In this document: in pieces, positions 1 through 64,000 of the stretch
How the letters are laid out: the number at the start of each line of letters is the position of its first letter
Position numbering within the stretch: position 1 is the stretch's first letter
DNA from: Macrolepiota albuminosa
Taxonomy: Eukaryota > Basidiomycota > Agaricomycetes > Agaricales > Agaricaceae
Assembly (NCBI GenBank): GCA_027475525.1
Contig: JAMWFC010000076.1
Coordinates: forward strand, 108,999-172,998
DNA length: 64,000 bases
Direction of reading: 5' to 3'
Notes under the pieces: model-generated
What the model was told of the DNA's origin: nothing
Seen by the model: only the letters and a program-made list of their open reading frames with translations
Database searches by the model: none
Program-made: the position numbers and the translations under genes

Positions 1-88
1 CTTGGCGTCTGACATTGCTTAGCGCCTCGATTTGGCGCCTGACATCGCTAAGCATTTTTGACAGACAGAAGGGTGATGGATTGATGGT

Positions 89-343
89 TGTAGGACGTTT
101 ACAGTCCTCACTGAGACTGACACAGCCAATAAACAGGACCTCGCTATATTCTGACAGCGAGTAGCACTGAGTACGCGTACACAAAATTAAGGAGACTAAG
201 AATATCGAAGGGAAAGGAAAAAGCCAGGAAGCCCTCTTTTGCGAGAAGTCGGGGTTATATGTCGCGGATCTAGATGACATAGGTAAGTAGGTAGGTGGTG
301 GATATAATGACGTAGCTATAGGAGTCGTAATCCTAGGATTACA
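89..343 (-). repeat. Gypsy-A 3' LTR
   Basis: On the minus strand it starts TGTAATCCTAGG directly after a purine run (GGATGGGGAGGGG, the likely polypurine tract, 344-356), and it ends in ..TACA at base 89. Bases 89-297 are repeated at 6658-6860 with a few substitutions. The boundaries are inferred from the TG..CA ends and the purine tract. Confidence 0.75.
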
Positions 344-493
344 CCCCTCCCCATCCACAAAAAAAAGGCGCCGTAAACGAAAGAGAAAAAGATCGGGAAA
401 AATGTTAGTAGTAAAACAAACCGCTCACGCAGGTACGTTAAAAACCCGGTGGGAAAAGCTACCAGTGGCAGAAACATGACAAAAGAGAATGAG

Positions 494-1719
494 TTATGTT
501 TCCCCTCGACCTGTCCCTGCCAACCATGTATCGAGCGCCTGATTATTCGTGAGTTCTTTGCCAGACTTCCATTCGTCGTGCTCTGGTCCAAAACCCCGAA
601 AACGCACCAAATATTGCCAACCCTTTCTGCACCGCCGAGAATTCATGAAATGTTCTTTGAGGCCCATATCCAGAGCAAATACTGGTCCCGGTTTCTTGAA
701 TATACGTGTTGGGAAGAGTAAAGCATCGTTTTCATTGTAGAAAAGTAGTTTCAATGTATGATATTGCCCATATGCGTCCGGGTCATTTGGTCGAAACACC
801 GTGACATTGGATGATTCGGCATTGACACCAGTCACTACGAAAGGGCCGTCGTACCTTGGCATTAATTTTGCCACTCTCTTCTGTCCCTTTTTCTTATACA
901 GTCGCCGCCTGTCTTTTGTACAGATCAACACATGGTCGCCCACTTTAAATTGACAATCGTCCACTCAGGTTTTGTTGGCCTGAGCGGCCTGCTGCATTTT
1001 TGCCTGCAACAAATTGTCCTGCGCTGTCAAGGTGTCCATCGTGAGGCATGCGATGACATTACGAGCTGTCTCTTCTTCTGGGGTTACCAGTTTCACATGT
1101 GGTATGAGAGCCGGGATCACCCTTGGGCTTCGTCCCATCCGCAGTTTGATTTGTTGACGATATTCATAATGTCAAAACACATGCGAGGCAACGCTCTAGC
1201 CCACCCCTTTTGACTACGGTCTACGTGGAAACACAATGCCTGCACAATCGTTTTATTTGAGCGTTCGCTCATGCCGTCTGTCTCTGGATGATACGCTGTA
1301 GACATCTTAACTTTTACCCCAATTAGTTTCGTCAAATGTTTCCAGAATTTCGAAATAAACAGCTTATCCCGGTCACACACGATATCCCGAGGCAAACCAT
1401 TTTCACAGTACCAGTGGTCGAAAAACAACTCTGCCAGCTGGAGTGCGGTGAGGTCGATGCGTGTTGGTATGATACGGATGTCAGAATGTAATCGATCAGT
1501 GATCAATAATATGCAATTGAACCCCTCGTCCTCTGGTAATGGTCCCACAAAATCCATTGCTATGGATTCACACCGACTGTCCGGTATAGGCAGAGGATGT
1601 AAGGGTCCCATTGGCCATGCAGATGGTGATTTATACCTCTGGCATTCCACGCATGCTGGAATATAACCTAATTCCAGATCACGACGCATACTAGGCCAGT
1701 AAAATGACTCTCGTAGCAC
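494..1719 (-). pseudogene. Gypsy-A integrase and chromodomain
   Basis: Minus-strand frames 1719-1117 and 964-494. The first shows the end of the HHCC zinc-binding module (CVECQRYKSP), then the integrase core with MDFVGPL (first Asp), VCDRDKLF (second Asp) and HPETDGMSERSNKT (Glu). The second begins with a GPFVV-type SH3-like module and ends in a chromodomain (YLVRFRGFG..HDEW). The break between the frames (about 965-1116) holds frameshifts and stops, so no continuous pol protein can be made. In intact elements this enzyme inserts the cDNA, and the chromodomain is thought to guide it to heterochromatin. Confidence 0.88.
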
Positions 1720-1782
1720 GTTATATGCCTTCTCAAAACCGAAATGCCCAAGAGAGTCGTGAGCCAGCCTGAATAGTCTTTC

Positions 1783-3408
1783 TCAAATGTCCCCTGCTCG
1801 TGGCACCAATAGCCTTGACCCCAGGAACCACAAACCGTCTCTTTCCACCAACGAAGACATTCCTCGTGCAGCACTTTTCAACTTTTGGCACCATGGGTCT
1901 GATATATAACTGCTCCGTAAATCGTTGAGCAAATTCTCATCTATTGTCATGGAGGACGTGTGTACAGCAGCACATACAGACTCTGTCACCGTTGTGTGCG
2001 TCAGCAAAACCACAGCCTCAAAGGGAGAGTGGCTCCCCACAGGTAATACAGCAGCTATGCATTCTGAAATGAGATCATTGTCATGCATTGTATCCAGCAG
2101 GGTGTGCGCCTTCTCCATAGACGGCTTTGAATCAGGGAATTCATACGGCAGTTGGGACAAGGCATCTGCAACCGTGTTGTCTTCCCTCCTTACGTAAACC
2201 ATCTTGCAATCGAATTGCGACAAGAATTCCATCCACCTGGCCTGCCTTCACGACAAATCTCTTTGTCCCTCAAAATTCAGTAGAGTTTTATGATCCGTAA
2301 AGAGCACAAAACATGTTCTGAAAAGGTCCGCTCTTCACTTCTTTAATGCATAAACAATCGCTAACATTTCCTTTTCGTGGACAGGATAATTAAGCTCTGC
2401 ACCCTTGAATGTTTGACTTTCAAAGGCGACCGGCCTTGCAGTCTCCTATGTCTCACCAAACGACAGCACCCCACCTGACCGAAAGTCACTTGCGTCTGTT
2501 GTAACAAATATTGTTTTTGTACTATCCTTATGATCGATAGTCGTAAGACAATCACGACCAATTACTAAGGCCTTGACGGCATTGAAAGCCCTCTGATGTC
2601 GTTGTGTCCACGTCGGAAAATCAGTTTCACAATCATGTGTCATCAATGCATGTAACACACGCATATGTTCTGCTAGGTTAGGCAGAAAGATGGCGATGTA
2701 CCTGACAAGTCCCAAGAAAGACCGCACTTCTTTCGTGGAGCAAGGAGTCGGCCACGACAGTATCCGGTCTACTTTCTTATTGTCTGCTTTGATATCCGCT
2801 GCAGAGATGTGATGTCCGAGAAAGTCAATACTGGTACGATACAGAAGAGATTTCTTTTCATTAACAAACATGTGAGCATTGCGTAAAGCTTGCAGCACAT
2901 GATGGACGTTTTCATGATGCTCTTCCAGTGTGTCAGACCAGATAACAATATCATCCAAATATACATGACAAATTTTACCGATGAATTCCTGCAACGCTGC
3001 TGTTACCCTTTGCTGTTAGATTGCGGGGGCATTCCGCAATCCCATTGGCATTACGAGCCATTTGTATAGACCAAAAGGTGTTGACACCACGGTCAAATGC
3101 ACATGATCTGGATGCATCGGCGTCTGGAAAAAGGCATTCGTCAAGTCAATCGCTGTAAAGAATTTTCCTTTTGCGCAATCGTGCAAAATGTCCTCCACTC
3201 GAGGAATGGGGTGATTATCTGGGACAGTCGCAGCGTTCAATGCCCTGTAGTCATTTACCCACCTCGGCAGTGCCGTGGGGTCTGCTTTGGGAATGAGGAA
3301 TGCCGGAGAAGCAAACTGGAATGAGGACGGCTGAATACGCCCTGCGTCTAAATGCTTGTCTATCAGCGTTTTCCAGGCGTCACGATACTTCCGGGGACAT
3401 TGGTACAA
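1783..3408 (-). pseudogene. Gypsy-A reverse transcriptase and RNase H
   Basis: Minus-strand pieces 3408-3016, 2994-2446 and 2232-1783. They carry RT block features (ASPAFLIPKAD, RWVNDYRALN, FFTAIDLTNAFFQTP, TPFGLYKWLVMPMGLRNAP), the catalytic YLDDIVIWSD, and the connection segment FLGLVRYIAIFLPNLAEH. They continue into RNase H (TTDASD) and the RNase H end (VADALSQLP). A TAG stop near 3015 splits RT just before the catalytic motif, and further stops lie near 2450 and 2240-2340. The family assignment is firm; the copy is inactive. Confidence 0.9.
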
Positions 3409-3534
3409 TCACGTCTTTATTGTGTGGTTAGCCTCTTTTAACCGGATCTCAGCCATTACGTTCCGTGGCAGATCTCGTACATTTGCAATGAGCTTAAAAA
3501 CGTCCTGAAATTCTTCCTTCATGTGACGATCGCA

Positions 3535-4572
3535 TTAGAGCAGCGTCTCCTCTGTTGCCAATTGCTCTATCTGCAAGACTATTGCCGCAACCACGTTAAT
3601 TTCTTGCACACTTTCAAACAAACCGAGGTGTTCCATACGACTACATCTAGCAGCACACACTGCCTTGATCTCCTGCAGAAGCTCTTTTCTCTGTGCTAAG
3701 GTCTTTTTAAACTTTGTTCGCATTGGTATATAATGCTTGATTGTCTTAATCACTGGTGGTGTAGCATTCATCAAGTCATACATAGTCCGTTTATCTATAA
3801 CTGTGCCACAATTATGATCAATTACAATTTTATTATACTTTAAAAACGGCAAACCCAGAATGACTGGTGCACACAAGTTTGGCGCTATGACAGCGCATAC
3901 AGTATTCAAAACCCAACTACAATCCATAGACGTTACAGTAATCTTACAGTATTCCGGCAAGACAGTTGCCGTTTCTTTCTTCTCATTTGCCATAGCAACA
4001 TTAACAGACAGCGGTTCTTTAAGACGGAAGCGACGTAATCCCAGACAGTCAACTAATCCTGAATCGATCAAGACTACGTGTGAGCCATCATCCAGTAACA
4101 TTGGGACAGTGATCGGAAAGTCGGTATTCGGGCCCGCGATGGATCTCGACCAGATCAAGTGAGGAGCAGTTAAAAGAATCGTGCTCATCTCATAGTCCAA
4201 GTCAGAGTCAGACTCAACCAGTTCTACCGTGGCTTGCATATCCGGAGACCAGGGAAGAACCGCGGCCACTGTGGCAGTAGTTGTTTGCATCACTATGGGT
4301 GTCACTGCGGCTGCAGGTCGAGAGGCTCTCGCACCAGACGCTTTAACAGCATCAATGCGTGCCTGTGTCCATGTTTGATATTTCAACGCATCGGGAAAGG
4401 GTTCAACACAATTGCTAGTGTGGCATGACATGAACGGGCGATGGCACCTAAAACAACCACTATTATCCTGTAGCAATCGCTTCTCCTCCTCGGTCAGGGA
4501 CGGTAGTCTGATGCCTTTCGTCGATGTCGCCAGATTTGATGAAGTAGCTGAGTTCGTCCTATTAGAAGCCAT
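3535..4572 (-). pseudogene. Gypsy-A zinc knuckle and aspartic protease region
   Basis: A 345-aa minus-strand frame. Near residue 40 is a knuckle-like cysteine pattern (CFRCHRPFMSCHTSNC). It fits CX2CX7HX4C with an extra Cys where Gly is usual in fungal Gypsy gag. Around residue 170 the motif VLIDSGLVDCLGL matches the retroviral-type aspartic protease active site (DSG), followed by the ILGLPFL flap/hydrophobic element. Two TGA codons (formerly probably CGA) separate it from the upstream gag frame; loss of Arg CGA to TGA is the expected product of C-to-T change. Confidence 0.8.
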
Positions 4573-4635
4573 GATCGGCTTCTTCGACTGTCAAAAGACT
4601 TCGTCCGCTATTTCTCTAGCGTGTTTTTCCGACTG

Positions 4636-5187
4636 TCAACACGTTTTGTCAATGAGTCGAATACTGTTAAGCCATGCATGAAAGTCTGTGGTTTCGTCTA
4701 GATTACGTTTGAAATAGAGAACAGAGAGTGCGGAATCAAGTTTAGCTTTGATCTGAGTGCGCAATTTGTTGAGTTCGAAATGAGATGATATACCGAGCAA
4801 GAGGGAGTTTTGTTTTTGCAAATAGGACGCAAAATCCCAGAAGGATTGCTTCTTGTGATTAAAATTGGTGGACAGGATGCGGATACGGACCTTCGGTTCC
4901 CAATCAGATGGCAGATATTTAGAGCAAATCTCTTTTATGAAGTCGTCAAAAGATAGTTTAACAATAACGTCGCGTTGTCCAGAGATCCAATCACGCATCC
5001 TATGATCCTTGATCCCCACCAACAGGCGCCTGACCTGATCTCCCTCCTCAATCTCTTTAATGTCAAAAAAATCTCTGCAAGCAGTCTTGTAGTCTTTCGT
5101 GATCTCAGAGGTAAGATCCCCTTCAGTCAATACAGGCGGTGATAGGCTTCTGAGCGCATCAAGGGACATTATAGGCCGACCAACACT
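4636..5187 (-). pseudogene. Gypsy-A gag, C-terminal part
   Basis: A minus-strand frame of about 180 residues with the helical, charged composition of retrotransposon capsid (..KDYKTACRDFFDIKEI.., ..QVRRLLVGIKDHRMRDWI.., ..SFWDFASYLQKQNSLL..). It joins in frame to the gag start at 6526-6142 if the solo LTR 5188-6141 and one copy of CACT are removed. This fixes the true gag start upstream of the LTR, not at the Met near 5193. Confidence 0.75.
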
Positions 5188-6141
5188 TGACACACTAGAG
5201 ACTCTAGCGACCAGCCTTGGGTACAGAGCAGCCCTAGTGCAGGCGCTCTATGGCAAGACTTATCCATTCATCTCAATCACCAGTATCAGCCCCTCAGCAC
5301 CCTCCACTCAGTTACTTTGACGCTCTATGGCAAGACTTATCCATTCATCTCAATCACCAGTATCAGCCCCTCAGCGCCCTCCACTCAGTTACTTTGAAGA
5401 CCAAAGAAGGCCCAGAACTCATAGCGCTAGCACAACGGCGGGAGGTGACTCTGACCAAACCCCGATCAGTACTGAAAGGAGTTAGCAACTGGCGCTGTCA
5501 ATCACCGAGGCACCTCAATCAGAAGTCTAAAGGAATCAATGACGATGAGACAGGATACACGCAGACCCGACATTTAAATCTATCAAAAGATGGTACAATG
5601 TTTAGCGCCGGAATTAGCGCTCACGGTGTCTGTCAAGGATTCCCCGATCATACCCCGGGATGGCATGGCCAATTAAATTACATCAAAAAGTGAGCAAACT
5701 CGTACCACTTCTAAGTAGTTTTAGAGTCGCCATTGGTCGCCGTCACCCATGTGCTGCAGGTCGCCGTTGACAGGTGGCCGTTAGCTACAGTCACGAAGAG
5801 AGGCGCTAATTGGTAGCGCCATCAATGGACTTATTTTGGGAATACCGTAGCGCATAGTATAAAAACTAGCTACTTGCCATGTATATAACAACGAATCGTA
5901 ACCTACACCCAGTTACACTTAGCGTTCAAATCGTGCTAGCACTGCCTGACTTTGTCACCAAGTTCGGCGCTAGCTTCGTCTATCTCGTCTTTGTCGTTTA
6001 CGGTGCCACCTACGGGCACGCTACGCTGCGCTATTCGTTTCTTTCTCTATAACTTCTCCTAAACTACGACGCTTACCACTTGCTAGGTAGCACCCGAGGC
6101 GCTATCGTCTAGCGCATCACCCCATCACCTCTGCTCGAGCA
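5188..6141. repeat. Solo LTR (family R) inserted in Gypsy-A gag
   Basis: A TG..CA-bounded, non-coding segment flanked by CACT on both sides (5184-5187 and 6142-6145). It contains a TATA-like stretch on the plus strand (about 5858-5866) and a 77-bp internal tandem duplication. Removal restores the gag reading frame of Gypsy-A. A diverged copy lies at 27308-28206, again inside the same gag sequence. No coding region of the parent element was seen in the window, so the family is unnamed. Confidence 0.72.
5244..5397. repeat. 77-bp tandem duplication (in solo LTR R)
   Basis: Copies 5244-5320 and 5321-5397 differ at one base (A/G near 5299). The homologous LTR at 27308 has only one copy, so the doubling is not ancestral to the family. 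Confidence 0.95.
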
Positions 6142-6526
6142 CACTGGGACCCTGCTGGGACTCCTCACAAACCCGTACGCCAGGCGCTGGAGACGGCGTT
6201 GTACTGCGTATATGTCCAGTGCACCCAACCACAGTTGGCGTCATCAGCGGTTTTGTATATTGGTCCTCCACAGTCGCCTGCTTGGGACCCGATTCTGTGG
6301 CTGTAGACATTATGTAACGGATAAGTACCGGAGAGGACGAGGAGCTGTCAGAAGAGATCGCGCGTTTCCGCCCAGTCCATGGGGCAGGAGTTTCTGTATC
6401 CAAGGAGCTCGATCTTACGTTCAAGCTAGGCGAATTTTCCTCTGTGGTCAATAAGATGGTTAAAGGTGAAGAGAGCTCGGTCTTTCTTCGCGCGTGGCTG
6501 CGGGTTGTCAACGGAACAGAGGGCAT
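6142..6526 (-). pseudogene. Gypsy-A gag, N-terminal part
   Basis: A Ser/Thr-rich minus-strand frame beginning MPSVPLTTRSHARRK, lying between the 5' LTR remnant and the solo LTR. Its last codons before CACT (..QQGPSV) run on into GRPIMSLDALRSL at 5187 once the LTR is removed. Low complexity is usual for the N-terminus of fungal Gypsy gag. The start is the first Met of the frame. Confidence 0.6.
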
Positions 6527-6657
6527 TCGAGACAGCTTGGAAAGATACCAGTGTTGATGTAGGAAAAAAAGGACAGTACAGATGAAAGGAAAAAGTCAAT
6601 GTTTTTCAAAACAAGAATCAAACGAAGGATAGTCAGAGGTCGATGTTTAAAAAAAAG

Positions 6658-6860
6658 TGTAGGATGTTTACAGTCCTCACTGAGACCGACACAGCCAATA
6701 AACAGGACCTCGCTATATTCCGACAGTGAGTAGCACTGAGTACACGTACACAGAATTAAGGAGACTAAGAATATCGAAGGGAAAGGAAAAAGCCAGGAAG
6801 CCCCCCTTTGCAAGAAGTCGGGGTTATATGTCGCGGATCTAGATGACATAGGTAAGTAGG
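6658..6860 (-). repeat. Gypsy-A 5' LTR, truncated by Copia
   Basis: It matches 89-297 with scattered substitutions, mostly transitions. The match ends exactly where the Copia LTR starts (TGTTAAAGAC at 6861). The segment 6527-6657 between LTR and gag is an A/T-rich leader; no convincing tRNA primer site is visible. Confidence 0.75.
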
Positions 6861-7131
6861 TGTTAAAGACAGGCAAAGCACAGGGGACAGAAACTGTCAC
6901 TAAAGCTGAAGTCCAAAGTCAGAAAGAGTGTATTGAGCAAGTAAAGTATTACTAACCTGAAGTCCAAAGTCAGAAAGAGTGAGGACTTCAGATGATCTAT
7001 CTACAGTTTATATACTACTGGAAAACGATATACATGTGATAGAATATAATCACATGTGGATACATGTGATAGAATGAACTTGGGATAGAATGATGATCAT
7101 AATGGAATGCATGCAACAGGCAATTTCAACA
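6861..7131 (-). repeat. Copia 3' LTR
   Basis: 271 bp, preceded on the minus strand by the purine tract AGGGGGGAC (7132-7140). It carries one unit of the internal ACATGTGAT-rich minisatellite, which explains why it is shorter than the 5' LTR. Confidence 0.88.
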
Positions 7132-7140
7132 GTCCCCCCT
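7132..7140 (-). other. Copia polypurine tract
   Basis: The run AGGGGGGAC on the minus strand abuts the first TG of the 3' LTR, the expected position of the plus-strand primer of an LTR retrotransposon. Confidence 0.7.
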
Positions 7141-7168
7141 GATCTAGTGTATCTCCAAGTTTGAATAA

Positions 7169-8311
7169 TTAATAAATTCCCATTCCTTGTCTGCAAAATT
7201 GCACTTTAGGCAAAGGAAGTGGTTTTGTAAGAAGATCTGCAACTTGTTCTGTTCCAGGAATGTGATAAGGCACAAGTTTATGTTGTTCAACTGCTTCTCT
7301 AAGCCAGTAAAAACAAAGATCAAGATGCTTCATTCTTCCATGATGCTCTGGATTTTTAGTCACATTGATGGCAGATTGATTGTCAATCAGCATGGGAGAT
7401 GGAGCAGTAGCAGAATATCCCATTTCATGCAGAATATTTCGCATCCAGAAGATCTCTTTGCCAGCTTCTACAGCAGCAATGTATTCTGCTTCAGTTGTGG
7501 ACAATGTAACAACTGATTGAAGCTTGCTGCTCCATCCAATGGCTCCACCACCAATTGTAGTCAAATATCCACCAGTAGAGCGTCCAGTATCAGGGCAATC
7601 TCCATGTGAAGAATCACAAAATGTAGTAAAAGGTTGGATGCCAGTGTCAGCATTGTAGTGAAGCTTGTAGTCCATGGTGCCTTTGCAATAGCGCAGTAAG
7701 TGCTTAACAGCTGCCCAATGCTTAGGTCCTGGAGAAGAATTAAAGTGTCCCAAGCATGACACTGCATATGCAATATCTGGTCTTGTCATAGTAGCCAAAT
7801 ACTGCAATGAACCAACTGCATTCAGATAGGGTACATTCTGCATTTCCTCTACTTCTGCTTCACTTTGAGGTGCCATAGCTTTGGATAGCTTGAGACCAGA
7901 TGACATTGGGGTGGATACAGGGTTGCAATCACTCATTTTATAGCGCTCCAACATGTCAACAATGTATTGATGTTGTGAGAGTGAAATTGAGCGCTTGGAG
8001 CGGTCTCTGTGTATCTGAACACCCAGGAGGAAGTGAGAAGGGCCCAAATCACGGATTTTGAAGTGCTTTTGCAGGTCTTTGACAGCAGTGTCAATTGCAG
8101 CAGTGGACTTTGAAGCAAGTGTAATGTCATCAATATAAATGGGTACAATGATCTTGACTTCTCCTCTGACATAAAGATTCAGGAGCCAAAGAAGGCATGG
8201 AAATAGGCATCCAGGCATTCTGAGAGCGAAGATAGGCCTCCATTTCCCCAACCCAAGAGTTATAGTTGTGGGAATTGAGTTTGTTGAAGGCTGGTATAGA
8301 AGTAGGCATGG
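7169..8311 (-). pseudogene. Copia gag-start fused to reverse transcriptase/RNase H
   Basis: From 8311 the minus strand encodes a Copia gag start (MPTSIPAFNKLNSHNYNSW.., then a MEAYLRSQ segment typical of the LTR-gag N-terminus). Near 8190 it passes abruptly to RT in another frame, with the catalytic PIYIDDITLASKS and LGVQIHRDR. RNase H follows with CDSSHGDCPDTGRSTGGY, TLSTTEAEYIAA and MLIDNQSAINVTKNPEHHGR, ending VADLLTKPLP. The RT/RH frame of about 330 codons is open without stops. Protease and integrase are absent and the join is out of frame, so this copy could only move with help. Confidence 0.88.
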
Positions 8312-8686
8312 TGAAAGAGTTGGTGTGGAGTGTAGTGTCAGGAAATGCTGAAAAAGCAATAGAATGCTAAGGTCTAGTGTGCCAAAAGGAATTCAGCCAC
8401 AAATCCAGTTAATAAAACTGGCAGGGTTCCTGTAAGGTCCTCAGGAGTGGTGCAGCAGGAAGGTGAGGTATAGTAAGTGTAACTAAGTAACTGCAGACTC
8501 TGCAATTGTAACACCTCCCAGTTAGGCGTGTCAGGCTTCACTGGCGAGATAAAGCAGCCCCACTTAAAGGTCACCACCCAATAGTTCAGAGTCTATGTAT
8601 ATAGAGGGAGCTGCAACCACTATAAGGACTATAGCACAGACACAGAGCAATAAAATGACAAAAACTTCGAACTGTAGCTTTAGAGG

Positions 8687-8701
8687 CTGGGGCCCATAAC
8701 C
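8687..8701 (-). other. Copia primer binding site (half-tRNA type)
   Basis: Directly inside the 5' LTR the minus strand reads GGTTATGGGCCCCAG. This would pair with the anticodon stem-loop side of initiator tRNA-Met (..CCCATAACC), as known for Drosophila copia, which uses a half-tRNA. The pairing is inferred without the host tRNA sequence. Confidence 0.6.
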
Positions 8702-9064
8702 TGTTAAAGACAAGCAAAGCACAGGGGACAGAAACTGTCACTAAAGCTGAAGTCCAAAGTCAGAAAGAGTGTATTGAGCAAGTAAAGTATTACTAACCTG
8801 AAGTCCAAAGTCAGAAAGAGTGAGGACTTCAGATGATCTATCTACAGTTTATATACTACTGGAAAACTATATACATGTGAATAAAGAATAATCACATGTG
8901 GATACATGTGATAGAATATAATCACATGTAGATACATGTGATAAAGTATAATCACATGTGGATACATGTGATAAAATATAATCACATGGGGAATACATGT
9001 GATAGAATGAACTTGGGATAGAATGATGATTATAATGGAATGCATGCAACAGGCAATTTCAACA
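8702..9064 (-). repeat. Copia 5' LTR
   Basis: 363 bp. It has the same ends as 6861-7131 but about four copies of a 31-bp ACATGTGAT/ATCACATG minisatellite (8870-9005). The two LTRs are otherwise very similar. Confidence 0.88.
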
Positions 9065-10010
9065 GGAACGCACTGCAGGTACCTGAGCTGGGGATGTGGC
9101 GCAAAATGGAAGAGAAGGCTGGACAAGCAAAAAAAAGATGCCTGTAAGGTGGAGTGAGGAGCAGTTCCATGGTGGAGCTCATATTGTAACTCCATGAGCT
9201 GCCACTAATCATGTGCTATCTGATACCAGGTCTCAATACTCATGTCGTCAGGTCGTCCCTCAGCCATGCTGTCAATCCGGTCCATAAGGAGGAAAGGAGG
9301 CCATCTTGAAAGATGAGACAGAGCTGAAGACCATCTGAATAGCAGGCCTGTTTAGCAAGAGTTCTGAAGGAGTTGATGTACTCATCTAATGTCTGCTTCC
9401 CCTACCCATATCGATGAGGATCTCAGAGAGTGAGGGCTGCCACCTTAGCAGGGTCCAAGAGGAAGAACTCTGTCCAAAACTCTTTCTCAAACTGATCCCA
9501 ACTTCCAAAGCTCTCCACTCCTCCAGGGCATTGGAAGACTCGTAGCACATATGTCAAAGCTCGCCCAGACTTCATGTAGGAAAGAACCCAAGCAATCTTG
9601 AAAGCATCAGAGGAGAAAGCCTCACTATTGAGCTGAATATAAGGTGATGCATGACTGCAGAAAATGCTTGCCTATTGCTCAATCACCATTGAATGCATCT
9701 GAGAGTGCTGGATGAGGAATATTGGCATAAACTGGGGGGGAGGCCCCAAAGCGAGGGACTAAGAATGTGTCAGCCCTAACTAGGATGCCTGAAGAGGGGT
9801 AGGAGTGAGAGGGAGGTGCTCTAAGAGGGCCTGAAGGAAATGGGAGATGGTGTCTGTGGCCTGACATAATCCAGCAAGTTCGGTAGTGTGGAGAGTGAGG
9901 GAAGCTTGAGTAGTCTGTATCTGAGTCTCTAGAGCAAGCAAGCGACCCCAGGCATCATCCTGAGAGGCAGAAGCATCCAGGGGAGTGTCTGAGGGGGCTG
10001 GTTGGGTCAT
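9065..10010 (-). pseudogene. Gypsy-B gag, inverted 5' fragment
   Basis: A minus-strand frame beginning MTQPAPSDTPLDASASQDD at 10010, with a helical stretch (LLALETQIQTTQASL), and further along MDRIDSMAEGRPDDMSIETW (about 9299 downward). It is broken by several stops and ends at the Copia LTR. Bases 9065-9320 are repeated in inverse orientation at about 10147-10390. It is therefore a second copy of the gag of the plus-strand Gypsy to the right, in opposite orientation. Confidence 0.7.
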
Positions 10011-10146
10011 AGAAGCAACAGAGGGGCAGGGAGTAATCCAGTAGGGGAGTGACCTAAAGGGGCAAGAGAGGGCTCAAGCAGGCTGAAGGGGGCTCCCAGA
10101 CCAAAATGTAGAGACTTGTTCTGCTGTAAAGGCAACCTCTGGAGGC
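10011..10146 (-). repeat. Gypsy-B 5' leader and end of 5' LTR
   Basis: Going leftward from 10146, the minus strand gives an LTR end (..GCCTTTACAGCAG..CTCTACA, ending at 10111), then TTTTGGTCTGGGAGCC as a candidate primer site, then the leader to the gag ATG at 10010. The LTR end resembles the sequence at the centre of the 26091-27275 palindrome, which ties that palindrome to Gypsy-B. Only about 35 bp of LTR remain before the sequence flips into plus-strand gag. Confidence 0.5.
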
Positions 10147-10570
10147 TTCAAGATGGCCTCCTTCCCTCCTTATGGACCGGATTGACAGCATGGCTGAGGG
10201 ACGACCTGACGACATGAGTATTGAGACCTGGTATCAGGTAGCACATGATTAGTGGCAGCTCATGGAGTTACAATATGAGCTCCACCATGGAACTGCTCCT
10301 TACTCCACCTTACAGGCATCTTTTTTTGCTTGTCCAGCCTTCCCTTCCATTTTGCGCCACATCCCCAGCTCAGGTACCTGTGGCGCGTCCCCTTCCTCTT
10401 GGAGTACCTATAGATGTTGATGCCTCTCATCAACATTCCTCCCTTCCTCTCCTCTGCTGTTGCTATGGGAAGCCTGGTCACTTTGCTCAATATTGCCCCC
10501 AGTGGTTGGAGATGTGCTATTTCTCAGCCTTAGAGCAGAAAGAGCTCCTTTTCCAGCTTCTTGCTGCCTG
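10147..10570 (+). pseudogene. Gypsy-B gag, plus-strand part with zinc knuckle
   Basis: It starts inside gag (..MDRIDSMAEGRPDDMSIETW..) and ends with a knuckle-like CYGKPGHFAQYCPQW. The Cys expected five residues before the His is Tyr (TAT for TGT), a G-to-A change that would destroy zinc binding. Stops and frame changes are present. The homologous N-terminus exists only in the inverted fragment to the left. Confidence 0.7.
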
Positions 10571-11418
10571 AGATGTCTGAAGAAACCCCTCCTCAGATGT
10601 ACAGACTGAAACAGAACCTTTGAAGGAGTTCTTGGGTCCTGTGGAAGCTGTAGCAGAACTATTGGATAGGTTCTTTAGTTCTGCAGAGGAGAGTTTTCAA
10701 TAGAGCGACAGATGAGTTGTATGCCTCCGCTGCCTGGTGCTAATTGGTTCACATGTCTATCAGTAGAATCTTCTAATATACTGCTCCCTGTTCATGATTC
10801 TCTGACTGAGACTGTAAGCACCCCCTCCAACTACAAAATATGTACAAAATACTCCCTTGGTCCAAGCCTCAGCTAAGACCTCCTCTCCTCCTCCTACTGT
10901 CTGATAACCATGTGTCCCAGCTTGGAAACAATGCCTTTCTCATTGCTATGTTGTTGCCTCCACTTCTTCTCCCAATTCTCTGCATCTGAATGTGGAGATT
11001 GAGACAACTGACACTCAGCAGACTTAAAGTGTTCAACAGAAGCTAGATCTATCTGCTCAGGAGTGGATTTAGTTTTTTGCTATCAGACTTATTCTGAGCA
11101 TGCTGTCTTTGCGGTCACCAGCCTAAGAAAGCAGGATATGATACTTGGGTTCTCCTTCACAATCCTAAGATTGACTGGGCCAAAGGTAAAGTAAAGTGAG
11201 CATGAGCCACTGCCTTCAACGGTGTTCCACATGTGCCAAGGAAGTTAGAGAGGAGCGTAGAAAGTCGGTCCATGCATGTGCTGCTATCCAGGCCTGCTAA
11301 GTTGGACACCTCCTCTTTGCAGACCTTGACCTACTAGATTCTCCCCCCTTGGTGTTTCCTTATAGAGAGGCTCTTTATGAGGACGTTCGAGGTGTAGTGA
11401 GTGAAGCCCAGATAGAAG
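10571..11418 (+). pseudogene. Gypsy-B gag-pol junction and protease region, strongly decayed
   Basis: All three frames carry many stops. Fragments such as the ..LGFSFTILRLTGPK.. stretch (about 11150-11190) sit where the protease C-terminus (LGFPWL..NP.IDW-type) is expected. No intact DSG motif was found. Called by position between the zinc knuckle and RT. Confidence 0.5.
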
Positions 11419-12049
11419 ATGGATGCGAGGATGAGTTTGAATGTGCTCCTGACTCTGAGTCTCCAGACAAGGCTATCTCCTAGAGAACAGGATGAGCTTG
11501 ATGCCTTTTTGCAAGAGAATTTAGACTCTGGTCGCATCTGCCCCTCAAAGTCTCTGATGGCCTCTCCAGTCTTCTTCATTAAAAAGAAGGATGGATCTCT
11601 ACATCTGGTTCAGGACTACCAAGTCTCAAATGCAATGACTGTGAAGAATTGCTATCTCTTACCACTCATTTCAGAGCTTGTCAACAACCTCCGAGGTGTG
11701 TGTTATTTCACCAAGTTGGATGTCTGCTGGGGCTACAACAATGTGTGCATCAAAGAAGGTGATGAGTGGAAGGCAGCATTCTGAACAAATTGTGGACTCT
11801 TTGAACCTCTGGTAATGTTCTTTGGCCTCACTAATAGCCCTGCCACCTTCCAGACCATGATGAACAACATTTTCCAAGACCTCATAGCGGAAGGTGTTGT
11901 GTGTATATATCTTGATGATATCCTCATCTATACCAAGACTCTAGAGGAGCATCATTAGATTACACACATTGTACTGGAACGTCTTTGCCAACACCAGCTC
12001 TATCTTAAGCCAGAGAAGTGTGAGTTTGAGCAGACTAAGGTCGAATATC
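11419..12049 (+). pseudogene. Gypsy-B reverse transcriptase, 5' part
   Basis: It shows LSPREQDELDAFLQENLDSG, ASPVFFIKKKDGS, LHLVQDYQVSNAMT, YFTKLDVCWGYNN, then after a TGA the segment LVMFFGLTNSPATFQTMMNN and the catalytic YLDDILIYTKT. It is cut at 12049 by a Copia solo LTR in the middle of KVEYL, and the reading resumes at 12353. Confidence 0.88.
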
Positions 12050-12352
12050 TGTTGAAATTGCCTGTTGCATGCATTCCATTATGATCATCATTCTATCCCA
12101 AGTTCATTCTATCACATGTATTCCCCATGTGATTATATTCTATCACATGTATCCACATGTGATTATTCTTTATTCACATGTATATAGTTTTCCAGTAGTA
12201 TATAAACTGTAGATAGATCATCTGAAGTCCTCACTCTTTCTGACTTTGGACTTCAGGTTAGTAATACTTTACTTGCTCAATACACTCTTTCTGACTTTGG
12301 ACTTCAGCTTTAGTGACAGTTTCTGTCCCCTGTGCTTTGCCTGTCTTTAACA
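12050..12352 (+). repeat. Copia solo LTR 1
   Basis: TGTTGAAATTG..TCTTTAACA, 303 bp, flanked by the perfect 5-bp target duplication ATATC (12045-12049 and 12353-12357). It interrupts Gypsy-B RT, so it is younger than Gypsy-B. It holds about two minisatellite units. Confidence 0.95.
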
Positions 12353-13187
12353 ATATCTTGAACTGATCATCTCTCATGGAATAGCTGAAATTGACCCAGT
12401 CAAGGTGGCTGGTGTGGCAGAATGGCCAGAGCCTAAGAACAAGAAGGAGGTTCAGGCCTTCCTGGGCTTCACCAACTTCTACTGGAGGTTTATTCAGGAT
12501 TTCTCAACCATGCCCAGCTCCTCTTTAATCTCACCACTAAGGACACTCCTTGGCACTGGGATGCAGCACAGCAGACAGCCCTTGATGCCCTCAAACAGGC
12601 AGTCACTTCAAAGCCTGTCCTTATATTCCCAGATGATGACTCTCCCTTCCGTGTTGAAGCTGATAGCTCAGATTTTGCTACTGGAGCCGTCCTCTCTCAA
12701 CAGTCAAAGGAGGATGGTAAGTGGCATTCTGTGGCTTTCTACTCCAAGAGTCTTAATGCCGTGGAGCAAAATTATGAGATCCATGACAGGAGATGCTAGC
12801 TATCATTCAGTCATTTGAGAAGTGGCGACATTTCCTTGAGGGTGCCAGGCATAAATTTGAGGTGTGAACTGATCACAAGAACTTAGAGTACTTTCTGACA
12901 GCCAAGAAACTTAACTGCTAACAGGCTTGATAGTCCTTGTATCTGGCCAACTTTGACTTCTCTCTACATCACAAACCTAAACAGAGCATGGGCAAGCCAG
13001 ATGCACTTTCTAGATGAGCAGACCATGGTTTGGGAGTGAGCGACAATGATAATATTGTACTTCTAAAGCCAGAACTGTTTGCAATCCATGCTCTAGAGGG
13101 TGTGGTTGGCCAAGGAAAAGAAGTGAACATCCTTCAAGACATCCATCAAGGTAACTAGGAGGGCGCTCAAGATCTGGTAGCTAAGGC
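12353..13187 (+). pseudogene. Gypsy-B RT thumb and RNase H
   Basis: It continues RT (..VAGVAEWPEPKNKKEVQAF, FTNFYWRFIQDFS), then RNase H with a decayed DAS motif (EADSSDFATGAVLSQQ in one frame), and further EIHDRR.LAIIQSFEKWRHF and the GKPDALSR-type end near 13000-13015. Frameshifts and stops are frequent. Confidence 0.82.
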
Positions 13188-13500
13188 TGTTGAAATTGCC
13201 CTGTTACATGCATTTCACTATCTATTATGATCATCATTCTACTCCAAGTTCATTCTATCATATGTATCTTTCATGTGATTATATTCTATCACATGTATTC
13301 TCCATGTGATTATTCTTTATTCACATATATATAGTTTTTCAGCAGTATATAAACTGTAGATAGATCACCTGAAGTCCTCACTCTTTCTGACTTTGGACTT
13401 CAGGTTAGTAGCACTTTACTTTGCTCAATACATTCTTTCTGACTTTGGACTTCAGCTTTAGTAACAGTTTCTGTCCCCTGTGCTTTGCCTGTCTTCAACA
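13188..13500 (+). repeat. Copia solo LTR 2
   Basis: 313 bp with the same ends as solo LTR 1 and a perfect 5-bp target duplication AAGGC (13183-13187 and 13501-13505). It splits the integrase N-terminus of Gypsy-B. Confidence 0.95.
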
Positions 13501-14670
13501 AAGGCTGTCCTGGCCTTGCATGCTCGAGAGAAAACTAGAGTAAAGTCTGTCCGCACTGATGAGTGGTTTTTGAAAAATGGTCTTCTCACCTTCTGGGGGC
13601 GCATTTATGTTCCCAACCTGCCAAACCTCTGAAAGCAGATTGTGGAGCAGCATCATGACTCTCAGGTGGCAAGTCATTCTGGCAGATGGAAGACACTGGA
13701 GCTGGTCTTCTGGACTTACTGGTGGCTTCAGATGTTATGGTATATAAGCTCCTACTCGTCAGCCTCCTATGGGACAGCTTCATTCTCTGCCTATTCCAGC
13801 TGAGCATTGGAATGTGACCTCAGTAGACTTCATTGTGGAGTTACCAGATTCTCATGGATATGATGCGATCATGATAGTAGTAGACCTCTGTGGCAAGCAT
13901 GCTTATTTCTCAACACACACCACTTGCTCTGCTATAGGCACTACTAATCTGTATCAAAAGCATGTCTGGAAACTCTATGAGTTGTCAGATGCCTACATCT
14001 CAGACTGCAGACCTCAGTTTCTGGCCGAGTTTACCAGAGAACTATATTGCCTCCTCTATGTCAAACTCCACACTTTTACAGCCTACCACTCCTAGTCTGA
14101 TGGCCAGACCAAGCGTGTCAACCAAGAACTAGAACAGTACCTTCGGCTCTTCTGCAATGAATGACAGGATGACTGGGATGATCTATTATCAGAGGCAGAG
14201 TTTCAGTACAACAACTGTGTACATGCTGCTATCCAAATATCTCTCTTCCTTCTAGATACTGGTCAACATTCTTGGATAGGATTTGAATCTCATAGACGAC
14301 CTTCAGAAAATAAAGCTGTCAATGAGTTCTTAGACCAGATGAAAGCAGCCCAAGAGGAAGCCAAGGCTGCTTTAACTAAGGCAAAGGATAATATAGCCTG
14401 CTACTACGATCATGGACAAGCTCTAGCCCCCAAGTACAAGCCTGGAGATCGAGTCTATCTGGATGCCTCTGACATTGCTACTACTTGGCCTTCTCAGAAG
14501 CTCTCTCATTGTTGTCTGGAACCTTTTCCTATATAGTAAGGCAAGTAGGCCCCACTAATCTATTGACTTAAGCTGCCTAGTGAAATGAGTCAACTCTATC
14601 CAGTCTTCAATGTGGTGAAGCTCTCTCCTGCACCAGAGTATCCAATTCCAGGTTGACATCCACAGCTACT
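13501..14670 (+). pseudogene. Gypsy-B integrase
   Basis: Segments recognised: HHDSQVASHSGRWKTLEL (HHCC region), PMGQLHSLPIPAEHW, TSVDFIVELPDS (first Asp), ISDCRPQFLAEF (second Asp; Arg-Gly lost), TAYHS*SDGQTKRVNQELEQYL (Glu position changed to Lys), and a C-terminal part with YKPGDRVYLDASDI and LYPVFNVVKLSP. It breaks off at 14670, where Gypsy-C is inserted; the chromodomain follows at 25787. Confidence 0.87.
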
Positions 14671-15423
14671 TGTCAGGTTCCGCTGAGTCGGGGGCTTTCC
14701 GGGAAAGCAATCGCCCTTACAATGCAGACTTGACCCACGGATACTCGGGTGTCTGGAACTCCGGGGCTAGGACTCCGGGGTTCAAGACGTGGACAGGGAA
14801 ATCCCAGGAGAGGGGACTTAGTCCGGGAGTTTTGGGTGGATGGGTAACTGGGGAGTTTGGGTGGGGGTCGAGTCGTGAACCGGAGGTTCTAAGACGAGAC
14901 CAAGTTAGTAAGTTAAAGTCGCGAAGTGCGTACCAGTCTTAGAGCACGTGATTATCCAAGCATGCCAGTCAAGCGTGCCAGTCAATGCATACCAGTCAAA
15001 TAGAGGGCACGCAACAATCTGAGTGATGCAAAGTAACAGTGTATGTAATATCAAGACTAGCGAATACAACAGGGAACTATGCTATAAGTACTACGGGACC
15101 AGGTCTCGGGGTTCCAGGGTGTCTGAGATGGGCTCCGGGGGTCATTGAGTAGCGGCAGGGGCTGTATACTGGGATCGCACGTGTGGGGCACGCGATCAAT
15201 TGGCACGGAGGGAGCTGTGATGTGTGATGTGTGATAGCCAGAAATGAGTCGCGTGATCCGATCGTTGATCGGGGCTGGCGGCGGCTGATGGCGGTCCTTG
15301 ATGCGCGTGATGGCAGTGTCGGTGGTTGTGATGGCGGGGCGTGTCCTGCGAGGTCGGAGGGAGGGTCCCGGATGGTGTTCTGGGGGTGTCCCGGGGTGGG
15401 CCCGGAGGGGAGGGGTCGTGACA
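14671..15423 (-). repeat. Gypsy-C 3' LTR
   Basis: 753 bp, TGTCACGACC..AACCTGACA on the minus strand, preceded by a purine tract of about 13 bases (15424-15436, GAGGGGGGGGTGA). It differs from the 5' LTR at roughly 30 positions by eye, nearly all transitions. Confidence 0.92.
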
Positions 15424-15554
15424 TCACCCCCCCCTCAGCGCCGAGACCCTCCGAGGCGCGCGTAGCTGGGTGGTCGGACTGGGGTTCAACTGTGGGATCC
15501 GGCACCTGACTTGCCACGTATCGAAAAAAAAAAATTTTCCCGTCAAGTTCAAAC

Positions 15555-17216
15555 ATGTCGCGTACGCCAACACATTCCCCGACCCCACACACTAACGAGG
15601 TTGCGCCCCTCATGGCCTGGGAGGCCCAGGACGCGCGATACCGAGCCCGCCTTGACCGGGAGCGTGTGGCGGAGCTCGTCCGGCAACATGAGTGCCTCCT
15701 GCGTCGTCTGCTTGTCTCAGCTGACCTTTCTATTCCAGAACAACTCAGTAATCCTGCCCCAGAAGCGGGTCCCAGTCGGCACCCAGAGTCTGCTCCCGAG
15801 GCGGGCTCTAGTGCCCTCCCGGAGTCCCGTCCGAGTCGTCCCGCACCTACCTTTGCGCAGATGACTGTCCGCCCCCCCGCCGTCGCCCTTCCCCGCATCC
15901 TCGTCTTGTCGCTCCCCATTTCCGGCGATCCAGGATGGGCACGGGGACCATCTTCATGGTCCCGGAGGATCGGCGCATCCCGTGGGAGGGCGTGTCCCAA
16001 GAGCAATTCGAGCATGCCCTGGAGAGGCCCCGGGGCCTGCCTTCCCATGCTTGGTGTGTCAGTAACGGCCCGGTAGATGGTCTCGTGCTCCCGATTTTCG
16101 TAGCTGATTCGAGCGCCTAGTGCCTCCACTGCGCCCGCTGGCAGGTCTCCTGCCTGTTCGAAGCCCCAGCCCCCTCATCTCGACGGGACACCTCAGTGTG
16201 CGAGGCGTGCCGCCTTAATCACGAGCGGTGTTCCGTCTCAGCGCTGTGGAGGGCGTACGGTACGTCGCAGGAGCAGGGATGGCCATTGGAGGGAGTGACC
16301 CGGAGGATGGGGGTGGAGGAGAGGACCTGGGTAGCGGAGCCGGAAGGGGTCCCGGAGGAGGTGCCTGCTGGGGGTTCGGGAGGGGTAACCGCGGGTAGTT
16401 CAGGGGGTGGGGCAGGGAGGGAGGGAGTCGTCCGGGTAGGGGGCCGGGGCCGGCCCGTGGTGCTGATCACGTGCCGGGTCACCCGGTCCGGCACCCAGGG
16501 GCAGGCTGGGGGGCGACCAGACAAAAGGAAGCGGCGGGCGTTGCCCAGTCCCTCCCCGGGGCCCTCTAAGAGGGCGCGTCTGCCTGCGGAGACCCCGCCC
16601 CCAGCTTCTCCAGCGCGGCTCTCCCCGGCGACGTTCTCTCCCCTGTCTGGGTGACCACTGGATGTTGAGGTGAGGGCTCTACAGGAGCGCCTCGAGCAGG
16701 CCAACTGGGAGCGGGAGGAGCGCGAGGAGGGGGCAAGGGAAGAGGCGGCGCTCCGGAGGGGGCTGGAGAAGGACCGCGAGACGGCCCTCTGAAAGCTGGA
16801 GGAGGCGAGGGTGGCCCGAGGGGGAGCCGAGGCTCAGCTGGACGCCCTGAGGGCCAGGCTAGAGCAGGGGGTGGGGCTCCCAGAGCAAGGTCCCTCGAGC
16901 CCGGGGTTGGTCGAGGCCTTGCGTCGAGATGTGGTTATTGGACGCATGGCCTCCTTGAGTGAGTGCCTCCCCTTTGTGGCTGAGTCGCACTAACGTTTTC
17001 AAGCTGGGCTCGGGAGCACCGTCTGCTCCTGGACGGGGCCGCCGCGGCGTTTGCGTCTCTCCAAGAGGGGCTGCGGTCGGAGGGAGGGAACCCCGGGGTG
17101 GAGCGGGGCCTGGATTTGCTGGGGAGATTGGTGGGTGCTCACCGCCGGAGGAACATCCTGGCCCCGGGGTTGTGGTTCGAGCGTGTGCTGGACGAGGACG
17201 AGCAGCTCCTGTCCTG
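15555..17216 (+). pseudogene. Antisense ORF in Gypsy-C: Zn2Cys6-like cluster plus coiled coil
   Basis: On the strand opposite to gag-pol, three frames succeed one another. The first starts MSRTPTHSPTPHTNEVAPLM (15555). The second (from about 15935) holds a probable CX2CX6CX15CX2CX6C pattern (CLHCARWQVSC at about 16121 and CEACRLNHERC at about 16202), a basic stretch with KRKRRALP, and an Arg/Glu-rich coiled coil (about 16670-16900). The third (about 16985-17216) holds helical text (REHRLLLDGAAAAFASL, WFERVLDEDEQLLS). A TAG at 16118-16120 and two frame changes break it. The Cys spacing fits fungal Zn2Cys6 clusters, but the long loop and the position leave the function open. Similar antisense ORFs exist in some plant chromoviruses, as far as I recall. 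Confidence 0.55.
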
Positions 17217-17602
17217 AGATCAGCTAGCCGAGGAGGTGTGGCGGGAACACGGTCCGGGGAGGGTGGAGGAGGATTTTCGGAGTTGGCCGAGGGGGAGGTC
17301 TGGCGAGGGGAGTTCCGGCTAAGGGCGGCGTTTTCGCATTTTTCCTGTTGTTTCTTGCTTGTCTTGTTTCTTGTAATCGTAATGTAGAGTAATGTAAAGT
17401 AGAAAAATGTATATACTTGGTTTCCCGGGGTAAAGGGTGGTGTAAGGGGCGAAAGAAGACGGAGAAACAGAAAGCACCTTGCCCAGGTTCCAGGACACCA
17501 CTATGAAATGATACTAAAAGAGAGTAAGATCTAGAAAGGGAAAGCAGAAAGTATACATGGGAGTTGAATCCCTACTGAGCCCAGAGGCGGGAGTTACGCC
17601 CA
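17217..17602. other. Gypsy-C spacer between antisense ORF and integrase stop
   Basis: It holds the tail of the antisense frame (to about 17300), then an A/T-richer stretch (17330-17560) with no open frame that I can support. It may carry the 3' end signals of both transcripts. Confidence 0.4.
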
Positions 17603-18775
17603 CTACTGCCGTCTGTGAGTCCTGCGCCCGGGAGGGTCGTTTCCCAAGTGCCATTGTTGGAAGTCCCGGAGTTTGTCGAGGGCGCCTTCGAGGTTTCGAC
17701 GCGGTTCCCAGGTGTCGTCTTCCAGGCCGTATTCCTTCCACCGTACGAGGAAGTGGGGTCGTCTACGGATGTTCCGGGAGTTGAGGATGTCTTCAACTTC
17801 ATAGTGATACTTGTCCTCGACTTCGACCGGGGGAGGGGGCTCGGGGCGTCGTTTGGGGAAAGGATCTGGGAGGTGTCGTTCCAGGAGGCGGACGTGGAAT
17901 ACCGGGTGCAGGCCTTTTAGTCCCGGGGGAAGCTCGATCTTGTAGGCGTGAAATGAGACCTTCTTCAGTATTTTGAATGGGCCGAGACGCTTGTGATCGA
18001 GTTTTGGGGAGGGCCGGCGGGTGCGGAGGTGTCGTCGATCTAACCATACCTTTGTGCTGGGGGTCCAGTCGGGGGTGTCTTTCCGTTTCCAGTCAGCATG
18101 TTTCACGTAGGCCTGGTTCGCGATGTCGATCTCTTCCTGGAGAAACTCGTGAAGGAATTGGAGATCCCGGGCGACCTCGTGGGTGGCGTGCGACGGGATG
18201 TCCCGGAGCGAGAGTGTCAGTCGAGGGTGGTATCCCTTGTTGGCGAAAAAGGGCGATACCCCGGTGGCAGAGGGCGGCGTGTTGTTGTAAGTGAATTCAC
18301 CCAGGGGGAGCTCGGCGCGCCAGTCGTCCTGCAAGTAGTTGACGTACAGTCGGAGGTACTGCTCGAGAGACTGGTTGACCCTTTCAGTTTGGCCATCGGT
18401 TTTGGGGTGGTAGGCGGTAGAGAGGTTAGTCTTTACTTCGAGTGCCTTACACAGGGAAGTCCAAAACTTGGACATGAAGAGGGGGCCATAGTCGGAGACA
18501 ATGTCGTCCGGGAGTCCATGTTTGGCAAAGACGTGCTCGAGGAACAGCCAGGCGAAGTCCGGGGCGGTATCCGTGGTGTGGCAGAGTAGGAAGATGCCCT
18601 GTTTGGTTAGCCTGCATACAACGACGAGAATGGCATCGAACCTTTCAGATTCCGGGAGTTCGACGATGTGGTCCAGGGATATGGAAGACCAGGGGCGTCG
18701 TCCGACTGGCAGGGGTTTCAGGAGTCCGTATGGTCGGTATCGGGGGACCTTGGCCCGGAGGCAGAGTTCACATGA
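17603..18775 (-). pseudogene. Gypsy-C integrase core, C-terminus and chromodomain
   Basis: It follows the RT/RH frame after one TGA stop (about 18773-18775). It shows [16 protein letters not shown] (CC of HHCC), [13 protein letters not shown] (first Asp), [16 protein letters not shown] (second Asp; Tyr in place of the usual Arg) and [13 protein letters not shown] (Glu). Next come [11 protein letters not shown] and [15 protein letters not shown], and then a chromodomain ([12 protein letters not shown].., [17 protein letters not shown]). The frame is otherwise open to the stop at 17603, so one substitution separates it from a continuous pol. Confidence 0.93.
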
Positions 18776-21115
18776 TCAAATGTAGCGGGTCACGTCCTTT
18801 TTCAACCCTGGCCAAAAGTAAGTCCAGGAGATCAGCTGGAGAGTCTTACGTATTCCAGGGTGTCCCTGGAGCTTGTGGTCGTAGTGTTGACGGAGGACAT
18901 CGTAGCGGAGTTGGGCATGATTTGGGACGTAGATGCGGCCGTCCCGGAGGAGGAGTTTTTTGTCGAGGGACAGGGAGAAGGCGGAGTCCCGGTCGGTCCC
19001 ATCGGGGGGGTTGCGAGGGTCGTGGTCGGTGAAGTACTTGTCTCGGGGGGCGCGGCGGATCTGGCTCAGGGTCCCTTTGTCGTTTAAGATCAGTACGGCA
19101 TTTAAATGTTCAGGAGGGATCACCACGCGATGATTGAACGCATTGCGTTCCGCCTCGAACGACTTCTTGGGATAGACGTCCGGACGACGGGTGAGGGCAT
19201 CGGGTTTAGCTCCGAGTCGTCCCGGGCGGTACTGGATCGTGAAGTCGTATTCCGAGAGGACCTCGGACCATTGGGCCTGCCGTCGACTAAGCTGCTTGGT
19301 CGTGGTGAAGTACTGCAGGTTGTTGTGATCCGAGTAGACCTGAATCCGGTGCCGGGCTCCCTCGAGGTAGGCTCGCCATTGCTTGAAGGCTTCGACAATG
19401 GCGAGGAGCTCCTTGTCGTAGATGTCGTAGTTGAGCTCGGTGTCGATCATGGACCGGGTATAGAAGGCAACTGGCTGGGGCTCCCCTCCGTCAGGTTCCA
19501 TCTGCAAGAGAATCCCGGCGATGGCGTAGTCGGAGGCGTCGCATTCCAGGATAATTGGGAGGGTTGGGTCGTAGTGCCAGAGTACGGGGGCAGTCGTGAA
19601 GGCCTCCTTGAGCAGGTTAAAGACACTCTGGCACTTACTGTCCCAGTTCCAGGCGACGTCCTTGCGCGTGAGCCGGTTGAGGGGTTTCGTGATACCAGAG
19701 TAGTTATCTATGAACCTCCGGTAGAAGTTAGCGAAACCCAAGAAAGATTGTACTTCCTTGACGTTCCGGGGCTGCGGCCAGTTGACGATGGCCTCGACCT
19801 TGTGGGGGTCCATGCAAACGCCGTTCGGGGATACGATGACGCCAAGATACTCAACCTCTTCTGTATGGAATGAACACTTCTCGGGCTTGGCGTGGAGGTT
19901 GTGCTCCCGGAGGCGTTCGAGGACTTGCCGGACATGCTTCTGGTGGTCCTCCAGTGAGTCGGAATAAATGAGGATGTCGTCCAGGTAGACGATCATGAAG
20001 ACGTCGCTCATGTCATGGAAGATGTTGTTCATGAAGTATTGGAACGTGGCGGGGGAGTTAGTCATTCCGAAAGGCATCACAAGGTATTCAAACAGACCAT
20101 ACCGCGTGCGGAATGCGGTTTTCCACTTGTGTCCCGGGACGATGCGGACGTTGTTGTAACCGGAGCGGAGGTTGATCTTTGTGTAAACCTTGGCACTGCG
20201 GAGTCGATCGACCAGATTGCCGATGAGCGGGAGCGGGTAGCGGTTCTTCTTGGTGATTTTATTGAGTCCTCGATAGTCAACGCAGAGTCGGAGCGAGCCG
20301 TCCTTCTTCTTGGCGAATAGAACCGGGGCTCCGACAGCGGAGGCGGAGGGTCGGATGAATCCCTTACCAAGCATTTCGTCGAGGTAGTCCTTGAGGGCCC
20401 AGAGTTCGACCTCCGACATGTTGTATACCTTGCCAAAAGGGGGGTTGGCTCCTTCCTCGAGGTCAATGGTGTGATCATAGGGGCGGTGAGGGGGGATCTC
20501 TTTGGCGTCTCCTTCGGAGAATACGTCAGCGAACTCGTGATACTCTGGGGGAACTACTTCTCGGAGGATTTGCTCCTCGGTTTTCTTTTCCAGGGGAATA
20601 GCGTCCCCTCGCAGATGTTCTTCCGGGAGAGAAGGCGAGGTGTGCAGCTGAAACGTGGGAGTCCCATCCCTCATGAGGCGGGCGAAGGGAGCGGCCCCAA
20701 TGATCCTAATGTCGAGTACGCTCGAGTCGATTGGAGTCGTGGGTACATCGGCCGGAGCGGGTGTGACACGCGTCTGAGACCGGCCAGGGTAGTTCGGCCC
20801 TTTGTACTTGTTCCAAGGAATGTTTGAGGGCCGATCAGGGGCCTTGCGGGCTTGGACGGGTGTGGGTAGTGCAGGCATGGGGGGCGCGGCGGTCGTCCTG
20901 GGGGTGTCGGGCGTCGGGTTGCTTCCTAGGGCCCGGAGGTGCACGGCGGTCGAGGGGTGGTCTTCAGGTCCCAGGAAGGTCATGGTGAGCGTCCTCCAAT
21001 CGATGTCGGGGTTCATGTCACGCAGCCAGGGTAGTTCCAGCACTATTGGGGTCGATTCGTGAAGTCGCGTGACCAGGAAGTCGACGGTGAACTTGTAGTC
21101 ATTGTTCAGGGTCAC
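18776..21115 (-). CDS. Gypsy-C reverse transcriptase, RNase H and integrase zinc finger
   Basis: A 779-aa open frame. Order: end of protease (IVLELPWLRDMNPDIDW, residues 25-41), RT with VLFAKKKDGSLRLCVDYRGL, YTKINLRSGYNNVRI, YGLFEYLVMPFGMTNSPATF and catalytic VYLDDILIYSDS, then RNase H (LECDASDYAIAGILLQ; IYDKELLAIVEAFKQWR; YSDHNNLQYF; GAKPDALTRR) and the HH half of the integrase finger (HYDHKLQGHPGIRKTLQLI). It ends at a TGA where most relatives have a sense codon. It makes DNA copies of the element RNA. This is the best preserved coding region of the repeat block. The Met given is merely the first in frame, since the protein is normally cut from a polyprotein. Confidence 0.92.
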   Translation of the reverse strand: MTLNNDYKFTVDFLVTRLHESTPIVLELPWLRDMNPDIDWRTLTMTFLGPEDHPSTAVHLRALGSNPTPDTPRTTAAPPMPALPTPVQARKAPDRPSNIPWNKYKGPNYPGRSQTRVTPAPADVPTTPIDSSVLDIRIIGAAPFARLMRDGTPTFQLHTSPSLPEEHLRGDAIPLEKKTEEQILREVVPPEYHEFADVFSEGDAKEIPPHRPYDHTIDLEEGANPPFGKVYNMSEVELWALKDYLDEMLGKGFIRPSASAVGAPVLFAKKKDGSLRLCVDYRGLNKITKKNRYPLPLIGNLVDRLRSAKVYTKINLRSGYNNVRIVPGHKWKTAFRTRYGLFEYLVMPFGMTNSPATFQYFMNNIFHDMSDVFMIVYLDDILIYSDSLEDHQKHVRQVLERLREHNLHAKPEKCSFHTEEVEYLGVIVSPNGVCMDPHKVEAIVNWPQPRNVKEVQSFLGFANFYRRFIDNYSGITKPLNRLTRKDVAWNWDSKCQSVFNLLKEAFTTAPVLWHYDPTLPIILECDASDYAIAGILLQMEPDGGEPQPVAFYTRSMIDTELNYDIYDKELLAIVEAFKQWRAYLEGARHRIQVYSDHNNLQYFTTTKQLSRRQAQWSEVLSEYDFTIQYRPGRLGAKPDALTRRPDVYPKKSFEAERNAFNHRVVIPPEHLNAVLILNDKGTLSQIRRAPRDKYFTDHDPRNPPDGTDRDSAFSLSLDKKLLLRDGRIYVPNHAQLRYDVLRQHYDHKLQGHPGIRKTLQLISWTYFWPGLKKDVTRYI

Positions 21116-21180
21116 GCATCCCGAGTGAGACCTTTGGATGGGGCCAGAGGAGGAGGGGGTGCCGTTGAGGCGTTGCAGGT

Positions 21181-21334
21181 GGAGGGGCTGGTCGAGGGAG
21201 TCGTGGGGGAGGTCAAGAGCGTCGCTGATGAAAACTCCGGTGGCTCCGCTGTCGATGGGAGGGGCTGGTCGAGGGAGTCGTGGGGGAGGTCAAGAGCGTC
21301 GCTGATGAAAACTCCGGTGGCTCCGCTGTCGATG
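21181..21334. repeat. 77-bp tandem duplication (Gypsy-C protease, 1)
   Basis: Copies 21181-21257 and 21258-21334. It shifts the frame between protease and RT on the minus strand. Confidence 0.97.
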
Positions 21335-21465
21335 AGGGCCGATATCGGTCCTGGGGCGCCGTCCAGCCTGGCATTGATGACAAAGGATCTCCGGTGGCTC
21401 CGCTGTCGATGAGGGCCGATATCGGTCCTGGGGCGCCGTCCAGCCTGGCATTGATGACAAAGGAT
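21312..21465. repeat. 77-bp tandem duplication (Gypsy-C protease, 2)
   Basis: Copies 21312-21388 and 21389-21465, overlapping the previous duplication by 23 bases. Confidence 0.97.
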
Positions 21466-21668
21466 TGGGACGAACGGACTGGAGTCCGGGGGGTGATGGG
21501 GGCCCGTCCTTTGGGGTAGGGTCCAGAGAGTGGGGGATGTCGAAGGGGAGTTGCTGGTCGTCAGGCGTCGGGTCCCGGGTCAGGCGAAGGGTAAGATGTC
21601 GCCAATCGATGCGGGGGTTGGTGTCTCGGAGCCACGGAAGCCCTAGGACCAGGGGTGCGGAAGGGTGG

Positions 21669-21822
21669 AGTTTGGTTATCAACATCTGGAGGGTGTGAGT
21701 CTGTCCGTTGGCGAAAGTAACGGGCATACGCACGAAGTGAGTGATAGTTTGGTTATCAACATCTGGAGGGTGTGAGTCTGTCCGTTGGCGAAAGTAACGG
21801 GCATACGCACGAAGTGAGTGAT
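21669..21822. repeat. 77-bp tandem duplication (Gypsy-C protease, 3)
   Basis: Copies 21669-21745 and 21746-21822. It doubles the segment coding for ITHFVRMPVTFANGQTH. Confidence 0.97.
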
Positions 21823-22130
21823 ATCCCCCACCGTAAAGGCGTCTCCGTCGAAGAGGCAGAGCCGTACCGGGACTGGGAGTCGCTGGGCGGGTTCCGGGGC
21901 GAAAGTAGACCATGCTTCATCGATGAAGTTGTTGGTGGCGCCACTGTCAACGAGGGTGTTGAGGGGGGTTCCGGAGGGGGTGAGGCGGGTTTTGAGGAGA
22001 ATGGAGTGCGAGGAGTGGGAGGGTAAGTAAGCTGTGAGGGTGTCCTGTATGAAGGTCGTAGAGCGAAGATGTGAGACCGGGGTGGAGAAGACGTCGGGGT
22101 CGATTCCACGATTTAGGGCGTCTTCCGGGT

Positions 22131-23336
22131 CTAAATCGCTGGGTCGTTTTCTGAATACTTGTAGGTGGCGTCCTCCCCTTCGAAGGTCCAGGTAGCATGT
22201 CCCATGACCTGTCGTTTGGGGCACTCGGAGATGAAATGGTCTTTCTCACCACAGAGTATGCAGACACCCTCTCTTCTCCGTTGTTCCTGCACATCTGTCG
22301 GGACTTCGATCCAGGGTCGTTCCTTCTTTTGAAGCCGGTTGGCCTGGAGGGCCTCCTTGTCCCGTTTGTCGTTGAAGTCGAAGACTTCAGGGTCTTCCGG
22401 GGGTTCCTCGGGGCTTGGCACGTTGCCCGGGTCGTGGGTGGCCACGGCGGCGTTAAGCTGGGCCTGGGGGTGGACGCCGCTGCCGGGGTTAGCATTGGGC
22501 GGGCCGCGACTCACTGGGGGTCGGCCACCAGGGAACGCGGGGGGACCGGGGTTTCGATCTTGGAGTTGGGGGCTTCACCGGAGGGCCAAGGGAGTCCTCC
22601 CCTAGGGTTCCAGGGGGGTCGGGAATTTGAATACTCACTGCGGTCTTCCCAGTAGCGTTGGTCGATCTGCATGACGAGGGCCTTGTATCCGTCGTAGGAG
22701 GGTTGTTTCGGGGCGAGTCGGAGGACGTCCTTGATGTGTTGTGGCAGGGCGCAGCAGAGGGCGTACCGGAGAGCGCTGTAGTTCCAACCTGTTTCGTAAG
22801 CTTCCTTCTCAAAACGTACAATAAAGGTGGTGAAACGTTTTTCAGAGCACATCCGGAGGTTGAAGAAGTTGTCCTCGGCCTTGGCCACGGTGTCGTAGAT
22901 CCCGAACTTCCCGGAAAACTCGTACGAAGGCTTGCCAGCAAGCGAGTGCCGGGTTGTTGGGGTTGAACTGGATGAGGGCCGTGTAGTGATCGAAGGCGAT
23001 CCCCTAGAGGTACGATGCGGCAAAGGCCACCCGGGAGCTGTCAATCTGAAACGTGAGCGGCTTTGCCTGAAATGTATTGAGACACTGAGTGAGAAAGGTA
23101 CGCCATTTTCGGGGGTCCCGGCCCGTGAAAGCGTTGGGCTTTTGAATGTCCAGTCGTCCTTCGCGGGTGAGGGCATCGCGAGTGTCGTCTAGTCCGGCAG
23201 CGTTGCGGGGAGGGGGGCCAGCATTGTAGTAGTAGTAGTAGTAATTACCCCCCCCCTCCTTGAGGAGGAAAAGCACCAAGGGCGGGACCCCACCCACCGG
23301 GAGGTCCTCCTCCGGGTGGCTCACCTGAGGGTCCAT
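22131..23336 (-). pseudogene. Gypsy-C gag: capsid and zinc knuckle
   Basis: Minus-strand frames 23336-23004, 23176-22511 and 22514-22131 succeed each other. The capsid part shows KPNAFTGRDPRKWRTFLTQC, FAASYL.., FGIYDTVAKAEDNFFNL and YALCCALPQHIKDVL, typical of the retrotransposon gag domain. It is followed by a perfect knuckle CILCGEKDHFISECPK (CX2CX4HX4C) at about 22230-22270. There is one frame change near 23005, where TAG replaces a sense codon. Gag packages the element RNA into particles. Confidence 0.87.
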
Positions 23337-24926
23337 GCCCGGGAGGCCCGTTGTTCCAGGGGGTTCGTTCCTGCCAGGAGGGGGCCCGGGTCTCCACGCA
23401 GGGGTGGCGGAGGTGGGGGACCTGGGGGTCGTCCTCGAGGTTTGGCCGGGGGTGGTGGAGGCGGTCGGGGAGGGTTTGGTGGTGTCGGGTCGGGTGGAGG
23501 GGGGCCAGGTGCTGGGTCAGGTGCCGGGTTGCGTGGGGGACGCTCAGCCCGGGAGGGTCGTGCTTGCATCGGGGGTCGCGGGGGGTTCCTTAGGTCGAAG
23601 TGGGGTGGCAGATCGCGACGGAAGCTGGGTTCCGGAGGGACCAGGGCTGACATAGGGGGCGGTACTGGGATGGGTGCGGGCGCAGGACGTGGTTCGTTGT
23701 TGCCACGTGTGAGCTCGTCGATGTAGCACAGCGTGTCGTCTGTGTTAGGGGTGTCCGCGCGGGGTCTACCAGGGTTCGCCAGGGCCGGGGGTCGGGCATT
23801 GTCCATTTGCGAGAGGGGTTCCAGGGGTCTTTGGGGCTGTCCCCAGGTCTCGAAGGTACTAGGAACGGAGTTAGCCCTGCGGCGAGTTGACAAGCCTACC
23901 GTGCGGGCAGCGGGTTGATCGAAGAGGCCTCCAGTCGGATTGAGGGACCACAATATGGCTGAGGCATTTTGTTGCTCTTCCCGTTGTTGTTGTTCCAGAG
24001 TGGGGTTCACGGGGGCTGTCGGGGCTGCCGGGGCCGGCTCCGGGGGTTCCCGTCGAACGTGAATCGAGCGACCTGGGTCTGCGGGGTCATTGAGGGGTTG
24101 AGGGGAGAGGGACGCGTGGACTTCGTCGAGCAGCTGCTGCAATTCTTCTCGGAGGATCGTATTGCGCCTATACTTTACCATAGTTTGCTCCGGGAGTTCT
24201 CCTCGCATGAGGCAATCCCCGAATTCGACCAAGCAATGAGCTCATTCCTCCGGAGTGCCTTCGAAGTCATCGTGCCCGAATTCCGTGAGCAGCGCCCTTG
24301 TCCGTTGAGCGAAGTCCTCCGGCGTAATCCTGAGTGAGCGGAGTACTTCGTCCCGTTGCCGTTCATATTCTTCGAGGCGTCGTCGTCCCATTGGAGAGGG
24401 AGGGGTTCGAGCGGGTGGAGCGGCGGCCGGGTAGTGATGAGGGGGGTAGTCGAGGTAGGGGGGTCCTCGGGGTAGGGAGGGGTTCGAGCGGGTGGAGCGG
24501 CGGCCGGGTAGTGATGAGGGGGGTAGTCGAGGTAGGGGGGTCCTCGGGGTTCTCGGGTTGGGGAGCGGGGCGCTGGTAGCCGTAGTAGGGGGTGGGTGCA
24601 AAGGGGCCCTTGCTGGGGGGGATCGGGCGAGGTCCACTGGGTACTGGTGGGGTCTCCGGCAGGCCCCCGGGGATGCTCCGGTATGAGGGGACCTCCACGG
24701 GTCGTGCCATGGCTAAGTTGGGCGGAGGGGCCCAGCTGGCTGAGGGCCCCAGATCATAGAGGGATGGGTCAGGGGCCCAGTGGCGGTGGAGGTACGGAGG
24801 TTCATACAGGAGGGGTGGATAGATGGGGCGGGGGGTCTGCGCGAAGTAATGCTCGGGTACCGGGCGCCCGTAGGGGTCGGTCTGGTAGCCCGTGGGGTAG
24901 TAGGTGTGAGTATACGTAGCCATCAA
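23321..24926 (-). pseudogene. Gypsy-C gag N-terminal Pro-rich region
   Basis: A Pro/Arg-rich minus-strand frame starting MMATYTHTYYPTGYQTDPYG at 24926. It runs through a Pro-rich stretch broken by the 24397 duplication and goes on with YERQRDEVLRSLRITPEDFA and (24232-23321) REELQQLLDEVHASLSP and long Pro/Arg runs. A frame change lies near 24235. The reading joins the capsid near 23320. The low complexity makes the exact protein uncertain. The ATG at 24926 lies 31 bases inside the 5' LTR border, so it is the likely gag start. Confidence 0.65.
24397..24550. repeat. 77-bp tandem duplication (Gypsy-C gag)
   Basis: Copies 24397-24473 and 24474-24550. It breaks the gag N-terminal frame. Confidence 0.97.
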
Positions 24927-24956
24927 GAACGGTGTAAGGAAGGAGTCTTGATATTA

Positions 24957-25786
24957 TGTCAGGTTCCGCTGAGTTGGGGACTTTTCAGGAAAGCAATTGC
25001 CCTTACAATGCGGACTTGACCCACGGATACTCGGGTGTCTGGAACTCCGGGGCTAGGACTCCGGGGTTCAAGACGTGGACAGGGAAATCCCGGGAGAGGG
25101 GACTTAGTCCGGTGTCTGGAACTCCGGGGCTAGGACTCCGGGGTTCAAGACGTGGACAGGGAAATCCCGGGAGAGGGGACTTAGTCCGGGAGTTTTGGGT
25201 GGATGGGTAACTGGGGAGTTCGGGTGGGGGTCGAGTCGTGAACCGGAGGTTCTAAGACGAGACCAAGTTAGTAAGTTAAAGTCGTGAAGTGCGTACCAGT
25301 CTTAGAGCACGTGATTATCCAAGCATGCCAGTCAAGCGTGCCAGTCAATGCGTACCAGTCAAATAGAGGGCACGCAACAATTCGAATGATGCAAAGTAAC
25401 AGTGTATGTAATATCAAGACTAGCGAATACAACAGGGAACTATGCTATAAGTACTACGGGACCAGGTCTCGGGATTCCAGGGTGTCTAAGATGGGCTCCG
25501 GGGGTCATTGAGTAGCGGCAGGGACTGTATACCGGGATCGTGCGTGTAGGGCACGCAATCAATTGGCGCGGAGAGAGCTGTGATGCGTGATGCGTGATAG
25601 CCAGAAATGAGTCGCGTGATCCGATCGTTGATCGGGGCTGGCGGTGGCTGATGGCGGTCCTTGATGTGCGTGATGGCAGTGTCGGTGGTTGTGATGGCGG
25701 GGCGTGTCCTGCGAGGTCGGAGGGAGGGTCCCGGATGGTGTTCCAGGGGTGTCCCGGGGTGGGCCCGGAGGGGAGGGGTCGTGACA
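24957..25786 (-). repeat. Gypsy-C 5' LTR
   Basis: 830 bp as given, but exactly 753 bp (the length of the 3' LTR) once the internal 77-bp duplication is removed. The region just inside it (24930-24956) shows no clear tRNA match. Confidence 0.92.
25034..25187. repeat. 77-bp tandem duplication (Gypsy-C 5' LTR)
   Basis: Copies 25034-25110 and 25111-25187, identical. The sister LTR at 14671 has one copy. Confidence 0.98.
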
Positions 25787-26090
25787 CTACCCCTCCTTCA
25801 GTTCTGGTAGATAACAAGGAAGAGTACGAAGTGGAGCAGATCCTAGACAGCTGACTTTTTTGAAACAAGCTTCAGTTCAAGGTCAAGTGGAAGGGCTATG
25901 GAATCAAAGACATCTCCTGGGAGCCACAAGAGAATGTCCATGCCCCTGCCTTGGTCCAGGAATTCTATCAACAGCATTCCAATGCTCCCTGGGCAATCAG
26001 AGGCCTCTATTCTTTTTCTAAGGTGGACCAGGCCATCCAGAACTACTTCTATCTAGCATGTCAAGATGCCGCGCTCTAGAGGAGGAGTGA
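25787..26090 (+). pseudogene. Gypsy-B chromodomain and polypurine tract
   Basis: It continues the frame broken at 14670: VLVDNKEEYEVEQILDS, then after a TGA (Arg site) the segment FKVKWKGYGIKDISWEPQEN, the canonical chromodomain core. It ends at about 26080 before a purine run (GAGGAGGAGTGA) and the LTR start TGTCAGAGGAGTCC at 26091. Confidence 0.88.
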
Positions 26091-26318
26091 TGTCAGAGGA
26101 GTCCTCATTTCTTCCTTCCTTGACTTCTTATTTCTTCACTCTTCTTTCGTTCATTCTCTTATTTCTTCTGACATTATCTCATTTTACTGTTTCTATTCTT
26201 TCAACACTATCTTGTTAGTACTATTCTCAGCCCTTGAGGTGCTCTGGTTCTTTAGCTACCATTCAGATAAGTGTGGGCCCCTCAGCACTGCTTCCAGACT
26301 GCTTACATAAGTCAGAGT

Positions 26319-26472
26319 TTGCCAGAGTTTGCCCCTTATTTGTGCAATTATTTGTGTAGGCAATTTTCGAGTTTTTAAGGTTTTGTTGTACTGTATTGCC
26401 AGAGTTTGCCCCTTATTTGTGCAATTATTTGTGTAGGCAATTTTCGAGTTTTTAAGGTTTTGTTGTACTGTA
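26319..26472. repeat. 77-bp tandem duplication (left palindrome arm)
   Basis: Copies 26319-26395 and 26396-26472. The inverted arm has its duplications at other places. Confidence 0.98.
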
Positions 26473-26669
26473 CAGTTGTTTCCCATGCTTCAGAGGCCCA
26501 AGAAGCATCCAACCTGGCATAGGAAATCCTTAGACTTGTTCTCTTTGGATCTCCCTCTGCCAGGTGAGTAGTAATTACAATATTGTTAGTACATATTCTA
26601 ATACACTTTGGATCTCCCTCTGCCAGCTGTGTGACTGAGCTACAGCCTCTAGAGGTCGCCCTTACACAG

Positions 26670-26823
26670 AGGGAGATCCAAAGTGTATTAGAGTATATAC
26701 TGACAATATCATAATAACTACTCACCTGGCAGAGGGAGATCCAAAAAGGGAGATCCAAAGTGTATTAGAGTATATACTGACAATATCATAATAACTACTC
26801 ACCTGGCAGAGGGAGATCCAAAA
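26670..26823. repeat. 77-bp tandem duplication (right palindrome arm, inner)
   Basis: Copies 26670-26746 and 26747-26823, next to the palindrome spacer. Confidence 0.98.
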
Positions 26824-26922
26824 AGAACAAGTCTAAGGATTCCCTATGCCAGGTTGGATGCTTCTGGGGCCTCTGAAGCATGGAAAACAACTGTACAGTA
26901 CAACAAAACCTTAAAAACTCGA

Positions 26923-27076
26923 AAATTGCCTACACAAACAATTGCACAAATAAGGGGCAAACTCTGGCAAACTCTGACTTATGTAAGCAGTCTGGAAGCA
27001 AATTGCCTACACAAACAATTGCACAAATAAGGGGCAAACTCTGGCAAACTCTGACTTATGTAAGCAGTCTGGAAGC
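26923..27076. repeat. 77-bp tandem duplication (right palindrome arm, outer)
   Basis: Copies 26923-26999 and 27000-27076. Confidence 0.98.
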
Positions 27077-27275
27077 AGTGCTGAGGGGCCCACACTTATC
27101 TAAATGATAGCTAAAGAACCAAAGCACCTCAAGGGCTGAGAATAGTACTAACAGATAGTGTTGAGAGAATAGAAACAGCAAAATGAGAGAATGATAGAAG
27201 AAATGAGGAAATGAATGAGAAGAGAGTGAAGGAATAGGGAGTGAAAGAAGGAAAGAAATAAGGAGTCCCCTGACA

Positions 27276-28316
27276 ACATCAAGAAACACTATAGATCTAC
27301 TGATACTTGTCAGCCTGAAGACTCAGGTGACCTTTTTGGACATCAGACCTCTTTGGCTTTGGTGCCTCAATACAGGCTTTATTTACCAGTCTCAACCATT
27401 ATTTATCAGCCATTCAGCACCCACTATCCATTGACTTCAAGGACTCAGGAAGCTCAGAACTCATAATGCTAGCATGATGGCAAGGAGGTGACTTTGACTA
27501 AACTCTGATCAATTCTGAAAGGGTTAACATTAGGTGCTGCTATTTGTTGAGGCACCTAATCAGAAGTATAAAAAATCAATGACAATGAGACAGGATATAC
27601 TTAAGCCCAACATTTCAACCTATCAGAAAATGATACAATGTTTAGTGCTGAGATTAGTGCTCATGGTGTCTGTCAAGGATTTTCTGACTATACTCTGGAG
27701 TGGCCTGACCAATTGAACTTATATTAAAAGTGAGCAGATTTATACAATTCTAAGTAGTTTTACAGTCACCATGGCCAATAAGCTGTAACACCATTGGTTA
27801 CCATCACCCATGTGCTGCCAGTAAATATTGACAGGTTGCTGTTAGATGTAACTATGAGGAGAGGCACTAATTGATAGCGCCACAGATGGACTCATTTCTA
27901 AAATACAGTAGCACATAGTATAAAAGATGGCAACTTATTATGTAAATAACAACAAATCATAACCCATTGGAGCACCCAGTTACTTTCAGCATTCAAATCT
28001 CTAGCTCAACTTGACTTTGTCACTAAGTTGGGCACTAGCATCATCTATATCATCTTCATCATTTACAGTGCCACCTATAGGCACATCTCATTGTGCTATT
28101 CTTTTGTTTTGCAATATTTTTGCCCAAGCTATGGCACTTACAGTTTGCTAGGTAGCATCCAAAGCACTATTATCTAGCATGTTGTTTCATCTTATTCACT
28201 CAAGCACACTGGGACCCTGTTAGAACTCCTCACACCATGCATGCATGCCAGATGCTGGAGATGGCATTGTACTGTGTATTGTCCAGCACACCCAACCACA
28301 GTTGGCATCATCAATG
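27276..28316 (-). repeat. Second Gypsy-A gag fragment with LTR R, CpG-depleted
   Basis: It aligns to 5156-6247: gag flank (27276-27307), LTR R (27308-28206), CACT, then gag flank (28207-28316). Almost every CpG of the left copy appears here as TpG or CpA (for example AGCGCTCACGG versus AGTGCTCATGG). It lacks the 77-bp duplication of the left copy. It is bounded on the left by the inverted Gypsy-B LTR and on the right by a Copia LTR stub. Confidence 0.85.
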
Positions 28317-28356
28317 AATGATCATGATAATAGAATGCACTAGGCAATTTCAACAA
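28317..28356 (-). repeat. Copia LTR stub
   Basis: About 40 bp (GAATGATCATGATAATAGAA..GGCAATTTCAACA) matching the TG-end of the Copia LTR (compare 7090-7131), with small changes. It is the right edge of the repeat block. Confidence 0.7.
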
Positions 28357-28674
28357 ACAAGGCACTTATACTGTTTATATTTCTATATGTTTATATGGTA
28401 CAGGATCTGTTTTTTATGGGAAAAAAAGTCAAAGAAATCTGTCACCTGTTTCTTCAGCTGTTTATTGTAGAAAAAGGAAAATTTCCCTTGTTTGAAAACT
28501 TTCTCCCATAAGAAACCGACACACTGAAAATAACATAACAATGGTTCTTTTTCTCATTCTTTCCCAAGAAAACGCAATTGTGCACAAAGTGCTAGTAATT
28601 ATGATAACTATTATACAGATCTTAACAAAAACGCGACCTTATATTTAAGTCTACAACGGCAAGAAAAAATATCT
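28357..28674. other. Spacer between repeat block and MSH2
   Basis: A/T-rich, with no gene or recognisable repeat seen. It should contain the MSH2 3' UTR and polyadenylation region. Confidence 0.5.
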
Positions 28675-31600
28675 TCACAATGAAGAAAGTACAGACTGTA
28701 ACCAGCAATTTTTCTCAATACGAGGGCGGAATTCCTCTAAGCATTTCCGGAGGTCTTGGAGTTGGGCATCAGCACCTTGATCCGCGTCTGTCATGACAAC
28801 ATCTTCGCCATCATTGATAGACGAGTGCGAAGACCACGTGCGAAGGAACTCCTCCATAATTTGCAGACCCTCTTCTGTAACTTCGGTGGGCATAGCTTCC
28901 TTTTCTGGGCCTATCTGTATGCGTAAACAATAGACGACTGGTATGGATTTTGATGTGCTTACCTGTACCGAAGTCTTCTAACTCGTCGGCCTTGCGTTTA
29001 GCAAGCTAGCACAAGTCGGAATCCGCCATCAACTCGAGCAATAAATAACGACTTACTTTGATGACGTTTTCCGGGAAGTTAGCCAGCTTCGCGACGTGAA
29101 TACCGAAGCTTTGGTCGGAGATACCTGCTCCTGAGTGAACAGAGATGAGGCTGGGAGCAAAAGTTGTGTGTACCTGGTTCCACCTTGTACAGCAAGGTTA
29201 TATCACGGTCTTGCGACTTTTCCCCAGTAGAAGTAACATGTGCGACAACGTGAAGATTCTTTACGTGTGAAATTTGCTGATCCAGAGCTGTGAGCTCATG
29301 AAAATGTGTCGCGAAAAGGCAGAAGGCTCGTATTTCTGAGGCAATGTGCCTGAGTTTCATTGTGAGGATGAGGGGCAAACCAGCGAACATCACTTAATAT
29401 CTCACTCTGAGATGGCCCAAGCAAGGCCGAAGCCATCGTACGTTGATGTACCTGTTTAACATGATAAGATTACATCACCACAGCCCATGTCTGTACGTAC
29501 CTCGTCCAAGCTCGTCAATGATGATGAGTGAATCCTTGGTGGCAGACTGAGACGAAAGAGTGGGCTTCAGAGATGTTACAGTGTTATCTATGTACGTACC
29601 CGAAGTATGGTGGCAGTCTCTAACATCTCGGCCATGAAGGTGGAGACGCCCTTCAGCTGGCTATCCCCTGCACCGACCCTGCAGAGGATGGAATCAAATA
29701 TCGGGACCTGTGCTTCCGTACATGGAACATAGCAGCCAATCTGCGCCATTAGTACAATGACGCCGACCTATGGAGCATTAAGAACGAATTAAATTTACAA
29801 AGATACATTGCAGTACTTGGCGGATATATGTCGACTTCCCACCCATATTGGGGCCAGCTGGATAAGGACTTCAGTGTGCTAGATTGCGATGAATTTGCTA
29901 GGACTTACTTATTATGTGAAACTCGCTTTTTCCTATCGAAAACATGAGGATAGGCATGGTACATTGGGTCAACTGGGCCTCACCTTTAATCATCTCAACG
30001 TCATTGGGTATAAAAGAGACATCGTCCTGGACCTCCAGGCATGGATGTCGCGATTCAAGAAGGACAAGGTTGCCTGAACCTGTGAAGGTCTTTATCAGAG
30101 TAAGTTGTTTTTGGGAGATCGGTAGACGAGCCTTTTTCAATGACTTTAGGTTTCACATAAGCGTCTGTGGAATGGGTGGATACATGTGCTAAACTGAGGG
30201 TAGGTCAGATAAGAGAAGACACTCAAAGAGCTGAAAAGATTGTCCACACCTAAGGATCACATCAAGATGAGCAATTATGTTGTCAAGTGCTTCGAGAACT
30301 GGAGTGTATGTTGCTAATGCCACACTTGAGTAACCATTTCCCAAACAGAGGACTAAAAACTAACAAGCAATGTTCACAACTTCCTTTACCAGCCCAAGCT
30401 GAGTCCTTGTATAACTCTGGGAGTACTCCTTGAAGTCCTCGGCTAGTTCCTTAAGCTTTTTCGTCGTGAAGAATACACCACTCTTGTTCGTCCCAAGCTC
30501 GATGTACTTTTTTGTTAGTGCTTTCGAATCCTACGTGATTGCTTCTGACTTGAACATGAAACTAGTGTACAAGTGGTTCTTACACTTTTGGTTAGACGGA
30601 AGCAGTATCCATATACCTGGTTGTTCTCCAGGTGCAGTTTCTTGTCGAGTTCAAGTCCAAGGTCTTTACCAACTTCACGATGTTCTCTGTCCAAACCGTC
30701 CCGGGTCTAGCGCAACGTACATCAGTGCATTTATTACACAGGTTGTGCTACAACATACTTCTGTTAGCTTTTCTGCGAGAGCTTGGAGTTTTGGGTCGTA
30801 GTCGGGTTTAATGACATAGTTGTGATTATCGAGTTCTTCAAGGTCTAGAGTCTGTTCCACCATCTCTCCGTACTTTTCAAGACTTCCGCCGTACTCCTGT
30901 TTTGATAAGCATAGAATAAGATCATAAGATAGAGAATGGCACAGTCGAACCTTGAGCGGTTTGAGGTAAATCTCCTCGACGAGCACAGTATGTCCCTCCT
31001 TTTCTGTCTGCGTGCCCTCCAGAGCTTCAACTAAGCCTGGTAACTAGACAACGTCATTTAAGAGAGAATAATACGAAGAACAGAGGAAAATACTTTTATG
31101 ACGACTTGATAGACACGGACGACATCTTCGAGGGATGCTACTGATTTTTGGAATCGTTTGCTAAGACGATGCATGTCTGGCATGATTTTCATGTAGTCGT
31201 CCTGGTGAAATCAACCTGAGCATTTATGGTGGCAGTGAAAGGGTAATAAAACAGACTTGGAGCACCCGACGAGTATTTGCATCTTCAAAGAAGGTTTCAA
31301 CGAGGTCTTGTCGTCTTCCTATTCAACTGTTAGCACCAGAGCCGATAAACTGAACATTATACGCTTACTAATTTCATGGAGGTTCACAAGGGGTTGTTTG
31401 AGCCATGTGCCAAGTAATCTGGTGCCTTGGGCGGTTTTGCACTTGTTGAGCAGTCCTAGCAAAGTACTATTGCGAGTTGTTGTTCCCTACCAGCGATCAA
31501 AAATGGATTAATCGCTGCATTAGCAACAACTTACTGCATTGCCTGGAGATTCTGTAAGATTCAATGCTCGTAATGCGCTAGCATCTAGCTTCATATATTG

Positions 31601-32887
31601 TGACAGGTCGTGAGTCCGAAGAGTGTATGCTCCATGGTTCGATGGATCAGACAGGAGAGAAAGATATGATATGAGGGCGGATAGCGCAGCTGGGGCAGTC
31701 GGAAGGGATAGCTCGGCTGTGATGCACTTCTGTTAGTAAAAGCAAAGCCAGGTTGCTCATTCTTACGAATAGTCATCGTTGCATCGGCAGTCGAGGCATC
31801 GGTGACCGCTGAAGGCTGAAGGAGACGTGGTATATTGTCGGCAATATTCTTCGCAGTAAACTCGCCTAAAAGCGGATTAGTCGTAGATTAATTCGGTAGT
31901 GAATTGAATCTCACTAGGCTTTCTCTCAGAAATTACTACTCCGCATCGATCCAAAACAGCTTTGAGCTTATTCAAGTCTATATCCCGATCTTTCGTTCCG
32001 GAAGTTGTGCCTGTGGGGACGATGGCTTCTTTTACTGATAATTGAATGACAAGCGACTGTTATCTGAGTTAGCGGCATTTCTTCAACACAAGTCAAGCTA
32101 GGTAAGACACACCTCGATATTTGAGAAGAGGTCGTTGTCGACAAAGTCTGCAACACCCAGCTGCCTCACACTAGTATCCGCAAACGCGACGCCAACTGTC
32201 CTCAGCTTAGCGCCAGAGGCAGCGGGTGCCGAGGCCAGCTTGATAGCCATAACAATAGGAGCGGACAAGAGATCTGAATCGACGAAGAGAAGGTCCTCGA
32301 CTTCTTGCAGGTTGCCTGGAGAGGCCTGAGCTCTATCACTAACAACACATCGCCGACAACGTCATGACCACGTACCTCTTTTTCTAGTCGAAATTTTGTG
32401 CACTTTTTGCCCTGGCCTGATTCAGGTACCCATATTTCCACTCGAAGTTGCTTTACAGTCAGTGCTTCACGAAGGAGCATTTGTGCAACGGTGACTTTAA
32501 GGGAGACTGTCGGTAAGCCAGCGGCACGACCGCCGTCAGTGCTTCACGAAGGAGCATTTGTGCAACGGTGACTTTAAGGGAGACTGTCGGTAAGCCAGCG
32601 GCACGACCGCCGCCCCGAGGTATTTTATGACAGAGTTAGTGTGGAACGTGTGCTGAGCAACAAAAAGGGCATCCGGGCCATAGGCGGAGTAGAACTCGTC
32701 GGTGCCTGTCCTATGGAAAAGACGTAGCGTTCCTGTTTCTGGTGATTTTGGGGGTAGTTTTGAGAAGAAAGTGACGAAGCCAGGGTCTGTTGTCTGGTCT
32801 AAAACAGGATTGGTATATAAGTCGGAGAATGTGCGTCTGGGATACCTGCAGCATCGTGGTCGCCGTCTTTCTCCCTGCCGTACATGA
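28675..32887 (-). CDS. MSH2: DNA mismatch repair protein MSH2 (multi-exon)
   Basis: MutS homologue; with MSH6 or MSH3 it recognises mismatches in the nucleus. Exon 1 (ATG at 32887) gives [13 protein letters not shown], a 47-bp intron, then [20 protein letters not shown] and [20 protein letters not shown] (mismatch-binding domain). Next are [20 protein letters not shown], the clamp/lever parts ([20 protein letters not shown], about 31550) and the ATPase with Walker [14 protein letters not shown] (about 29830-29870). Then come [20 protein letters not shown], Walker [12 protein letters not shown] (about 29506-29540), [29 protein letters not shown] and [18 protein letters not shown]. The C-terminus is [20 protein letters not shown]. 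About ten or more short introns. The N-terminal exon carries a 77-bp duplication and needs one extra G near 32613; otherwise it looks functional. Confidence 0.95.
32458..32611. repeat. 77-bp tandem duplication (MSH2 exon)
   Basis: Copies 32458-32534 and 32535-32611. Collapsing gives the unbroken minus-strand reading [16 protein letters not shown], as in other MSH2 proteins. Confidence 0.98.
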
Positions 32888-33130
32888 GCGTCATGAGTGA
32901 ACGCGATGTGCGTCACGTCGCGTGATAACTGTCACGTCGGCGCTTAAATTACTTTGATGGGAGGGATTAAACGCTTGCCTAATGGATACAGAAGCACCGC
33001 ATAGCAACGTGCACGACCATTCATCATGTTATCTGACATATCTTGATGAACCAAAGAAGGGGCCATAGCCCAAGCAGGCCTAGGCCATAGCCACGAAGCA
33101 GTGCAGCACAATTTGTCCTTTCCGTCCATC
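32888..33130. promoter_or_regulatory. Divergent promoter between MSH2 and the DUF3433 gene
   Basis: A 243-bp spacer between two start codons on opposite strands. It is rich in CACGTCGCG/GTGACGC-type repeats around 32890-32940 (ACGTCGCGT, TGTCACGTCG). Two ACGT-core sites could be shared upstream elements; this is inferred from position only. Confidence 0.4.
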
Positions 33131-36100
33131 ATGTCCGCAACCCCTTCTCCGCCAACTTCTCATCCTTCGCAATCTCGTGCATCTCCCGAACAAGCTCAAC
33201 CTTCTCGATCTGACGTTTTGCCCTTGCCAAAGGGTGCTTTATCTGTGCCCCCTTCGACGCCAACATTTGTCGTGAGCTCATCCGCTTCACCAGGCTCCAA
33301 GTCCTCACTTTTTGCTTAGAGTCGTTCTCTCGACCCACGATACTCACCTCCTTCCACTCCGTCACAGCCTCTGCTTGATTCAGAGCCATCATCTGACGTG
33401 CAGTTTGTCTCATATCCAAGCTCGACACAAAACGTTCATGCTCAAAGTGAGCTTTGTCTCCCTCATGTGTCCAGTCCTCAATGTAGTACCAAAGCCTCGC
33501 CCGCACTGCTCAATAGCACAGACTCTGGCTGGGTGCCCTGGCCTCTCAGACCCTACTTCTGGGTACCGTTCGTCCTCATCTTGGTAGTTGGTGCTATCGG
33601 ATTGGAAATAGCACTCCACTTTAGCAACAAAAATCAAGGTACGTCAGTAACCATATCGTCATTGACCGAGGCCTGTATCTTCCTTCTAGGCTGGCCTACG
33701 AAGAGGGACATTGGAAGTGAGACGGGGATCCTTCATTACGTCTACGTCAGTTAATTCTCACTTTATACCCCGTCCCCCTGACGCATACCTCTGAATAGAC
33801 TCTACCTCCCGTTGCTGTAGCCGCCATTGTACGTCAGCAGCTATATACGTATTTCGTGTGAAATAACTTTCAAGTTTAGCTAGCCGCGCTATGGACGTGG
33901 ACAGACTTTGAGATTAAAAAGATGCAGGTGCGCTGGCCCGGTCTAATCATCGCTTAAACTTTTTTGACACCCTTCCAGCCATATATTGACCTTGTTCACG
34001 GAGACTCCCCGCCGCACCGGAGTCTGTTGCTAGATTACACCAGAATCAAGTATGTGAAAACTCGTTTCCCTATGGTGTAAAACTTACGTTCCGGTAGTAA
34101 CTTCATCGTATGGTCGAATGCAGCATCCAACAGACATTATCTCGTGGTACTCACCAGTCTTATGGTTCTCCTGTCGCTCTTATTCCAGCCTCTGTCTGCG
34201 GCCCTCCTTTTTGTAAAGGATACTTATTTGCCGTTGCCTGGTATGTCCTGTCGCTCTTATTCCAGCCTCTGTCTGCGGCCCTCCTTTTTGTAAAGGATAC
34301 TTATTTGCCGTTGCCTGGTATGTTACCGGTGTGTTTTATATTAAGTCTCTGTGATGAATACATCGGAAACAGATGTTACGCTTAAAAACCTAGGTGCCAT
34401 CGGACTCAACCAGGACCCCCAGTTCCAGGATTTAACGTGTAAGAGATCTTTCAAATCAGTCTTGGACCATTTCTGATGTTCCGTGTAGCGTTTGTGACAG
34501 CGGCTGGGTTTGCCTCTGCATCTGTGCTGTATAGCCTCCGATCCTTCTTTCATTCATGCCCAATATACTATCGCGCCCTTCGAGGTTAGTTCTTATTCGG
34601 ACAATGTTGTCTTTAGTGAGAAATCTGATTTCTCTATAGTTACCGAGGGACATCGCTCCCAATGGTACCGTGATCGCAAACACCACGGCAGTCAAGAGCG
34701 ACAGTGGATGTCGTCCCGCCCATGTACTAATTTCTATCTTTGTATAAACCATTATATAAATGCTTTAATTAGGTCACCATGATACCAAAGAACGATGGTT
34801 CGGGAGGTTGGACCAATTCTGCAGGTTTGAACAATTGTACTATATCTTGGGCTGTGGAGAAGACAGCTGAACACCTGTTCGGTAAGCGTTATGCTCTCCA
34901 AGTAGCATTGTCACTGGAGAACTGAATTTATCTAGGCGTGGATTTGCCAGATTGCAACTCAGTTCCCACAACTCAGTTTAGTCCAATTGTGTTTTGGTTC
35001 TTCACGTACGTTTAATTCGTCAAATTCTCTTTCTGCGATTAAATAAGAGATCGTAGTTATGAGCCAACTCCAAAGGCATCAGCTACGTTTTGCTTTCCCA
35101 ATATCTCCCTGTGGGACGTCAACGTCAATGTCGACCTTGCAACCGGAAATCTCACAAAAGTGATCGAACTCCATCCGTTTTCATCGTCTTCGAACTTCTC
35201 TTCACTCTCTGCGAACGTCACTGGAGCGCCTCTGTTCGGGCGTGCGTATAATGGCATCCAGTTTAACTTGACGAATCCGGACGAGTTTGTATTGGAGAGA
35301 CAGAACGCAACGAGGATACAGCTCCCGGCCGCTGTGTTCCAGGCAGCCGTGCAGAGTCCTCAGGGTCTCGTTGGAAGCTTTGATGCTGGTAAATTTGTGG
35401 ATCTGTCGTCGGCGGTCTATGTGAGTTTTATTTCTCGAAATGATGGATACAATTCTCATTTCATGGTAATAGACGACGTATTTAACCCTCATTGCCAGGA
35501 ATGTGTACTTCTTACGTACCCAAGAGCTTCTGACAATACAAGTGAAGACGTTCCAGAACCGCGTATGGTTGAGGTATGTGTGTACTTCTTACGTACCCAA
35601 GAGCTTCTGACAATACAAGTGAAGACGTTCCAGAACCGCGTATGGTTGAGGTATGTCAACAGCGTCTCTAATCCTTTATCCTTTTGATTGTATCTATCTA
35701 CTTCAACAGTTCAACTGCCGTCCATCTCCTTGCAGCTGCCATGTTCCTCCTTGCAATTTGTGCTGGCATAGTACACCTTTTTCACCGAGCAGAAAGGCGG
35801 AGATTATGTCTCCGCCATGAGCCTGGTACCATTGCCTCGGCCGTGTCCATTGGGGCACAGACCGGCATGGGCGAGCTTCTTGCAGGACGTCAAGGTCAGG
35901 AGGAGATCAAGGAAGTGCTGTCCAATAAGAAGTTCCGCATTGACCCCCGGACGATGAAGATTATCATGGAGGGAGAAGACGGTTACGAGTTTGCAGCGAG
36001 TCCTATGGATAGGCGCAGATCAGTCTTTGCGGCGTTACAGACACAAGGGATGCTGGGCAAGCGTTTATCTATGTGGTCAAGTCAGAGGCGTCCGTCCGTC

Positions 36101-36133
36101 CCCGATTCGCCGGGCCGCAAGGATAATGTATGA
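33131..36133 (+). CDS. DUF3433-type multi-pass membrane protein
   Basis: A large fungal membrane protein family of unknown role. Start MSATPSPPTSHPSQSRASPE, then a 49-bp intron (33271-33319) to SRSLDPRYSPPSTPSQPLLD. The family signature follows: WPLRPYFWVPFVLILVVGAIG (first membrane helix), IVRQ.. and LAALWTWTDFEIKKMQPYID, LVHGDSPPHRSLLLDYT, RHYLVVLTSLMVLLSLLFQP, then LGAIGLNQDPQFQDL. A long extracellular part with N-glycosylation sites follows, then a last helix (LLAAAMFLLAICAGIVHLF) and a cytoplasmic tail (TGMGELLAGRQGQEEIKEVL..), ending ..SPGRKDNV. 77-bp duplications at 34169 and 35502 break two exons. Exon borders are partly inferred. Confidence 0.85.
34169..34322. repeat. 77-bp tandem duplication (DUF3433 gene, 1)
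   Basis: Copies 34169-34245 and 34246-34322. It doubles the membrane segment LLSLLFQPLSAALLFVKD and shifts the frame. Confidence 0.98.
35502..35655. repeat. 77-bp tandem duplication (DUF3433 gene, 2)
   Basis: Copies 35502-35578 and 35579-35655, in the last part of the extracellular region and an intron border. Confidence 0.97.
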
Positions 36134-36500
36134 GATTGTGGATTAAGTATTGAATGGACTTTGCCTTTCTTTCTTTGACCGGACTATTCATACCTTTCTA
36201 TCTTGCATACCTCGTTGTTCGGCTTCAGTATTTCTTATATGTATATAGAGTTTACACATTCTTGGCGTGTCTACTAACTACATGTGTCCGACTATGGGAA
36301 GAGGATTGAAACTAGCCTGGTGTAATGATGAGCTGGGAAAGCGTGCGGAGGCAGGGACATATGGGTACTTGTAGTTAATAGGAATTCGTGTTTCAGATAT
36401 AATACACTTCACTCATCTTAACCCAACTGCGACCCAGATCATGCATACGACGAACATTACTATTAATTATTACTACATCCTTGTCGACTCTAATCTAGAT
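36134..36500. other. Convergent spacer
   Basis: 3' ends of the DUF3433 gene (+) and the desaturase (-) face each other. No other feature seen. Confidence 0.5.
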
Positions 36501-38496
36501 TTAATCCAATCTGGGAAACTCAATACTGCTGTCCTGCACATTGCCATTCCATCCATTCTCCTTGATTTTCTTCACAGCTCCTTGAGCTACCTCTCGGGCA
36601 GCGACACCCTGTTTGTTCTTGTAGAAGACGATATCACCTTCTTCTTCGACGAACAAGCATTGAGTGAAAGAGCGGTACAAGGCATACCAAGTGGGCTGTT
36701 ACTACAGGTCAAGCTTGAAATACACATACAAGAATTCGCAAAGTACCGTAGAATCGTAGTTGTAATCATCCTTCAAGACAGTCTTGATTGCCTTGGTAAT
36801 CTGGGGTCCGTTATCTGGTTAACAAAGAATAATTAAGATAAACAGTGACACCATAATTGTGGAAGACTGACAGAATGGAGCTTTGATAAAGAAGTCTATC
36901 AAAGACGTTGAATGTCACCCTCATATAGTTAATATTTTTAGAAAACATACGGTGTGCCACATGATCATGTGAGATGTTGTGGAAGAAGAAACGACCACAC
37001 CACCCAAGAAGAGGCCTGTCAACAGTCGCTGCAGCACCCCTAAGGAATGACCATTCTGCTTTCCTATAATGGGGGATCGTGGGGTCTGAGTGGTGCAAAT
37101 ATGTGAACATAACTAGAGTCCAACAGATGGGATATCAGGACAGCATAATACATCTGGTACGAACTTACCAATCCTGTGAGAGATAGCATTCACATTAGTT
37201 GTGTACAGACTTAACGAAATTCAATCGTTAATTACCAGTGATTTGTTAGCTATTTAATGTTGTTAGACGGGCCGAACCAGCGCACTATGGAAAACACACC
37301 AGATAAGGTACCAAGTAGTATTTCAAAACGAGGTAAGGCCCGACATGAGCCATAGCACACAACATTGCGGTTAAACCGATATTCGAAATAATGATGGAGT
37401 TTCCTATAAAAATCGCAGTAAACATCTAAACATCAAATTCTGTCCCAGTCAGATTGCTCACGTTGTTCCGGCTTGAACAGTGGGGAGTTGGGATCGAAGT
37501 GGTTGGTACCGGGAGGGTACATCTTTGATCCCATGATATTACTTGCAAGGTACACCCACCACCCACTTCAGGAAGATGGAATGAATGAACGTCGATTTCT
37601 TCTCGAATCAAAGGGAAAACTCACAATCCTTGCATGATGAACATACGGGCAAGTGTCCAGATCGGAGTTTCCTCAAAAACCTCAGCGTAGTCGAATTTAG
37701 TCGCTTGTTTCTCGGGCGGAAGGTTGTATTCGCTACGGAGGTATGGGACATAATTTTCATCTCGCTCCATTGAGGCGGTTGCTTTCTGTAAGTACATGAA
37801 TGATAGAAAACGTGGATCTATGGTCGAACTCACATGGTGAGCATGATGGGTAGAGCGCCATGCATAATAAGGAATCAGAAGCCACTATACTCAAATCAGC
37901 AATTACATTGATATCTTGCTATTGAAACACACAGTATGAAGAACAAATCCAACAACGTTGTTTACTTTGTTATTGTTAAAGAGGGTACCATGTCCGGCAT
38001 CGTGTCCTGTCATATGATCAGCGAACGACGTCAGTACAAGTTACAGAAAAGAATCATACCCAAGCAGAAAATTCCTGCCCAAACCATGCCCTGAATCCAG
38101 TAGTACATGCACCAGAGGACAACCTTGAAAAGAGCTTTGTTCCATCCAGATGTCACGAAGCCTGAGAAATTCGTGTCTGCCCAAGGCCCGATTAAAGACG
38201 CAAGCTTGAAAAGGAGAAGAGTGAAGGTAATGTCACGGGCAATATAGGTGGCTGCCTTGATTGGATCCTCTAGGAATGAAGGAATCAGCAGGTAATCACG
38301 CATCAAGTAGCTGGTGAGCCTTACTCTTGAAGAGATGCTTCGGTACTACATCATGAATCTCCTTCAATGTCACGGTAGGAGGCGAGAAGGGTTTCTTCAG
38401 CCTTTGCCGCTATTGATCAGTTGAAATGAAAGAGAAACATATGCAGACATACCTCGCCTCATATTCAGGACCGTTGAGACTGATCCCAAAGACCAT
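36501..38496 (-). CDS. Membrane fatty acid desaturase, delta-12 (FAD2-like) type
   Basis: Introduces a double bond into acyl chains in the endoplasmic reticulum, using a di-iron centre held by three His boxes. Exon 1 (ATG at 38496) MVFGISLNGPEYEAR joins, via an acceptor near 38387, LKKPFSPPTVTLKEIHDVVP. Membrane segments follow (ITFTLLLFKLASLIGPW; VVLWCMYYWIQGMVWAGIF). Box 1 is HDAGHG (about 37995), box 2 HHAHH (about 37835), box 3 HVAHH (about 36965). In box 3 the last His codon is split by an intron starting GTATGT, so the apparent HVAHR of the raw frame is only intron read-through. The segment PPGTNHFDPNSPLFKPEQRE is typical. C-terminus FVEEEGDIVFYKNKQGVA. Delta-15 or bifunctional activity cannot be excluded. 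Confidence 0.88.
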
Positions 38497-39891
38497 AACT
38501 GACTTTCTGGAAAGGGAAGAGGTTTGAAAGAAGCCCAAAATCGCAGGCTTCTATAAGTAAGGGGAAACGCGTGTTTATCGGCATCCAAGCGCAGAGTGAA
38601 AGAGATCCATCAATGATGGAAGGTCAACCAAGGGTAAGACATGTCTGTCATTATGGACCAGAGTCCACTTGACGGAGTGGGTTGCATCCTACACTACAAC
38701 ATCTATACTCGCGTCCCCATCTTGAATTACAGATATCGATAGAGGCCCAAGTTACTCCTGAGCTCTTCTGAAAACTGCAGCTGATCGTCATTTGACACTG
38801 GCGGAGCATGAAAGAGTGACTTCGAAGTTGATATCAACGTTTTTAAAGCGGCCGCAATGACCCCATAAGGCGACCATACACAAGTTATGTATATAGCATT
38901 TATACACTTCCTTACATGATGAGAACACTGAGCACAGAAAGAAAAGCTGGATGTGGAGACGCGCTTAAACACAGGACAGACAATGCCTGAGGCCTGAGCG
39001 CTGAGCACTTTCCCATGCATACTCGCTGGAATGATGATGCTTCATTCAACCTTTGTCCACGAATAAGAATGTTTCAAAGAAGAAGAATACATCGCACGAG
39101 CAACATGATGAGATATACATATCCTTTACCACACAAGGTTATTCTCATAGTACGGGCCACGACAGGACGTCCATGGCTGCAGAAGTTTCGAATAGTACTT
39201 TTTACGGCAGCACTTTGCGTCATTTTTTAGGTGCCACGACAGGACGTCCATGGCTGCAGAAGTTTCGAATAGTACTTTTTACGGCAGCACTTTGCGTCAT
39301 TTTTTAGGTGATCAATGCTTTCCAAGTCTGGCGGCCAGTCTACTTTGGTGACAAGAAGATAAGGTCCAAAAAGAGAGGAGGTTGTGGATCACGAGTTCGT
39401 GAATTCATTTCGAAAAATTTCAGTTATTGTAGAGCCGTAGACCAAGGTCGCCAGAGGTTCCATAAGGGCCGGAATCAGAGCGCGCATAGAGGAGACTTGT
39501 GAAAAGAAAGAAAAAACGAGAAAGATCGCAATTACCTGTATTTTCGACATGGAATCTACATTGTTTTGGTGCCTACTAGCTCACTGTCAAGACTGGATTC
39601 TTTGGACCAAGGTGAAAAGACGAGGTAGTCTATGACTACCCGGACTTACTCGGCTTTCAGAGCTTGATAGCTTGTCTACAACTGAGTCGACCCCAGGGCC
39701 AGCGTATCTGAGAATAGTTACGCGTTCCTCAATTTGACAGCTCTGGGTTACTTTATAAGGGTTGTTTGTATTTGAATCTAAAGACATCACCTTTCAAACA
39801 CAACATGGCCTGATCCCATGTTTCTAAGTTACACGTCAAACACATTTCTCCACGACCTCAGGAAACTGTTTTTCTTCACAAAAATCTCACA
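38497..39891. other. Intergenic, 1.4 kb
   Basis: Short ORFs only, none with a recognisable domain or convincing intron structure. It contains one 77-bp duplication (39156-39309). The last few hundred bases should hold the promoter of the GPI-anchored protein gene. Confidence 0.5.
39156..39309. repeat. 77-bp tandem duplication (intergenic)
   Basis: Copies 39156-39232 and 39233-39309, in non-coding sequence, so coding selection plays no part in the length. Confidence 0.98.
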
Positions 39892-41383
39892 ATGCTTCGG
39901 GTTTCTTCCCTTCTCACGCTCATTACTCTCTCTCTCGGCGGCGTCGCCTCTGCTAGCAGTTCTTGTATTGCATTTGACATCTCATGGAATTTGTTAGCTT
40001 TCGGCTTCAATGGAAAGGACTACAATGCTGGTACTCAAGATACATGGGTATCTGGTAAGCGACAAGTACTCCTCGTCCGGTCTCTGCTGACAACCGATTC
40101 GTGGAGGCACTGCTACTGATATTACCACGTCGGGACGCCCGTAAGTCATCGCTCCGCTCATTTGTGGTCCAATAATCAACTTTACATTGCAGCCCTTTTG
40201 ATGGCAGCAATACAACATGTTATCTTTCGCAGGCATGTTCCTAAACTATCTTTGTAATAATATACTCAAGAGAAATTGATGACTACTAGTTCACCAATGC
40301 AATCTATGTTCTCGGTGCCGACGCATCTTCCGCATCCTCTATCCATATCTATGATGCTACTGCAAAATCATGGTCAACTCAATCAGTGAACATTGGATCC
40401 TTTGATCCCAGTTCCTTTACTGCAATCCTAGACCACGATACCAACGTCTTTTGTATAGATCTTCACCTGACACTCAATGTATCCTGCTAACTCCACTGAC
40501 AGACGCACTTTCCAAGGGCGAAATCTTTAATCTAGACATGCAGCTTCTAAAAGCTGCCAATTCTACTTCCTTGACGTGGAATGATGTCCAGTCCTCTGGT
40601 TTTGGCGCTGATTACCAGCCTGTAATGGCTCTTGCCCAAAATCACATACATTTCCTCGATGTTCCTGGTGTCGACGCTGGCAGTGCGAAAATCTTTGTAA
40701 TTCACTGTGTGTTAGTTTTGTCAGTTTTGTCGCCTGTTTGTTGATAGGTTTCAGTCTCATTTATGCAACCTGAACCTCAACTATATGGCAAGTTTCCAGC
40801 TACACATGGACAGGCTACTTCCTTTTTCATGGAATCCGGTGTACGTTTTCTTTCCTTTGTTTCAAACCTACGTTCACCGTTTTTGTTTTTTAGGTTCAAC
40901 AAGAGTTTGCATTCATTCCTGATGACGGTTCAGCGACATACGTGATTAACGTCGAGGTAGTTTGATTTTATTCGTTGGCTACCGGCTTGTTCACTCTTCT
41001 TTTCGTAGAAAAATTCTACCAAGACCCTTCCAGGACCGTCCATCAAAGATTCCTTGGCCAAATACTTTGCGTCCACCGACTCACTTGTCCAATTGAGCTC
41101 CTCTGGTTCTGTCTCGTACTTACCGTATAGTGCTAATTCTACTTCTGCATCTCCTTCGACCTCGTGGAGTACCGTGAGCAAGCTTCCCATGGCATCATCG
41201 TCTTCAAGCACATTGCCAGGAGCCAGCAGTGCCTCGGGGTCGAACACAGAGAAAGGCCCAGCAGCCACTGGAACTACATCATCGGGCAGTAATAAAGATA
41301 ATGGTGTTCTGCCGATGTCTGTTCCTGTGAGTTGGGGTGTTAGTGGCCTGGTCACGTTTGCGTTTGCCGCATTCTTTCTCTAG
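39892..41383 (+). CDS. Secreted GPI-anchored protein, probable propeller-like ectodomain
   Basis: Start MLRVSSLLTLITLSLGGVAS, a clear signal peptide (cleavage after about residue 22). Introns of about 50 bp lead to exons giving GRPPFDGSNTTCYLSQ, FTNAIYVLGADASSASSIHI, TAKSWSTQSVNIGSFDPSSF and DYQPVMALAQNHIHFLDVPG. The repeated aromatic/W strands suggest a kelch-like fold, but I cannot name the family. The C-terminal 110 residues are Ser/Thr/Gly-rich and end in a hydrophobic tail (SWGVSGLVTFAFAAFFL) preceded by small residues, a GPI attachment signal. The likely place is the outer plasma membrane or cell wall. Confidence 0.78.
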
Positions 41384-41695
41384 TTTGCATCTACGTCAAT
41401 GGGACAGGACTACTACTTGCATTTGGAACTTTTGATACCTTTCAATATTCATAGTACCCTCGTACAAGAATTTCTATGTCCAGTCTATCGTTTGCATTCT
41501 TATGTAATGTGCCGGATTACATAGATAAGATTCGAACGCAATCACATGACTTACAGGTTACTAACAACACGTGACTCACGATTTCCAGATCGCGGACACA
41601 CTTTTTGTTCACCTTAGAAAGTCTGCCACCAGTCACGCAGAAATCGACCTCTTCTTTTTCTAACGCCTCTTCTTATTTCTCACATCCGCGTCTCG

Positions 41696-42321
41696 ATGAC
41701 TGGACACTTAGATTCTTCATTATCGTCCCTTTCTAACAATGATTCACCAACTCAGATTGAAGATTGGGATCGCTCCTTAATTATTTCCGATGTGGAATCT
41801 TCATCATGTCCACTTTCACAACCGCCTTCGAAAAAAACACCTCGGAACTCTATCGTTTTTCCTGTGGACAGTGATACCACCCCTGGTCGCACGCGAGCAA
41901 TCACAATGGAAGGCTCAACCAGAGGAGAGAGGTCTTTGAGCGAACTTCTGAGGCTGCATGCGCAAAAGGGCACAGACGTCAAGTATAGTGCAGAGGAAGC
42001 TTTACAAGTTGCCGAGGTCCTGGGTCAATGGGTAAGCTGTGTTCTTGACTCCTTCATATCGGATCCCTTCGCCGAATCATATCCTCTTTTGTCTCCGTTC
42101 TTCTTTTATTGCTGTTTGAATGCGTCTTATTCATCAATTCATGCTAGATCAATGCATCCTCGTCGCCGTATGAGAGTGAAGACGACTTTTTTACCAGATC
42201 CCATGACGATTTGTTAGTACCAAGCAAGAGTATTCCCTTGTTTCCATCAGCAATAAGGCCAAGAGGTCAAAGTGAGAGCGCAAACTCACGACCTACAAGT
42301 TCGACTGGCTTTGCTCAGTGA
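41696..42321 (+). CDS. Small Ser-rich hypothetical protein
   Basis: Start MTGHLDSSLSSLSNNDSPTQ; exon 1 ends at ..LGQW before GTAAGCTG, and exon 2 opens INASSSPYESEDDFFTRSHD after CATGCTAG. The stop is at 42319. The central helix RSLSELLRLHAQKGTDVKYS followed by AEEALQVAEVLGQW looks conserved; the rest is disordered. No function known to me. The 77-bp duplication at 42290 begins in its last codons, so the true C-terminus should be checked. Confidence 0.6.
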
Positions 42322-42443
42322 TTTTGACTCGACCTTTCCCAGTCTCCGTCGCCTCTACCGACTCAAGACCTACAAGTTCGACTGGCTTTGCTCAGTGATT
42401 TTGACTCGACCTTTCCCAGTCTCCGTCGCCTCTACCGACTCAA
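42290..42443. repeat. 77-bp tandem duplication (end of small gene)
   Basis: Copies 42290-42366 and 42367-42443, over the stop codon of the small Ser-rich protein. Confidence 0.98.
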
Positions 42444-42957
42444 TTCTGTGCTGCTGGACTGCATCGTATATCACACCATTCACACCATCACACCATTCCC
42501 TTTTTGCTCCGATCCGCCCTTGGTTTACTAACCCATTTTCCTGTGACGACCTCTTACGACCTTTTACGACCTTTTAACGCTTGTCATGATCCAATACGAC
42601 AGTAACCTTACACACAATACCTTATTTCGACCCTATCGTATTCGTATCGGAATTGGGACTTTTTATGGATGGATTCTTAAGTAAACAAACTCGTAGATCT
42701 GACTTGACCTTGACCTTGTAATTTCCTACGAGAGAGTTGGTTTTTGTGAGAAGATGACGACATTATCTTGCTCAATAAACGTTACTCCTCGTGATGTGAC
42801 AGACGTGTCAACGTCGAAAAATGTGAATGCTTTGTTCTTCGTTTCGTCCTCCTATATTATACACCAGCCTCTCACGTTATTAGCAACTTTTACCTGTAAA
42901 TAACCAATTTTGGCCTGCGGTTTATTTGACTGCCTCAAGTGCTGAGCTTGACTACCC
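42444..42957. other. Intergenic, upstream of Rap1-like gene
   Basis: No ORF of note. Repeated ACGACCTTTTACGACC-type text near 42543-42575. It should hold the 3' UTR of the previous gene and the next promoter. Confidence 0.45.
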
Positions 42958-45679
42958 ATGGCGAGGTACGCGCGTAATACTTCGTATGTCTTTACGTTGG
43001 TATCTAATAGCATGCACAGCAGGACACCCTTCACTGATAATGAAGACACTCTTCTTGTTAAATACATTGCTAAATATAACCCTTCTGCAAAGGGGCGCTC
43101 AGGAAATGATTTGTATCGAACCTTGTGCAAGGATGTGTGTTCTGCATTCCTTTTCAAGCTGCTTCCTTTGCAGACGTCTTTTTGTATAGATTGACAATAA
43201 GTGGAAATGGAGTCGAACTCACACTTGGCAATCGTGGCGCGATCGCTATTACAAGAATAAAGAGGAATTTGACATGAAAATCAAGAAATACCAGATTACA
43301 CATGATCTTCTCCCTACTAACGAGAATATGGATGGTAAAAGCTTAGAAGAGAAATTAATATCACGATACAAACGAGAGAGGGAAGACGAAAGGGAAGAGA
43401 AACGCGCCAGGGTGAAGCACGATTCGGCAAGTTTGATGTTCAGGTACCTGTGTTGGATACGAGTTGATCAGGGTTCAGAAAGGAAGTCAGGTGCCAGCCT
43501 CAGCGACTCAAGATCCTGCTGTCATTAACCAAGGAAAAGGGAAAGCCGTCACAAGTTACACTGGTGAGTGCGTAATGAAGCTTGAATCTTTTCTCGTTCT
43601 ACTACCTTTTCTGAGCAGAAGTTGATCCAACACTGGAAGATCAAAATACACAAGGCAAGCTCAGTGCACCATCAATCGACGTTGTTACACAGGAAATGGC
43701 TGTAAGGTATGCTTTGGTTAGAATGTGGAAAGGCCACTCCTAATCATGCTGGCTAAAGTACAACGCCAACCTCCCCTCCACCGATGTATCCAGACATTAA
43801 GAAACCGTTGTCCCCAAATATCTTGCCAAATCCACACAACGTGAACCAGGAGACCTCTATGACTGAAAGGCAAAGAAAATCTCCAATCACATATCAGACA
43901 TCGCATCGCGTCATTCTAGCCGATTCTCAGCCTGTTGCCTCCACATCGAAGGCTCACACGATGTCAAATCATCGCCGCCGTAAACCTGTCAGGAAAGATG
44001 ACGTTTTCTTTGAGCCGTCGCCACCAGCCCCGTCTCCCCTCAGCCCTGGTAACATTACCCACTCAAAACACCGAAAACCAAAGCTTGTAGAAGGGCCTTT
44101 TGGGACTCGCTTTGCCAGCCGACGTAAGAGTGACGGCAGTGCGGATAACTCGTCCGAAGACGAGAAAGACGCTACAGCTTGGCCACCTTCACGAAAGAGG
44201 AGTAATTTTCAAGGCAAAGGCAAGGTTGTCGAAGCTACTAATACACTCGCTGGCACACTTTCTCTTGACGAAGGTGATGAGCCCGATGTTTTCCCTGCAT
44301 CTGGGCCAAGGACTGTTAATGAACACCATCCCAGGGAGGTGTCTCCGAGTTCTATGAATGCCCCCGATAAAGGCCAAGAGGAAGTGGATGATGTGTCCAC
44401 CTCTGTACAGAGGCATTGTGGTCGTCTTAAACACCCTTCACACCGTGAAGATTTCCAGGAGGTAAACGAAACTCCTGACCAACGCTGCTTGCAAGTCTCC
44501 TCTGGACCATTTTATGATACTTTAAATCCAGATTCAGCTTTAAAAGCAGAAGGTGGTGTCACGGTGCACGAGCCAAGAAAACTGCTTCCGCCCCGCCGTT
44601 CATGGACACCAAACAATCCATTTCAACCTACCGATGAAACTGTCATCAGACGACATTCCATGGGCAATCTACGTGAAGTTCAAAGATCAACTGTGCGCAG
44701 ACTTGATCTTCGTGCAGAAATGGTAAAACGTCGGTTTGCAGCGTCTTCTCCCTTCGCCCATAGCCGTGGACATTCAATAGCTAGTACGATGTCATACCAA
44801 CCCTCCCCTGTGTCCTCTCATGGTCGTGGCAAACCAGCCACGAGTTTTGACAACCTTCGTCGCAGACGTTCTTCCATTCCAGTTGCTGATGAGGACCGTG
44901 AACACATCGAGTTCCTTGGCCTGAATGTCGCTATTGAAGGAATTGCCCGAGAATCAGGCTTCCTATCGGAGCAGGTTTGGCGGATATATGATCACTACCG
45001 CAGTATAAGGCGTACTAAAGAATGGATTCGGCTTTACCGGAAGAACTCCGCGAGGCTTCAGGAACTCACACATGAGCAAATGATGAAGAATGGGTTGGGT
45101 GCATTAGCTTCTGCCGACGAACAGCGGACATCTTGGCCATCCTTCTTGGATCACAGTCAGAAATACGAAAGCACAGAGCATACCTTGAGCACTCCCGAGA
45201 CGCAGGAGAATTTGCTGAAGATAAAACGCTTGCCTACGGATTTTCAACGTTTTCCTTCTGAATACTCGCCTCCACACGAGACCCGTGCTGGCGAATATAA
45301 TCGACTTGTTGGACAGGGCAGAGTAGAAGAGGCAATGTTGAGGGAACGTCGACGTGCGAGTGGGAGCGGGGGTGTGTTTCCCAGGCTGAGGTGGGGAACT
45401 CCACATCAGAGCTCGCCGAGTAATGGTACTACTGAGACTATTGAGAGGGATGAGGAAGAAATTGAGGATGAGGACATTGTTCCGTTGCTTGATCGTTCTC
45501 GAAGTCAAGCAGTTTTGCAGGAGGAAGAAGAGAAGCTGTTTTTGACAGCTAGTGTGGGTATGACCGACAGATTGCGGGCAATCGAACAGAACATGGACCC
45601 GGACTACATGTTACGGTGGGTCGCTGCCCGACTTGGGGGGATGGCAGATGAGTTCAGATCATCTTCTGCTATAATGTAG
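42958..45679 (+). CDS. Rap1-type Myb-domain protein (probable telomere-associated)
   Basis: The first exons encode a Rap1 Myb domain: RTPFTDNEDTLLVKYIAKYN, GRSGNDLYRTLCKD, intron, NKWKWSRTHTWQSWRDRYYK. A basic segment EREDEREEKRARVK and two more introns follow, and then a 631-codon open frame. A possible 47-bp first intron (GTACGC..AATAG) would give the start MASMHSRTPFTDNED. The long middle is disordered and Ser/Pro-rich. The C-terminal third is helical (FLGLNVAIEGIARESGFLSE, VWRIYDHYRSIRRTKEWIRL, MLRWVAARLGGMADEF). Rap1 proteins bind telomeres or the shelterin-like complex in the nucleus. The Myb assignment is good; orthology to Rap1 is inferred. Confidence 0.8.
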
Positions 45680-45810
45680 TGACCTTAGCTTGAATCTATT
45701 CTGGGAAAAGTTAACCAGTCAGGCTGCATTGTGCCGATCACGGCATTTCCAATCTAGACAGGGTACTCCAACGAAACTGGCGCTGCCGTCCCGGCGACTG
45801 ACAACGCCTG

Positions 45811-46041
45811 TTGCTTGATCCGTCAACCCTGTCGTTTGCATGGTCGCTCTATCCCACTCCGACGAACGAGACCGAGCTTGGTCTTAAGGATAACAAGATC
45901 GTCGCAATAATGGGCAAGTCGGAGACACGAACGGGTGTGGAGGTCGCGCGGAAGTCGACGGAGAATGGTGAATGTAGAGAGGGCTGGTTCCCAAGGAAGT
46001 TTATTGAGGTGCTTACGGAGAAAGCCAGACTAAGAAGGTAG
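45811..46041 (+). pseudogene. PEX13-like SH3 domain fragment
   Basis: The open frame reads LDPSTLSFAWSLYPTP, ETELGLKDNKIVAIMGKSE, TRTGVEVARKS and REGWFPRKFIEVL. This follows the C-terminal SH3 domain of fungal peroxin PEX13 but lacks the WWKGR-type strand in the middle. No upstream PEX13 sequence (GYG-rich N-terminus, membrane segments) was found in the 130 bp before it, where the Rap1-like gene ends. Probably a truncated duplicate. A short expressed exon is the alternative. Confidence 0.5.
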
Positions 46042-46595
46042 ATTGATTGGTCGTGGAGGGTGCTGTATAACCTTGTCGATTATTATTCCTATCGTCACGT
46101 TCCTCATGACATACAAGTCGAGGTTTAATATCATACATATCCGCGGACACCAGAGACATCTATAACAACTTGAACCGGCTCTGATATCCTAATAGTCGAT
46201 TTGTTTTCCATTGTTGGATCAGACACTTCTTCCTCTCATCATGATATATAAGTTCATATGCCGCTCCCCTTCAACTCAGAACACGCCTTGAATCGCGATG
46301 TCACACTGATCGTCATAGCCTTCCAGGCGGACGGCTAATTACCAAGTGCTTCTTTCAACAAGATTGACAAGGACATTTCCAACCCGACGTTCATATATTA
46401 TCCTTAAATACAAAATCTTCGGGGAGGGTCGTCCCCGCGGCAATCTCAAACGAAATTTGAAAAAATTCCACAATCAGATATTCACCTATTCATGACACAT
46501 GGATAACATATAAAGAGTTTTACACAATATACAACAGATCATCCAGGACCTGTGGATGGTAAATCAAAAAAAAAACGTCCAAAAATTGCAAGAGA
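46042..46595. other. Intergenic
   Basis: No supported gene. A run of nine A at 46567-46575 and A/T-rich stretches. Confidence 0.45.
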
Positions 46596-49500
46596 TCAAG
46601 GGCGCCATGAAGGCTTGCTTCCATTTGCGCCAGCATTAGCGAGACCCGCGGTCTTCCTCCACTCTCCAACACTTTTCACTCTCTTCAACTCCCCCCGTTT
46701 CCGTTCCTCGACCCTATTCGCAATTGCATTCCTCTCCATGTCCTCGAAGCCCCTAACCAAATCCTTTACACTACTTGCACTGCTCCTCCTTGGTCTAATC
46801 ACCGCCTTGTCCTTCTCAGGCGGCGGACTTACGCGGTGCAGCTCTACCAGTCTCTGTGGTCTCTGCGGACGAGGTATCAACGACAATTTGGAAGGGACAG
46901 GTGCAGGGTTGAGGTGTACAAGTTCCTTGGGATGTGTGGGCTTGGGCATGGGTTCACGAGCCGGGGTGATAATAGGTCCTCGGCATTTCTCTAAAACAGA
47001 GGCAGGAGGAAGGGGAAGGCCTGGGCGGGAAGACATCGAATTTGGCTTAGGAGCCGGTTTCTTGGAGAGAGTGGGGAGGTAGGAGAAGAGAAAACCTTTG
47101 ACGCGAGATTTGAGCGTGCTGGATGGGGTCGGATTGACGACGGTGGTTTCGGTGGGCACGGGGGAAGGACAGGAAGCTGTTTCTGATCTAGCCTCAGTCT
47201 CTGTCGAGGTATTCGCGGCTGTTTCGACCTCCGTTTCTTCAGGGTCTCCATCGTTGCTGTTATCATATGACCTCCCCGTATTAGATGGATCAGGAAGTTG
47301 GCTGACAACCACCGCTTCTTCCAAAAGGTGCGAGTACCGTGGTGCCAACAATGACAACGGAAGTTTCCTCTTTGGTTTTTCCTGTTCGTGTTCCGGCGTT
47401 TCCTGAAGGTCACTGAACGGTGCTCCAGCTACGACAGGCAGTGGAAGTGACGGGCGGCGGCCAGGCGGAGCGGCACGGCGTCCAAGGGGAGTAAAGTCCG
47501 GCACTTCCATGGAGGAGAAGCGATGGGTGAACAGGCTGGCCGAGGGGTTGGTGAGACTGGGACGTGGGGTGTTAGGCGTCGTTGGTGGCGCTATGATTCC
47601 TTTTCGCTGCTTGTTCTGCAAGGCTTTGACTCTTTGCACAAGGTTCTCCCTGTTGACCTCGTTGAGATGGAAAAGAATAAAAAAACGCAAGAAAAAGAAC
47701 GCACATTTTCCAATCCTCACCCCACTTGTTAATGACATCTTCACCTCCCAACATATCCCCAAACCGTCTGGCTACGTGTTCGGGATTTACCTCGTCAACA
47801 GATGCAATTTGACCATCTCCAGGCCCCAGTGCAACGCGCTCGTCAGTAAAGCATGCATCAAGGAGCTTCCATTCTTCCTTTGTCCAGACCCTTTCTTTGG
47901 CTGTATGCTCAAACAGACTACGTGCGAGCCCGGGGGGGATACTTGATCTTGGTACAGGTGTAAACAGATGTGAAGAGTTTCCGAGCTTGGGAGGGGTTCC
48001 TGCGATTGTGGTCTCTGCCTCCTTGAGCAGCTCTGGTAGCGTCGTCACGGGACTTCCGGGAATATAAACCTTGTCTCCGATGACAGAGGCACCAAGTGTC
48101 CGACGCCCCATGCGATCACGAGGGTTGCGTGACTTGGTGATCCCACTGGCAGAGAGAGAATGTCGGCCCTTTTGTGTACGGAGGGCGAGCCTGGTGAAGC
48201 AGTCGTAGTCGTGCTGCAGACGACGTGAAGATGGATATTTTAGATAGTGAAAGGACATACTTGTTTGAGTATTGCAGCTGCTCGAGCTGCGGCGTGTGGA
48301 TCGGCACTTGAGATTTTGACTAGGCCGTATTCGAGCTCTTCTTCGTCGGAGCTTGAGTCTTCGTCTGCTTCGGTTTGAGAGGGATGAGGAGCAGGGGTGG
48401 CGGTTACGATGGGATCTTCGTCGTCTAGGGAGAGAGACATTTCGCGCACTTCACGTTCGTCAGCTTCATCGGCATCTTGTTGTGCGGCTGCGGTGGTTTC
48501 CCCGATAGAGATTTCAGCTTCCTTGCCGGCATATTTTTCTGCGAATTGTAAGGCCGCAGGGGATTCTTCGATAGATGTGTTGGCTTCTTTGCTGGTATAT
48601 GTTTGCAAGTCTTGTGCGGTTACAAGGGTTTCCTCTGTAGATATTTCAGCGCAGTGTTCCATGTGGTACATGGCTGCAGGTTCCTCTGTAGATATTTCAG
48701 CGTAGTGTTTCATATGGTATACGGCTTCGATAGATATTTCAGTGTCATGTTCTACGATTGCAGATTCCTCGATAGATATATCAGTTTCATGTTCCAGGGC
48801 TGCAGGTTCCTCGATAGATATTTCAGCTTCATGTTCTACGACTGCAGATTCCTCGATAGACATTTGAGCTTCATGTTCCAGGACTGCAGGTTCCTCGATA
48901 GATATTTCAGCTTCATGTTGCGCGACTGCAGGTTCCTCAATAGATATATCAGCTTCATGTTCCAGGTCTGTAGATTCCTCGATAGATGTGTCCGCTTCGT
49001 CATATACGATTGGAGATTCCTGCGTTTCATGTTCCATGTCGTAAACAACTCCAGGTTCCTCGATAGATTTTTCAGGTCGCTCAATAGATGCGTCCGCTTC
49101 AACAGGGATGGATTCCGTGGCATCAGCTTCTTCAAAGGAAGCATCAAAATCAAATGGTCCGCAGTGGGTGGGTACAGGATCAGCAGGAAGAGCCTCTCTG
49201 ACCTGACATTCCTCCTCTTCCTTCAAGAGGTCAAGCCGTTCAACTCTGCGGAAAGGAAAGGGGGTGATGGGACGGCCCCACTCTTCCTGGCGTTCACGGG
49301 TGGCGCTGCTGGGAGGATCAAGCTTTGTGCGGATGCTAAAGGAGCGGAAGGAGCCGGTATACTCGCCCTGGGCGAGGTGGCCATCGTCGTCGTCGTCGTC
49401 GGACCAGACGCACACGCTGGGATCAGTAACGTCAAAGAGGGTGTCTGCGGTGACTGGAGCGCTTTTTGTGCGGGGACGAATTGGAGAGGACGAATCGACA

Positions 49501-49967
49501 GAGAGAAGGATCGGGTCGTCGGTCGGACTGCCCGGCGACGCTGGCGCAGACAGGTCAATCTGGGGCGGTTCGATTTTGATGAACAGCTCGGCCGTCGATG
49601 CGCGTTTGCGGTTCGTCGTCTTGCGCTTGGACGACTTGGAGATCGTCGGAGTCTTGATTACCACGCGCGGCGGTGTGAACACATCGGTGGGCGGTTCGTA
49701 GGCGGGGATTGGCGTGGTTCGTCGGGTGCGCGTCGGCAGATAGTCTGCGTGTGGGTTGTGTGTCTGGCGGGTGGGCGAGTCGACAACGGACGGGCGCCTG
49801 GTTTGTTTGCGTGGCTTGGGGTTCGGGGTGGTCTGCTGTGGCTGGGGCGTGGCTCGTTTGCGTTTGGATACGGAGGACGTGCGGGCGATCTGGAGCGTTT
49901 CCTCGGGCGGCGGGCTAATCAAACCAATTGCGTCCTGCATTCTCTCGATCGACACCGACCGCGCCAT
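46596..49967 (-). CDS. Large disordered protein with acidic SIEE repeats
   Basis: Three exons. Exon 1 (ATG at 49967, MARSVSIERMQDAIGLISPP) is basic and Ser/Thr/Pro-rich with NLS-like KRKRATP and SSKRKTTNRKR. It then carries about twelve acidic repeats of the type EHEAEISIEEPAV (about 48650-49100) and ends in a helix DPHAAARAAAILKQ. A 47-bp intron leads to HDYDCFTRLALRTQK, then KVYIPGSPVTTLPELLKEAE and VWTKEEWKLLDACFTDERV. A second intron (donor GTGCGTTC) joins DWKM to ENLVQRVKALQNKQR. Exon 3 is Pro/Ser-rich with a coiled C-terminus. The helical parts look conserved in basidiomycetes; no function is known to me. Nuclear location is suggested by the basic motifs. Confidence 0.75.
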
Positions 49968-50014
49968 CGTCGTTCTTGTTCAAACTAATCACCTGACCGT
50001 TTTTCAATCATCTA

Positions 50015-50590
50015 TTATATAATATCCTCCCCACAAACTACTTTCCCACCAGCTGCCAATCCATCAATCAAAACTGCCAGTCGCGATGTCCCCAGCGTCG
50101 GCTCCTGCACACTGTCAGCATTCTAATACTAATCCAACACCAGTCCACGCACTTTGCGGATCTCCTCCAGGTCGTCCTTGAACCCATCTGCCACCGACGC
50201 CATCCAAAACTTGCGAAACTTGGCCTTCATCAGCTCCTCCTCCGTTGCGCTTGCATTCTGCAAAAACGATGGTATTTCTGCTGAAGGAGGCGAAGGGGAC
50301 CGTGACACATGCCGCTGAACGGGTCGTGGTTCTGCATCACGTTCAGCTTCCGATTCAGACGACGATGACGACTCCGAGGTTTCATCCTCCTCAGATGGGG
50401 GCATGGGTGCTGCTGCTACCTGCACTTTTTTTTGTTGGGTATTTTCATCAGAGTCAGATCAGAAGAGGACGACGACGACGACGATGACGATGACAGCGAT
50501 ACTGCTCTTCTTTTCGTTTCCTTACTCGTTTTCGCGGCGCTGGTCTTGCAGCTGCTGGTCCCATATGTAATGTGCAAAGGAAACGATCAT
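50015..50590 (-). CDS. RSA3: Ribosome assembly protein RSA3
   Basis: It helps late nucleolar assembly of the 60S subunit. The Rsa3 signature is split by an intron: FRKFWMASVADGFKDDLEEI RK, GTGCGTGG..GTGTGCAG, then EPTLGTSRLAVLIDGLAAGG and a TAA at 50015. Upstream is the usual acidic Ser-rich N-terminus (SESSSSSESEAE; SLSSSSSSSSSD). Between the two Ser stretches a run of eight A (50426-50433 as T) puts the parts in different frames; one more A would join them. The exact start is not resolved (candidate ATG codons at about 50570-50590), so the left part of the model is tentative. Confidence 0.8.
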
Positions 50591-51186
50591 GTAAATTTCG
50601 TGTGGGAACGTCAAAACCCGGCCTAGGGTTAAGGTCAGGATTGTGGAGGCGCTCCGCTGCCCTTTTGGCATAAGCCTGATCGTCTTCCCCGTTAGCAGCT
50701 TACTTAGTGTTCAAACAATACTTTCAGGCACTTTGTTAGTTTACTCTGAGACATGTTCCCGGATTTTAACGTTGAGAATGAATTTTTGTCTTGAAAGTAT
50801 TGAAGTTTGTCGGTTGAGTCCCTTGTCTTGATGATGACGCTTTCAGTTCGGCTTTTTGTTCAGGCCTGCTTTCGCGTCGCAATGATGCGAAATCTTATAC
50901 ATAATGGAGAAGCTCAACATACAGTGCCCCATGAGTCGGTACACATTTGACATTGCTCTCGTTTCAATTGTTCGAACCGGCGTTAGGGCCAGGAAATATA
51001 ATCAGTTTCGGCCACATAAATCTTTAACACTTCTAATACGTGATAGGACCGAACCGGCGTTAGGGCCAGGAAATATAATCAGTTTCGGCCACATAAATCT
51101 TTAACACTTCTAATACGTGATAGGACTCCAAACAAGAAAAACATATCCATCCACCACACACGGAGAAATGATTTAATCGACGGGGT
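50591..51186. other. Intergenic
   Basis: No gene supported. Contains the 77-bp duplication 50973-51126. Moderately A/T-rich. Confidence 0.45.
50973..51126. repeat. 77-bp tandem duplication (intergenic)
   Basis: Copies 50973-51049 and 51050-51126. Confidence 0.98.
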
Positions 51187-51643
51187 TCAAACACTAGTCG
51201 CGCCATAATGGGGCTGAGGGGGCTGTTGTGGGTAACCGACGAAATCCCTGGGAGGGGCTGATACTGTCCATTCCCAACATCTGCGGAGCATAAGGACGCG
51301 ATGAGAGATCACCAGAGACCATGTCACTCACATAAGAAGCCTCCACTGCCATATTGCTCCTCTGCTTGAATCTTCTTATAGATAAGCCAGAACGAATGAA
51401 TAGATCCAGGAATGTAACCGAGGCTATCAAAACAATTTTCTATGATGCTCGATAAACCTACTCGTAAAAAAAGGGCGCACATAGTCAGACATATGTTGAT
51501 AAGGAGGTCACAGCTACATCCAGTCACGATTGCAGCTGCAGCCGGCGGAAAGACAATCGCAATCTAAAAGTACAGTGAGTATATCTTCATACATACATCA
51601 ATGGAAATACCAGAATGAGTATAACGTCTGAGGTCCTGACCAT
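51187..51643 (-). CDS. PMP3: Plasma membrane proteolipid 3 (PMP3/UPF0057)
   Basis: A small two-helix membrane protein affecting membrane potential and salt tolerance. Four exons: MVRTSDVILIL; then IAIVFPPAAAAIVTGCSCDL LINICLT; then LGYIPGSIHSFWLIYKKIQA EEQYGSGGF; then a Gln/Pro tail (GNGQYQP.., GYPQQPPQPHYGATSV). Helix 1 carries the family signature FPP..VTGCSCDLLIN, helix 2 LGYIPG..H.FWLIYK. Introns have normal borders (GTATTTCC..TTTTAG; GTGCGCCC..GATAG; GTGAGTG..CCGCAG). In the last exon the tail frame needs one more C in CCCC (about 51254). Conserved core intact. Confidence 0.92.
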
Positions 51644-52512
51644 GGTGGCAAACAAGAGAGGGATAGGTAGCAGCTGTGATCAATGTTACATCATCAACAT
51701 TCTTCCGCAATAAGTGGTGACGCACATGGTATCTGTGACAATGGTTCATGAGTTAGGTAAACAAGCCTTTAGAATATATTTTACATACTAAAGTTTTATT
51801 TTGTAAAGTAGGTTCTCCATCTGTTTTCTTGTTCTAACTTGGTTGGCCATCTCATAATATACAATTTGAGCAAGAGCTGTCTGTTGGACAAGACTGAGTC
51901 AGAAGAGTTTTGAGGGGATCTGATGTAGGTACGTTTCCATAATTTACACATTGATGGGGGGGAGGGGGTATGTAATGAGCACTGCGAATATTGTTTACAT
52001 ATTACATACATGATTTAAATTTACACATTGATGGGGGGGAGGGGGTATGTAATGAGCACTGCGAATATTGTTTACATATTACATACATGATTTACTCTTT
52101 TTCGTACTTGTATGGTATGGTCAAGTCCATTTGTATTGTCTGAACTGCTTAAAACAGTAACTCTGTCACAACATTGGTACCTACCAAATGAAAAGCATGA
52201 CAAAAGACGACAGTAAATTAGATGTACAACAAAAGTGACAGAAGCATAAGATACTGTTGGCACTGCAAGATACTGGGCATGAAGTTAGAACATGCAGTTC
52301 AGCAATAGGTTTTACAAGGAACAGTAAGGATTGCACTTGAAACAGCAGTTTAATGAATTCCATGGAGAATGTTCAAGCTCAAACCTGGTCTTCATGACAG
52401 CACAGAGTAGGTACACATTACACGCAAGCAATCCTCCCATGGAGAATGTTCAAGCTCAAACCTGGTCTTCATGACAGCACAGAGTAGGTACACATTACAC
52501 GCAAGCAATCCT
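51644..52512. other. Intergenic
   Basis: A/T-rich, no supported gene. Two 77-bp duplications lie here (51941 and 52360) and a G8 run. It probably contains the PMP3 promoter and the 3' UTR of the next gene. Confidence 0.45.
51941..52094. repeat. 77-bp tandem duplication (intergenic)
   Basis: Copies 51941-52017 and 52018-52094; includes a G-rich run. Confidence 0.98.
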
Positions 52513-52513
52513 C
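52360..52513. repeat. 77-bp tandem duplication (downstream of DUF4048-like gene)
   Basis: Copies 52360-52436 and 52437-52513, ending at the stop codon of the minus-strand gene. Confidence 0.98.
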
Positions 52514-54306
52514 TACCAATTCCATTCATCCCCACCCTTAGCTGCCGGCCTTGTTTTCTCATCAACAAGATCAATCAGCGTCGGAGAGGCGGACCCAAGT
52601 GACTGCCAGATTGGATCTGTAGTTGATGCTTTGGGGGTAAACGTCATCCTTGGGGAGTTGTTGTTGAAAGAGGCCACAGCACTTCTGTTGAATGAAAGAA
52701 GATTAGACTCAGCGCTGGATGGGTCAAAATACGACGAGGGTGGTGAGGACTGTGTCGTCACCGACGTGGAAGGAGAGGAAAGCACAGATTTGATAGATTG
52801 TGATACATCGGAAAGCAGAACTGAGGCCCGTTTCTGGTTCTTTGAGAACCTGGGGTAACATGAGTAACAAAGAGAACGTAAGGGAAGAAGGGACACCAAC
52901 GTTGAAGTACGCTGCAATTCTTCCCATTTCTTCCCTACGCTCTCAACCAAGGACGGAACGGGTGAGGTTGGCCCCACCGTCAGTGCAGCAAGGCCTGGAA
53001 TCGATGATACCGGCGGAAAGCTTGTTCCATGTACCGTTGCTCTCTTCGCCCTCTTTGCCTCCTTCCTTGCTGCCTCTATTTCCTCCAAGTCGATCCAGCC
53101 TGGCTTGATGAGTCGACGGACCTTCGCATGGAACGAGGGCACGAATGCACGTCTCGCGATTTCGGCGGATTAACTTTGGACTTCTTAAAGAGGCACCTCA
53201 AATTCTTGTTGCGAGCCACTTTGCCTTTCTGCTGCCGCTGCTGGCGTTGGCGCTCAAAGGCGGGGTTGGGACTCATGGTAGGCGTCGCGCCTGTATCATA
53301 CCTTTCTGCTGCCGCTGCTGGCGTTGGCGCTCAAAGGCGGGGTTGGGACTCATGGTAGGCGTCGCGCCTGTATCATAGACCATGAGGATTTGTGCTGGCT
53401 CACAGTCACCAGCTTTCTCAGTTGTAGCTCCTTCAGCAAGGGATGGTGTAGGGAACTGAGAGGAGTTTTTCGCATAGGTGGCGGATGACTGAGGGTAGGA
53501 GTGTGGCAAAGGGCGGGGTACAGATGAAAGGGAGGGCGAGTGAGGTTTCTGTTCTCCAATGGCCAGACCAGCCGCTATTAACCTGCCAACGCCTTGCATA
53601 CCCTCCACAATGCCTTCAAATACTGCACCGTTTCCTTGAGAAGGAGAAACGGAAGCCGGAGGATTGTTCAGAAATCCTCGGTTGACAATGCGCTCCCATT
53701 TTTGCTTGACTTGGAAATATGGATGAGCTAGAGACAAGGCAGGTTTATAGATAGACATACGCTGGGTAATTTCGGTCTCAAGGTTGGTTAGCTGCGAACG
53801 AAGCTCGAGGCATTTCGATTCCTTCTGGGCAATCAAGTGCAAGAGGTCCGAATGCCTGGGGTTAAATTCAGGACTATAATGTCAGGGTGTAGACGGAAAA
53901 CAGACTGTTCAACCAATGTCAATGGCGGTCTTTCGTGTTCTCCATGTTCCTTCATATGGCACTTGAAGTCATAGCAGAGTTGTTCGAATTGGGCTCGGGA
54001 CTACTGACAACGCAGGAGGCGACTCAATGACGTGATTACTGAAACGGTATGAGATTGAAGAGTGACGGCGGACATTTGGCTTGGAAAATGGGCTTGAAGT
54101 GTTGGAGCTGAGAGGCGGGGAAACGAGCGTTGGAGAGGAAGGAACGTTGCCGTCGAGGAGATGAAGGGGCTTGAAGTGTTGGAGCTGAGAGGCGGGGAAA
54201 CGAGCGTTGGAGAGGAAGGAACGTTGCCGTCGAGGAGATGAAGGGGACGGGGACCCATTGTTACATTTAAGGAGAGGCGTTTGGACGTCGTCGACTGAGA
54301 CGGCAT
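52513..54306 (-). CDS. DUF4048-like Ser-rich coiled-coil protein
   Basis: Start MPSQSTTSKRLSLNVTMGP, a Ser/Pro-rich N-terminus with RRHSSISYRF. A helix follows (HLIAQKESKCLELRSQLTNL, ETEITQRM), then KWERIVNRGFLNNPP and GIVEGMQGVGRLIAAGLAIG. The C-terminal part has AKVRRLIKPGWIDLEEIEAA and GKKWEEL before an intron, then FSKNQKRASVLLSDVSQSIK. It ends ..KGGDEWNW. The last motifs resemble fungal DUF4048 proteins, whose function is unknown. 77-bp duplications at 53224 and 54090 interrupt it. Family call from memory of the motif, moderate certainty. Confidence 0.6.
53224..53377. repeat. 77-bp tandem duplication (DUF4048-like gene, 1)
   Basis: Copies 53224-53300 and 53301-53377. It doubles the coding text NPAFERQRQQRQQKG. 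Confidence 0.98.
54090..54243. repeat. 77-bp tandem duplication (DUF4048-like gene, 2)
   Basis: Copies 54090-54166 and 54167-54243. It doubles the segment LLDGNVPSSPTLVSPPLSSN. Confidence 0.98.
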
Positions 54307-54396
54307 CGTTGGTTACAAATGAACGTGTTCGGCTAACGAGATAGGGGCACAATCTTATACATTCAAATGTCTGATTTCAACGACGTAATCAAAACT

Positions 54397-55386
54397 TTAG
54401 ACGCGCTTCCATACCACGATCCTCTCTTTCCCAACGTGTCTGGGCAAGGACGTCTCTGGAGTCTTGTCAAAAACCTTCTCAAAAGCCTCGCCCAAAACTT
54501 CCTTGTAATGTTCTACACGCACGAAGAAGGGAGGACCCACGTCAGATGGCGGTTCGATAGGCCAGACAAGTGTGATCAAATAGCCTCCAGGATTGACGAG
54601 AGAAGCCATCTGCTGGCCCCATTCGACACGACGTTGCGGAGGAATGGCAACAAAGAAGCTGTACAGGAAAGTTGAGGTTTTTGCTGTGACATAAACGCAG
54701 AAAATACATACGTATAATCATAGACAACATCAAATTTGACTTGGGGTTCGAAGCTGAAAAAGTCTCCTACCTGAAACGAGACCTCGCCAGGGCCAGGAAT
54801 ATTGGCTGTTGCAACATAACTACAGACTTGGGCACAATGTTGGTTCCCAAGACTCAAGGTGACACTCACGCCCGTGCCCTCTCGATGGCGGTCTCCGAAA
54901 TGTCTATTCCAAGTACCTTGAGGTCCAGCGCAGAGGCGAGATAGATCGTATCATATCCCTGTGAATAGATGATGGGTCCTAGCATGGGACTTGAGGTCAA
55001 AGCTCACCATCCCACAACCCGGGACTAGAGCGTGCCCGTGACGAGGAAAATGATGACACCGGATTCAACAACCTCCTGCAAAGGAGGTTGAGAAGTGCCG
55101 GCGTCCCATGGGGTGACGTTGGCCTGCCTATGACACCGGATTCAACAACCTCCTGCAAAGGAGGTTGAGAAGTGCCGGCGTCCCATGGGGTGACGTTGGC
55201 CTGCCTGAGTGTCTGTGGCAGTGATGTGCTTGACAGCAAGAAGGCACTCACCAAGCACTGTCCCAGTGGAAGGATGGCCGCTTTGTACGATTTGGCGTAA
55301 CTGATCCATAGTAGGTAATACTCTGAGATTCCACCGCTTGTTGTGGAAGGATGGCCGCTTTGTACGATTTGGCGTAACTGATCCAT
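54397..55386 (-). CDS. Thiol (TPMT-type) S-adenosylmethionine methyltransferase
   Basis: It transfers a methyl group from SAM to small thiols or halides in the cytosol. Minus-strand exons give MDQLRQIVQSGHPS, NVTPWDAGTSQPPLQEVVES, HALVPGCGMG (SAM motif I), YDTIYLASALDLKVLGIDIS (motif II), ANIPGPGEVSFQVGDFFSFE, KFDVVYDYT, ASLVNPGGYLITLVWPIEPP, FVRVEHYKEVLGEAFEKVFD and the end ..HVGKERIVVWKRV. This is the layout of fungal TMT proteins. Two 77-bp duplications (55053, 55266) fall in the N-terminal exons, so the ATG appears twice (55309 and 55386); only one is real. Confidence 0.85.
55053..55206. repeat. 77-bp tandem duplication (methyltransferase, 1)
   Basis: Copies 55053-55129 and 55130-55206. 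It doubles the exon text NVTPWDAGTSQPPLQEVVES. Confidence 0.98.
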
Positions 55387-55419
55387 AGTAGGTAATACTC
55401 TGAGATTCCACCGCTTGTT
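55266..55419. repeat. 77-bp tandem duplication (methyltransferase, 2)
   Basis: Copies 55266-55342 and 55343-55419, including the start codon. Confidence 0.98.
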
Positions 55420-55621
55420 ATTCTCGGCAGCGGCCGAAAGGTCTTGTGGCCTGCCTGCAGGCAGCACTGGCCTCGTTGATTATCTTTCTTTTATTCCAGG
55501 CCATTCTGCTCGGTTCTTGGTGGCCATCGTCCAACCGAACAAAGGCAGTTTCACTTTCAAGGCTGTGTATGAAGCATGCTACTCTCCATAAGTAGACTCA
55601 CCTAACTCGATTCCCCCTTAG

Positions 55622-57592
55622 ATGTCCTACCCCTACTATTGCCCACCAGGATGGGCTCCTCCATACCAAGGCGCTCCACCTCCAATGCCATCCAATCTAT
55701 CAGTCAACCAACAGCAGTGGCAAAGAGGTACCTGGCAGTTTAATCCAGCGTACAAATGGCAAAGGTATACCGCACCCCAGATGCAATGGATGGCTGCTTC
55801 GGCGTGGAACTATGCTGCTCACTATCCTCGTCAGCCGCATGCAGCCAATGCAGCCAATGCAGCCAATTACAATCCTTACAAAAAGGTCATCAAACCACCG
55901 AGTGCCGAATATCTCGCTATGAAGGTCAGCAACAATGGTCTCGACTTGCATAACATGGTTAAAGCGTGCGTCTGCTTATGCGACTCTCTACTTTGCTCTG
56001 CTGACAACCATCATAGAAGAGACCCTGATGACGATGCGGAGAAACCTCCTGAGACTCCTTGGATTTGGAATCCGGCGACTTTGACGCACGACGCCCCGGC
56101 TGGGTCTACCAGGACTGCAGTTCCCGCCGCCGCCGCGGATAATGATCGCGCGCAAAACCGTTCTTCCTCAGAGTCACAGTTACATCGCTCCACTTCAGTA
56201 CCAGCCACAAGGCCTCGACACGCTACCGATCCCTTGCCATCGTCTTCATATCCTTTGCAAGCCAACGCGTCTACCAGTAGTGATCATAATGGTACATCTT
56301 CACTTAAACCCACATTCAGTTCCAAGATCATTCGCACCCCCGCACACTACACACAATCTTCCAACGCTCCAGCTTCTGTCGACTCATTAGCAAGCCGTAT
56401 GCAGAATTTGACCACTTCAGGACCTACTTCCCTCGGTCGCCAATCTTCTATGCCATCTATACATTCCGATTCTAGGCAGTCCTCATCGATCAGTGGGACA
56501 CAACTATCGGACGAGCCTATGAGTATCCTCAGCCCCTTGGTTATTCCGATGACGCCAAAAGTCTCTGCCTCTGCTAAGCGCCCAGTCACACGTGGTGCCA
56601 CACATCCTAACATTGGTAACCAGTCAGGCCTCGATACCATCCGTGAAGGCCCTGTTGTCCAAGTCATCACACCTTCTGGAAGTTCTTCCCGCCCACGAGA
56701 GGGGCGGGCTCAAACCTATGTCCCTGCTTCTCAGCAGTCTTCCACTAGACCTATGGCCAGTCGCTCCGAATCACATCCTCGTCCATCGTTTTTTCGGGTA
56801 GCTCCTCCGCAGGACCGACCCGTTTCTCGGACACAGGACTCTCATCGTCCCTCTATTGTGCAACAACATACTCCTCCAGATATTGACTCATCCATACCAC
56901 GCCATGAACCTCCTCCAGATCTTGATTCATACATAGGACGCCGTGAATCTCCTCCAGATTTTAACTTGTACATACTACCCCGTCAACCTTCTCCTCGCCC
57001 CTCAACACCCCGCCGGCCGATCGAAATCTATGCGCCCACACCACCGCCACCTCAAAGAAATGCCTCTTCCGATCATATATCTACGGGTAATCCATCCTCT
57101 CATCAATCGTCTCCCACGCCGACAAGAGATTCCCCGTCAGGACCATCTGGCACGTCTCCCCCCACAAGTTATCCCATTACTCCCGCGAGTTTGCGCAGAA
57201 ACTCCGCACCTGCCAGCCCGTACGTTTACTACGACGAGGAACGTCCGAGACCGGTCAAGCCGGTCAGAATATATACCCCGATCAGCCTTCCCCCTGTCCA
57301 ACGCCGTCGGCTCGGATATTGGAACCGTCGGGGCGACCATTGTACGGTTGAAGGTTATATAGTGTTTGCGCCACCTGAGCTAGCATTTCCCACTGAACTT
57401 TCGACATACCCCGAACGCGATTATCAAGATGATCTGGGTTTCCGCGTTGCTTTTGATTCCAAGAGGCCGGAGCTTCCTGAATCACTTCCGAGGCGTGGAC
57501 AGCCGCCAGAGAAGCCATACAAGGACGTACGTGACTATCCTTTGCTCTATCTCAAGTTGATTCCTGACTTGGGAATGTTGCACAGTTTTTGA
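55622..57592 (+). CDS. Pro/Ser/Gln-rich hypothetical protein
   Basis: Start MSYPYYCPPGWAPPYQGAPP. N-terminal 120 residues are Tyr/Pro/Gln-rich with short AANAANAAN repeats. A likely 51-bp in-frame intron (GTGCGTCT..CATCATAG, about 55965-56015) follows MVK. Then come EKPPETPWIWNPATL and a long disordered Ser/Pro stretch with three HEPPPDLDSYI-like repeats (about 56870-56990). The C-terminus looks folded (YWNRRGDHCTVEGYIVFAPP, YPLLYLKLIPDLGMLHSF). I do not recognise the family. The length and clean frame over about 1.6 kb make it a real gene. Confidence 0.75.
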   Translation: MSYPYYCPPGWAPPYQGAPPPMPSNLSVNQQQWQRGTWQFNPAYKWQRYTAPQMQWMAASAWNYAAHYPRQPHAANAANAANYNPYKKVIKPPSAEYLAMKVSNNGLDLHNMVKACVCLCDSLLCSADNHHRRDPDDDAEKPPETPWIWNPATLTHDAPAGSTRTAVPAAAADNDRAQNRSSSESQLHRSTSVPATRPRHATDPLPSSSYPLQANASTSSDHNGTSSLKPTFSSKIIRTPAHYTQSSNAPASVDSLASRMQNLTTSGPTSLGRQSSMPSIHSDSRQSSSISGTQLSDEPMSILSPLVIPMTPKVSASAKRPVTRGATHPNIGNQSGLDTIREGPVVQVITPSGSSSRPREGRAQTYVPASQQSSTRPMASRSESHPRPSFFRVAPPQDRPVSRTQDSHRPSIVQQHTPPDIDSSIPRHEPPPDLDSYIGRRESPPDFNLYILPRQPSPRPSTPRRPIEIYAPTPPPPQRNASSDHISTGNPSSHQSSPTPTRDSPSGPSGTSPPTSYPITPASLRRNSAPASPYVYYDEERPRPVKPVRIYTPISLPPVQRRRLGYWNRRGDHCTVEGYIVFAPPELAFPTELSTYPERDYQDDLGFRVAFDSKRPELPESLPRRGQPPEKPYKDVRDYPLLYLKLIPDLGMLHSF

Positions 57593-57897
57593 CCTATACC
57601 GATTAATATCAAATGAGACAATCTGCGGCCATGGTTCTGTTCTCCTTTTTTCTGTGTGTATAATAGCTGTACTCAGCATTAACCAATATCATATTGCTTT
57701 CAACTATGTTAGTTTTTATGCACTAGTTGTACATGATTGGAGCTGAAATGAGCGGCTCCCCTATTTTCCGAATAAGTTACTTGTGTACAGTGTTCATGAT
57801 AAATACATAGTTATAGTCTGTAGGAATGTTATACATTAATGTAAGTATACACAGTCGGAATATGAAAGATATAAAGATGGATAATCATATCAACCAT
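57593..57897. other. Convergent 3' spacer
   Basis: A/T-rich spacer between two convergent genes; ATAAATACATAG and ATATAAAGATGG stretches could serve polyadenylation. Nothing else seen. Confidence 0.5.
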
Positions 57898-60800
57898 TTA
57901 ATCAGCTAAACCAATGCCACCGTGGACTGATCGCATATGTCCGTAAATTCCATTGCCGCCAGGGAATGTCTTGAGACAGACCCAGCATATGTGAGTCTTG
58001 CATTGAGTGCATGTCATGTGATTGCAGCCCTCGTCTCGTTCGATGAGGACATGGCAGCCAGGACAGGCCTTGACATCGTGGTGTGCCATCCACGCTTGGA
58101 AAAGATTCTTGTCACCCTCCGGATCAGGGCAAGTGAAACCATCGTGGGCTTCGACATGACAGCTGGGGCATATTCGTAACAGGCATGAAGGACATTGCAA
58201 CACTGTGTCCCTGGGACTTCGACGGTAAATTTGTGGGCAGTCTGGGGTAGGACAATAGTGGAACTCGTCTCCACGAGCCTGAATGTAAGCAGAGAATGCA
58301 GCATCTACGACTGCATCAAACTCAGGAACTGTCAAAACTTTACGCGCAGTGTGGAGTGGTATATGTTCCGTACACTTCGCATTGTTTCCTAGACAGGTTA
58401 ATGGGAAATACTTGTTATCAATGGAGGAGCTAAGGTAATGGGTTAGACAGTCTCGACACCAAGAATGAGCGCATGGAAGGATGATCGGATTTGTGACTTC
58501 GTCAAAGCAGACTGGACATATCGCAGTATTCCGACGGCATGCAGGATGAAGTTGTTTTTGACGAACGCGCTGGACTAAGTCTTTTGCTTCTTGGTAGACG
58601 TCGTCACCTCCACGAACAATCAGGCGGCGGCGAGAGAAATCCAAATTGATGTTTTCGCAACCAAATTTCTTTTGAAGTTGCGCAAGGTTTGTTTGCATGA
58701 AATGACCTAAAAGCCAACCATCAAGAGGAATAGTACGGGTTTGTTGAGTCTGCAGTATAGTCAATTTGTCCAGAATTTGTTGTCTGACAGCTGCGCGGTA
58801 AGCTGAGGGTCCCAGTAAACGTATCATCTGCCGGGGAATGTCAACATGAATTGTGACATTAGGCGTGCAGTGTTCGATGTCACCCAGAAAGGACTGTCCA
58901 GCCGGGTGAGCAAAGAAGGGATCCCATGCGATAGCTTGGCCTTGACGAATAGTCTCCCAGTTAAGGATCTTACTAAGCTCCGCTTTGAGCTGACCCAGTT
59001 CCCTCAAATCATCACCAGACAATTTGATCAACGTCTTCATGGGCGCAGGTCGTTCAATGATAGACATCGTAGTCCGATGGTCATTGTAAACCAATCGACG
59101 TAGAGCCCTGATATCACTGCCCAACTTTTTATACGCTGTGGCAGATACTGCAAGAGATAGTGATTGAAGGTGCTCAGCAACAATTCGTGTTTTGCCAGTG
59201 AACATGGGTTTGCGACCATGAAGGCGATTGCATGCCGCCTTGGCATCGCTGGGTGTGGCGAAATGTGCCCACGCTTGTATTCGCGCATTTTTGTATGGAG
59301 GCGGTTGTACCATGAAGTCGAGAAGCTCCGAATTTTGTTGCAGGATACGCTGGATACCTATCCTAGCAAGATCTAGATCTTTATAGTTTGGTCGTGCCCA
59401 TACCACATCATCAGGTTTAGAAAACCACGCCATGTCTTCCTTTGTCACATCCACAGGAAGGCCACAAAAGCGGACGGTGACGACGCCAACCACAGGAAGG
59501 CCCACATGAACGGATGCACGAATATGATTGTCACGGAAGGCCTTTTCACGGGCAACTTGCATACCAGCCTCGGCGAGTTTCATGTTTGAGTAGCCACAAT
59601 AAGCGGTTCTGCTTGGTACTTCCCAACGAATGCGAACCGATGCGTCATTGAACATTGCGTCGCTAAGTGATGCGTTATGCATGGGGAGCCGTGCTGTAAT
59701 TTTAACGCCGAACGCCTGAGCGTTATGAAGAACGGTGCTTGCGTCACGGGCACTCTCAGGCGTCTCAAAGCGCGCCCGTGCTAGAATAGTGGGATTACTG
59801 ATATGGGTTGGCAGCTTGAGGTCGACCACTTTGCCGAAGGGTTGTAACAGATCTGCAATTTCCTTTTCTTTAATATGTGCTGGAATGTTCCCAAGATATA
59901 TCCATGATGTTTCAAACCCAGTTTGGAGTTCTTGAATGTCGAATCCCGGTCCAAGTTTTACCCTTGCATGGTCATGCACTTTAACTGTCCAGCTCCGTCC
60001 TTCCATTGTTTCCTATAGAAGTATATAAATCATTACAACTTCCAATAAAATTTCAACACACATTGACATCACTCATTCTGCTAGAGGGTGGCACCGCAAT
60101 GGATTTTGATGAAGGAGGGTCATAATCAAGGTCTTCGTGGCGATACTTGCAACCATATCTTGCCTTGCAACGACCACGAAGCCATTGTATGCATACGTCC
60201 TGATTTTTTGGAGCAGGGCGTTGACCGACCGGAGGGTCACTGACGGATTCATTGACAGGGTCCGGCTGAGTTTGTGGCATAGGAGGTGCAGAAACCTGAT
60301 TTGACGTGAAATTAATCATAAAACTCAGCAACGTTATAACATACTGGATTATCGTATTTGAGGTCTAGATGGCGATAGTCGCACGAACCAAGGGTACACC
60401 TGCCGAGGATCCACTGCTGGCAGACTTCAGAGAACTTGGGTGGCGGACGTGCTTCAACTTTTAAAGGTGATTGTTGATTAAGAGGATGACGAGGGGTCTT
60501 TTCGATGCAATGAGGTCAGCATCCAGACTTTGAGATCATGGTACTTACAGGAGTGTCATACTGGAGATCTTCATGTATGAAGTCACAAGCATAACCAAGA
60601 AAGCAGTCATTTAGCTTTGAAAGTCCGCAAACAATCGGATATCGAGGTGGAGGATGTATCCCTCTGACAGGAGGTTCGTAATTGACATCATCATGATAAA
60701 ACTGACAGTTTGGACCAAGATTGCATCGGTTCATCATCCAATCTTTACAGAAGGCATTGAATTTAGGAGGAGGGTATGCGATATGAGCATCATCGCTACC

Positions 60801-62584
60801 CCCAGACACATTGCCATCTGCGTTTAAATTGTCCTCGGCATCCCAGGCACGAGCATTGCCGGCGTTTTTAACCTGCTGAGTCGACTACACATAATAAGAA
60901 AGATTCTTTTGGAATAGAACAAGTATAACCGACCTGTCCATAAACCAAATCGCCATGACGATGTGAACAAAGGTATCCGCGTGTACAGACACCATTTTGC
61001 CACGACTTACAGATGATGTCTGAACGAGGAAGAGGATAGATTCCGTCGACAGGGATATCATATTCCAGGTTTCCATGGACGTAAGGGCAGTCGTATGTTT
61101 TCTGACAGATTTTCTGAAGCCAGCGGCGACAAAAATAGCGAGACGCGGAGGGGGATGTGTCTTTGGACGATTTGTCGTGATGGTGCTGTCTTCAGAAGTA
61201 ACGAACACGAAGAACCCTGAGGAGAGAATTGATCTGATCATAAGCAAACATGAGTGTGATGTCGTTCGATGATAAAAATCTCAATACTGTATCTTGACTG
61301 TCGTCAGAAGTCTGCCCACCATCAGTATCAGCATCCAAGCGACAGGGTACTATGCCACGTTCAGTATGATAGCGAAGTTGAACACCGGACTTGGCTAATT
61401 GTGATATACTATAAATTTCTTGACCTGCATGAGGCGTTCAGTATGATAGCGAAGTTGAACACCGGACTTGGCTAATTGTGATATACTATAAATTTCTTGA
61501 CCTGCATGAGGATCCGGTTGAGCCGCGCCCGTAGTGTTATAGTTGGTAACGCCTCTACTCTGCTTCATCTAGACTAAGGAAACGAGTTTCTGCGTGACGA
61601 AAAAACCTACTAACCTGGGTATTAGAAATGAAGCTGGAAGATTGAACGACTTTCTGGATATTTCAAATTAGTGACGAAAAAACCTACTAACCTGGGTATT
61701 AGAAATGAAGCTGGAAGATTGAACGACTTTCTGGATATTTCAAATTAGTATTCATTTGTGCGCAAACAGAGTTTAGCGGTACATTCGCCATAGCTACGGC
61801 TATGTCGCTCGTAGATCCATTACTGGTCGAAGCAGAAGGACCGCAGAAGCCTTGAGCACGTGGATGAATACGAGAACAGCGCTCGTTGGATCGGCATTTT
61901 CCATATAAAAAATCTCGGCAGACTGCATTCGATGACGCGCGTGTAGGATGTGCCTTGTTACTTATGTTAGCGAAAGAAAATTATCAGCATAGTTGAGACG
62001 TACGTCCCAGCCAAAAGCATAAAACTTAGGTGAGATGGGTTCCGTGACAGGAGTGACAGATGCGGCGGCATCATGGGTGACCTAAAGATGTAGAGAGTCA
62101 ACCATGACGGCTTTCCGAGAGAACGAGAGATGAATCAGATATGACAAGAGAAAAGGATCGAAACTTGTTGAAGCGATCCACATAACAGTATGTTACGGCT
62201 CGCTGAACGGCGTCTAAGTGAAACCAGATTGCACGAAACCAGATTCCCTACCTTGGTAGTCGCCGGTTGAGAAGATAGCTTCTCCTCCGTCAATGGTGCA
62301 CCCTTCTTGTGCTTACGCCCAGATAAATTCTGCCGCGGTTTCTTTTCCGGACTCTACAAGTTTAACGTGACTCGAAGACAATTTGGATGCACATGAAAAC
62401 ATACGGTAGTCTTGGAAGCAGTGAGGACAGGGCAAGGTGGAGCCTCTTTGCTATCTGGCTCGGGCTTAGCATCAGCAGCAGGTGTCTTGTGAGCTGCTGA
62501 AGACTTCGGTTGAGACGAGCGAAGTCGAGAGACATTTTGTCTCATCTGCCGACCAGGAGGAACCGCTTTTGGTGTAGCAGTCAT
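57898..62584 (-). CDS. RBR ubiquitin ligase with seven CCCH zinc fingers and an RRM-like domain
   Basis: Multi-exon. Start MTATPKAVPPGRQMRQNVSR at 62584. Seven CX7CX4-5CX3H fingers follow in small exons (about 61930, 61115, 60990, 60750, 60610, 60400, 60160), most trailed by a DLxYDxP motif. The last exon (60006-57898, 702 codons) has an RRM-like fold (SWIYLGNIPAHIKEKEIADL, about residues 38-110) and a second weak one. RING1 begins at residue 497 (CPVCFDEVTNPIILPCAHSW), an IBR-type domain follows (about 580-630), and RING2 starts at about 648 (CPGCHVLIERDEGCNHMTC). The Cys in EGCNHM, near residue 661, matches the catalytic Cys of RBR ligases. It should ubiquitinate partners bound through RNA or fingers. 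Two 77-bp duplications lie between fingers. Confidence 0.88.
61358..61511. repeat. 77-bp tandem duplication (RBR gene, 1)
   Basis: Copies 61358-61434 and 61435-61511, between the upstream finger exons. Confidence 0.98.
61594..61747. repeat. 77-bp tandem duplication (RBR gene, 2)
   Basis: Copies 61594-61670 and 61671-61747, just downstream (minus strand) of the first CCCH exon. Confidence 0.98.
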
Positions 62585-62930
62585 ATTGGCAGAAGAAGAT
62601 CTGCGTTCTATCGAACACGAACGGACAATGGAGAGAAGCGTGTGAAAGTAAGCAAAGAACGTCCAGCGGTTCCGGCCAAGTCTTGAGAGGCCATATCGCA
62701 GCTATCATGACTTGATTTCCTAAATTTGGCACGTGCATTGATCTGTCTCAACCGAGTATTTGTACCATGTACACTGTTCATTCATAAATCCTTGTGCCAA
62801 TTTCGTCTCACCCCAATACAGATCTATTTACCATACATGAAGATATAATAGCCTTGCAAAATCCCTAGTGCGACCAATCATGTTTACCACCTGGTGATAT
62901 CCATCTCCGCCTCTCCAAACATGCTTGTCT
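62585..62930. promoter_or_regulatory. RBR ligase promoter and MET2-like 3' flank
   Basis: Spacer between the RBR start and the end of the MET2-like gene, both on the minus strand. No clear motif. Confidence 0.35.
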
Positions 62931-63084
62931 TCTTCTTATTCATCTTCCATAGGCTCCTCGACCTCCTTCTCGTAGATCTTCGGGAATTCCCTTTTCATAA
63001 AATGCCGTCTTCTTATTCATCTTCCATAGGCTCCTCGACCTCCTTCTCGTAGATCTTCGGGAATTCCCTTTTCATAAAATGCCG
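62931..63084. repeat. 77-bp tandem duplication (MET2-like 3' end)
   Basis: Copies 62931-63007 and 63008-63084, over the last codons and stop (REFPKIYEKEVEEPMEDE). Confidence 0.98.
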
Positions 63085-64000
63085 CACATGTGTGTTGATC
63101 TGCCAAACTCTAACAAAAAGCCATCATGGCCATCGGGAGAAGGTATGACCCACAAACTTGGCATCTGGTATATGCCTAGCAAGCTCCAGTTGCTTCGTCG
63201 TCGTGAATAGCCCGTCTGTGGCAATGCAAAACCAACGCATGAAGAAGAGTCGTAAGTATTTGTGGTAGTGCTTGCGACCCCGCCCACGAGCGATATCACG
63301 AGTGTCCATCTTGCGTGCGATGTATGTAGCAGTTCGCATCAAAGCGTGCGGTAAACTTGTTCCTTGATAGCGGAGACATAATTGAGCGATCGGTGGTCTG
63401 TGCGGAAGATTCCTTAACGGCGGAGAAGAATGGCTCCTTTGCGAATCATAACGATGATCATCGCTTTGAATCACAAAAGGTTGGTTTGAAAGACCATTCT
63501 GCATTTGGATGTGGATCTGCACGGTCCAATTGTGGTGTTCGTCCGAAGCGACTCTCAAAGGAGTCGCAAGAGCGAGTGCACTCATTCTGGCAGCAGCTAG
63601 CCCCGAAGCAAGTTGCCTGGTCTAAAACCCACTCTGATAGTCGGAATCGCTAGAGGTACTCTGGAGTTGAACTTCCCCCCACTCATACACACGAGGCAGA
63701 ATGACGTTGCGGATGTCGCCAACGGGATAACGTGACGGATGTACCCTGGTGGGCTACGGAGAGGCCATACCACCCATAGACCCACCAATGGCCTCTGCTA
63801 CAGATTTGACGCCAAGATGATGAAGGACAAGCTTGTGAACCCTGTTACCGATTACAGTAACCTACATTAGGCATTGATCGTAAAGTCACTTAATACCGAA
63901 CGTCATTTCTAACGGTCGTGCGAGGAAATTCAGGGCCAGGGTGTCTGGGATCAGAGTGGCTGTCGAAGCAGAGCCATAAGATGATCCGAGTACATTCGCA
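62936..64000 (-). pseudogene. Homoserine O-acetyltransferase (MET2-like), frameshifted, runs off the window
   Basis: An alpha/beta-hydrolase enzyme of methionine synthesis. Recognised in order on the minus strand: NVLGSSYGSAS (about 63975), an intron near 63850-63890, VHKLVLHHLGVKSVAEAIGG SMGG with the nucleophile Ser (about 63765-63830), YIRHVIPLATSAT, GLAAARMSAL, SFESRFGR, KFTARFDANCYIH, ARKMDTRDIARGRG, TDGLFT (Asp site), SPDGHDGF (His site) and THVRHFMKREFPKIYEKE. These lie in all three frames with at least four frame changes and stops. Some may be introns, and one missing base (GG before CAGATC, about 63095) is clear. Either a decaying copy or a poor stretch of sequence. The 5' end lies beyond 64000. 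Confidence 0.75.

Follow-up and report, generated by a model that had tools for sequence, protein, structure and literature searches.

The window analysed here, a stretch of 64,000 nucleotides from Macrolepiota albuminosa (contig JAMWFC010000076.1, positions 108,999 to 172,998), harbors retroelement sequence, a palindrome and the N-terminal coding part of MSH2, and at 24 places scattered over this landscape a direct repeat is found whose two copies abut at an offset of 77. The 24 start positions and the exact offset given in an initial annotation proved correct throughout, as did its remark that only the first repeat is imperfect: the two copies at 5244 agree over segments of 55 and 21 bases that a single A/G mismatch separates, while the remaining 23 repeats are exact over 77 to 80 bases. 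Among exact runs of at least 30 bases with offsets of 10 to 999 the offset 77 occurs 24 times and 84 once, with no other value, and for runs of at least 40 bases it is 77 in 24 of 24 cases. Tandem Repeats Finder recovered the same 24 repeats and differed in beginning the one at 42290 six bases earlier.

The double copies lie in genes, spacers and repeats with the same length, and both unique and repetitive DNA is affected. The first one (5244..5397) belongs to a repeat-rich stretch, four lie in retroelement sequence (21181..21334, 21312..21465, 21669..21823, 24397..24550) and one in the right-hand LTR (25034..25189). Three are found in the palindrome, two of them in its arms (26319..26472, 26923..27077) and one near its centre (26670..26825). 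The statement of the initial annotation that the units share no sequence is not strictly right: the neighbouring units at 21181 and 21312 have 23 bases in common, where the second copy of the former runs into the first copy of the latter, the sequence at 14748 in the other LTR is similar to the unit at 25034, and the units at 26319 and 26923 match partially in inverted orientation.

The run lengths document how invariant the period is. Exact runs of 77, 78, 79 and 80 bases were counted 13, 6, 3 and 1 times, and for these 23 cases an extension by zero to three bases is expected by chance 12.9, 6.5, 2.4 and 0.8 times, so that the surplus over 77 is explained by chance and an exactly fixed length of 77 remains. 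Elsewhere in the same 100.1-Mb genome the pattern recurs. In 120 kb drawn from 12 other stretches, 32 of the 34 exact tandem runs (at least 40 bases, offsets 20 to 1000) have offset 77, and the two others, with offsets 76 and 78, both lie in the stretch L019. The initial annotation had made its reading dependent on a peak at 77 beyond the window, and this peak is present in the sample. A chance origin of the repeats is ruled out by the presence of practically one offset only, both in the window and in the 120 kb.

For 15 of the 24 places there is a near-identical counterpart in a stretch of another contig (C106) that likely represents the other haplotype; identity amounts to 97-99.8% in most aligned segments and drops to about 93% in some. 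Fourteen of the 15 comparable window units are single in C106 and, conversely, the window has one copy only at eight of the nine places doubled in C106; the unit at 50973..51126 is the only one doubled on both contigs. Given that 14 of 15 occur once on the near-identical contig, the doubling most likely stems from the assembly and not from the DNA itself. Two further stretches, L016 and L008, are high-copy repeats and did not supply an allele for comparison, and the allele test thus rests on this single 45-kb stretch of C106.

The comparison also revealed what adjoins the units that are single in C106. The window lacks one base at the right edge of 32458..32612, 34169..34323 and 42290..42443 and at the left edge of 52360..52513, 53224..53377, 55053..55206 and 55266..55419. 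Substitutions are found at the right edge of 35502..35656 and 51941..52094, the latter with a further divergence four bases to the left, and at the left edge of 54090..54246 and 61358..61511; three additional bases precede 62931..63084. At 39156..39310 and 61594..61749 the nearest difference follows after 20-21 and 53 matching bases, respectively.

The unit at 32458 lies in the N-terminal coding part of MSH2 on the minus strand. C106 exhibits a single open frame of 217 codons in this stretch that matches MutS_I and the solved Msh2, whereas the window contains two frames of 131 and 113 codons without any Pfam match at an E-value of 0.001. The removal of one copy had been thought to restore MSH2, yet dropping 77 bases leaves the two window frames unjoined; compared with C106, a base next to the unit is missing from the window as well, and the net change is therefore +76. 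The parallel claim that the removal equalises the LTRs is borne out qualitatively: the alignment of the two LTRs is broken into two pieces between which the offset jumps by 77, and the left-hand LTR contains the sequence once.

Other copies of the repeats in the window were used for a second comparison. Many relatives of the repeat at 5244 match it in two pieces, i.e., they are single there, and those of 21669 are either single or have shifted units. In the searches for such copies 40 of 641 to 2,653 candidates were scored, with carriers of double copies ranked first; 12 loci were then taken from the top-scoring matches, a selection that favours a near coincidence of unit starts. Two loci (L036, a copy of the repeat at 5244, and L045) lack an offset-77 run of at least 20 bases. 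The other ten contain 12 units (at most four mismatches allowed), with no mismatch between the copies in nine and one mismatch in three. Their starts agree with those of the window units in two cases, namely L039 with 21312 and L043 with 26923, deviate by one to four bases in five and lie further off in five. An old duplication inherited within the repeat families, as suggested by top matches running through both copies, was rejected on account of the shifted starts of ten of the 12 units: inherited units with common edges and independently diverged copies were not observed among the 12 units of the ten loci.

The same observations weigh against a real biological process that would duplicate segments of exactly 77 bp in tandem all over the genome. 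The occurrence of units in unique as well as repeat DNA and the doubling of 50973 on both contigs would be compatible with such a process, but it would have to account for one invariant length with chance extension only, copies without any mismatch in 23 of the 24 units of the window, 14 of 15 units being single on a near-identical contig, an MSH2 frame interrupted in the window but not in C106, shifted starts in ten of 12 units of other repeat copies and the association of the units with a difference on one side. A process that duplicates a fixed length of 77 bp is not known. We regard this explanation as having almost no probability, and equally so its specific version, a live process in the mushroom lineage that writes exact 77-bp duplications into the genome of one nucleus at thousands of sites, in each case together with the loss or alteration of an adjacent base.

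The abutting copies very probably arose as an artefact during assembly, the fixed overlap of a short-read de Bruijn graph with k = 77 having been kept twice. This is supported by the invariant length, the exact value of k with mere chance extension and the single occurrence on the other contig, and it is consistent with the conclusion of the initial annotation that a process of fixed length, blind to sequence, has been at work. How the overlap was retained can be addressed by the differences at the unit edges, for which we considered 24 instances from the window and C106, the locus common to both contigs being counted twice. In 19 instances a difference between the contigs directly adjoins the unit on exactly one side (gap-aware), as expected if units end at a break of the graph, and in five instances this is not the case. 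The units at 39156, 61594 and C106:1442247 are flanked on either side by at least 19 matching bases, at C106:1434944 the difference is a few bases off the edge and at C106:1428008 there is one on each side. A difference no more than 2 bp away from the edge of the unit is present in 13 of 15 window cases (at 0 bp in eight of 15), compared with 1.9% (0.66% at 0 bp) of 18,491 shared control 77-mers without shift ambiguity. In homopolymers the unit often ends one or two bases before the exact branch point that is expected of a plain de Bruijn graph.

One form of the artefact would be a plain joining of contigs, as proposed in the initial annotation: short-read contigs with a common terminal 77-mer would have been concatenated without any long-read patch, the breaks representing heterozygous branch points. 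Several observations are in agreement with this explanation. Of the 19 first events seven are substitutions of the kind expected at heterozygous sites, and the overlap of 21181 with 21312 implies a piece of 131 bases (77 + 54), a natural short edge of a graph; overlapping contig ends of SPAdes are moreover mentioned in the Unicycler paper (PMC5481147). The side with the difference is also richer in differences of every kind within 400 bp, with, besides single-base losses, 81 versus 56 substitutions, 13 versus 5 single-base gains and 55 versus 19 longer indels. However, in ten instances the carrier of the duplication has lost one base as the first event and in one it has gained three bases, the one still remaining is an alignment effect of the shared locus, and single-base gains are lacking. 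All ten single-base first events are thus losses in the carrier, which is not predicted by heterozygosity and weakens branch points as the whole cause; single-base losses also form clusters near some units. Moreover, most differences between the contigs are devoid of a unit (347 substitutions, some of them misaligned bases, versus 24 unit instances). We consider plain joins rather unlikely. Of the contig-joining account, the artefact as such, in agreement with k = 77, is supported; a simple join would be only one way to obtain it, and the one-sided differences in 19 of 24 instances fit a short-read contig that meets uncorrected long reads at least as well.

Alternatively, polishing or correction with k-mers of k = 77 could have inserted an anchor 77-mer wherever the repair of an error failed. 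Units adjoining unrepaired single-base losses would be explained thereby, and so would the distribution of the differing side, which is the right one in five of six fitting window cases up to 51941 and the left one in seven of seven from 52360 onwards, as if processing in one direction had been followed by placement in either orientation. The units at 39156, 61594 and C106:1442247 without a nearby difference speak against it, and a description of such a tool fault was not found in the parts of the literature consulted. We judge this step to be improbable, more so than plain joins. Both are other forms of the twice-kept overlap, and the probabilities assigned to them overlap with that of the artefact as such.

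The form of the twice-kept overlap to which we give roughly an even chance involves long-read patches. An accurate short-read contig would end in a 77-mer, and the next piece, probably a less accurate long-read patch or a haplotype branch, would start with the same 77-mer. If the pieces were written in succession without dropping the shared 77-mer at this end, with the far end being joined properly, the resulting seam would contain both copies of the unit, flanked on one side by an error left uncorrected or by a difference between haplotypes. Further single-base losses within 400 bp lie on the differing side in 26 cases and on the other side in three. Within 150 bp this excess (10 versus 4) does not reach significance (p = 0.18), and together with the enrichment of every kind of difference on the same side and the double counting of the shared locus this means that long-read error is not cleanly separated from haplotype divergence. 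SPAdes is a plausible source of the overlap; its k list comprises 21, 33, 55 and 77.

The 77-bp double copies are thus most likely not a real feature of the genome but an alert about data quality. If they are artefacts, a density of about 0.27 runs per kb extrapolates to roughly 27,000 false double copies (the 12 stretches sampled range from 0 to 12), and about 2 Mb of the 100-Mb record would be false sequence (extrapolated from 32 runs in 120 kb). Where a seam falls into an exon the frame is disrupted, which is the case in MSH2, and gene models, pseudogene calls, estimates of repeat ages and surveys of tandem duplications would suffer accordingly. Scanning for a sharp tandem offset that equals a common k value would provide a cheap test applicable to any public genome.

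Biological tandem duplications and target-site duplications resemble the double copies in that a short segment is directly repeated. Target-site duplications have an insertion between their two copies, whereas the copies in the window abut and have a length of 77 in genes, spacers and repeats alike. A closer equivalent is offered by SPAdes, which makes overlapping contig ends that Unicycler removes (PMC5481147): neighbouring pieces share their end sequence, which would become a direct double copy if left in place, and in the window the overlap would equal k = 77. There the overlaps are removed, and tandem copies of size k spread over an assembly are not mentioned in the passages concerned; an account of k-sized tandem artefacts was likewise not found in the portions of the wider literature consulted. 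False duplications in genome assemblies (PMC9516828) share with the window the property that duplicates made by the assembly mislead conclusions, and the copies of the window differ from them in that they abut and have a length fixed at 77.

The assembly comprises 100,137,612 bases on 129 contigs, and the window is located on contig JAMWFC010000076.1 (C63:108999-172998). All 24 places for which the initial annotation had claimed tandem duplications with an offset of exactly 77 were verified as abutting direct repeats. The statement that only the first of these units, designated here by their start in the window, harbors an internal mismatch also holds: the two copies of unit 5244 differ at a single base, and the other 23 units match exactly over 77 to 80 bases. 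Exact runs of 30 or more bases at offsets of 10 to 999 in the window comprise 24 at 77 and one at 84, the latter within a minisatellite (48727-48998; 42-bp unit, about 6.5 copies) that lies inside a long minus-strand open frame. Beyond 77 bases, the match in the 23 exact units extends by none in 13, by one in six, by two in three and by three in one, which is close to the chance expectation of 12.9, 6.5, 2.4 and 0.8 for two-sided extension of an exact 77-base match, thus indicating a process that is blind to the sequence at the unit edges.

The predicted peak of the offset distribution at 77 was recovered in a sample of twelve 10-kb stretches (120 kb) picked by contig number alone. Of 34 exact tandem runs with at least 40 bases and offsets of 20 to 1000, 32 are located at 77, a number that is not an exact unit count since a few runs are fragments of units interrupted by a mismatch or indel; the single runs at 76 and 78 both reside in one stretch (L019). 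At least one run was found in eight of the 12 stretches (range 0 to 12 per stretch), and six extra loci on C63 and C106 (55 kb, chosen by position) contained 14 runs, each with an offset of 77. One gap consists of exactly 100 N (L008:6276-6375, equivalent to C1:506276-506375), which suggests an additional scaffolding step in the assembly. Repeat matches at constant spacing on C81 (556,397 bases; about 250879-300991 and 807276-857388), C114 (351,482) and C126 (281,388) suggest large duplicated blocks within contigs, be they real or false.

Contig C106 provides a near-identical counterpart, probably the other haplotype: window 27930-64000 aligns with C106:1411001-1456000 in reversed orientation, and most segments are 97-99.8% identical (some about 93%). 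Fifteen of the 24 units are covered by this stretch, and 14 of them are single there, while unit 50973 is double on both contigs; conversely, eight of the nine units present on C106 are single in the window. The C106 stretch offers no counterpart for the repeat-rich DNA that harbors the remaining nine window units. The colinear match ends at 27930, and for the repeat-rich block to its left (1-27930) no counterpart was detected within the compared C106 bases, except for one match of 73%. This block contains a 227-bp inverted repeat (8702-8928 and 12126-12352) with 100% complementary arms 3,197 nt apart.

On C106, the MSH2 N-terminal coding stretch forms a single uninterrupted frame (217 codons) with matches to MutS domain I and to solved Msh2 chains (residues 11-109). 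The window allele is broken up into two frames, of 131 and 113 codons, and a Pfam search at E 0.001 gave no match for either. Removal of one copy had been claimed to restore MSH2 coding, but a base adjacent to the unit is missing from the window as well, so that excision of 77 bases would leave the frames unjoined. For a 704-residue frame (57898-60012), the top-ranking relative is from Termitomyces sp. T159_Od127 (87% identity) and other agarics come next, which likely places the source in Termitomyces or among its near relatives.

Many genomic copies of the retroelement and palindrome parts align in two pieces that break at the unit, which is single in them, and others are continuous through it. 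The near-palindromic element itself (26213-27153) has many relatives, with at least 107 matches from the 40 scored of 2,653 candidates. Two of 12 examined repeat loci are devoid of an offset-77 run, and the other ten contain 12 units, whose copies are identical in nine and differ by one mismatch in three. Their starts coincide with those of window units in two cases (21312, 26923), are 1-4 bases off in five and farther away in five, but the loci were drawn from top-scoring matches, which favors near coincidence and makes close starts weak evidence for inheritance. Identity within the copies and the shifted starts speak against an inherited duplication; repeat copies may have hot spots in common.

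In an ungapped comparison, a difference between the contigs is located 0 bases from the unit edge in eight of 15 window cases and at most 2 bases away in 13, compared with 0.66% and 1.9% of controls (18,491 77-mers present once in both contigs, from 27,521 positions tested), the cases tolerating a shift of 1-3 bases in longer runs and the controls lacking this tolerance. With gaps, a difference directly adjoins the unit on exactly one side in 19 of 24 instances (13 of 15 window and six of nine C106 units, the shared locus counted in both sets); the five others are 39156, 61594, C106:1442247, C106:1434944 and C106:1428008. The first event in the 19 instances is a single-base loss in the contig carrying the double copy (ten), a substitution (seven), a 3-base gain (one) or an alignment effect at the locus double on both contigs (one). 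Past this event, single-base losses on the differing versus the other side amount to 26 to 3 within 400 bp and 21 to 3 within 250 bp; the 10 to 4 within 150 bp are not significant (p = 0.18). Within 400 bp, the differing side also carries more substitutions (81 to 56), more single-base gains (13 to 5) and a larger number of longer indels (55 to 19), so that haplotype divergence instead of long-read error may explain part of the edge effect. Clusters of losses relative to C106 near unit 53224 (53087-53223; six in 137 bp, five of them single-base) and unit 61358 (61144-61258; four losses of one base each in 115 bp) resemble long-read sequence that escaped polishing. Among the fitting units, the differing side is the right one in five of six window units up to 51941 (exception 50973), the left one in all seven from 52360 onwards and the left one in five of six on C106, which may reflect pieces handled in one direction and later placed in either orientation.

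The fixed length, the extension at chance level only, the spread in the sampled genome, the single state on a near-identical contig and the seams beside differences point to an overlap of k = 77 that was retained twice during assembly, and the double copies are most likely not biological. The initial annotation had proposed contigs joined with their k-mer overlap left unmerged; the doubled overlap is supported by the fixed length and the single copies on C106, but simple contig-to-contig joins are only one possible form of the exact step, as is faulty k-mer polishing. The likeliest form of the artefact is a mosaic, in which accurate short-read contigs would be connected by less accurate long-read filler and a 77-base anchor left untrimmed at one end of the filler would create the double copy. 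These results are a warning on the present assembly and provide a simple test applicable to others. A k of 77 is a common final value for 150-base reads, and the odd overlap would suit SPAdes, where it equals k, better than assemblers with an overlap of k-1. SPAdes is a fair guess for the assembler used, and its process generates overlapping sequence at contig ends, as stated in a passage of the Unicycler paper (PMC5481147).
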